Assembly (NCBI GenBank): GCA_018902385.1
Contig: JABSSW010000087.1
Span: forward strand, 1-52,028
DNA: 52,028 nt
Source: Physcia stellaris
Taxonomy: Eukaryota; Ascomycota; Lecanoromycetes; Caliciales; Physciaceae
Direction of reading: 5' to 3'
The translations under genes and the position numbers were made by a program. The notes beneath the pieces are model-generated. The model was not told where the DNA came from and did not search any database. It was given only the letters and a program-made list of their open reading frames with translations. The stretch's first letter is position 1. Each line of letters begins with the position of its first letter. Below, one piece after another: positions 1 through 52,028 of the stretch.

Positions 1-1407
1 TTTTTTCAATTTTTCGAATCGTTTTTGATTTCGATAAATTTTGAAAATGTTTTGTTTTTTATTTTGCGAATCGTATTGACGTCGACGATTGCTTTTTTTT
101 TTGAATAAAACAATTTTTTTTTTATGTTTCGATTCATCGCAATTGTAACAATTTCGATTTTTTCGTCGACGAATCGATATTTTTTTTGTTTTTATCAGAT
201 TGATTTTTCGTTTTATCAAATTGCGCAAAAAAGTTTTTTTTGACGAAATTTTTGTTTTTTTGACGTTCACGATTTTCGAACGAAAAAATTTGCGAAAATC
301 GAAAACGTTTTGAAAATTCTTGATAAAATGACGATCGTTTTGCATTGACGATTTTGAACAAAATTTTTTGACGAATCGTCGACGAAATTGCATCGAATGT
401 GATAATTTTTCGTAAAATATCGTTCAAATCATAAAGAAATTTGTTTCGTTTGATATTTTCGATAACATTCAATTTTGTTTTTAACGATTCGAAATGCGTC
501 GCGAATTCATTTATCGTTTTTTTTGTTTAACATTATTGTATTTTTGATTCACATCAAAACGACGAATTTCAAAAAATTCGATATCGTTGTGAAAAAATTT
601 CGAAAAATGCGATTACGTCATCATCAATTTTTTTTGATGTTAATTGATTTTTTGATACGATTTTCATAATTCGATTGAAATCGTATCAAAAAATTGTTAC
701 GTTCAAACGATTTTGATACAACGTTTGAAAAAATAATTAAAATTTGCGTCGAAAATTTACACGACATTTCGAATTCACGATTGAAATATTTTAATATTTC
801 TGACGTTGTAAATGAATAAATTTTTGAATTTGAATTCGATAATTCGTCGAAAACGCGAACGTTTCGAAATAAATTTATTACGAAATTTTTCGTTGTCGTT
901 ATTGTCATCGTCGTTTTCGTTATTGAAAAACGTTTGTGAACGTTTTTGTTTTTTTTCAACAACGCGAATTGAATTAATTTCGTTTTTTCGAAATGACGTT
1001 GTATCGAAACGTTTGATTTTTTTCAAAAACAATTTATATTCACGTTTGTTTTTCGTTTTTTTTTTTTCAATTATCGTTTGAATTGTTCGCAATTGTGCGT
1101 AATCAATTTGATTATCGAATTCGAAATCGTCGACGTTCGTTGAAACGACGATAATACGTCGAAACGACACGCGAAAAACAACAACAATGCGTTCGTCGTT
1201 TGATGAATTTTCATGAATTGAAATTAATTCGTTTCGTTGATCGATTTCAAATTGAAACGATTTCACGATCGTGTTGTCGAATGATAATGATTGAAACGAA
1301 ATGACGATATTGTTTCGAATCACGAACGCAACGACAACAAATGTTTTCGAAATTTTAAATGACGTCATTTGATCGAACAATCGTTCACGAAAATTTAAAC
1401 GATTCAA
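1..1407 (-). pseudogene. Degraded Ty3/gypsy gag, cut by window edge
   Basis: Read on the minus strand from about 1,407 toward 1, open segments in different frames (775-1407, 624-962, 134-472) follow one another like a gag: a charged N-terminal part, a central F/Y-rich capsid-like stretch with the FRKFFRSK type of linker, then a zinc knuckle. The knuckle near 120-165 reads C-Y-N-C-D-E-S-K-H-K-K-K and then a Cys that is one frame off because of an A-run, which fits C-x2-C-x4-H-x4-C. Tryptophan positions appear as TGA stops. Protease and pol would lie beyond the left edge. No LTR was recognised to its right. Gag is the best reading; subfamily unknown. Confidence 0.5.
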
Positions 1408-4400
1408 AATTGTAAAAAAATATACGATTGAATGATCAAATGATTACAAACAAACGCAATGTTTACGAAACGATAATGAATTATCGTGATAACATTGTGA
1501 ATAATGATAAAATTGAATCGTGAAAACGAAAAAAAATGAAAATTTTCGAAATGTTATATTTTATCGATCAAAACGTTAAATTCGATCAAATTAACGTGTT
1601 TGACGATTTTGACATGACATGACATTAAATTTTGCGAATTATCAAATTTTTATCGTTAAAAATTTCGAATTATTTTTGATTTTCAAAAATTTGTTATAAA
1701 CATTAAATTTTCAAAAAAATAATTAATTTTTTTTTCGAAAAATTATTAAAAATTTTACGTTTTTTTTTCAAAATAATTTTTCGAACAATCAAACGAATAC
1801 AATTTAAAAATAATATTAAATTCGTTTTGTTACGAACATGTTTTGAAAAAAATATCGATAAAATTTTTCGTTTTTATCGAATAATTTTGAAAAAATTTGA
1901 AAATTAAAATAAATTTCGAATTCGAAAATGAAATAACAAAAAATTTGTAAAATTTTATTTTATCAAATTTTTGAATTTTTTCGATTTTTGATTTAAAATC
2001 AAAATCGACATATATAAATCGTTTCAAAATTTAAATATTAAATTTTATAAAATCAAAATTTTTTTAAAATAAAAAATAAAAATAAATTATTTCGAAAAAT
2101 TTATTTAAATTTTAAATAATTTTATTTTAAATTCAAACATTATAATTTTAAACGAAATTTCGAAATTTTAATAAAAAATAAAATTTGAAATTTTTTTTTC
2201 GAAAAATTTAAAAATTTTGAATTATAAAAAAAAACAATTTCGTTGTATAATAACAAAAAAATTTTTAAAACACGAAAACGAAAATTATCGATATTTTCAA
2301 AAATTTTCAAAAAAACAAAAATTTTTTTCATAAAAAATTACAAAATCGTCAATATAATTTTCAAATATTTTGAAATGAAATTTGTTTTTAAAAAAAATGA
2401 ATGTTATTAAATTTCAATTTTTAACATGAAAAAACGTTTTTTTTAATTCGAAAAAAATTATTATCGAATTTGAAAAAAAATTGAATAAATAAAAAAATTT
2501 AAAAAAATCGACGATTTGAAAAATAACGATTTTTTCAAAAAAATTTAAATTTCAATATAATCGACATATTAATTTTTTATTTTCGCATTCGATTTTGATA
2601 TTTATTATTCGATATTCAAATATTAACAAATTAAAACAATCGTAAAATGTTTAAAATTTTGAAATTTTTTTTTTTTCAAAAAAATTTTTTAAAAAATTAA
2701 ATAAAATTTTGCAAAAAACGAAAATCGAATTTAAAAAAAAATTTCAAAATTACATTCGAAAATAAATTTTTTCATTTTAAAACAAAAACGAAAATTTGAA
2801 TTGAATAATTTTTTCAAACGTTTCAAAAATCGAAAATCGAAAAAAAAAAAATTATCGAAATACGAATTTTGCAAAATTTTCAAAAAATTAAATTTTGAAC
2901 GTTTCGTTTTTGAAAATTTTAAATTTTGAAAAATCAATCGATTAAATCGAAATTTAATTTTGAAACATCAATCAAAAATTTAATTATTTGAATTTGAAAA
3001 AATTAAAATTCGAATAAAATTTTTGCAAAAAAAAAAAAAAATTGTTCGAAATGAATTCAATCATTTTTTGAATAACATTTGAATATCAAAATCAAATTTA
3101 AAATTTTAAAAAAGCGTTAATCGAAATTCGTTATTTTCGCAATTTTATCAAATTTAAATCGTTTTTAAAATTTAAAAACAATTTTAAAAAAATTTCAAAA
3201 TTTTCGAAAAAAATTTATTTTAAAAACGATTGAAAATAAATTTTTAAAATCAATGCAAAAAAAATTCGAAAATTTCGAAAAAAAAATTTAAAACAAATAT
3301 TGAAAATTTTTTTTTACGAATAAAAAAAATTTTCGAATTTGCAATCAATCAAAAATTCGAAATTAAATTTTTTGTCAAAACGTTAAAAAACGTTTCAAAA
3401 TTTCAAAATATTAAAAATGAAAAAACGAATTATCGATAAAAAAATTTGAAAACGTTTTTCAAAATGTTAAATCGAAACAAAAAATTTTTTAAATTTTAAT
3501 TCGTTCGAAATTTTTTCGATAAACGAAATTAAATCAATTATATTCGTTTTTCGAAATATTTGATTCAAAAAATAATTTTTGAATTAATTTTAACGTTTCA
3601 AATTTTAAAACGTTTTTTTTATTCGTTTAAAATTTTGAAATTTTCGAAAAAAATTTCAAACGATTTTCGTTTTTGAAATCATCACGAAACAATCGAAATT
3701 TAAATAATCGATAAAAAAAAACGTTACAATTTTAAATTTTTTTTTAAAAATAAAATTTTTTTTTCAAAACGTTTATTTTTTGTTTAAATTTCAATCGAAC
3801 GTAAATATTAAATAAAACGATTAATTTTTTACAATTCAAAATCGATTTCGCAATTTTTTTATTTCAATTTCAAATTTGAACGAATTTCGTCGAATTTTTG
3901 TTTTAAATAAATAAATTTTGATTGAATTTAAAAATTTTCGAAACAATTAAAACATTAAAAATTAAATTTTATTGAACGATTTTTAAAAATTTTGAATTTG
4001 AAAATTAAACGAAAATTTAAATCGAAAAAAATTTTGTTATTGACGAAATCAATTGTAATTTTTGAAATTTCGATACGATTTAAAAAAAATTTAAATATTT
4101 TTTAAAAAAAAATTCAATTTTAAATTTTCAAATTCGATTTTCGTTTTCAAAATTTCGATTCGACGAAAAATGAAAAATCAAATTCGATCGCAATTTTAAC
4201 ATTCGAAATAAAAATTTTCGAAAAATTTTGAATTAATTTTCGAAAATAATTTATATTTTTTTAAACGTTTAATTTCGAATTGAAAATCGAAACGAAAAAT
4301 AAAAATAAAATTTTTTTGAAAAAAACAAAAAAATTTTTCGAAAAAAATAAAAATTCGAAAAATTTTGTTTTCAAAATTAATTTTTAAAATTCAACATTCA

Positions 4401-7400
4401 ATTTACAAAAAAATTTAATCAAATTTTTTAAATTAAATCAAATTCAAAATCGTATTTCGATTAACGAAAAATTTCAAATGTTTTTAATTTCATTTCGAAA
4501 AAAATTTTCAAAAATAAATCAATTCAATTTATTTCAAATCGTAAAACAATATTTTTAAAAATTTGAAAAAAAATTTCGATTTTTTTATATTTAACAAATT
4601 TTGATTATTTGCGAAATTTAATTAAATCGAACGATTTATTGAAAATCAATCAAATTTAAAAAAATTTTGTTCAAATTTATCGTAATTGAATTTTTAAAAA
4701 ATAAATTATCGATAATTTAAATTTTAAATCGAAATTTCGATTCAAATTTTCAAAATACGAAAACAATCGTTTAAAAATCGAAAAATTTTGATTTAACATA
4801 AATTTAATTTTTTATTTTTTTTTATCATTAATTTTCAATTTTTATTTTAATGAAAACGAAATTTATTTTCAAAAAATCGAAAATGAAATTTATTATTGTA
4901 TTTCAAATTTTCAATTTTATGACGAAAAACAAAATTTGAAAATTCAAAACAAAATTCAATTTCAAAAATATTTGAAAATTTTCAAAATTTTTTTCGTTTT
5001 TTTCGAATTTTGTATTTTCGAAAAAAAAAAAAAAAAAAGAATTCGTCAAAATTTAATTTTTGAAAAAATTCAAATCAAATTTCAAATACATTTTCAATTT
5101 TTTTTCGTCGTTCGATTTAAAAATTTTTTCAAAAAAAAAAATGAAAACAAAATTTCACGATTTTAAAAACGAAAAAAATTTTTCAATTAAAAAAACGAAA
5201 ATTTTTAAAAACGTTTTGCAAATATTAACAAAAAAAAATTTAAAATTAAATTTGAATACAACAAATTCAAAAAAATAAAATTTAATCAAAAAATTTAAAT
5301 TTTTTAAAAAAAAAAATTTTATTGATATTTTTTTCGAAATTTAAAAATCAAACAAAAAATCGAAAAAAAAAAAAAAAATTTTTTAAATTTTTAAAAAAAG
5401 AATCAAAAAAACGATTTACGATTTTTAAACAAAATTCGATTTTTGAATCAAATTTTGTACATTTGTGATTAAAAAAAAATTTTGTTAATTAACGCAAATT
5501 TAAAAATGATTTTTTATTCAAAAAAATTTTTGTTAAAATTCAAAAAAATTTTGAAACAAAATATAAAAAAATCAAAAATTTTTCGAAAATAATTAAAATT
5601 ATTTTTTTATTAAATTAAAAATCAGAATTTTCAAAATCATCGAAAATTTATAAATTATCAAATTTCAAATATGACAAATTCGAATTTGTCATATCGTTTG
5701 AATTTATAAAACAAAAAATTTTCGTAATTAATTGAAATAAAAATTTCATTTGAATGTTAATTTTTTCGAAATTTTCGAAATAAAAATTTTCAAAAAATTT
5801 TTAATTTCGAAAAAATTTTTCAAAAATCGATATTTTTTTTATTTCGAAATCAACATTTAAATTTTGACGTAATTTAATTTTTGAAAATTTTTAAAAAATT
5901 TTCGAAAATTTTTTTAAAAATGTTCGTTTGTTCAAAATTATTTTTTATTCAACGATAAACAATTTTTTTTTAAAAAAATTTCAAAAAATAAACAAAAAAA
6001 ATCATAATTTAAATTCATTTTCAATTTTGAAAATTCAAAAAACAACGAAAAAAAAATTTAAATTCGAAAAAATTTTTCGAAATATAATAAATTTGTTCGT
6101 TTTGTTTTAAAACTTTCAAAACAACAATTTTACGCGACAATTTCAATTCGAAAAACAACAATTTTTTTTTTTGCAAATTTCAAATTTTTCAAAAAAATCA
6201 TTTTTCGATAAAAAAAAAAATTTTTTTCGTTTTTATCAAAATATTATCAAATCAATAACAAAACAATTTTTACAAAATTTTGAAAAAAACGAAAAATTTA
6301 AAATTTTTCGAATTTATTACGAAATTGAAATTTTTTAAAATCAAATTTTTTTTTAAAAATCATTAACGTTTTCGTTTTTTTTCAATTTTCGATCAATTAT
6401 TTTTTAAAACATATCATTTTTTTCAAAATTTTTTCGAAAATCGATTTGAAAAAAAATTTTTCGAAAACAAAAATTTCGATTTCAAATTTCAAAATTTAAA
6501 AATCAAAAATTTCGAACAAATATTCAAAATTCGAATTTTACGATTTTAAATTTTAATCAAAATTGATAAATTTTGAAAAAAAATCGATTTGAAAATTGTT
6601 AATTAATAAAATTTTTCGAAATAAAAATTTTTCAAATTTGATTCAAAAATTTCAATAAACGTTCAAATTTAAAACGAACAAATTATTTTGAAATTTTTCG
6701 ACGAAAAAAAAAATCGAAAAATGCAAAATCGCAATTTTTAATAACAAAAATTTGAAATTTTCAAATCATGAAAATCAAAATTTCGAATCATAATAAAAAA
6801 AATTTTTATTCGTTTTTTAAAATTTCAATTTTCGATTTCAAAAATCGAAATTAAAATCAAAACGAAAATTGAAAAAATTTCGATTTGAATTTCAAAATTC
6901 AACGAATTTGAAAATAAAAAAAAATTTGCACATCGAAAAAAAATTTTTGAAATTTTTAAAAAATTTTTCAAATTGATTTGAAAAATTTCAATTTAAACGA
7001 TCAAATTAATCAAAATTTTGATTTTTTATTTTTTTGAAATTTCGTTTTCAAATTTTTTGTTACAAAAATTTAAAAAATTTGAAAAAAACAAAAAATTAAT
7101 AAATTAAATTCAATTTTTGATATGCAAAAATTTCAAAAATTTTTTTCGCAATTTTTAATTTGTTTTCGAAAATTCAACAAAAAATTATTGTGAATTTCAA
7201 AATTTTTTTCGAAACAAATTTTCAAATTGTTGAACGAATTTAAAAATTTTCGAAATTCGATTATTTTCGAAACGTTCATTTAAAAATCAATTTGAAAATG
7301 AAATTTATCGATTTTTCAACAAAATTTATTTCAATTTTTTTATTAACAAATCAAAATTTTCAAAAAAAAAATTTCAAATAAATTTTTCGATTTCGAAAAA

Positions 7401-10140
7401 AAAATTTCAAAAAATTTTTTTCACGAATTTCGATTTCGAATTCAATTCGATTTTGAATTTTCGAACGAAATAAAATTTTTTCGAAATTTTTCAAATTTTA
7501 AATAAATAAATCGTTTTCATTTGTTTTCGTTTAATTTTTGAATAAATCGTGAATCGAAAATTTGATTTTTTTTTATTAAAAAAATCATTCAACGATCGCA
7601 AATTGAATAAATTTTAAAATTTCGCAATTTTAAACAAATATTAAAATTTTTGAAAATTCGAAAAATTTTTTAAAAAAAAAAATTTACAAAATTGATCATT
7701 CGTTCGTTTTCAATTCGTTTTAATTTGAAAAAAAAATCAATTAAATTTTTCGAAAAAAATCAAAAAAAAAAAATTTCGTTTAAACAAATTTTTTGATAAT
7801 TAAATCGAAATAAAAAAAAACAAAAAAATTCAATTTAAAAAATTTTCGAATTCGATAATGTTTTTAATTTTTCAAATTCGAAAACGTACAAATTTTCGAA
7901 ATTTTCGAAAAAATTTTTTGAATCGAAAAAAATTTTTTTTCGAAAATTTAATTTGAAAAAAAATTTCAAAATTTGTTTAAATTTTTAACATTTCATTATT
8001 AACAATTTTATTTAAATTTCCGAAATTAATCAAAAAAAAATTTGTTTTCGAAAAAAAAATCGAAAATTTTAATTTAATTGATTATCGATATTTTTAAATA
8101 CGTTTTCATTAATAAAAAAATTGCGCAAAAAATATTCATAAATTCAAAAATTTTTTTCAATTTTTATTTTCGATATAACATTTCAAAAAAATTTTTAATT
8201 TCGAAAAAACGTTGAAAAAATTAAATTTATATTTATCAAATATGTTCAAAATAATTAAATTATCATTTTTCAAAATTTTGAACATTGTTTACATTATTTC
8301 GAAAAAACAATCGTTCGTTTTTTTTAAAAAATTTTGAATAAACAAAAAAAATTTTGAACAAAAATAAATCAAAACGAATTTAAAAAATTTCGAAATCATT
8401 TGAATAAAATCGAAATTGAAAAAATTTTCAAATCGTCGAAAAATTCGTCGATTTAAAATTTTATCATTCGAAAAAATTTCGAATAAAACGTTTTTTGTCA
8501 AATTTTTTTTTTAAAAATTTTTGATTTAAAATCGAAAAAAATAAATCAAAAATATCAAAAATATTTCAAAATCAATTTTTTGAAACGTGATTTATTTCGA
8601 ATTTTGATTTCGTATTTGAAAATCAAATCGAAAATTTTTAAATTCAAAAATATGACGAAAATTGAAAATCGAATCGTAAACAAACGTAAATTTGTTCGTT
8701 CAAATTGAAAGTAATAAAAAATTTTTTTGTTTCGAAAATTTTTTCGATTTAATGAAAAATTTTATTGAAAAAACGAAAATTCGAAAACGTCAAAATTTTA
8801 AATCGAATTTTCAAAAAAAAAATTTTTAAATTGAAAATTTTTTCAAAATTTTTCGATTTCGAAACGTTGCGTTTTCAACGAAAAATTTCAAAAAAATTTT
8901 TTATTTAAAAATGAAAAATTCGAAAAAAAAATCGAAAAAATCGAAATTTGAAATTATTTCAAAATGATTCGAAAAAATTTTAATATTCAAATAAAAACAA
9001 ATTTTCGATTTGAAATTATTCAAAAAAAATAAAAAAATCGAATCGAAAAAAAAAAAAAAATTTCAAAAATAAAAATTTTGATTTCGAATTTCGAACGAAA
9101 ATTTTCGAAATTTTTCGAATTCAATTTTCGAAAATTTTCGAAATCATTCGAAACGAAATTGAAAAAAAAATTGATTAATTTTTCAAAAAAATTAAAATTT
9201 TGAAAAATCGAACGTTTAAAAAACAAAAAAAAAAAAAACGAAAAAAAAAATTTCGAAACGAAAAAATTTTTCGAAAAAAAAAAATTTGAATTGAAATTTT
9301 TTTAAAATTTTCAAACCTTCGTTCAAATCAAATTTTTAAAAAAATTTTCGATTCAAAAAATTACGAAAACGTTTTCGATTTTCGAAATTTAAAAATTTTT
9401 CAAAATTTTTGAACGTTAAAAAAATCAAAAATTTTTTGAATCAATTTTAACGATAAAAAAAAAATAAAAATTGATATCGAATTTGACGAAAAATTTCGAA
9501 ATTGTTACGTCGTAATAAATTAATAAAAAATTGTTTGAATATTCAAAAACACAAAAAAAATGAGTTTCGATTCGAAAAAAAATTTTCAAACAAAAAACAT
9601 TTGAAAAAATCAAATTTTTATTTGCAAATTGCAATTCGAATTTTCGATGTTATTATTTAAAAAAAAATCGAATACGAAATTTGAAAAAAAAATTTTTTAA
9701 TTCAAAAATTTTCGAATTCGCGTTTTAATTTCAACGACAATTTTCAAAATAACAATTTGAACAAAAATTCATTTTTTTCGATCTTCGCTAATCACAAAAA
9801 ATTTCAAAAAAAAAAAATTTAATTAAATCGTAAATTTTGAATTCGTAAATCAAACGTTTTTGTTAAAAAAAAATTTTTCGACAAAAATTTTTTCAAAATT
9901 TTCGAAACGACAAAATTTTCAATTGAAAAAAAAAAAATCGTTAAAAAAAATTTTTCAATTTCGAAGCAAAAAAAACATTTTTTCGCATTTTTCGATTAAA
10001 ATGAAAAAATTTTCGAAAATCACCAAAATTTCGATTTTTAAATTGAAAAAATTTTCGAAAATATCAACGAAAATTTTGAAATAAATATTTTTCAAATTTC
10101 AACAAAATTATACATTTAAAAAAAAAATTTTATTCAAAAA
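1408..10140. other. Extremely AT-rich stretch, no gene recognised
   Basis: About 8.7 kb built largely from A-runs, T-runs, TTCGAA and TTTCAAAA-like words. Sample lines hold about 12-15% GC. Every reading frame of 60-76 codons here is low-complexity Lys/Phe/Asn/Ile and none shows a domain. No LTR pair, tandem array or RNA gene was recognised. Most likely fully saturated, very old repeat sequence; a centromere core cannot be ruled out. Confidence 0.7.
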
Positions 10141-10770
10141 TTGTTTTTTGAAAAGAAATTTTCAATATCGAAAATGATCAAATGTTGCAAAAATTCGAAA
10201 AATTTAAAATCACAAATTAAAAAAATCGAATTTTTAATTTCGCAAAATCGGCGTTCGGCCGTTTTGAAATCGTTCGCGATCAGAAAAATTTGCCGCAGCC
10301 GCAAATTCACGATTTTCGAGTTATGAAAATTTAAATTTCGAAGTTTTCGAAAATTTTACGAAAAATTCAAAAATTTTTCAAAATAAAAAAATTTTAAATT
10401 AATTTCAAAAATTTCAATTTTTTTTCGATTCAAAAAAATTTTTAAAACGCATCCGAAAAATTCGAAAATTCAAAAATTTCGAAATTGTTAAAAATTTCCA
10501 AAATCACGATTAAATCAACCCCAATTGTTTTAATTTTTAAAAAAAATTGCAAAAAAATTTTTAAAAAATTTCGCAAACAATAATTTTTAAAAAATTTAAC
10601 CATAATCGAAAATTTGCCGAAAATTCGAAAATTCGCTTCGACAAATCGATTTTCATTTTAACGACGATTAAAATTTTCGAAATTAAAAGAAATTTTTTCG
10701 TTTTATTTTCGAAACGTTCAAAATTTTCAAAATTAACCAAAAACATCAATGGCCGCCAGGTAAAATAAAA
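10141..10770. other. Less-mutated islet inside the AT-rich block
   Basis: Here CC and GG dinucleotides reappear: TCGGCC near 10,249, GCCGCAGCC near 10,290, CCCC near 10,520, GGCCGCCAGG at about 10,750. Flanking sequence has almost none. A 61-codon frame (10,141-10,326, plus) ends in an Arg-rich tail, and a minus frame spans 10,561-10,749, but neither is recognisable. It may be a young insertion, a relic of single-copy DNA or a stretch protected from mutation. Confidence 0.5.
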
Positions 10771-11346
10771 CGTTTTTTTCGCAAATTTAGAATTTTTTTT
10801 CGTTTTCGATAAATTTTCAAAAATATCAAATTTTCAAAAAAATTAAAAATTTTGACATTTTTTCGAATAATTTTTTTTTTACGATAAAAAAAAAAAAAAA
10901 AACGATTATCGAAAAAAATTTTTTCAAAAATTCAAATTTCAAATATTTCAATTTAAAAAATAAACAAAAAATATTTATCGAATAAATTTTTCAAAAAAAC
11001 AAAAAAAAAAAAAAATTCATACGCGAATTTCAAAAATCGAATTTAATTTTTTCGTTTGAAAAAAAATTTGACATTTTCAAAAAATTTCGCACGTTAATTT
11101 AATAAACGATTTAAAATTACGATTTCGAAATTGAAAAAATAACGAACAAAATTTCGATTTTGATATATTATTAAACGTGATTTTTATTGACGCGACGATT
11201 TTTCAATTTTTAACAAAATTTAAAAAAAAAAAAAATCAAAAATTTTTTTTGATTATGAAAAAATTAAACGAAATTATTAACAACGTCAAAAAAAATTGAT
11301 CAAAATAAAATTGATTTTAATTTAATTTTCGTCGTTTTTAAAATTC
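10771..11346. other. AT-rich spacer, no gene recognised
   Basis: Saturated AT-rich sequence between the less-mutated islet and the first readable reverse transcriptase. If element A had gag and protease they should lie about here, but I cannot recognise either. Nothing else is visible. Confidence 0.6.
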
Positions 11347-11439
11347 ATGAAAACAATCGTCGAAAAATTAAAACGTAAAATTTTTGAATTTTTAAACGTT
11401 TCGAAAATGTATTCAATTCGAAAAAAACAAACAAACGTG

Positions 11440-12166
11440 AAAATTTTTTTTTATAAATTTTATTATTACAAAATCGAATTGATCGAAAAATTCAAATTAA
11501 TTGTTTCGAAATCGAATTTATTTTTTATCGTTAAAAAATTCGAAATTTTTCAAAAATATTTACACGATAATTTTCAAAAAAATTTATTAATTCAAACAAA
11601 ATTTTTATATTTTATTTATTTTATTCGTTGTTAAATCGAACGAACAATTTCGTTTGTTATTCGTAAATTATCGAAAATGAACGTCGTTATAATCAAAACG
11701 TAATAATTATTTTATTTCGTTGATCGAAAAAATTTTCGTTAAAATTATCGATTGTAAATTTTTGTTCAAATTAAATATTATATCGATTTTCAACAAATTT
11801 CGAATGAATTTACAAAACGAAAATTTTATTATTTTCATATGTTCGTTAAACATTTACAAATATTATGTATTGTTTTTCGATTTTATCAATGATTCGATCA
11901 ATTGACAACATTACATAAACAATTTGTTGTTTGAATATATTAATCATTTTTGTCAAATATATTTGAATGATATTTTTATTTACAATAAAATTCGAAAACA
12001 ACATGAACGACATTTCATTCAAATATTTCAAAAATTAAAAAAAATGAATTTTCAAATCGATATCAAAAAATGCGAATTTTTTCAAACAAAAATTTCATTT
12101 TTAAAAATCATATTATCGACAAAAAATTTACGCATAAATTTTAAAAAAAATACAAAATATTGTTAA
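11440..12166 (+). pseudogene. Element A reverse transcriptase remnant
   Basis: Reading across several open pieces gives the landmarks of gypsy RT: a HKIELIE-like start (YYYKIELIEKF, about 11,460), a K/YLHDN-FxK segment before the fingers, then QIYLNDIFIY at about 11,954 and a following thumb region with KCEFFQTKISFL (about 12,070-12,110). The catalytic Y-x-D-D box at 11,960-11,971 reads Y-L-N-D: the first Asp is Asn, as expected if TTGGAT became TTGAAT. Stops interrupt the frame. Normally RT copies the element RNA into DNA in cytoplasmic particles; this copy cannot. Confidence 0.75.
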
Positions 12167-12189
12167 TTGAATTCGTTCAACATGCATCA

Positions 12190-12700
12190 AAAAATGCAAA
12201 CGTTTTAAATTTTTGCAATTTTTATCGACGTTTCATCAAAACGTTTTCGAAATTTGTCAAATTTTTAATTCGAATAATCAAAAAAAAATTGATTTCGAAT
12301 GAATCGATTTCGTTAACGAAACATTCGAAATTTTGAAAAAAAATAATCGAAATTTCAAAAAATTAAAATTTAAAAATATTTTGAAAATCGATTTTTCAAA
12401 TTGATATTTAAATGAAATTTTATTTCAATTTTTCGAAATTTTTTATTCGATAATTTTTCAACAAAAAAAATCGAATGCAATTCGAAAATATGACAAAAAA
12501 TTTTTGAATCGATGTTTGAAAATTTCGAATTCGAAAATATCGAAATTTATCGATACAAAAATTTGAAAATTTTTTATGACAAACAAAAAATTTATTTTTT
12601 CAAATACGTTGAATCGAAATTTTAACGAATTACAATATCAAAATTCAATATCAATTCGAAATCAAAAACGTTAAAACGAATGTTTTGATTAAAATTTGAA
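12190..12700 (+). pseudogene. Element A RNase H-region remnant
   Basis: Directly after the RT there is a readable FCNFYRRFIKTFSKF segment (about 12,210), the conserved connection between gypsy RT and RNase H. Downstream the domain is badly decayed, with weak matches only to the end of RNase H (TNYNIKIQYQ-like, about 12,630). Catalytic acidic residues cannot be assigned. The call rests on position and the NFYRRFI motif. Confidence 0.5.
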
Positions 12701-12959
12701 TTTCGTTTCGTCGAAAACGACGAACGTGAATTTTATAAAAAACAAATTTTGTTGTTTTTTTCGATTGCAATTATGTTCGATTAACGTTCAAAACGATTTG
12801 TACGAACGCGTTATCAAATCAATCGAAAACGAAAATTGTATTAATTATCGTCAAATTTTGATCGATAACAAATCATCAAAAAAAAATAAATTTGCAAAAT
12901 TGTTTCGATCGAAACGAAATTTTTTTTAAAAACGAAAATTTATAAATATCAAACAAATT

Positions 12960-13560
12960 AAATTTTATGATTGAAATAATTCGTGACATTTACGATCAAT
13001 TTTTTTGTGTATATTCGAACATGAATCGTATTGAAAAATTCATTAAACGTTATTATTATTGATTTAATATGAAATTATTTATCAAACGTTATATTCGTAA
13101 TTGTCACAAATGTCAACGATCAAAATTTTCACACGATAATCGTCACGAATTGTTAATTTTATTGTCGATTTTTAATCAACGATAAATTGATATATCGATA
13201 AATTTCATAATTGAATTATTTGATTTCAAAAACAACAATGTTATTTGTATTATTATCGATCGTTTAATCAAAAAACGTCATTACGTTTTTTGCGTAATCG
13301 ATAACGATAATTTAACAATATAAATTTGCGTCAAAATATTATTACATTACGTATTTCGTATTTATGAATGATTTTTTTTAAAAATTATTTTCAAATCGAA
13401 ATAATCAATTCGTAAATCGCGTTTGAAAATTTTTTTGTAAACGATTAAAAATCAAATGTAAATTGTTAATTGTTTTTCAATTTGAAATCGATGATCAAAT
13501 CGAACGAACAAATCAAAATATTGAGATTCGATTGCGTTTATATTGCAATTATCGTCAAAA
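12960..13560 (+). pseudogene. Element A integrase remnant
   Basis: The H2C2 zinc-binding domain can be read with one TGA at a Trp position: a K-R-Y-Y-Y segment, then NCHKCQRSKF with the two Cys codons at 13,102 and 13,111. It is followed by a catalytic-core-like segment (IDISINFIIEL, then IIIDRLIKKRHYVF at about 13,250-13,300), matching the first Asp region and the D-R-L-x-K stretch of gypsy integrases. The second Asp and the Glu are not securely placed. It would insert the cDNA into the genome; here it is dead. Confidence 0.7.
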
Positions 13561-14514
13561 CGATTGAATTGATTGAATAAATATCATGAAATTCGTTGAC
13601 AACAACGATGTTTCAACAATTATCGAATTCATTTCATTTTTATTAATAAAAATTATCATTTTCGAATAATTTTTGAAAATTAAAAAATTTAAATAAACAA
13701 AAAAATTACGAAAAAAAAATCGTATAAAAAACGTCAAAATTGTTATCGATTAAACAAAACGAATTATTCGAATCGAAAAATTTGAATCGTTTATAAATTT
13801 CGAAATACGTCAAAATTGATTTCGAAAACAAAAACAAAAAATGAATTGTTCGAATTAACAAATTTCGTTTTTTAAATAAATTTTGAAATAAAAATTATTT
13901 TGATTAAATCGTCGTAAAATATAAAAAAACGATTCTTTCGTTTTCGACAAATTTTTCGATGACAAAAAATTAAATTCATACAAAATAATCAAAAAAAAAT
14001 TTCGTTTATGAATTGAAATTGTTCGACGATATGCATATTTATTCAATTTTTCATTTTTGATTGTTAAAAAAAATTTTAAAAATTCGTTAAAAAAACAACA
14101 TAACGATTTTTCAAAATCAATTATTGCAAACGAAATGTTTGAATAAAAATTCGATAATATATTGCAATTTCGATATTATTATTATCGTTTACAATATCGT
14201 TGCAATTAATTCGAATGAAATTTTCACGATCGCATTTGATATTATGTCGACGACGACGAATTTCAAAATATTCAAAATATCGTGAATATTTTTCACGAAA
14301 TTAATTCAAAAACAACAAAATTTGTTTTGCGAAATAATTAAATCATGAACGTTATTATTTACGATCGATCAAAAAACGTTATATCGAATTCGTTACAATT
14401 CATTTTCAAATTAATTCAAATAATTTTTTTTAATTATTCGTTTCGTTATTATTTCGCGTTGTTTACAATCAAAATTTACGTCGCATGAAAAATTGAATCG
14501 TATTAAAAATATTT
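13561..14514 (+). pseudogene. Element A integrase C-terminal region, decayed
   Basis: About 950 bp between the integrase core and the conserved 3' tail. One segment near 14,225-14,290 reads ILCRRRR followed by KYREYF, which resembles the start of a chromodomain (an Ile-Leu, an Arg run, then a K-Y/W-x-x-Y block), as found in many fungal gypsy elements. The rest shows only scattered codons. Weak call. Confidence 0.35.
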
Positions 14515-15385
14515 TCAAAAATTGTCGTCAAATTTTATTAAACAATGAATGTTGTAAAAAATTTGCAATACATAAATGTAAATAAATATAAAATGTCATA
14601 TAATAATATGAATAAACAATAAATTGTCAAAAAATTCGAATATTTACAAATTCGTCAACAGAATTTTCAATTGTTTATTAATAACACGCGAAATTATTTG
14701 TAAAATTTGTTCAAAAATTTGTTTTTCAAAAAATTTAATAATGCATTATTTCGTTGAATAAAATACGAATCAATTTTATATATGCGATAACATTTCGTTA
14801 ATCGTAATGACAAAAATTTTATCGACAAATCAAATTGTTCATTTCGTGATATCAATTTGATATTACAAAAATTTCGAAAAAAAAATTATTAAAATTCATT
14901 CAATTGTTTGTTTATTAATATTCGTCGAAATTATTTTCGACGAAATATAAATTGATTATTTTCAAAATTTCATTCAAATTTTTTTTGTTCATAAACGAAA
15001 AATCGATTTTCGCATACACGAAAATATCAAAACGTTAAACATTATTGCGAATTTTATTAACATTATTCAAATTGTTTATTTCAAAAATAATGAAAAAAAA
15101 ATGATTTTTAAAATTTTGACGAATTCGATTTTTGACGAAAATTTCACGACGTTTCGTTTGTTTATTGAAAAAACGAATTAATTAATTCAAACGTTATTCA
15201 AAACACGATTTTTCGTCGTAAAATTCGATAAAAAAATCAATTAATCGTTTCGAAACGAAATTGAAAAAAAAAAAAAATAATTAAATCAATTTTTATATTC
15301 AATTTATGAAATATATTTAACATCGAATTAACATTGTTATTTTATCATTTCGAATGTTAAAATCGAAATTCGTTTTGACGATTCA
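14515..15385 (+). repeat. Direct repeat R1, left copy
   Basis: About 870 bp that recur in direct orientation at 22,128-22,990 with many transitions and some indels. Shared anchors include TTCGTCAACA near 14,661, TTCGTGATATCAATTTGAT near 14,844 and TCAATTAATCGTTTCGAAAC near 15,238. The copy begins in the conserved 3' tail of element A and ends shortly before the 5' LTR of element B. It is probably the 3' untranslated/LTR part of an A-type element. Confidence 0.75.
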
Positions 15386-15499
15386 AAAATCAAATTTTTT
15401 TTATATTTTTCAAATTTTATGTATTTGTTTTAAATTTCAAATTAATTTATATTTTTTAACATTTCATCAAAAAATTGATTCAGAAATTACGTATACGAA

Positions 15500-15818
15500 T
15501 GTAAAAATAAAAATTCAGAATTTTCGAAAATGCGATTCGCATTTCGTCAAACAATTCGATTATCGAAATTCGAATGATTTCGAAAAAAATCAATCTCAAT
15601 CATTTTACAACTCGATCAACGATAAATTCAACAAATTCATATTTTCAATCGAAATCGATCGAATTCGTACGATTGAACAAATAAAATGTAAATAAAAAAC
15701 AATTGCAAAACGTAATTTGTTTTGTAACGATTAATAAATCAATATATTACATTTCAAATTATACATTTTTGATGTCAATAATTCATTAAATTATATTATT
15801 TTTAATACGAATTTTACA
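15500..15818 (+). repeat. 5' LTR of element B
   Basis: 319 bp, TGTAA...TTACA, aligned by eye to 21,807-22,127 with 14 transitions, two transversions and one small indel. Ten of the transitions lie in CpT/ApG context, two in CpA/TpG and two in CpG. A reading frame of 113 codons covers it (15,354-15,695) but is not a gene. Confidence 0.85.
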
Positions 15819-16380
15819 TTTTAATCGTTATCATATTTCAAAATGATGTCATTCGTGTATATTTAACAAAACACAATTTTGTTGTTTCGCATACATCATG
15901 TCGAATTTTGATAATGATTTGTTTTTTGAATTTGTCGAAAATGTTGATTTATTTTTTTGATTGATTTATTACAAACAACAAATCGAAAAAAATCACAAAA
16001 AAAAAATCAAATTCAAAATTCGAATTGTCGAACGTTCGGAATTTGCAATTTTTATTTCATTTATTTTTGTTTTTGATTTTGTTTGAAAATTTTTCGTTCT
16101 GAAAATTATCGAAACAACATCGAATCAATATGAAGAAAAAAATTAAAAAAAGTGAAAAAAATATTGTAAACAAATGAAAAATCAATTCACGCAAAACAAC
16201 GTGAATTATATGATTTAATTTTCGAATTTGATCAAAATTGCATATGCTGATATTTATTTTAAATCAGACAGCAATGCGAACAAATTTTGAAACACAAAAA
16301 TCGATTTTCATTCAAACAAACAATACATTTGAATCGAATTCAAAATTTTTTTTAAAAACGATATCGAGCGAACAATCACG

Positions 16381-16900
16381 TTGCAACAAAATTTTTTGAA
16401 AAAATATCGCAAACACAAACAAAATCATAATCAATCGATTAAAAATTACAATGTCGAACGAATAAATATGTTTGTTGAATTGAAATTCGAATTCAAATTC
16501 ACGAAAACAATGAAATTCAACGATTTTCGTGACGAATTACGTTTGAAATTTCGTTGCATGTTTTTTAAAAAAAAAAAAATTTTCACAAAAACGAAATTGT
16601 TTGAACGACTCAAACGTATGAAAAACGTTCAAATTTTGAAAAAAAAATTCAAAAATTTCAAAAAGCGTAAAATTTCGTTCGATATTGACAATTTTGAAAA
16701 CGAAAACGAAAAATTCAAAATTGCGAAATTTAAAAATAAAAAAATAAAAAATATTAACAAAATCAATTCGAATCACGAATCAATCAAATCGAAAAATATT
16801 CGAATGTATCGTTGATTCGTTAACGAATTCAAAAAAATTCAAAACAAAAATAATTGTATAAATTGTGACAAATCAAATCATCAAATCGAAATTTGCACAA
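16381..16900 (+). pseudogene. Element B gag end with zinc knuckle
   Basis: A 144-codon open segment (16,381-16,815), rich in Lys, Asn and Phe, ends just before a clear retroviral-type zinc knuckle at 16,855-16,896: C-I-N-C-D-K-S-N-H-Q-I-E-I-C, exactly C-x2-C-x4-H-x4-C. The N-terminal gag part upstream (15,820-16,380) is interrupted by stops and cannot be read. In a live element Gag packages the RNA in virus-like particles. The knuckle residues survive although the frame around them does not. Confidence 0.7.
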
Positions 16901-17169
16901 ACAAAAAAAACAAAATCATTTTCGTTGATCAAATTTTGAACAATCAAAAAACTAATCGATTTGATGATTTTCGTTCAAATCGTTAAAAAAAAAAAATTTT
17001 CGAATTTTGATTTCGATACGTCGTTTTTCTCAAACATGAACAAAAATCATGTTAATAAAAAAAAAAACGACGCAAAAAGTTTAAAAAACTTGTAATTCGT
17101 AAATGCGTTAAAATCAAAATTAACATACAAAACAAAAATCAGATTTGAAACGAATCGAAAACAATATTC

Positions 17170-17380
17170 GATACAGAAACGAAAATTAATTTGATAAATC
17201 ATGTTTATGCGAAAAAATTCGATTTTCGTCGTTTCGAAACTTTAAATTGTGATGCAATAACAATTGACAATCATCGTTTGAAAATATATGACGTTTATTT
17301 CGTACAACTCGAAATATCAAACGTCAGAAAAATCAGTCGTTTTTTCGAGAAATCGTTTCTGATCGTGAATTTGAATTGAA
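17170..17380 (+). pseudogene. Element B protease-like region
   Basis: A 62-codon segment downstream of the knuckle reads INHVYAKKF, then a SNVRKISRFFEKSFL-like stretch. The position between gag knuckle and RT is where a retropepsin sits, and the start resembles the part after its D-T/S-G-A box (x-F-I-s-x-x-x-A). The catalytic triplet itself is not recognisable. Assignment is mainly positional. Confidence 0.45.
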
Positions 17381-17520
17381 ATTTAACGTTAAACATGTTT
17401 TGAATACAATTTTCGAAAATCAAAGTGAATTAAAACGACGACAATATCAAGATTTGACGTTGCAAAAAAAAACATTTCATTTTCACGACGAATCGTATCG
17501 AAAATATCGAATTCGAACAA

Positions 17521-18420
17521 TTGATCATAAATGTTATCGATAACGAAATTGAAACGTATTTCATGTTCGTACGAATGTATATTGACAAGCAATTCGACAT
17601 GCATGAAATGCACGTTTCAAAACGAATTCAAATAAAATTTGTTTTGATTGAAATGAAAAAAAAATTCGATGTCAAAATCACGTTTTTCGATATTTTGAAA
17701 ACGTATGAAAAACTCGATAACGAAAATAAAATTTACGAATTATCGAATCATGATTCAAACGATCATGTTATTGATTAAAAAAAAAACAAAAAATCGTCGC
17801 ATGAATCAATTTATTTTTTATTTGAAAATGAATTTCGAATATTACGTGTTTACATCGAAAAACATTTAATTAACGATTTCATTCGATTTTCACAATTTTT
17901 TGCAAAAACGTTCATTTTGTTCGTCAAAAAAAAAACGATAATTTACGTTTATGTGTGAATTACAAAAATTTTAATGTTTTCACGATAAAAAATAAATATT
18001 TTTTATCGTTAATCGATAAAAATTTAAATAAATTCAACAAAATCGTCAAATATATTAATATCGATTTGATTGTTGTTTATCATCGATTGCGTATCAAACA
18101 TGAAAACGAATGAAAAACAATTTTTCGTATTCGATATGATCATTTCGAATATAACGTATTTTTTTTCGATTTCATTAACGTTTCGACGACGTTTCAAAAT
18201 TTTATCAATAAAATTTTAACGATTCGTTTCGATATTAACGTCATTATATATTTGAACGATATAATAATTTATTCGATAAACGTCGAAATTCATGTCGACG
18301 ATGTCAAATGAATTTTTGATCGTTTTAAAAAAAATAAATTATATATTGTTTTTGAAAAATGCAAATGATTCGTTGACGAAATAAATTTTTTTGAATTCGT
18401 TTTTTTTTTCAAAAAATGAA
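17521..18420 (+). pseudogene. Element B reverse transcriptase remnant
   Basis: An 85-codon open piece (17,521-17,778) is the linker before RT. RT landmarks follow: LFENEFRILRVYIEKHL with GFIR-like INDFIRFS (about 17,819-17,890), FILFVKKK at about 17,915 and the palm box at 18,249-18,260, which reads Y-L-N-D instead of Y-L-D-D. The thumb follows with YIVFEKCK and a V-D-E-x-x-F-x-F block (about 18,340-18,400). Trp codons appear as TGA. The catalytic Asp-to-Asn change is the one seen in the other two RT copies. Confidence 0.8.
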
Positions 18421-18484
18421 AATACAAAACAAAAAAATCGAAATTATTCAACAATGATTAATATTTCGCAACGTTTTCGACATC

Positions 18485-19110
18485 ATGCAATTTTTCGATA
18501 TCGTTAATTTTTATCGACGATTCATTAAACATTTCAATAAAATTGTTGAATTTTTGATCGTTATGTTAAAAAAATCACAAAAATTTCGAAAAAATATTCG
18601 AAAACGCAAACGAAATCAAAATCGAAATCGCAACAAATTATCGAATATTCATATTTTTTTGATCAATGAAACGTTGAAAATTTTCAAACGATTTCGCAAA
18701 ACATTTATCGAAATATCAATTTTACGTCATTTCGATTTCGAGCGCGTTATTCGAATCGAAATCGACGCATTCGACAAAATCATCGAAATCATTTTATGTC
18801 AACAAAACGACGAAAATCATTGACATTTTGTTGCGTATTTTTCGCGCAAATTGATTTCGATCGAATGTCATTACGAAATTCATGACAAAAAATTGTTGAT
18901 TATTGTGATTTCGTTCAAACAATAAAAACATTATTTCGAAAACGCAAAAAAACAAATTTTTGTTTTTATTGATTATCGCAATTTGAAACAATTTATGATT
19001 ACAATTAAATTGTTTTCACGTCAAATTCGATAAATTTAAAAATTGAATCGATATAATTTTTTAATCGATTATCGTTTCGATAACAAAAATTTTGTTGACG
19101 AATTTTCAAA
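18485..19110 (+). pseudogene. Element B RNase H remnant
   Basis: The best-preserved domain of the element. It opens with VNFYRRFIKHFNKI, continues to SILRHFDFERVIRIEIDAFDK (first catalytic acidic residue region), then VAYFSRKLISIECHYEIHDK (about 18,832-18,890), DYRNLKQFM and LIDYRFDNKNFVDEFSKR (to about 19,110). These are the standard gypsy RNase H blocks in order. TGA stops replace Trp in the H-W-H-P-V-A-Y and F-K-Q-W blocks. It would remove the RNA strand during reverse transcription. Confidence 0.8.
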
Positions 19111-19329
19111 ACGATTTGATCACATGATGATTATTGAAAAAAACGTCGAAAACAATCGTCAAATTTTGAAACAATTGCAAAAATCATTGATCGCAAATTC
19201 GAAACGTTTCGAAAAAATACAAATAAATGCGATTAAAATCATGAATGCGATGCATGTCATAAAACGATTCATGAATACGATATATAACATGAAACGTCGA
19301 TCGCATTTAAATGATTCAAAAAATATCGA

Positions 19330-19462
19330 ATCAATCAACGTTGTTTCAAAAACATTTGATTCAAAAAATTCAAAACGAAATCGAATTTCAATTAACGTTG
19401 TTTCGAAAACATTCGATTCAAAAAATTCAAAAAATTCGAAACATTCGATTGAACAAAAATCA
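19330..19462 (+). repeat. Tandem duplication in element B linker
   Basis: Two copies of a unit of about 57 bp between RNase H and integrase. In the open frame both read INVVSKTFDSKNSK, starting at about 19,336 and 19,393. The second copy continues into a further NSK. It looks like replication slippage in an Asn/Ser/Lys linker. Confidence 0.7.
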
Positions 19463-19714
19463 AACGTGACATTCATAAAATGAAAAATTTTTGTGTTAAA
19501 ATTAACGATTGTATTTGAATGCGCAATGCATAAAATTCGAATACAAATTGTTTTACGAAAAAAAACGACATATAACGACGAATCAACATTTTCATTGTTG
19601 AATTTCGTTCGAAATTTGATCGATAAAAATCAATTCGTTTTTGAAATATGTCGAAAATTAATTATTTCGAAAACAAAAACAAATCATTGACAACACAAAA
19701 ATGAATTTTTGTAT

Positions 19715-20830
19715 TACGACGACGTCGTTTACATTTCAAAAAATTTGCGTGAAAACGTTATTCGTGTCAATCACGATAATTCGTTCGTTGATCATTTCGA
19801 CATCGAACGAACGTTAAAATTGATACGTCGAAAATATTATTGATCGAATCAAAATTTTATCGAAATTTTTGAAATGCGACAACAAATCAAAAAACATTAT
19901 GAAACATGCGTCGTTTGCAAACGAAACAAAATTGCGCGACACAAATCATACGACGAATTTTTTTTTTTCGATTTCTGAATTTAAATGAATTGATTTTTTC
20001 ATGAATTTCGTGACAGAACTTTTTTCAAATAAAACGTAAAATGAAACGATTTACGATTCGATTTTAATGATTGTGAATCGTTTAACGAAAATGATTCATT
20101 ACATATCAATGATTAAAACGATTTTCGCAAAAAATTTGATCGAAATTTTATTTCGCGAAATCATTCGATTTTACGATTTTTTTTCGTCAATCGTTATCGA
20201 CAAAAATTTCATTTTTACATTCAAATACAACGATGCGCTGTGTTACGTTTTGAAAATCAAACGTAAATTGTCAATCGTTTTTCATTTTCAGATTGATGAA
20301 CAAATCGAACGAATGAACAACGTCATGAAACAATTTTTCCGCGTTTTCGTTAATTTCGAACAAAATGACTGAATAAAATTGTTATTCATGATCGAATTCG
20401 TTTACAACAATAACAAACACGCATTCACAAACATTTTTTCGTTCGAAATCATGTTTGAATATTCGTTTCGCATGTTTTTCGAAAAAACATGAAACAAGAA
20501 AATTAAATTCAAATTCGCAAAAGAACACGCTGAACATTTAATTGAATTATTTCGAATATGAAAAAACAATTTATTCGTGACACAACAACAACAAACGATA
20601 TACAAAAACGAACGTACGAAATCAATGTTATACAACGTCGAAAATTACGTGAATTTGAACGATAAAAACATCAAAATTAAACGAAACAAAAAACTGAAAT
20701 GAAAATTTTTTGAATCATTTCAAATTTTAAAAATTATAAAAAATCAAATTTATCGTTTAAATTTATTCAAACGTTGACGTATTCACGACGTTTTTCACGT
20801 TTTTTTTTTAAAAAAATTCAATGTTAAAAA
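19715..20830 (+). pseudogene. Element B integrase and GPY/F-like module
   Basis: H2C2 domain: two His in the NHDNSFVDHF segment (about 19,770), then YETCVVCKRNK with Cys codons at 19,907 and 19,916. Core: VNRLTKMIHYI (about 20,070), then an I-V-I-D-K segment holding an Asp where the catalytic one is expected, and FHFQIDEQIERMN (about 20,283), which retains the Glu of the T-E-R-x-N block. After the core, FAYNN-like FVYNNNKHAF (about 20,400) and RIHDVFHVFFLKKF (about 20,770) match the C-terminal GPY/F module of gypsy integrases. Stops interrupt all parts. Confidence 0.8.
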
Positions 20831-21031
20831 AAAAAAAAAACATACGTCACATTTTTTTGAATTTTCGTATCAAATTGAAAATATTGAATTCGACGAAAAC
20901 ATGAAAATGAAAATCACGAAAAAATTTTATGAAATCGAAATCATTAAAAACAGCAAAATTTTCAAAACAAATAAATTCAAACAAATTTTACAACGAATTC
21001 GATTTTTATTATTTGATAAAATGAAAAAATT

Positions 21032-21340
21032 ATGAAAACGCGATTTAAAAATTTGTATCGTTTGTCAAGCATTTTCGAAAAATTTTGCGACAATTTCACA
21101 ACGAAAATTCAAAAAAATCTGATGTCAATAAAGAAACAAATCATCGAAAATCACGAAAAAAATGAATTGAAATATTTATTGCATGTTAACATATTTTCGT
21201 TTTCAAAAATTTTGTGTGCTATTTATTGTTTAAAATTTACGACGCATGAAAAGTTGAATTGTGTCAAAAACATTTTCAAAAATTGTTGTTCGATTCGATC
21301 GAACGATAAATCGTTAAATAAAAAATGTGAAATGAAATAA
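21032..21340 (+). pseudogene. Conserved 3' tail of gypsy elements
   Basis: An open segment of 102 codons whose end reads KFTTHEKLNCVKNIFKNC. Equivalent sequence ends element A (about 14,470-14,530) and element C (about 33,110-33,180), so all three elements share this terminal piece and are relatives. A chromodomain is not clear in this copy. Function unknown. Confidence 0.55.
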
Positions 21341-21806
21341 AAAAAAATTTCGAAAATTTAAATATTAATGCGATCGCGATTAATGAACGTCTATCGCGTT
21401 ACACATTTTTTTCATGATATCGATGTTGATATTCGAAATAAAAAAATGAAAAAATGAAAAGATATTCGAATTCAGAATTTTTTGTCAACAAATCAATTGT
21501 CAATCATTATATCGAAAATTGTGAATGATACGAAATCAAATATTCGATCATGAAAACAACAAACAATTAATTCATCAAATTATGTTTTTTTTGAATCATT
21601 CAAAAAAATGTTTTTTCAAATTTTTAACGCAAATTGACTATTGAATTCGAACAAAAATATTTCGAAATGCGAAAATCACGATCATAATAATTTTTCAAAT
21701 CAATGCAAAATCAAAACAAACAAAACACGTTAAGACAAACAGAATACGTCAAAATTTTTGTTAACATGTTGATTTCAAAAAATTTCGATGCTTAAAAAAA
21801 AACGTA

Positions 21807-22127
21807 TGTAAAAGAATAAAAATTCAAAATTTTCGAAAATGCGATTCGCATTTCGTCAAGCAATTCGATTATCGAAATTCGAATGATTTCGAAAAAAATC
21901 AATTTCAATTATTTTACAACTTGATCAACAATAAATTCAACAAATTCATATTGTCAGTCGAAATCGTTCGAATTCGTACGATTGAATAGATAAAATGTAA
22001 ATAAAAAACAACTGCAAAACGTAATTTGTTCTGTAACGATTAATAAATCAATATATTACATTTCAAGTTATACATTTTTGATGTCAATAATTCATTAAAC
22101 TATATTATTTTTAATACGAGTTTTACA
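21807..22127 (+). repeat. 3' LTR of element B
   Basis: 321 bp, TGTAA...TTACA. It keeps ApG and CpT at several sites where the 5' LTR has ApA and TpT, for example AAGTTATAC and TTCTGTAACG. A run of As lies immediately before it (about 21,793), where a polypurine tract is expected. Confidence 0.85.
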
Positions 22128-22990
22128 AATTATCGTCAAATCTTATTGAACAATAAATGATAATGTAAAATGTTATGCAATGATATAAATAAACAACAAA
22201 TTGTTAAAAAATTCGAATATTTACAAATTCGTCAACAAGATTTTCAATTGTTTATTAATGACACGCGAAATTATTTATCAAATTCGTACAAAATGTTTGT
22301 TTTTCAAAAAATTTAATACATGCATATTTCGTTGAATGCATTGTACGAATCAATTGTTTTATATGCGATAACGTCGACGTGTTAATTGTGATAACAAAAA
22401 TTTTATCAATTTGATCAAATTGTTCGTTTCGTGATATCAATTTGATATTGCAAAAATTTTCAAAATTGTCGATACGCGAAATCGAATTTTCAATAATTTG
22501 TTTATTAATGTTCGTCGAAATTATTTTTAACGAATTGCATGAATTGATCATTTTTCAAAACATTTATTGCATTCACGTTTTGTCGCACGCAATGTATACA
22601 TCGATTTTCGCATGTTCGAAAATATCAATGCATTAAAAATTGTCACGATGATTTTATTAATAAATTCAGATTGTTTATTTCAAGATATAATTATATGAGA
22701 ATTTTCGAAATCTAGACGAATTTATCTCGTTGACGAAATTTTTTTCGCGACATTTCGCGTTTATTTTTTTGTTTCGACGATTTATCAATTCGATGTCATT
22801 CAAAAACATATTTATATCGCGCAAAACGTTCAAAAAAAAATCAATTAATCGTTTCGAAACGAAATTGAAAAAAAACGAAAAATAATGTGACGAACGTGCA
22901 TCGAATTCAACATTTGACAAATTAACATCGTGTTAATATCGTTATTTTATCATATCGAATGTTAAAATCGAAAGTCGTTTTGACGCATTC
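22128..22990 (+). repeat. Direct repeat R1, right copy
   Basis: Starts exactly at the end of the 3' LTR of element B and matches the left copy over about 860 bp, beginning inside the shared 3' tail (ATCGTCAAAT...). It retains more CpT/ApG than the left copy, for example TCTAGACG at 22,711. It is a 5'-truncated copy of an A-type element end. Confidence 0.75.
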
Positions 22991-23059
22991 AAACGATTTA
23001 ATTTTTTACATATGTTATTACAAATTTTCATGTATTTGCTTTTTACTTAGAAATTTTCG

Positions 23060-23270
23060 TGTAATTATGTATTAATTCAATCAATGCATGACATTTTACA
23101 CGAATTCGATCGATTTCGATTGACAATGTGAACTTGTTGAATTTATCGTTGATCGAATTATAAAATAATTAAAATTGATTTTTTTCGAAATCATTCGAAT
23201 TTCGATAATCGAATTGTTTGACGAAACGCGAATCGTATTTTCGAAAATTTTGAATTTTTATTTCTTACAA
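23060..23270 (-). repeat. Inverted fragment of the element B LTR
   Basis: The reverse complement of this stretch matches the first ~200 bp of the element B LTRs, including TTTCGAAAATnCGATTCGC, TCGATTATCGAAATTCG and CAACGATAAATTCAACAA. It is therefore an inverted copy about 0.9 kb from the 3' LTR. The two could pair as a long hairpin if transcribed together. Confidence 0.75.
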
Positions 23271-23420
23271 TCGTCAACAAAATTTGTATGTATATTGATT
23301 AAATCATTAATTAATCGTATCGTATCGTTGTCGACGTCATAAAAAAAATAAATTGAAAATAAATTATCAAATAACAAAAAAAAATATTTTTGAATTTGAT
23401 CATTTGAATTGTTTCGTCGA

Positions 23421-23613
23421 TGTTGAAAAATACAATTTTCGCAAAAAAATAATCAAGAAATCAATTGATATAATTTGACGAAAAAAAAACTAATGCGTTT
23501 TTGTTGAAATTAGCGTCTTGACATTCGCACATTTTTTGTGTTTTCATTTTATGTATGTTATTACAATAACGAAATTCAAAACAATAAAATGATAATCATT
23601 CATGATTTTTTCA
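23421..23613 (+). repeat. 5' LTR of element D
   Basis: 193 bp, TGTTG...TTTCA. It differs from the 3' copy by ten transitions counted by eye: six in CpT/ApG context, three in CpA/TpG and one in CpG. Confidence 0.8.
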
Positions 23614-24221
23614 AAAAATTATGAAAATCGAATTAGCAATTTTCGTTACATTTAATATCAATTACAGCAACATGAACGCATGTCAAAACAAATAATATTT
23701 AATCGCAAACAGTACAACAAAATTTGCAATATTAACAACAATAATCAATTTCATTGAAAATATTCAATCAGATCAAATCAAAACGACTCAATTGCATATC
23801 GCAACATTCAATATCTTGATACACGATCAATACATTCAATACGTTTTCAGTTACGTCGATAACATTTACTTTATTTTTCGCGAATATTTTACGAATTCGA
23901 CTTATTTATTCATCGATTTTATTTTACGAATTCGCGTATTTATTTATTCGAATTTTTACGCGAAATCTATTTACGTATCATTCAATCAGAATGATTATTT
24001 TTATTTTTGCGATCAAATTCGCGTTCGCATTTATTTTCGCATTTGATTTTTTATTTTTTTCGTTTGTTTTTTGCGATTACGTATTTGAAAATCATTTCAT
24101 GACGCAAGATTTGAAAACGCTTTACAACATGCATTTTATTGAAAATGTTAAAACTTTGCGATGCAATTGATTCATTCAGACGAAAAAAACACAAAAAAAT
24201 TATCATTTACGAAAGCATGAA

Positions 24222-24452
24222 TTGAAAATCAAAAACAAACTCAAGAAAAAAATGAAACAATTAACAAAACAAAACAAAAAAATTCGTTTGATCAAAAAAC
24301 AAATTGAAAAATATACGTGCAAACGTTGCAAATATTCGATCAAATTCGATAACAACATCAAGTTACACGAACATATTCGCACTCGACACGCGAAAAAGTC
24401 GAAATTTGTTGTTTCATTTGTTTTCGAATCGAAATTTTTTATATCATTTTAA
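24222..24452 (+). CDS. C2H2 zinc-finger reading frame inside element D
   Basis: 76 codons. Residues 1-30 are a Lys/Gln-rich, probably helical basic stretch. A zinc finger follows: Y-T-C-K-R-C-K-Y-S, Phe, Leu, H-E-H-I-R-T-R-H, which fits C-x2-C-x5-F-x5-L-x2-H-x4-H, and then an A-K-K-S-K basic tail. All four ligands and the hydrophobic core positions are intact despite the mutated background. The frame stops at 24,452, but the protein may originally have continued into the frame at 24,681-25,121, so this may be one exon or fragment of a broken gene. Nucleic-acid binding is inferred from the finger only. Confidence 0.55.
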   Translation: MKIKNKLKKKMKQLTKQNKKIRLIKKQIEKYTCKRCKYSIKFDNNIKLHEHIRTRHAKKSKFVVSFVFESKFFISF

Positions 24453-24680
24453 TCGATAATCGAGTTATCAGTTACATTTTTTACGTCATCGAAATTTTTA
24501 TCTTTTTCGATTTTTACATCAGAAGTTGTACGCGAGCGTTCAGAAAACGTATTTTCAGAATTTTTTTCAGATTTTTCGTCGATTGCAATATCACGAAAAT
24601 CGATATCTTGAACAAAAATTGTTTCAAAATCAATCATTGCATCGAAATTTTTTCGTTTTTCGATTGCGACATTCAAATCG

Positions 24681-25179
24681 ATGTGCAAATTTTCGAAAAA
24701 TGCAAACATTGTTTGTTCGTCTATTTCGTTTCGAACTTTTACATCGAGATTTTATTTCATCGTGAACGATTTGTTTCGCATGTTCGTTGAAAAATCGAAT
24801 TTATTTGATTTGCAACGACATCAAATGCGTTCGTTTTTTTCGCGCGATTTTGACAAATGCAATCGCAAATGCAATTTCGCAAACAAATGTAATTTCATAC
24901 AAAGTCGCATTACGTTATATTTTCATGCGATGATTACATTTGTTTTTAAATCAATCAAATTCGAAACATTTGAATCAACACATGTTCGCGAAAACGTTTC
25001 GCGTCAATTTTCGATCTTTTCACGATCGATTTCATTTATTTCGTTTTTTTTTCGATTTTCAAAAATTTTTCGTTCGTTTTCTGTTTGCAAACATTGTCAA
25101 GAACGTTTCGTCATTTATTGATTTATTGATTGAATCATGCCAATTGTTTCAAGAATTGAGAACAATGAGATATTCATGA
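24681..25179 (+). pseudogene. Possible continuation of the zinc-finger protein
   Basis: A 146-codon open frame (24,681-25,121) with segments IVNDLFRMF and QSRITLYF, and a terminal C-K-H-C followed by R-F. An overlapping frame then gives SSFIDLLIESCQLFQELRTM before a stop at 25,179. The Cys pair suggests the first half of another finger whose His half is lost or frameshifted. It follows the C2H2 frame in the same orientation. I cannot name a family, and one or more frameshifts are likely. Confidence 0.35.
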
Positions 25180-25477
25180 AAATACGTTTCGTTTCTTTTC
25201 GTTCTATTTTGAGAAAGTATTGACTTTTTTATTTCGAAAAAGTCATTATTTTGAAAGAATTAACATGTTGTTGATTGATTTTGTTCGTTCGTTTTTTTTA
25301 TGAATCGTTAATCGATCTGAAAAAACTTTAAATTTGTATGTTTTGTTATTTTGTTTCGTTAATATGTAGAAATTTATTTTTGTTGTTTCGTCTTGATTTA
25401 ACACGACTAATTATCGCTTTTATTTTTTATTATTTTTGAAACTTAGTCGCTCGATAAATACGAAAGAAAGAAAATGA

Positions 25478-25680
25478 CAATACAGTTTCAAAAAAACGTA
25501 TTGTACGTACAGTTGTTAAAAGAAGAAAAAGCATTTTATCAAACAATATAATTTCGAAAAAGTATACTGATCAAGATGCTCACGTTCAGATAATATCGTT
25601 TCGGAAAAACGTATTGTATGAAGTCATTACATACTCGTTGAAGTCACATAGTATCGCTTCGAAAAAGCGTATTATGCAAT
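25478..25680 (+). repeat. Repeated small hairpin motif, four copies
   Basis: Four degenerate copies at about 25,481, 25,547, 25,594 and 25,652 share the pattern TAT-CG-Y-TTCG-R-AAAA-R-CGTATT. The third and fourth each pair with themselves: CGTTT/AAACG and CGCTT/AAGCG around a CGAA-type loop. The T-A versus C-G difference in the stem is compensatory. Both are followed by TCATTACATA-Y-TCG. Function unknown. Confidence 0.6.
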
Positions 25681-26309
25681 CATTACATATTCGATTTTGC
25701 AAAGCAAGAATTCGATCAAAAAGAATAAATAATGTTGAAAATATCTGATTTTTTCGCATATTAATCGATTTGTTTCTCTGACAGATTTTAGTCAAATCAG
25801 AAAAGTTCGATTTTGCACTTTTTGCATCGATGTATGTTCGCAATGCATGTCGCGCATTCGATGCATTGTTTTTTTTATCGATTTTTCGATCATTTAACAT
25901 ATTTTATGAAATTTTTACAGTCAAATTGCATAGATATCGAATCATTGATGTCGCAAAAAATATTTGAGAATTCTGAAATTCACAATGATGTTATCAGATT
26001 ATGATGTGATTCGCATTCTCGTCAATATCGCAAAATTCAAACAATTGATATTTGTTTCATGATGTATCTTTTAGTCAATTTTAGATATCAGATTTCACAT
26101 CGATGTTTCATTTCATGAAAACAAATTCAGAACGTTTTCAATCATTCGATCGCACGTTTTACAAATCGATTTTACGTCATATTTGAAGTCAATAAATTAT
26201 CGAATTTCGATTCGTTCGTTTCTGCAATTTTCGCATCGATGTATGATTTAGTTTTACAGAATTTACGTCATATCACGTCGAAAAAACTTGTTCGAAAGTT
26301 TCAAACAAC

Positions 26310-26390
26310 GCATCGCTGAAGAAATTGCATCGTTGAAAAAACTACATCGTTGAAAAAATTTCAGAATTTATCGTTGAGAAAACTTGCACG
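26310..26390 (+). repeat. 17-bp tandem repeat before the 3' LTR of D
   Basis: Copies of NCATCGYTGARRAAANT start at 26,310, 26,327 and 26,344 (exact 17-bp period), with a fourth, TTATCGTTGAGAAAACT, at 26,368. The array is framed by ACTTGTTCGAAAGTTTCA and ACTTGCACGAAACTTTCA. Confidence 0.7.
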
Positions 26391-26453
26391 AAACTTTCAG
26401 ATTGAATTCATTAAAATACTGAACAAAAGACACAAACGAATGCTGTGAAATAA

Positions 26454-26646
26454 TGTTGAAAAATACAATTTTCGCAAAAAGATAATCAAGAAATCAGTTG
26501 ATATAATCTGACAAAAAAAAAATTAATGCGTTTTTGTTAAAATTAGCGTCTTGACATTCGCACATTTCTTGTGTTTTCATTTCATGTATGTTATTACAAT
26601 AACGAAATTCAGAACAATAAAATGATAATCATTTATGATTTTTTCA
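26454..26646 (+). repeat. 3' LTR of element D
   Basis: 193 bp, the direct partner of 23,421-23,613. It keeps ApG/CpT at five sites where the 5' copy has ApA/TpT, and has lost one that the 5' copy keeps. Confidence 0.8.
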
Positions 26647-26883
26647 ATAGTCGACAAAAATGATTTTATTTGACGTCGAAACAAAATTTTTATCGAATTT
26701 CAACATGTTTTTAATTTTGAATTTGTCGATTCGAATATTTTCGAAATATTTGCAATTCATAATCGAAAAAATAACAAACAAAACGAATTTCACGATTTGT
26801 TGATTGAAATCAATAAAAATTGTTCGAAATTTTGCGAACATCGCAATTACGTATAAATTGTGAAAAAAAAATTGTGATACAAT

Positions 26884-27135
26884 TGTTACGAACATGTTTA
26901 ACAAATAATTCTGACAAATGTTTAACAAATAAATTTGACAAATAAATAATTAATATAATATGATCGAACAACGAATTATGTTTTAATTTTACGTCGAAAT
27001 TAACGTGATTTGAAATTTGACGTCGCACATTGTTTGCAATTTCAACATTTTGTATTTATTTGTTTTTGCAAATTTATTGTTTTCGTTTAATTAGTCAATC
27101 AATACAGTCATACAAACACGATTCATGATATTACA
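26884..27135 (+). repeat. 5' LTR of element C
   Basis: 252 bp, TGTTACGAAC...TTACA. It aligns to 33,329-33,578 with nine transitions by eye (three CpT/ApG, six CpA/TpG), a few transversions and a 2-bp end difference. It contains an internal near-repeat of GTTTRACAAATAA. Confidence 0.85.
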
Positions 27136-27623
27136 ATAAATTTTCAATTTTTATCGCTCGTCGTGATACGCGAACGTTCAAAAATAAAATTTCAAATCGA
27201 TCAAGTTTTTCGTGAAAAATAAACGACGAAAAATTCTTTTAACGAAACAAACGACGAAAATCGTGTAATTACAAATCGAATTTACACGTAAACGACGAAA
27301 TTTTCGACGATAAAAAACGACGAAACGACGACGATTTTCTATTTTTTTTTTATTTTTTCGAGATGATTCGCAATTATCATGAAACAATTTCATTCAATTC
27401 ATTTCGTCAAAATTTGAATATTGACGAAATAAAAAAAAACGTTGAACAAATGCTGAACGAAATTCACGAAATCGATGAAAAATTCACGATTCGTTACAAA
27501 TTTCGTTAATTTTTTTTTATTTCAAACGTTGTGTCGAATCAAAACGACGATGTCACGTACTTTTTGAACATAAAAATTGTTCGTCAATTAAAATATTGAA
27601 TTCAACATTATTTCGACGACTTT

Positions 27624-28560
27624 TTGAACGTGTTCAATGATTTACGTATCGATCGAAACAAATATTTGATCGTTTTAAAAAAATTTCACGAATTCGTCAA
27701 ATTGTTCAAAATTCAAAAAAAAAATTTATTCGATATCGATAATATTCTTGAACAAATACGCGACAAATTTAAAACGTTCGAAAAAAAAACGAATGATAAA
27801 TTAACTCGTTAACAAACGTATTGAATATGACGATTTGATCAAATTGAATGAAATTCGTCGTTTTGAACGTGTTTTCAATTTCGATTCAAATGAAAATTCA
27901 AACAATATCGATGATGACGAGAAAAAATTTGTTGTTAACGATTCGATCGTTACAAATTTTATTAAATTTTCGAAAAAAAAACGCACGAACAAACATTCGA
28001 ATTTCGATAAATTTACGAACGATTTGAATTTTGATTGATTTACATGAAAAATCAACGTTCACGATAAATTCACGATCAACAATGATTGATACGAAATTGT
28101 TCGTTTTATGATCACGACAATAATTGATTGAATTGAAAAAAAAAACAATTAAACATATTCAATTTCGTCGATACAACAATTTGAATTATTTCGAAAATGA
28201 AATAATGATAATCAATTTTTTCAAAATTTTTATGAAAATTCAAATTATTAACGCAACGTACGTCGAAAATATCGAAATTTAATCATGTTCGACATTCAAA
28301 ATTTTCAATTTTTTTATTCGAATTTTTATCGTTTGAATGTTCAAATCAATTTCGATCAATTCACGTTAATAAACAATTTAATTGACAAATTCATCATGTC
28401 GTTGAAACAAATTTTGAACAATTCGTTTCGTCATCATTTTATTTTGTTCGCGTGAAAAAATGATATTCAACAAATGTACAACGATTTGATTAACATTCGA
28501 AAAAAAAAATTTAAATTCGAATTCAAAAATCAATTTTAATGTTTTTCAAAACGATTTTTG
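27624..28560 (+). pseudogene. Element C gag remnant
   Basis: Open pieces separated mostly by TGA at Trp positions. The capsid-like order is visible: an acidic linker (DSNENSNNIDDDEK), then F-T-stop-K-I-N-V-H-D-K-F in the position of the W-K-x-K-M-x-x-K-L block, EYRNLIMFDIQNFQFFYSNF (about 28,260-28,330, the F-x-x-F-x-x-x-F capsid core) and LIDKFIMSLKQIL, followed by a Lys-rich end. This is the typical layout of fungal gypsy Gag. It would form the particle shell; here it is dead. The N-terminal limit is uncertain and may begin near 27,363. Confidence 0.7.
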
Positions 28561-28673
28561 TTGTTTCGATTGCAATTTCGTTTGTTAAATCAATTACGTC
28601 AACGTTTTTCGTCAAATTCATAAACGATCATAAACATGATTCGATTATCGATCAATTAATCGTCACGAACAAA

Positions 28674-28715
28674 TGTTTCACGTGTGAAAAATTCGATCAC
28701 AATTGAAAATTTTGT
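28674..28715 (+). pseudogene. Element C gag zinc knuckle
   Basis: C-F-T-C-E-K-F-D-H-N-stop-K-F-C: C-x2-C-x4-H-x4-C with all four ligands kept. The in-frame TGA after H-N sits where related knuckles have a Trp or Arg, which fits TGG to TGA. Confidence 0.75.
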
Positions 28716-28874
28716 TTTAACGTCAACAAATTTCAAAAACGTCAATGACATAAATTACAAATATATCAATTGAATTTTGATATCGATTCGAACGAATTTG
28801 ATTCGAAAAATTGACAATTCACGTCAAAAACGCGATTGATGAATGTTTAAAAAAATTTTATTCACGATGATAAT

Positions 28875-29099
28875 ATGTTTGATTTTTTTATTAAACGATT
28901 TTTAATTATTATTTGTACGTTATCATTCAACGATAATAAACATAAATTAAAAATTTTAATAAATATTGATGCAATCGATTATGCGTTCATTGATAAAAAA
29001 ATCGCGCAATTTGTATGCAACATGTTGAACATAAAATTCGTATTTTTATTGAAATCGAAATTATTGATTGAATTCGACGATCGTTATGTTTTTTTATAA
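28875..29099 (+). pseudogene. Element C retropepsin remnant
   Basis: A 74-codon open segment containing LKILINIDAIDYAFIDKKIAQ. It aligns with the fungal gypsy protease core L-I-D-S/T-G-A-x-x-x-F-I-D-x-x-x-A. The catalytic D-S/T-G-A now reads N-I-D-A, where Gly to Asp is the expected result of GG to GA. It would cleave the polyprotein. The missing active site and surrounding stops make it non-functional. Confidence 0.7.
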
Positions 29100-29850
29100 T
29101 TCACGCGATATATTTCAAATTGACGATAAAATTACATTTCGAATTGATCGTTTTTTTGTTAATCATTAATTTCGATAATCATTCGATAATTTTAAAAAAA
29201 TCGTGAATAAACAAACATGAAATTATATTGAATATGATTTACGATAAATTGATTTTTAAATCGTTCAAATGCAATCATCACGACAACATATTCAATCAAA
29301 CGATGCAAATTCGTCGTTTAGAAATTTTCAAATCATATCGTCGATGAAATGTATTTAATTGACGTCGCGATACAAAATTATCGCAAAAAAATAATACAAA
29401 ACACATAACGACGATAAAATTTCGATATATTATTTTATCACGTTTCAAAATCAAATCATTATTTTTTGTTATTGAAAACGAATTTGACGTATTCGATTCG
29501 AAATGTTTCGAATGTTCAATTTATTCAAAAATCGATAACGACGACGAATTGTCAACAATTGAATCAAATAATTCAAAAATTGATATCACGACGATTACGA
29601 AAACGACATTCGTCAAAAAAAAAACTGAAAAATCAACGCAATAAACGATGAAAAACGAAAAAACAACAATCAAAATTTTCGTTATTTTCAAAATTGAATT
29701 TTGACGATTCGATAAATATCGCAATGATTAATGCATTTTTTTTGTTTGTTGATCGATGTCAAAAATCGAAAACAAAAAATTTAATGTTTTTTCATTACGA
29801 TCAATCAAATCGATTTCGCGTTCAAAACATTACAAACGAATTTTGAATCG

Positions 29851-30707
29851 TTGAATATTGTCGTCATAATTAAAAATTTTTTAAAACATAAACAAATCAA
29901 ATCGATATTTGAACGCATCATGAAAAAAATATCAAAATATTTTTATCATTTATCAAAAATATTCGATTTTCAAAAAATTATCAAATTATTTTTTCATAAA
30001 TTATACGATCATAAAATCGAATTTTTGAACGATAACAATTTTTTATTTCGCAATCGAATGTATTTTTTATTCGAATTCAAATTTAAAAAATTCAAAAAAA
30101 TTTGAAAAAAAATTTGCAAAAAAAATTTATCGTATTTAGTCAAACGACATACGTTTTATTTGTTTTATTTGCGATCAAATTCAACGATCAATTACGTTTA
30201 TGTATGAATTATCGTCGATTCAATTACATCACGAAACGCAATCGATATTTTATTTTTTTGATCGAGAAAATTTTGATCAAAATTCAAAATTGCAAATATT
30301 TGATGAAATTGAATATCATATCAATTTTCAATAAATTTCGAATGAATGAAAAAAATGAAAAATTTATCACGTTCGTTATTTTTATGAAATCGTATAAATA
30401 TCGAATATTATTTTTTGAATTAATCAACGATTTTGTAAATTAACAACATTACATAAATGATTTTTTGTTCAATTTTTTAAACGAATTTTGTCAAATTTAT
30501 TTGAATGACATATTCATTTACAACAAATTCAAAAAAAAGCATATCGTGCACGTTCGAACAATATTGAAAAAATTCAAAAAAATTCATTTACAAATGAATA
30601 TCGAGAAATGCGAATTTTTCAAAAAAAAAATGATTTTTTTAAACGTTATATTTTCGATGAATGATTTTCGCATGAATTCAAAAAAAATACAAATCATAAT
30701 TGATTGA
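29851..30707 (+). pseudogene. Element C reverse transcriptase remnant
   Basis: Three open pieces (29,851-30,105; 30,102-30,443; 30,465-30,707) together cover the RT. Landmarks: KLYDHKIEFL before the fingers, DQLRLCMNYRRFNYIT (about 30,187-30,230), KYLMKLNIISIFNKFRM (the K-L-D-L-x-x-A-Y-x-x-I region with the Asp now Asn), FELINDFVN, QIYLNDIFIY, and KCEFFKKKMIFL in the thumb. The palm box at 30,498-30,509 is Y-L-N-D. So both the first acidic position of the palm and the first Asp of the Y-x-D-D box have become Asn, as GpG/ApG mutation would produce. Confidence 0.82.
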
Positions 30708-31270
30708 ACACGTTTTATCAATTTCAAAAAAATACAAATTTTCGTGAATTTCGTCAATTTCTATCGACGTTTCATTTGTGATTTTTCAAAAAAAATCAAA
30801 ATTTTCATTCGAATGATTAAAAAACTCGTAAAATTCGAATGAATTACGAAAACAAAAAAAATTTTCAATTTATTTAAGAAAACGATAATCGAAATTTTTA
30901 TATTTCGTTATTACGATAAAATCAAACAAATCATTTTGAAAATCGATTTTTTAAATTACGTTAATGCGAAAATGTTATCGCAATACGATGACGAAAAAAT
31001 TTTACATTTCGTTATTTTTTACAATCGAAACATGATTTCAATCGAATGCAATTACGAAATTTATAACAAAAAATTATTGATTATTATTCGTTGTTTAAAA
31101 CATTGACGTTCAAAATTCGAAAACATTGACAAATTGATCAAAATTTTCATCGATCACAAAAATTTGAAAATTTTTATGATTTCGAAAAAATTAATTTTTC
31201 ATCAAATTCGTTGAGCAAAAATTTTATCGAAATTTAATATCGTTATTCAATTTCAATCAAAAATTCAAAA
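30708..31270 (+). pseudogene. Element C RNase H remnant
   Basis: Begins with VNFYRRFIC (about 30,750) and continues through FRYYDKIKQIILKIDFLNY (the T-D-A-S region, first Asp kept), LSQYDDEKILHFVIFYNRN, ISIECNYEIYNKKLLIII (about 31,038-31,085), DHKNLKIFM and KFNIVIQFQ. All standard gypsy RNase H blocks are in order, with Trp-to-stop changes and one or more frame breaks. Confidence 0.75.
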
Positions 31271-31286
31271 CGTTAAAACAAACGTT

Positions 31287-32200
31287 TTGATTCGCATGTC
31301 GAATTCACGATTTAAAAATGATAACGATGAACGACATCAATATAAAAAACAAATATTATTCATTTTCGAACGATTCGAAATTCATGTTGTCGAATTTGAC
31401 GAATCAATTTACGAACGAATTTTCGTCGTTAACAAAACAAACGACGATTGCAAAACATATCGAAAAACGTTCAATCAAAATTTCATTTTCGTGAATGAAA
31501 TCAATTTACGCGATTGTCAAAAAAAACGATATTTTATATTACAAAAATCGATTATGAATGTTCGTCGATGTTTTTTTGTTTGTTGATTTTTTCAAAAAAA
31601 TTTATAAATTTTTAACGTCGAATCATTTTGAATTTAATCGCATAAAAATTTTTTTACGTCGTGATTATTATTGATTTAACATGCGCAAAACAATTCGTCG
31701 ATACGTACGTAATTGTTATAAATATCAACGAATTAAAATTTTTCGAAATCGTAAAAACGATTTATTCATTTTTTTGATTATATTTTTATAACGTTAAACA
31801 AATATATCAATTGATTTTATCACGAAATTGTTTAACGTTTACGATTATAATGTTATTTGCACAATAATCGACAAATTTAATAAAAAACGTCATTATGTAT
31901 TTTGTACAACGAAAAACGAAAACACGAATGTTGAAATCACAACAAAAATATTCATTCAATACGTGTTTCGTATTCATGATTTGTTTTCGTTCATAACATT
32001 TGATCGAAATTTTCAATTCGTGTTTTTTGTATGACAAATTTTTTGCAAAATTTTCGACATTAAATGTAAATTTTTTACGATTTTTTATTCAAAAATTAAT
32101 AATCAAATCGAAAAAATTAATCAAAATATCGAAAAACAATTGCGACAATATTGTAATTACATACAAAACGATTGAAACGTTTGATTATTTATAATCGAAT
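31287..32200 (+). pseudogene. Element C linker and integrase remnant
   Basis: An open 99-codon acidic linker (31,287-31,586) is followed by the zinc-binding domain: the YYW(stop)FNMRKTIRRYVRNCYKYQR segment at about 31,665-31,735, in which the second Cys of the C-x-x-C pair is now Tyr. The core follows (31,828-32,034) with CTIIDKFNKKRHYVF and FITFDRNFQFVF, whose Asp residues match the first two catalytic positions. The Glu is not located. Stops throughout. Confidence 0.7.
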
Positions 32201-33328
32201 TCGCAAACAATAACGCGATTTTTGTATTCATTAAATTATTATCGTTTTTCGTTAACAAAAATTTTCATTTTCGTATATTTTTTTATCGAATTTTATTTCG
32301 TATATTATTACAAAAAAACGATTTTTAATTGTCAAAACGAAAAACATCACGAACACAATACAAAACATTTTCGATTATGTACGAATTCACGTCGAAATAA
32401 TTCAAAAACGCATAACGACACAAATCAACAAATATCGCAAAATCGTGAAATACGTCGAAAAAAATTACGTTTTTTTGAATCGACGAAACATCAAAATCGC
32501 TAAATCATTCGACAAACTTGATGACAAAAAATTAAAATCGTACAAAATGTTGAAACGTATGAACAATTTTTATCAATTTGAATTGTTTGAAACAATGCAA
32601 ATTTATAATGTGTTTCATTGTTGATTTTTACGCAAAAACTTTTGTAATTTTTCGAAAATCAAATCAACGAATTTTTCGATTTTGTTATAATTAACGAGAA
32701 TTTCGAATGAAAAATGAACGATATTTTAAAATTTCGATATTATTACGATCGATTTCAATATCGCGTCAATTGATCGAATTGATCACATAATCGAATTTGA
32801 TATTACGTCGACAACGATAAATTCGATAATGTTCGTAACGTGATAAATAATTATTATCGAAATTATTTTATCGTCGCAAATTCGAAATCATTCAAAATTA
32901 CATTTTTCGTTTTTCAAATCGATAATCAAAATTCATTTGCGAATCGTCGTCGTTTTCGAAAAAAAATCGTCGTTTTGACATTCATTGAAATTACGTTCGA
33001 TTAAAATTTAAAAATTTCAATTAAATTTGAATTCATTTTGATTTCATTTGTTCGTTTCAAAATTTTTTTTTTCAATTTCAAATTTCATTATTATCGTTTC
33101 GACGTTGTTTACAGTCAAAATTTACGTCGCATAAAAAATTGAATCGTGTCAAAAACATTTTCAAAATTGTTGTTTGATTTTATTGAATTGTGAATTAATA
33201 CAACATATTGAAAAAATCAAAAAATGATGATCGTAAAAATTTCGAATTTTGAATTCATTCAAAACAACAACGTTTTCGTTTCGAATTAACGACGAATCGT
33301 CGAAACGACGTTCGCGAAAAAAAAATAA
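32201..33328 (+). pseudogene. Element C integrase C-terminus and 3' tail
   Basis: About 1.1 kb of decayed sequence. An N-rich frame lies at 32,222-32,503. An ILRRQR-like stretch (about 32,805) resembles the Arg-rich start of the possible chromodomain in element A. The shared 3' tail (ACGTCGCATAAAAAATTGAA...) follows at about 33,121. A purine run ends at the 3' LTR. No further gene. Confidence 0.4.
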
Positions 33329-33578
33329 TGTTACGAACATGTTTGACAAATAAATTTGACAAATGTTTAACAAATAAATTTGACAAATAAATAATTAATA
33401 TGATATGATCGAACAACGAATTATGTTTTAATTTTACGTCGAAATTAACGTGATTTGAAATTTGACGTCGCATATTGTTTGCAATTTCAACATTTTGTAT
33501 TTATTTGTTTTTGCAAATTTATTGTTTTCGTCTAATTAATCAATTAATATCGTTATACAAACACGATTCATGATAACA
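33329..33578 (+). repeat. 3' LTR of element C
   Basis: 250 bp, TGTTACGAAC...GATAACA, direct partner of 26,884-27,135. Confidence 0.85.
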
Positions 33579-34150
33579 ACGAAAAAAATAAAATGCGGCA
33601 TTTAATATAAAAAAACGTATTATTGTTGATTGACGACGAAAACATTTGAAAAATTAACGAAATCGCACAATTTTGTTTCAATTGTATTTTTTATTTGATA
33701 TTTCGTTGCGTCGATATCGATTTTTCGTTTAAAAACGAAAATTTTTTGTTTGTTTACGTTGATAAATTCGTTTTTTACGAATTTTTTTATATCAAAAAAA
33801 AAAAACAATTGACGAAATCGAAATCGCGACGTTGAATTTGACATCAAATAAATAATTTTTTTAACGTCGACGAAACGTGTTTGACGAAACATGAAATTAT
33901 CGAAAATAACATTCGATTTTTTGAAAAATTTGACATTTGATTTGTTGACGTTTGATTGTTTAACGATTTTTTATTTAATTATGACAACGACGACGTAAAT
34001 ACACGACACGTGTATAAACAAAAAATAAATGATTTGATATAAAAATATCGAAAAAATAATATTTGAAATTGCAACATCAAAACAGCAACGAATTGATATA
34101 CAAAATTTCGATATATTGAAAACAAACGTTTCGAAAAAAAAAAAAAAAAA
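33579..34150. other. AT-rich edge segment, no gene recognised
   Basis: Mutated AT-rich sequence between the element C 3' LTR and the isochore boundary. A 90-codon minus frame (33,620-33,892) has no recognisable domain. It ends in a run of about 21 A at 34,136-34,156, after which CpT and ApG become common. It must contain the upstream region of the CFEM gene. Confidence 0.6.
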
Positions 34151-34222
34151 AAAAACAATGAGCAATCGTTTGCAATATAACGAGCAAAAAGTTCGCGCAA
34201 TTTCTTTGACGATTGAGTTTTC

Positions 34223-35295
34223 ATGCGTCTTCTTTGCATCAGCATCTCTGTCCAGCAGGCCGAGCTAACCCGTACGTCGGGAGGCCCAGAACCTACAAGT
34301 ACAGGTACCGGAACAGTACTGTCGAACTATCCAACTTGCGCTGTCAGTTGCCCAACCATCGATCCAGAAGCCTCCAAGCTGACAGTGCCTGTGTAGCAAA
34401 CCTGCGGGACTACCTACAGCTCTCTCGGCGACAGAAATGATCCTGCCTTTGACTGCGGACCACTAAACAGAGGTACCATCGCCGCGTGCGAAGTGTTGAC
34501 TTGTAGCGATACCGACTATCAGAGTAAGTTCTATGTCTTCGCAGCAACAGCCCTGCAGGCGTAGGTATATAATCTGACGTCGCACACAGTGGTTCAACAG
34601 CTCGCAATCGACCGCTGCGGAGCCTACTACGAAGCCAATCCCTCTATCAGCTCTACAGTATCGTCCGCCATCGCTTCAGCCACAGCAGAGGCTCTTGCGG
34701 CGTTGGCAACGAGGGACCCAACCGATCTAGCCTCCTACCCACCTTGCTCGGTAAGGATCGATCCTCGAGCCTGGGGTAAGCCGTATAGCGATGCTGACAT
34801 GGAGATAGGCAAGAGGTATCCCTCCCGTACTGGCGGCCAACGTATCCAGTTGCTTGACTCTGTCCAATCGCGATTGCATCTGCGGCTGTCCGACCGTCTA
34901 CGATCTCACTACGCCCCAAGAGCAAGCAACCTGCTCTCCAGCCGAGCTTAGGCGTGAGTCCCGTTCCCAATTTCCCTTTTGTGCCTATATTCGGTAGAAC
35001 CTGCGGGGTCGGAATTGGAAAAAGGGTGCTGACGATGTGCTTAGTCCTCAACCATCTAGTCGACAGCCTCTGTGCGCATGTAAGCGGGGTCACGAGACGC
35101 CCGGAAGCTTGCCATCCACCCATCGGCGGTAATGCAACGTATGCTCCCACCAGCACGGGTGCGACTGGAAGTGGTGTCACCCCAACGGCGAGCCCAAGCC
35201 TTGTTCCGTTTACTGGGGAAGCAGTGCGAGCCACGATCAGCGGTAAACTTATCATGCTCTTCGCAATCATGATCCCTGTCTTGTCATTGCTTTAG
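34223..35295 (+). CDS. CFEM-domain protein, likely GPI-anchored
   Basis: Five exons fit one open frame of 267 codons: 34,223-34,342, 34,397-34,523, 34,590-34,750, 34,809-34,953, 35,045-35,295. Introns are 54, 66, 58 and 91 bp with GT-AG ends and CTGAC branch sites. The first intron removes an apparent TAG and creates P-T-C-A-Q-T-C. Two CFEM-like Cys clusters are seen: YPTCAQTC...FDCG...AACEVLTCSDTDYQ...DRCG and YPPC...SSCLTLSNRDCICGC...TCSPAEL...SLCA. A Ser/Thr/Gly-rich stalk and a hydrophobic C-terminus (GKLIMLFAIMIPVLSLL) suggest GPI attachment at the cell surface. CFEM proteins act in heme/iron capture, wall structure or as effectors; which applies here is unknown. The signal peptide from Met 34,223 is unusually short (MRLLCISISV), so the true 5' end may lie in the AT-rich edge. 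Confidence 0.8.
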
Positions 35296-36604
35296 TGCAA
35301 AAAGAGGGATATTTCTCATTTAATGCCTCTGGCATTGGCGATGATAGAAATCAGACAAAGGAACGAGGTGGACAACTTAGTGCAGGTTTTCTAGGTATTG
35401 GAAAAATGCTCACCCTCATCAGTCGTCAGATGGAATAGATTTACTGTTCAGACTTCTCTTCTTTGCATTCCCATATCGTTGCTTTGTCCAAATTCCTCCA
35501 CCATTCACCAAAGCTCCACCTTGACAAACAAACAGGAGCCAGACCCCTTTCCCTAGAATAGAAAGATCTAGAATCGAATCCATCCATTTCTTAAGTAGTC
35601 ATTCCATCCATATTGGGATCGCGCCTAGTGATTGGCAATCAGATAAATAGAACTCTACCACAGAATTTATCATCATGCCTTCAACATCGCATCGACTACC
35701 ACAAGGCCCCTTTTATTTGGAAAAAAATCCACTTCCTCTCTCCCAGCCAAATCTCCCTTCCCCCCTAAATCCCACCCTCTAATCCCAGCATAAAACATAG
35801 GAATCGCCACCAAACCTAGCCCAACCCCCTCCCCCCTCTTACGAGCCCCTGTCCACACGAATACATACACACATCCACCCTCTCACAAGCCACTCATCCA
35901 AAACAGCAAATGGCTCTCTCTGTTCTCCGACGCATAATACCCTACCCTACACTACCCTACTTATCGACGACTAGATACAGGCAGCAATCTGCCTCGTTCT
36001 TCCTTGGGTAGCGGCGATGATCTCGCAAAGGCATGTTTCCACTAGAGCACAACATGATTTGCCGTGGAGCGTGAGCGGGGATGGGAGGAGGAGATTCAGG
36101 GTGAAAGAAGGGGGCTGGGTAAAAGGTGGGATGGGAAGGAAGTCTGGTTACGTGTCTGTGGAGATGGAGGAGGAATGGGGAGGGATGAAGATTAATGGAG
36201 GAAGTGTTTTCGTTCTAAGGGAAGGGTATTGAAGCTTTGCTGTGTGGCGATAGGAGATGTGCAACTACCGGAAGCCGATGTTATGAGAGACTAAATCCTT
36301 CAACCGAAGGCGTTAAAAAGGTATTTAGGGGTTGGATCATGGTTGAGATGGAGGATACCCGATGCGTAGGGGCTGGAATGATTTCGGCAGGAGGTTGCCA
36401 GAGGAGAGGAACGAGTAAGTAGAACGATATTTCCACGCATATAGGATCTTGTTTCGATTTCAGCAACTTGAGGACTTCAGACTCGGTCTATGACCTCAGA
36501 AAATACGAACCAAAGTCCGACACGGGCGGATTTTGACCTCTTGCAGCAGCAAAAACTACCCGCGATCTTTCAAGATAGGTGTCCAAGCTAACAGCATTGA
36601 CAGT
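35296..36604. other. Convergent intergenic region
   Basis: Space between the 3' ends of the CFEM gene (plus) and dpp5 (minus). No frame longer than about 71 codons and none recognisable. It shows marked strand asymmetry: 35,690-35,930 is C-rich with few G, and 36,060-36,230 is G-rich with few C. No RNA gene seen. Terminators cannot be placed. Confidence 0.6.
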
Positions 36605-38961
36605 TTAGTATGGACTTGCCGCTTTACTCAAGCCCGAGTAATAGTTGATCCACTTAAAGATCTCAGTATGCCAGACCAATGAATTCTCCTGATTGAGCAC
36701 CCAATGGTTCTCATCCGGGAAATTCAAGAACTTGCTCGGCACGCCCTTGACCTGCAGCATATTAAACAGCATAATCCCCTCACTGACCGGCAGCCTGTAA
36801 TCCAGGTCGTTATGCACGACGAAATGCGGAGTCGCCCAGTTTTCGTAATACAGGATTGGATTCCATCGATAGTAGGTGGATGTTTCGTTCGGAGAGGTGA
36901 AGGTACCGGCCTCGTCGTGGTTGATGAACCACAACTCTTCAGTCGCGTAATCCGCCAGCGAATTGGTGACACCATCATGCGTGACAAGAGCGTTGAATCG
37001 ACGACCTAAGGGATGGCCTTGGATCCAGTTCATCATGTAGCCTCCAAAAGAAGCACCAGCCGCGATGCCGCGCGCGGTGTCGACGTAAGGGAGGGAAGAA
37101 TTGACGTAGTCCCATGCGTTCACCAAATCCCAGTACGGATAATCGCCCCAGTGGCCCGCTACTGCATCTGTCAAATTCTGACCCCATCCAAAGCTGGCCG
37201 TGGGGTTGGGTGCAATGACGACGTAGCCTTGGTCGGCCCAGACTTTGTAATTCCATCGAGTGCTCCATGAGTTGTAGAACCCGCCTTGCGGACCACCGTG
37301 TACGAGGAATGCTAGAGGGTAGGTTTCTTTCTCGGAGAAGTTTGCAGGGTATATGATCCAGGCTTGTAGGTCGATGTCAGTGCTGTTGGAGGAGAAATAG
37401 AACTCTGAGACGTCTTGTGGGCCTAGACCGGAGAGTGCTGGGTCTACTAGGTTGGCCTGGAAGTAAGTATTTTTACATCGCCGTCTGGATTGACTGTATA
37501 AAAGTCACGACTGGACCATATCTTGGAATCTGAGATGAGGATTTCGCCGTTTGGTAGGACTTGCATACCGGCTGGGACACCCTCATCTGTGATGTTCGCT
37601 GGCTTGTAACCGGATGTTGCATTAATGGGTACAAAGAAGACCCTCTCGCGACCTAGGTCCGGAGCTGCTACGTAGAGACCGTTTCCGTCATTGGACCAGA
37701 TGAGAACATCAGGAGACCTATCCCAGTCGCCCACAACGCTCCTCACATTCAAGTTCGATGAATCGGGGTTTGCAACATAGATGATGTTGCGGTCGGACTC
37801 GTAGCTAATACCGTTCATCTGGAAGTAGGCAATTTTCGATCCATCCTTTGAGAATGTCGGGGCAGCAGAAGCACCCTCAGCACCCGGGGTTGCGCCGATT
37901 GGATTGATCGGAACCGAATCGTTAACGCTACCTGAAAATGGCACCCAGTATATTTGGCTGCTGGTGTAGTTGGCGAGCGGCAAGTCAATGTTCTTGGTCA
38001 AGAAAATCACCTGACTTCCATCGGGCGAGATATCATAGTCCCCACTCCCTCCAAAAGGCTGGACTGGTGATTCGGCACAAGTAGCGTTGCACAAGCCAGT
38101 GACGTAATTGGTCAACCCGCCAGCCAGAGTATATCCGCCAGAAGAGCTGCCATTGGAACTGCTCCGGCTGAGTACACCCCCAAAGACGGCGTACCGTTCT
38201 GGGGTAAGATATGTATCCCAGTGCCGGACGTAGATATCCTTGTATATCCTTGCAGTGCTGGCAGGAGCTTCTGCCAAATCTTCGTTATAGGCGGTCCCTG
38301 TTGTATGTAACTTCAGCATTTCCGCGATTAAGTGAGAAATCACTCGTTAAAATTTCCCTTTGACTAATTCCACATCCATTGAAGCTGCTAAGAAGAAGTA
38401 GGGGTTGGAGACCTGGACAAGTTAGGGACGTACCATTAGAATATGCCTTGGCATTCACTAGAAAATGGATGGCTCCCGAAGGCGTGGACACAGCTTTCAA
38501 GCCAGTGAAGGGTGCAGGTAGCGATGCGACAAGAACAGCACTCGCAAGGTCTGCAGCATCTGCTGAGTACAGCGAGATGCCTCCATCACCCTCCTCGTTT
38601 GTCGCATTGATGTACAGAATACTTGAGCTAGTCGGCCCCACAAAGACAATTTCTGAAATGTTGGAATCAGTGCTCCATGTAGATATTTGACCAGAGATCA
38701 AGTCAAGTCGTTCCCACTCTGTTGTGGCCTCTTGATCTTCGAAGGAGTATTCTGTCTTGGTGTAGACGGCAAAATCCTTCGGTCACCATCAGTCACGTGA
38801 TCATGGCGGAATATTAGTGGTGGTGGCTGACTTACCCCGGATGGATTGGCCAAGGCAACACCCCTTCTAGGGGCAGAAATCATGCCCGGCGGCGTTATGG
38901 CAGTCACCAATGGTAAAGCCGCCAACGCTGCCGTTGCTATCACATGCATAGGTAGCCTCAT
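36605..38961 (-). CDS. dpp5: Secreted dipeptidyl-peptidase 5 (peptidase family S9)
   Basis: A serine peptidase that removes N-terminal dipeptides outside the cell. Exons on the minus strand: 38,961-38,836, 38,776-38,434, 38,297-37,477, 37,456-36,605, giving 713 residues. A signal peptide (MRLPMHVIATAALAALPLVTA) is followed by an N-terminal beta-propeller-like half, then an alpha/beta-hydrolase domain: oxyanion region VHGGPQGG, nucleophile G-A-S-F-G-G-Y-M (Ser about 566), HNDLDYRLP (Asp about 649), PDENHW (His about 681). The N-x-S/T sites fit secretion. The first two introns (59 and 136 bp) are ordinary. The third break is only 20 nt (37,476-37,457, GT...AG): skipping it keeps the frame, reading through it hits TAG. 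It is either a frameshift or an assembly error; a real 20-nt intron would be extraordinary. Divergent from the helicase. Confidence 0.88.
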
Positions 38962-40029
38962 AGTTCCAGTCTGGCTAGAGCTTCGAGATTTGAAGAAGAT
39001 GCACCCTTAGACAGTGACAAGAAAAGTATAGAGAAACACAAGGCTGTTGAGCGGGCGTAGAGGTTCTTTTGTAGGTTGAGAACCAGGAAGGCTGTTGAGC
39101 GTGCCAATCCACCGGCGGCCCCGCATCTGCAGCAGACAACGGTAGCTGCTCGGAAGTGAGGGTGAGACGACTCGCATTTTTGTGATGGTCTTCGTACAGG
39201 GTAGGAAGCCAAGATGACTACGGAGGTTGAAGTCTCAATCGAGAAGGTCGTAAAGCACACCCTTACACAAGACCGTTACGGTTTCTTGGCGTTGCGGTTT
39301 TCCCAGCGCGCCACTCATTCTGTTAGCATTCAGTGGAATACTTCATCATTCGATGATAACAGAATTGTTGTCACTCAAGAAATGCTGCTCTTGCGAAAAT
39401 GCTGACCAATCCGATCAATGGCAAGCGAGAAAAACCCAACGCCAAGATGTCGTACTAGACTGCACGTGACTTTGCTCTATCTTATGATCTACCATGCAGA
39501 TCTTGGCGGCAGCTGTAAACTGACACACGCAACATCATCGTCTTCAACACCTCCTTTCCACAAGCTCGGGTAATTGCTATATTAACTTCCGATGATGACT
39601 TATCTTCATGAATAAAACTGCTTGTGCTGATTGAAGGGCGATGGGCAGAGATTGAAAATCTGTAACATCAGCCTCGCTTTTGGCCGGAATGTCGCGGATG
39701 CTGCAACGTTCACACTCATTTGGGATTTCAGTTGTTGAGCTCGGTAATGATGATGATTACTTTCATTGGTTTTCAACGACAAAGCTTTGAGCAATGCTCA
39801 CTTTAGAAACGCGCGCCATCGGCTAATCATGATGTATTGATTCACCGACTGTTCATCGCCATCATTGACATATACTTAGTAGAATGCAGATAGCGCTCAG
39901 TAACACTCTTGTTGTTCGGTAAACGCTTTTTCCGACTTTGATATCCAATAGCTCGATGTTCTCAGCTCACACTGTCTCCAGCTCAAACTCTCTGGCAAAC
40001 TTGAGTAATTCTTCGATGGGCATGAACCA
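38962..40029. promoter_or_regulatory. Shared upstream region of dpp5 and helicase
   Basis: 1.07 kb between divergent starts. A minus frame of 100 codons (38,958-39,260) and shorter ones have no recognisable domain and are taken as chance. No specific binding site or TATA box can be assigned with confidence. Confidence 0.4.
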
Positions 40030-42867
40030 ATGGACTCCAAGCGGAAACCTTCGGTCCCAAATCCGAAAATCTTTCAAATCCCAAAAACATCGAACAAGGC
40101 TATTATTATTAAGCCGCCGAATGGTTCGAACAAGACGTCAGTCAGTCGGGGGTCAAACGAGCACGAGTGGCCAACACCTTCACCTCTGAAAAACGATACG
40201 AACCAGGAACAAAGACTTCCTCGAACGCTACATAGCCGGGAAGACGACTGTGGGCCTGCAGCTGAACCTCATGCATTAAACAGCGGCATATCCTCATGTC
40301 CTAGCACAAGCGCTGATATTTCGGTTGATAACGGCCATACGCCATTCTCCAGAAACTCATTTATAACATCGAAGTGGCGACCTGACGTGTTCGTCCAAGC
40401 GTTCGTCCCGCAGGCTTTCCTTGCTGTCAATAATGCTCCAGCAAAGAGCATTATTAGCACATCTGTGGAGGGTATCAACTTCCCGAAATACATCGCCGCC
40501 TTCGCTAGTCCTACTTTCCTACCTCCTCCGTTCTGCTCAGAAAAAACACCTTCAATCAGCCATTTGCCCCTCCTAGCCGCAGACGACCTAGATTGTTACA
40601 ATTACGAAAGGCATTTTATAGACTGCGTCTTGCTTGATCTTGAAGCGCAAACGCCAGAAGTCCGATCGCACGATCTTTTTGGTGTCCAGCTGCATGTTGT
40701 AGCCCAGATTCACCATATATACAGTCTGCATGTTCCTGGCATCCGAGAAAGCGCCCCTAGAGTTGCCTATGGAGACATAGTCATGCTGCGTCAACTTATC
40801 CTAGACTCCAGAACCAGTCTTCCGCAGGGAATGGACTTTTGGGTGGCTAGCGGCAACCGCGAAAGAGGTCTACCGGCTCCGGGCTTCACGGGCTACGAGA
40901 TTGCTGCTACTGTAGTCGCGGTCGATATGAAACTTGAGAAGCTTCATTTACGCGCCGAAGGGGTCTCGACTTCGATACCTTTGATGTTCAATGTTAGCTT
41001 TGTCGTCCAAGGTCACCGGGTGCGCTGTTTGCAGCACACCATCGCAGATATTGCCAACGAATTGACGTCGCGCGAGGTAAGCTTTAGATGCTCGTCGAAT
41101 CCCAGAGCGGAAGAGATGGTCTACACCTCCAGCCCAGATGTCAAAAGCAATGGGTGGCTGCGCCGAATGCTGTTTCCTCACGAAAGCGATGGTAGATTGC
41201 TCAAGGGTTTTCCCTCCGGTAACTTTAAGCAGACATGGTACGATAGTGATCTAAATTACGAGCAGATGGTTTGTCGGCTCCTGGATGCAATCCGAAAGCT
41301 TTTCCATACTGACCTGTGAGTAGAAAGCGGTGAATGCGATCCAAATGAGAAACTACGGTGGTATACGTGAGTACGACTTCAAATTTGTTTAGTTCTTTCC
41401 TATGTATCCTTCTTAGCTTTGAGGTTCATTTGTGGCATTCTGCCGCTTGACGTAACCTCAGTAAAAAGTGAAAGAAGCTCTAAACTAACAATTGTGCAGT
41501 ACCTTATTAATGGACCGCCTGGCACAGGAAAGACCAAAACAGTCGTCGAAGCTGTCACGAAACTTGCGAATGACTTAGATTTCATAGGCGCGATACTTGT
41601 ATGTGCGCCGTCAGACCCTGCAGCAGACATACTCGCTCTCCGTCTAAAGCGCCACTTCGAGAACAGCCAAATCATCCGGCTCAACGAATTTTCACGAACG
41701 TTTGCCGAGGTCCCACAGGAGCTACTGCCTTACTGCTATATCGAGGACAAGGTTTTCAATCTGCCGCCTCTACCGACCCTGATGTCCTACAGGATCGTTG
41801 TCGCTACATGTCGTGGCGCTGAGATGTTGCATCAAGCCCGATTGACGAATCGAGACCTAATAGCCCTCCAAAAAAACGTCACAAGCATACTTCAATCCAC
41901 ATCCGAGGCCCAGAAAAGCACTCCCTTGCACTGGACAGCCCTTTTCGTGGACGAAGCCGCGCAGGCAATCGAGCCTGAGATCCTCATCCCTCTCGCCGTC
42001 GTAGCGCCACACGAGAGCCGCTCCTGCCACCCTGACCCCATCTTTGCCATGGCAGGCGACCAACACCAGCTCGGCCCCCGAACCTACGACAATGGCACAG
42101 CTCTCCACATCTCCCTCTTCGAACGCCTTTCGAGCTCACCGACGTACGCCTCCCACCCGCAATCCCGCTCAAAGTCTCGCACAAAGTGCGCACAAAATCG
42201 AACCATCCACCCCTTTTATCAACCTTATCCGTAATTACCGCTCCCACCCCGCAATCCTCGCGTACCCCCCTCCTCCCTCTTCTACAACAACACCCTCGTC
42301 CCCGAAGCCACCCAAACCGAAACCCTAGCCTCCTGGCCTGGCTGGCTAGGTCGTCGTTGGCCCGTGCTCTTCGCTTGCAACAACGGCATCGATGACTGCG
42401 AGGAAGTCCGCACCACTGGCTCCGGCTGGTAACAGGCGCGAAGCCCACAAAGCCATCAGTATGGCGGGTGAGCTTCTGCGTACGGCCGCCAATCCACCTC
42501 TCCAGCAGGCAGAGATTTGCGTAATGTCGCCATTCCGCGCACAGGTCCGCCATCTGCGTGACGCAGCCCGCGCTGTCGGGCTGTGGATTTGAATGTCGGG
42601 CCCATGGATGCGTTCCAGGGGCTTGAGAAGAGAGTGGTGATTCTGTGTACCACGAGAGCGAGATCGAGGTTTTTGGCTGAGGACGCGTTGAGGGTGTAGG
42701 TGTTGTCAATGAGCCGAAGAAATTTAACGTCGCGATTACGCGCGAAGGAAGGGTTGGTGGTGCTGGGTAATCCGTGGGTGCTGCATCGCGACCCGTGCTG
42801 GGCTGCATTCCTCCGATTTTGCAAGCGTAATGGATTGTGGCGCGATGATGAGGAAGGAGGGATCTGA
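40030..42867 (+). pseudogene. SF1 helicase, UPF1/Mov10-like, 3' half frameshifted
   Basis: Long N-terminal frame of 428 codons (40,030-41,315) ending in a GTGAGT donor, then a second long frame (41,419-42,234). Helicase motifs: GPPGTGKT (41,512-41,535, Walker A), V-D-E-A-A-Q-A (about 41,947, Walker B), GDQHQLGP (about 42,055, motif III). After about 42,130 the frame changes repeatedly, yet motifs continue: NLIRNYRSHPAIL, a WLGRRWPVLFACNN block, MSPFRAQV, VGPMDAFQGLE, CTTRAR, FNVAITR, LGNPWVL. At least six 1-2-nt indels and two stops are needed to explain this. The family includes RNA helicases of decay and silencing (Mov10/SDE3-like); the exact subfamily is an inference. The intron near 41,316-41,416 does not keep phase as read, so its limits are uncertain. 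Confidence 0.8.
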
Positions 42868-44564
42868 GGATGCCGGAGGGCGAGGAAAGCCTTGCGGAAG
42901 TGTGGGAGCCTGAGGAGAGGACGAGTGGTGGTTCTAGTACTGGGATTGAGGGGTTAGAGGCTGCGCTGGTATATAGAGATGCAGAACCTGGAGAGGTCTC
43001 CGGATGCTGCAAGGAGGTTTATGAGCAGTCGTACGGATGATGAGATGTGGACGAGTGGGGTGGAGGCTATGGAGGCTTTGAAAATGGAGAGTGGGATTGG
43101 AGAAGATGTCTAGGGGTCAAAGTGTACCGGAATGATTTGGAGCTATCGCCCCCTGGGTGCGAGAAAGAAAACTGCTATTACAGTTGTTGGAAGGCAGTAG
43201 CCTCTTTTCAATAGCCTGAGCTGCTACGTCGAAGAGTAAAATTTAGATATGCAGTTGGGAAGACGAGGTGTCAAGCAAAGAAAATGTTTGGAAAGGTTGC
43301 TCTTGGACAAACGCGCCCGGCTGGAAGGACTAGCATCAGACAATAGAAATATGTAGCATAGCGATCCAAACGAAGCATGGTCACTCTCTTCCGCATGGGG
43401 TCTTGGGGCAATGAGTGTTCTGTAACGGAAGAAAACAATCTCAGCAGGTACCACAAGTCTGCAACCCAGCGAAGTGACCACTCAAGCAACAAAGAAGCCC
43501 AGAGCCGAGCCAGCTACCTCTTGGCAACAGTCATCTCTCCCTGTCACAGTGCGACGAAAGATAGGAAAACGTAGGTCAATTCCCTACACTCAAAAGAAGC
43601 TCGCCTGTACCGCTTCATCCATTCCGCCTTTCCCGCTCTCTGACTGGGAAGTATATCGATCTGGTCCCGGCTCTCGCGATTCGCTTCAATGGTCTGAGAG
43701 CGTGGAGGGCTCTCATAACTGTATGGCCTTTTCCGGTGGTTCAATCGCTTCTGTGAAGAGCGAAGGACGGAGTAGCGCCGTAAATAACGTATTGTCTCCC
43801 CTGCTGCAGACGACCTTTCTAACAGCATCTTGCGATATTTCAGGTGGTGTCATTAAACACTATCATACTGTCAGATCCCCAGGGCTTTTCTTTCTCAAGC
43901 AAGCGTCGATCAGGGTTATACAGCGTGGAGACAGAAGGCGACAACGACTGAAAGTTGATGAGATTCTGGTGAAGACGTCACGAAAGAGAATCACAGCAGA
44001 CGGTTGAAGGAAGAGTGGGATAGCCAAGGTATGGGAGTTTGAACGCTGTAAGAGTGCATAGGATGAGCAGAAGCGTAATAAGAGACGTGAGGGCGTGCTC
44101 ACCTCAATGTCATCTTGCAGTCCTGGGTATGGGTACACTCTGCGCCCGTCAGTAGTCGGGAAGAGACACGAGGTCATTTTCCAAAGTGTGGCTCTTGAAT
44201 GATCGTCTTAGGCACTCGAGGAAGGAGAGGTCAATCCTAAGGTTACGGGACCGGCGGGGTGACGTAGGCTGCGGAGAGTTGCCATGGCATGACCGTAACC
44301 GGTTGCCTATTAGCTGACACGATGTGTCCTCGTCAACAGACACTGCTGCCTTGTAGAACACCTGGATGGACAAGGTGAAAGTTGGAGAAAGTGATCTTTT
44401 CATATGAAACTCATCGCTCGGATGGCAAAGACCTGACTTCGGACCGACGTTGTTGCGATCCCGGTACTTTAGTTTTCTACTTCCCCAAAAGTATCTTAAA
44501 AAACTATTAACAAGCTCGTTCTCACATATTGAACAAAGAACTATACACGGAGTAATTACACAAG
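42868..44564. other. No recognisable gene
   Basis: 1.7 kb of ordinary composition. The longest frame (43,474-44,007, plus, 177 codons) has no motif, signal peptide or membrane segment I recognise, and its codons look random. Nothing else supported. Confidence 0.5.
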
Positions 44565-45023
44565 ATGGATTATCTTCTACCGACCTTTGTAATGGTAAGC
44601 GTAGTATTCGCGATAGCCGCCGTCTTTACAGGGCACAAGCCATCCTGGATCCTGTGGGCTTCTCAAGATCATTCGGGTTGCCACTAAGTACGACAAGAAT
44701 TGAGTCCACGGAACCCGCTATTGATCAGGATGGCGCGTTCTCGAAGGCAGCGGCAATCTCGCACTATGATCGCAGCTTGACGAAATCCCATACGTCTCGC
44801 TCATGGGAGTTCGAGCTCGCGACCGGGATCATCCTCTAACGTTCGCCCTTCGAAGCAAGTGGACAGAAATGGCTACTGTTCTCCTTATCATTGGAGTCGT
44901 TGTTGCTGGCACCGATGGTATTTACCTCTCGCGCGCCGGGCAAAACGGCTTGGGCAACTACACGCTATACCCGGTGCACTTATTGCGGCGCTCGCTGCAG
45001 GAGTGCTTTTCTTGAATGGCTGA
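44565..45023 (+). pseudogene. DUF4267-like small membrane protein, frameshifted
   Basis: Starts MDYLLPTFVMVSVVF followed by AIAAVFTG (first membrane segment). The frame then shifts where GGG looks one G short, giving AILDPVGFSRSFGLPL, a hallmark-like block after the first helix. A later piece gives SLMGVR, ELATGII, LTFALRSKWTEMATVLLIIGVVVAGTDGIYLSRAG and, in a third frame, IPGALIAALAAGVLFLNG before the stop at 45,021. That is the four-helix layout of DUF4267 proteins, about 130 residues, function unknown. At least three small indels break it. Family call is from recognition of the layout and motifs. Confidence 0.6.
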
Positions 45024-46809
45024 TCTAGGACCTCACATGTGATTTACGATAACTCGACGAGAGAGAGTAAATCTTGCTAATCTTCCGTTCGATACTGACA
45101 TAAATCGTCAATTCACAGCCGTGGAAAATTATTGATATGGTCATGAGACTACTGCACTAAGATACGCTATGGCAATCAGTGAGATAGTTGAATGCCATCT
45201 TTTCCGGAACCAAAAGGCTATATCATGCCAGATGAATCACGTCTTGTTTCTTTCGTATCACGTTGGGAGGTCGTCAAATCAAACAACATGCAAGCGAGCC
45301 TCGACAAAATGCCTCGCGTCATCCTTTACTACTGTTACCATTGGTAATCACTGAGCCAACGCTGTAGTTCTTCCGATGCTGATAAGGCTCCAATTGCCTT
45401 TAATGAACGTGTAGATTCAGAGTACGACAGTCAGAGCATGAGATTCGTGAATTAGCACCAGGCCCAATTAAGCCTTCGTTTTCTACTACAGTCGTTCATA
45501 CAATGGCTTCGCTCAAACAATCAATAAGCCGCGTTCAGATCATATGTTAAGCGCCAATTGTGGTAGCTAATACCTGATTACTCGCTCACCGAAGTATGGA
45601 TGACCTCTAGGGAAGCTACATACAAATTGAGAAATGACGGTCGATGCCATGTGAACATCTCAAAACGATAGGCGAGTAGCTCTCGAGAAATTGCTTCACC
45701 TTGTGGAACAGTTAGCGAATCATCGTAAACGCGCAAAGGATTATTGAACGACGGAATGGCAAAATGGTCGTCCACGCGATCTACTTGAAAAGACGATTGC
45801 TTTATCGACAAGTTCAGAAGTTGGTGAAATTTCCGTCAATACGATCCTGAGCACGCTGCATTGCCCTGGGGGCTCTTCCCTTTTGTGCTACCTCTATCTC
45901 TCAAGAATATCACGCGGCTTTGAATGTCTGCGTACCATGTATTGTGTCTGGAAATTGCGGCTATGATATCCAGCGCCGATAATCTTACCCCGTTGGATTG
46001 AACACCATCAGCGACTGATTGGCGCTGCATTGAAATTCGATGTGCAACGACGTCTCAGGCGAAAATCGAGATTAAATTTTGTGGGGCAACAGGAAAGGAT
46101 ACTTAATTCGTAAGAGGACGAAGCAGGAAATTGGCTCTCGATCATGTCAACTTATCTACGAAACCAGAACAGTGCAACACATGAGGTTCATCTGATGTCG
46201 AGCATGGCGACATTGACTCTTTGGCCGAGAACAACATCAAAAAAATGAAGCTTCAAGGTTAGAAAATTGCTGGACCTAAGAATTCTACAATGTGCACAGG
46301 ATATCCTTGACTCCGTAAGATGTGGTGCTCTGGGCCACTCAGGTTCGAGTTTAAGATTACCGGTATTGGCTTCGCCCTCTACGAGCCGTTCTTCGAGCTC
46401 GGAAACAGACAAAGCCAAAACACCACTGGTAGGGTAACGAACGCCATCCTTCTCAATACACCCAGTACCAGCCAACAAAGCTCGCGTCTCCTCGCAGGCG
46501 TCGAAGACGTTACTGATCGTTCAGGAAAACATATATGATGCCATCATGTTCGAATGTTACCGCGCTGCGGAACTCAGACCGTGTCTTCAGCTTCGCTTGC
46601 ACTACGCCTCTCTAACCTACGTATTTGAATCGATTCGTGAACTCTGGCCAGAACCTTGTCATCTCTTTCTCTGTCGGTGTTCTCACATGAGCTTGGACAT
46701 ATTCATCATTGAGACTTTGCATCATACTTTCGCCTTGTCCAGCTTCTTATACGATGCCATGATTGTGTGAGATCCGTGGGTGACTAGATAACTCCGCTGA
46801 GGTTGTTCG
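45024..46809. other. No confident gene; possible minus-strand relics
   Basis: Minus frames at 46,188-46,478 (96 codons, with a CIEKDGVRYPTSGVLAL segment) and around 46,560-46,770 look more protein-like than chance, with segments such as EKEMTRFWPEFTNRFKYVG. They are short, in different frames and cannot be assigned. They could be remnants of another gene decayed like its neighbours. Confidence 0.35.
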
Positions 46810-47575
46810 TCATTTGTGATCAAGGGCATCAAGCACGGAAACCAGCCATCCATTATGATCTTTGAAATTGGCTTCGCTGACGGAGTTTATCGGTGTAAGT
46901 GAGGCCCAGACAGACTTGGTAATAAACCTCAGCTTGGAGGGCTGTTGTCCTTCTAAGGTCGCTGGAAGCAACGATTGGTATCCGGTCGCATTCACTACTT
47001 TATCGAAGTGGACTGGACTACATGTGGTAGTCCCTAAACATATACGTTCATGCTCAGAGCAGACTGAAACGACCTCGCAAGCGAGTCGAACATCAATAGA
47101 GCTAGAAGCTAGACGTTCATTCAAGTACCTCCGGAGCCTCGGACCAATGACCACGCATGGCTCCTTGAGGTCAAAAGCAGCAGTAACATTCGCCATGCAC
47201 ACCATTTGTGGATCAACCTCACAACACTCGGCAGTCTCGTAGCATACCGATCCGAAAGTGGAGCTTGAGACTTTGGAAGGGTTTCCGAATGCATCTGACA
47301 CACCATGCGCGTAAACGGATTCATCAAGACCCACAATTAGATCAGAATAAGTCTTGGAAAATTTGGAGAACGAGGCATGGCAACTTTCACGGGTCTTTTT
47401 GATCTGGGATAATGAGGTCCTCGGTGTAAACGTATGCCAAAATATCCAGAAACCCCGGACAGAGAATATCATCTCCTTTGTCGAATAAGGTGATCCTGTG
47501 TCCGTCTTTGCTAGTTCCAGCGCAAGATGGCAACCGGTCCAACCTGCGCCGATTGGCAATGCTGAAAGGAGACAT
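46810..47575 (-). pseudogene. DAO-type FAD-dependent oxidoreductase, frameshifted
   Basis: Minus strand from ATG 47,575 (MSPFSI). The FAD-binding N-terminus reads I-G-A-G-W-T-G-C-H-L-A-L-E-L-A-K (complement of about 47,505-47,553) then, in another frame, GHRITLFDKGDD, the beta-alpha-beta end with the ribose-binding acidic residue. Further frames give SGYFGIRLH and PHYPRS, then a long open part (to 46,810) with KKTRESCHASF, GPRLRRYLNERL and VVNATGYQSLLP, the N-A-T-G-Y motif of FAD oxidoreductases. Four or so 1-2-nt indels are needed, one in an A-run. Substrate unknown. It stands tail-out from the GMC pseudogene. Confidence 0.72.
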
Positions 47576-48445
47576 TCGTGGGTCGTGTTTGTTTGAGTTG
47601 CTTTCTCAATCTTGGGTTTCGTGCGGTGGTTTGAACAGTTGTTACACTGACCCGGAGTCAGGCAAAAATAAAGCCGAATGGCTTGATCGCCGGGTTTTTT
47701 ATTTTCTCGCCATGGTGACGCCAATTCTATTTTAGGGAAGGCTAGGAAAGACACCAAAAACCGCATCGAGGTTTTCATGTGTAAAAGAAAAGAGAGAACA
47801 AAATTTGAGTTTGCCAGTCTGTGGGTATGCTCGGTTATTCGGCTGATTCGTTCTTTTTGGTCAAGTCAGTGGTTTTGCAATACATCATCATGCGTCGAGG
47901 CTTAGGCTAACGTTGCTGCTCCATCAACATACATTGAGACCACGAAATTGATTGGAGATGGTTACGATGGAATCCCCGCTGCCGATTGTGCGGATTCGCA
48001 GTGGGAAAGCCGCCTCCACTAGCATGAGAGAGGCCGACGCCTTCTCAGAAAAACATAAAGAAAATAAAGAAATTGTAGCGGTCCCCCACTGATCTACATC
48101 TACACATCAGTCACAATGTCAGTTGAGATCCAGGCCGGCTCAAATTGCCACCCAGAACTTCCAGAAGATCATGACGTCTGTGGTTGAGCTAGATGGTGCA
48201 CACACCAAAGATGGCATACCGTCATTGAATATACCGAACGTCAGCAGAGGTCGATCGCTTAGTGAAAAGACTCGATGTCCAATGTCCCTAAGGCTGCCTT
48301 TGACATGTTCCCTAAACAATTTCTCTCACATTAGTCTTTTCTTGTGGTATTATTTTCGTTTGCTTGAGCCTCTGTTCAAAAGGTGAAAGGACTTCTGAAA
48401 ACTGGGGTGTGGTTCACTCATGAGCAATTATTCCAATCCAGCGCT
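47576..48445. other. Intergenic, no gene recognised
   Basis: Lies between the divergent FAD and GMC pseudogenes. A short plus frame near 48,123-48,386 is not recognisable. Any promoters would be here; no site can be named. Confidence 0.5.
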
Positions 48446-50452
48446 ATGCAGCTCATCTTATCAATTGTGTTGGTCTACCTGATATTGCCAGCACCGATAT
48501 TCTCCACCGTTCAAAAGACACAGCTCTATAGTAATTCGTTTGGAGTTCCTGGTCAACCTGCTACATTTGATTATATGTAGGCTACTCGACAATGATATTG
48601 CTGATTCATAATCTAAAAGACATTTTAGTGTTCTTGGTGCCGGCACGGCTGGATTGGCTATTGCCAGTAGACTAGCAGCGTCTCCAGATACTTCAGTGGT
48701 TGTCGTCGAGGCCGGGGATTCTATCAGATTGATAACGGTAATGGAAGTGTGGTGCCAGCATTAGCTCCTTTACAACACGTTGGATCGCTCCCCAACGACA
48801 ACCGCTCGTTGACTGGGGATTCGTGACTGCTCCTCAAGCTGTAAGATATGATCATCTAATCAAGGACAGTATAGCTGAATAGTCTTGGAAGGTGCAAACG
48901 ATCGGCGGATGCATTATGCTCGAGGCAAGACATTGGGCGGATCATCGGCTAGAAACTATCTTGCTTATCATCGGTAATGATCCCCCTGCTCTACCCGTGT
49001 GGCTAAACACTAACGATTGGTCAGCGGAACGAGTGGCTCGTACCAGCAGTGGGCAGAGCAGGTTGGGGACGACAGCTATTCTTATTGAGAACCTTCTTCC
49101 TATTTCGAGCGCAGCTGCCATTTAACGCCGCCCAACCTCGAGAAGCGGTATCCCACCAATGGTACAGTCGACTTCGATCCTTTGGTATTCAACAACACCA
49201 TAGGAGGGCCTCTGCAGATATCGTGGCCCAATTAGGCTAATCCGATTGGGACTTGGGCGCAGAACGCGCTTGCGGCGGCAGGTATGAAGGGTCTTGCCGG
49301 CTTCAATTCGTGGGAAGCTTATTGGTCATGCCTGGGTTTCCCAAACTCTGAATCCCGTGATACAACGTCGAAGCTCATCGCAAACATCTTTCCTGGATGA
49401 TGTGCGTAATACTGATATCGTGGTATATACCCAGACACTAGGGAAACGAATCTTGTTTGATTCCAATAAGACTGCAACTGGCGTCTTGTGGTTACTGGAG
49501 GGGTATCCTACTCTCAGCACTCGAAAAGAAGTTATCCTATCTGCCGGCACCTTTCAGTCTCCCCAATTGCTGATGGTATCTGGAATTGGACCCCGAAAAA
49601 CACTTGAAACCCTTAATATTACCGTCCTCTCAGACCTCCCGGGCGTTGGTCAAAATCTCTGGGATCAAGTTTACTATGGAGCCTCCTTCCGTGTCAACGT
49701 CGAAACTTCGTCCTGCGAAAACAGTGACAAAGTCTATGCCGCCCAAGTGGCTCAAGACTATCTCAACAACCAAACAGGCCCTCTCACGTCTGTAGGCGGG
49801 TTCTTTGATTCGAGTAAAGCTCCCACCTTCATACCGCCAAAATCTAACAGCAGCAACGCAAGCAAAACTAGATTCGACATTTCCAGCGGACTGGCCAGAG
49901 ATTGAATACTTGGTTGAAAACTCTTTCGATGGCAACAATTCGGAATTACACCGACATCGATCCGAACGACGGATATCAATATGCCACGATCTCCTCCGCT
50001 CTGGTTGCCCCGCTTTCCAGAGGGAACGTCAGTATCTCTAGCGCTGACGCAGGAGACCCTCCATCATCAATCCCAACTGGGTCACAGACCCTGCAGATAT
50101 CGAAATCGCCATCGTGGCTTTCAAACGGGTGAGAGAGTTGTGGACGCTGATGAACGGCACTACAATTGGGGAAGAATACTTTCCTGGTACAGCAAGTGTG
50201 AGCACTGACGAAGAAATACTCGATTTCATTCGAGGGGGTCTAATCACGCTTTGGCATGCTGCAGGCACATGCAAGATGGGGAAAGATGGGGACGCAGACG
50301 CGGTGGTGGACAACAGGGCAAGAGTAAAGGGAGTGAGTGGATTGAGGGTCGTGGATGCCAGCGTCTTCCCGCTTTTGCCACCAGGACACCCACAAGCTAC
50401 AGTCTATGCTATTGCAGAAAAGATAGCGGAGGACATTTTGATGGGCCGATGA
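48446..50452 (+). pseudogene. Secreted GMC oxidoreductase, multiply frameshifted
   Basis: Starts MQLILSIVLVYLILPAPIFS (signal peptide), then TFDYI, a 52-bp intron (about 48,578-48,629, GT...TTTTAG) and the FAD fold VLGAGTAGLAIASRLAA with VVVVEAGD. Further pieces: MHYARGKTLGGSSARNYL after a second small intron, GTFQSPQLLMVSGIGP (about 49,545-49,590, the second GMC signature), PGVGQNLWDQ, and the C-terminus LWHAAGTCKMG (catalytic His codon 50,255) with VVDASVFPLLPPGHPQATVYAIAEKIAEDIL. Total size fits the usual ~600 residues. Several 1-nt frame changes and a TAG where Tyr is expected (about 49,234) break it. FAD-dependent alcohol/sugar/polyketide oxidation is typical of the family; substrate unknown. 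Confidence 0.85.
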
Positions 50453-52028
50453 GATTAATGTCTTATCATTGACAGGCCGACAGGCAGATTGTTTTCCGTC
50501 AAGTTTCTGGTAATGTCGAAAGCAGTCTCTTTTGTGGAACGTCTTTAATGATCATTAGTAAAAATAAAAACATAGGAGTCCCGCTTTGCCGTGTTCGCCA
50601 AATGATGTGGCTAAAGCAGCTGGCTAATGCGGCAGATGGAATTTCGCCAAGCTGGCACTTCTACCCAGATTTCCAATTCTTTCTTTTATCATCCGTGCCT
50701 AGGCGAAGCCCCGAACTTCGGCCCACGACAACTTTGAGAGAGAGTTTGATTTCAGCATGGTCACGAGTCCTCACCGTGTTGTCGTGGGTCACTACGCTTA
50801 TGGTTTGGTCTCCGGTATTCTGTGAACACAACACCTTGTACCGGAGTTCGGAAACACGGTGAGGAAAGCCAGCTTTAAGGAATACGAATTGACATGTTCC
50901 TTGAAATCCATCCTGCTCATGGTTCCAAAGTCGGCCAAGCGGATTCCCAGACTGGAAACTTGAAGAGGAGTTGACTATGTTTCGAGTGTTAGTGCTCTAA
51001 ATTAATCGGCGCTCCGCCCAGGTGCTCAACGCAATCCAAATCACTAACTCATCCGCCAAACATACTCTTGATATAGCAGCTGTGCAGAAGATGAGGATCC
51101 AGGGCATCTTGGTACTCTCTCAATCCGAGTTGCTCAGGGCCGGAAAGCTAGACTGCCGACGTTTGACCGAGGATTGATTTCTTTGAGAGCTCGGCCACAA
51201 TGTAGAAGACTTGCAAGCTCGACAGTCTTGGCCCAGTACCGGCGTCTTCAACGTGGCGCCAGTATTCTTTCAAGACTTGCTAGCAGCAAGAGTTCCAGAA
51301 CATCAATCGACAGTGGCTGATCATATTGTTAATTCCTACTCCGCGTCATCCAATCAATGCCTAAGTCCAGGTGTTATTGGTTGGGCTTTTTGTTCGATTG
51401 CGCACTGAGTCCCACGCTGTTATAAGGGGATTCTTGCAAAGCGGCTCGGAGTTGGGACGATGGTGTTGGAGAGCTGCTGATCTCCGCTATGACACGATGT
51501 GGAGCTGTGGTCATGCTCCACCTTAGATGTCGGTCGTCAATGATTTCATGATGGTGGAACAAAGTCCGCGCTATTGCAATTAAGTGTGTGGAGAGCGGCT
51601 TGGGTAATATTCCATGGTGGAGAACAGGATGCTTCCGTAATCAGCACAGAGGGGCTATGTACATGGAGCTCAGGACGATACAAAAGCGAACTTGGGAAAG
51701 ATTCCGGTATGCTTTGCGGTAGAATGGGCCACGGTGCATCTGCTTCGTGAGAACTGGTACACTTGCTGATTGTTCATTCTCGATACGGATAGAGAAGCAG
51801 ATCTACATTCCAATGGCAACCATGTTGGTTGAGTCAGACACGTTTGACTGGATGGTAGAGATATCATATACATCAGCACTGCTAGTGGGACAGCAGCCTT
51901 GTTCTGGGGCTCCATTGTGGCTCTTATCGGCTCTAGGTAGACCTAAGCGAGTCTGGCTGAAATTGGAGACTTTGAGTGAATTCTTTGAACTTGGTCTGGG
52001 AGTGCTGACACTGCTTGGCCATTTAAAC
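50453..52028. other. No recognisable gene to the window end
   Basis: 1.6 kb of ordinary composition. Frames up to 104 codons (50,548-50,862, plus) and 81 codons (51,670-51,915, minus) show no domain. Hydrophobic stretches on the minus strand (about 51,080-51,100) hint at a decayed membrane protein but cannot be assigned. Confidence 0.5.

Follow-up and report, generated by a model that had tools for sequence, protein, structure and literature searches.

What process could strip 34 kb of a fungal genome of nearly every cytosine that precedes a pyrimidine, and leave those before A and G in place? The question is raised by contig 87 of the lichen-forming ascomycete Physcia stellaris. The species has abundant apothecia, and the sequenced culture was grown from ascospores (PMC7513301). 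The stretch analysed, referred to here as the window, covers 52,028 nucleotides and divides as follows:

1–34,150, no strand: AT-rich block, 22% GC, bearing a scar of C-to-T change before pyrimidines (dinucleotide and context counts)
34,050–34,250, no strand: edge between scarred and normal DNA; CC/CT/GG/AG counts per 50 bp are 0–1 up to 34,150, then 3, 7 and 19
34,151–52,028, no strand: unscarred gene-bearing flank, 49% GC, used as internal control

Composition of the AT-rich block

A preliminary description had claimed that CC, CT, GG and AG are nearly absent over 34 kb while CA and CG are plentiful, and the dinucleotide counts agree. Positions 1–34,150 hold 18 CC, 7 GG, 108 CT and 156 AG, and 1,914 CA, 1,453 TG and 1,925 CG. 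Strand-symmetric rho values are 0.03 for CC/GG, 0.09 for CT/AG, 1.15 for CA/TG, 4.67 for CG and 0.41 for TA; from 34,151 on they are an ordinary 0.70–1.14. At 3,001–3,300, where practically every C had been said to precede A or G, a recount found this for 24 of 24 Cs (13 CA, 11 CG, no CC and no CT), with a single AG.

Expressed as C/(C+T) in 1–34,140, retention is 0.003–0.05 when C or T lies 3′ and mostly 0.40–0.58 when A or G does (NCC 0.003–0.048, NCT 0.016–0.029, NCA 0.40–0.47, NCG 0.52–0.58). The exception, at few sites, is found when C precedes (CCA 0.18, CCG 0.15). Pooled values for the block are about 0.006 for CpC and about 0.018 for CpT. The remaining sites are clustered, with 214 of 264 CT/AG at 16–28 kb of the block and 14 of 18 CC at 10,023–10,756. 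A poly-A run is located at about 34,134–34,155, at the edge of the scar.

We scored a 1-kb window as scarred when CpC and CpT retention were each below both CpA and CpG retention, which held for 34 of 34 windows in 1–34,000 and for 5 of 17 in 35,001–52,000. By the standard RIP indices, none of the 34 block windows is positive: TpA/ApT is 0.47 and (CpA+TpG)/(ApC+GpT) is 1.34, so that the block lacks the canonical signature of preferred CpA, high TpA/ApT and low (CpA+TpG)/(ApC+GpT). Because CpA is spared, the usual indices (TpA/ApT, CpA+TpG) score the genome as unaffected, and since they are blind to a CpC/CpT scar, other cases may have been overlooked.

Twenty stretches were fetched, of which 18, all from other contigs, were scored; the stretch from contig 65 consists of N throughout and was left uncounted, and one was the window's own contig. 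With windows classed by GC content, the scar is present in all 122 AT-rich windows of 1 kb and in 5 of 52 GC-normal ones. The depletion of CT and CC is therefore not confined to this block, a possibility that the preliminary description had named as fatal to its proposal: every AT-rich window sampled elsewhere is depleted. CpA retention is 0.26–0.28 in the two most AT-rich of the sampled windows. The sparing of non-repeat neighbours, a feature of RIP as a process, is seen both in the sharp edge at about 34,150 and in the GC-normal, presumably single-copy windows, which mostly lack the pattern.

Targets of mutation in transposon copies

Copia copies were aligned in the direction from less to more mutated, and C>T changes were counted over available sites with ungapped neighbours. 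From L025 to L030, changes were found at 26/478 CpA, 432/460 CpC, 23/422 CpG and 322/416 CpT sites; from L025 to L036 at 42/476, 446/460, 21/421 and 372/416; and from L026 to L032 at 6/447, 225/239, 0/344 and 212/352, respectively. Five further pairs (L026 to L034, L039 and L021; L027 to L033 and L035) gave a like result, so that all eight mutated Copia copies examined agree. Overall, CpA is changed at 1–9% of sites and CpC at 94–100%, and 91–99% of the CpA sites of the less mutated copy have not become TpA. For one pair we calculate a roughly 200-fold excess of CpC over CpA. A fourth repeat family behaves in the same way (L014 to L006: CpA 10/135, CpC 102/112, CpG 6/110, CpT 88/120).

The target order is thus CpC > CpT >> CpA > CpG. 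It bears out the rule of the preliminary description, by which C becomes T before a pyrimidine and CpA and CpG are spared, and it adds the precedence of CpC over CpT. CpA, which as the most mutated site would have spoken against that rule, is together with CpG the least mutated once opportunities are counted. C:G to T:A transitions dominate between the copies in eight of eight cases; from L026 to L032 there are 443 C>T changes and one transversion over 3,110 bp. Both strands are affected (L025 to L030, C>T 382/862 and G>A 422/917; L026 to L032, 290/822 and 153/560), and the 5′ base has little effect. Two unscarred copies that are 97% identical (L028 and L029) served as a control and differ by 2–3% in every context. 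That they are unscarred over 3.2 kb though near-identical indicates that some repeats escape, either because they are recent or because the process is intermittent. Between different Copia families (57–60% identity) the contrast is diluted, as ordinary divergence would do (L025/L027: CpA 55/233, CpC 121/208, CpG 68/208, CpT 93/181).

Nine rule sets were also simulated on the less mutated copies. CpC+CpT gave the best identity to the mutated copies (0.93–0.96) in six of six cases; the CpA+CpT rule, of the Botrytis/Magnaporthe type, fitted less well in all six, and applying the CpA rule lowered the identity.

Elements within the window

The following features were identified in the block:

1–11,400, no strand: most AT-rich part, 13–27% GC per kb
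15,503–22,111, + strand: Gypsy-like LTR retrotransposon relic, about 6.6 kb, scarred (direct repeat 95%; integrase zinc-binding and SH3_Tf2-1 matches within)
15,503–15,802, + strand: its 5′ LTR-like repeat (direct repeat with 21,812–22,111)
19,040–19,981, + strand: Integrase_H2C2 relic, TGA read as Trp (PF17921, E = 2.1e-12)
20,040–21,128, + strand: SH3_Tf2-1 relic, TGA read as Trp (PF24626, E = 8.1e-11)
21,812–22,111, + strand: its 3′ LTR-like repeat (direct repeat with 15,503–15,802)
23,420–26,647, no strand: element-like stretch within 195-bp direct repeats (23,420–23,614 and 26,453–26,647, 95%)
26,884–33,575, + strand: second scarred relic of an LTR retrotransposon, about 6.7 kb (direct repeat 26,884–27,130 and 33,329–33,575, 96%)
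30,444–31,604, + strand: reverse transcriptase end and RNase H relic, TGA read as Trp (PF17917, E = 1.3e-16; PF17919, E = 1.9e-14)

The first of these regions has no repeat of at least 250 bp to the sampled loci, and the two frames searched against Pfam gave no match. At 30,444–31,604 a PF00078 match (E = 6.9e-6) also occurs, below the cut-off of that family. In the Gypsy-like relic, Cs of one LTR are T in the other at 11 of 13 CpT, 3 of 65 CpA and 3 of 69 CpG sites. For the second relic the figures are 3 of 4, 6 of 70 and 0 of 41; CpA differences outnumber those at CpT here because CpT is nearly exhausted. Comparison of the window elements with their relatives, such as L020, a less mutated relative of the stretch at 23,420–26,647, again places CpC and CpT above CpA and CpG. 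Older pairs carry other changes too, transversions included, and their CpA and CpG differences reach 0.14–0.27 and 0.10–0.23. Together with the 1–9% of CpA changed in the Copia copies, this indicates that a slower change at CpA and CpG exists.

Traces in coding sequence

Loss of TAG and Trp-to-TGA changes, both proposed in the preliminary description, are borne out by the stops inside reverse transcriptases, which number 634 TGA, 6 TAG and 127 TAA (767 in total). Conversion of TGG to TGA, with CAG and CAA left unchanged, would produce such a bias. The count rests on 150 of 527 and 150 of 165 candidates that were scored, which gave 150 and 127 matches, 140 and 123 of them with stops.

Judging from their substitutions, the ENA proteins P0225, P0227 and P0228, from other public contigs, display the same CpC/CpT rule. 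Compared with their intact-like relative P0226, and leaving aside aligned positions in stretches below 40% identity, they show P>S 19 times, P>F 4 times and P>L twice; none of 25 prolines is kept, compared with 22 of 22 Q and 7 of 8 H. P>S requires CpC>TpC. A search of viral contigs for a relative of P0226 returned none.

Cytosine methyltransferase genes

The preliminary description had suggested a search for RID and DIM-2 homologues, and candidates for both were found, as was a third enzyme that it had not foreseen. By sequence, the genome contains three cytosine methyltransferase genes: one RID-like (L003/P0001), one DIM-2-like (L002) and one diverged class I gene (L001), so that class I enzymes of the RID/Masc1 type are represented by both L003/P0001 and L001. 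L003, which we take to be RID-like, has 932 residues in the database record P0001 and intact catalytic motifs (SPPCQ and EQT). In a tree built without N. crassa RID it clusters with its class I counterparts from other Lecanoromycetes, away from Aspergillus DmtA. L002 combines PF00145 with DUF7893, and its best solved relatives are 9bap (E = 2e-181) and 9baq (E = 2.9e-181); these are annotated just as DNA (cytosine-5-)-methyltransferase, and we take them to be fungal DIM-2.

L001 (G000:C6) encodes a deeply diverged class I methyltransferase of 513 residues with PF00145 and the motifs PPCQ and EET. Its clade (support 100/100, stem 0.78) is separate from the RID-like and second class I clades of other lichens and, among the matches listed, comprises Physcia, Heterodermia and further contigs only. 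Loops were compared in the best 32 L001 matches and 181 others with a recognisable loop, drawn from the best 120 of 693 and of 4,182. The catalytic loop reads [FY][DE][DE] in 30 of the 32 and has the ordinary class I motif in none, whereas among the 181 the ordinary motif occurs in 149 and F[DE][DE] in one, which has the L001 clade's own loop.

A proposed mutator and its alternatives

We propose, with a probability of about 0.83, that a RIP-like C-to-T burst mutator of CpC and CpT explains this block of old LTR retrotransposons. The mutator would recognise C with a 3′ pyrimidine, CpC first and CpT next, and leave CpA and CpG almost untouched. The changes themselves are burst-like, affect both strands and depend little on the 5′ base. 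By analogy with Neurospora RIP, it may be triggered by repeats in the sexual cycle, and the C-to-T changes would probably be made by a cytosine methyltransferase. Which one is a matter of graded likelihood. L001 is the first candidate, unproven and at somewhat under an even chance, and its link to the specificity is circumstantial. A DIM-2-like or another enzyme is improbable. We tentatively suggest, without giving it even odds, that a third class I lineage with a rebuilt catalytic loop became a CpC/CpT repeat mutator and, in these lichen fungi, took the place of CpA RIP.

The strongest competitor, which shares probability with the main reading, retains the burst and assigns it to L003/P0001: the RID-like enzyme would itself have switched from CpA to CpY, and L001 would do something else. 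This has a real though lesser chance. The gene is present with intact motifs and groups with its Lecanoromycete counterparts, and in Neurospora new repeats escape RIP when RID is lacking (PMC11969663). Against it, L003 has a catalytic loop of the ordinary class I form and an end branch of unremarkable length (0.37; median 0.43).

Methylation of CpC and CpT by a DIM-2-type enzyme, followed by slow spontaneous deamination without RIP, is unlikely, even though L002 is present and DIM-2, according to a 2026 review (PMC13297926), methylates mainly non-CG sites and favours CpT. Deamination of 5-methylcytosine runs in the tens relative to transversions. From L026 to L032 we calculate that each CpY site was hit about 1.35 times, while transversions amount to about 0.0003 per site; the ratio, in the thousands, is far above that range. 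The leading context here is CpC and not CpT.

Still less probable is a DNA cytidine deaminase instead of a methyltransferase. Cytidine deaminases cause C>T hypermutation of retroelements elsewhere, which the present pattern fits, but APOBEC-like enzymes choose their sites by the 5′ base, whose influence is small here, and both strands are mutated. The genome has no APOBEC_N match, a weak point, as the control genomes have none either.

A Nanopore artefact, in which modified C before a pyrimidine is called T and left uncorrected, would also give C>T with hardly any other change between copies. It is very improbable: the assembly was polished in two rounds with Illumina reads (PMC7513301), the loss of C before pyrimidines is near-total also at 1–11 kb, which is unmatched to sampled repeats and where short reads should map, older copies contain transversions, and the ENA proteins of other contigs share the signature, which tells against an artefact if these contigs were sequenced otherwise.

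The preliminary description had left a choice between a mutator of different specificity and a second process acting after ordinary CpA RIP; the Copia alignments and rule fits favour the former. The latter is as improbable as the Nanopore artefact and unsupported, since most CpA sites are unchanged and the CpA rule lowers identity, both CpA and CpA+CpT rules being inferior to CpC+CpT in six of six fits; TpA is low, TAG is rare among the stops, and strong CpA>TpA with little CpY change is seen in none of 122 AT-rich windows, although the most AT-rich stretches do keep somewhat less CpA (0.26–0.39).

If the L001 reading is true, the choice of RIP target is an evolvable property of the enzyme, altered by altering the enzyme. 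A natural near-reversal of the target rule, in a genome with three candidate methyltransferase genes, makes the question of the RIP target base testable. The sharp contrast between contexts is also an unusually clean signature for dating transposons.

Comparison with known RIP signatures

With canonical RIP, as in Neurospora crassa and most studied ascomycetes, P. stellaris shares C-to-T/G-to-A changes in repeats, spared neighbouring genes, AT-rich blocks, and RID-like and DIM-2-like genes. The order of targets in N. crassa, however, is CpA > CpT > CpG > CpC (PMC5496416), whereas here CpC leads, CpA is spared under very strong scarring and the standard indices are negative, a nearly reversed rule.

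CpT signatures have been reported for Botrytis, Sclerotinia and Magnaporthe (PMC4352252), Colletotrichum truncatum (PMC6180176), Anisogramma (PMC10998396), and N. crassa Tad1 and some Stagonospora repeats (PMC2621366), and CpT>TpT is named the dominant form in the control fungi of PMC7882544. P. stellaris shares with them the mutation of CpT, in some reports the leading context. As far as the available parts of these reports go, CpA is also mutated in them or CpA-based indices are positive (TpA/ApT is about 1.65 in C. truncatum Copia families (PMC6180176), compared with 0.47 here), and CpC is nowhere named the leading target. Loss of CpC accompanies CpA RIP as depletion in Stagonospora repeats (PMC2621366) and, in Monilinia, as double changes from CpC to TpT (PMC8959702), but the main change described in both is CpA>TpA. 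Microbotryum, rusts and Tuber also depart from CpA, but towards CpG (PMC4352252), the best protected context in the P. stellaris alignments.

Another parallel is Cladonia rangiformis, a lichen fungus with strong RIP, bimodal GC, sharp borders and RID and DIM-2 homologues; there RIP appears to have been gauged by GC content, and the words CpA and dinucleotide are absent from the main text (PMC12542154). Within the open-licence PMC literature, we found no CpC-led or CpA-sparing fungal RIP. A 2025 survey covering 1,239 genomes reached the conclusion that a preference for CpA is common to RIP-like defences (PMC12543289); P. stellaris is an exception to it.

Cytosine loss by sequence context

In the AT-rich block (positions 1-34,150), CC, GG, CT and AG occur 18, 7, 108 and 156 times, respectively, compared with 1,914 CA and 1,925 CG, in agreement with the preliminary description, according to which nearly every C in these 34 kb precedes A or G. 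Counted on both strands, the share of cytosine retained, C/(C+T), is 0.003-0.05 when C or T follows and mostly 0.40-0.58 when A or G follows, and these values together with the counts confirm the proposed RIP-like C-to-T scar with reversed context. Scarred sequence gives way to normal sequence within ~200 bp around 34,150, and the flank has ordinary values for each context. Three unscarred flank genes were recognized:

36,605-37,174, minus strand, prolyl oligopeptidase-like (PF00326)
41,419-42,234, plus strand, helicase-like AAA_11
49,294-49,905, plus strand, GMC oxidoreductase

The first 11,400 nt of the window contain 13-27% GC per kb and share no repeat of at least 250 bp with the sampled loci; they could be remnants of great age or a centromere-like region. 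Next to this most AT-rich part, a small island (10,023-10,756) accounts for 14 of the 18 CC that survive in the block.

The depletion extends to other AT-rich DNA of the genome. The assembly comprises 43.97 Mb in 147 contigs, with contig 87 corresponding entirely to the window, and is somewhat smaller than the published genome (46.57 Mb, 184 scaffolds, GC 43.32%), which was obtained from an axenic ascospore culture using Nanopore reads and two rounds of Illumina polishing (PMC7513301). A class I methyltransferase of the assembly is 100% identical to a P. stellaris protein across the part compared. A term search of the genome paper returned no hit for RIP (three matches were to RiPP), “repeat-induced” or “transposable”. 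We surveyed the first 10 kb of 20 contigs; removal of the window’s own contig and of one consisting entirely of N left 18 stretches. Retention of both CpC and CpT was below that of both CpA and CpG in 122 of 122 AT-rich 1-kb windows and in 5 of 52 GC-normal ones, counts that do not give the scarred fraction, since repeats may be over-represented at contig starts. From the published GC content, we infer that roughly a quarter of the genome is scarred. Pooled retention was 0.013 for CpC, 0.044 for CpT, 0.488 for CpA and 0.497 for CpG. The most AT-rich sequences of the 18 stretches (15-16% GC; L008 3,001-4,000 and L012 6,001-7,000) have a CpA retention of 0.26-0.28, below the rest, a sign of a slower, secondary component of CpA loss beside that of CpC and CpT.

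Direction and rate of mutation in repeats

Less mutated and mutated Copia copies were taken from the best-scoring matches of reverse transcriptase searches, and C-to-T changes from the former to the latter were counted per available site. In all eight mutated copies, 94-100% of CpC and 60-89% of CpT were changed, with only 1-9% of CpA and 0-6% of CpG; the 5′ base had little effect. The mildest case (L026 to L032) shows 443 C-to-T changes versus one transversion in 3,110 bp, with calculated relative rates of ~2.8 for CpC, 0.9 for CpT, 0.013 for CpA and <0.01 for CpG. A copy pair of a further repeat family (L014 to L006) agrees with this pattern. Converting the less mutated sequence by a CpC+CpT rule raised its identity to the mutated one from 0.72-0.85 to 0.93-0.96 in six of six cases, and a CpA rule lowered it.

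An unscarred Copia pair, L028 (G000:C8:902437-903093) and L029 (G000:C42:398640-399296), is 97% identical over 3.2 kb, has open frames and differs by 2-3% in every context; these copies are either recent insertions or reflect a lapse of the mutator.

Coding consequences

C-to-T change before a pyrimidine turns TGG into TGA and leaves CAG and CAA unchanged. The best-scoring scarred reverse transcriptase matches (263) contain 634 TGA, 6 TAG and 127 TAA stops, bearing out the Trp-to-TGA changes and the loss of TAG noted earlier. When window frames were translated with TGA as Trp, 3 of 10 gave matches above a cut-off, and the relics at 15503-22111 (+) and 26884-33575 (+) were recognized as LTR retrotransposons with RNase H/reverse transcriptase, integrase and SH3 matches. 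The window contains two LTR-like pairs. Differences in that of the first relic lie mostly at CpT (11 of 13 Cs; CpA 3 of 65); few CpT remain in the second, of which 3 of 4 differ (CpA 6 of 70).

A scarred Copia frame used as query returned four proteins from ENA contigs, which probably come from a related species, as residues differing from P. stellaris are common to all four sequences. In three of them, compared with the fourth, the intact-like P0226, 0 of 25 prolines are preserved (19 are replaced by Ser, 4 by Phe and 2 by Leu), as against 22 of 22 glutamines and 7 of 8 histidines. The Pro-to-Ser changes require C-to-T before C.

Candidate enzymes

Three genes of the assembly match PF00145. 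L003 is RID-like and clusters with class I methyltransferases from other lichens, and L002 is DIM-2-like, both names being tentative. L001 (G000:C6:790057-794028) encodes 513 amino acids once two introns are removed. Because it belongs to a separate class I lineage, the third here (stem 0.78, with support 100/100), has an altered catalytic loop and retains intact core methyltransferase motifs, L001 would, by inference only, be the first candidate mutator. Its loop reads Phe/Tyr-acidic-acidic in 30 of its 32 best matches, and none of the 32 has the motif usual for class I; among 181 other matches listed, the Phe motif occurs in 1 and the ordinary motif in 149. Among the matches listed, the clade contains only Heterodermia and contigs without species label, which are also nearest to L001; the 120 matches listed include no annotated P. 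stellaris protein for it, and the public annotation may lack this gene or join it wrongly.

Comparison with known RIP

The preference reported for N. crassa is CpA > CpT > CpG > CpC (PMC5496416), and a 2025 survey concludes that CpA preference is shared by RIP-like defences (PMC12543289). CpT signatures, sometimes the leading form, are reported elsewhere (PMC4352252, PMC7882544, PMC10998396, PMC2621366, PMC6180176), as is CpC loss beside that of CpA (PMC2621366, PMC8959702). In the CpT-signature fungi as there reported, however, CpA is mutated too or CpA-based indices are positive. The usual indices in the block are 0.47 for TpA/ApT and 1.34 for (CpA+TpG)/(ApC+GpT), and 0 of 34 block windows pass the thresholds as quoted in PMC7882544. 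We therefore place the scar outside canonical CpA RIP, as the mark of a process that is RIP-like but lacks its CpA feature.
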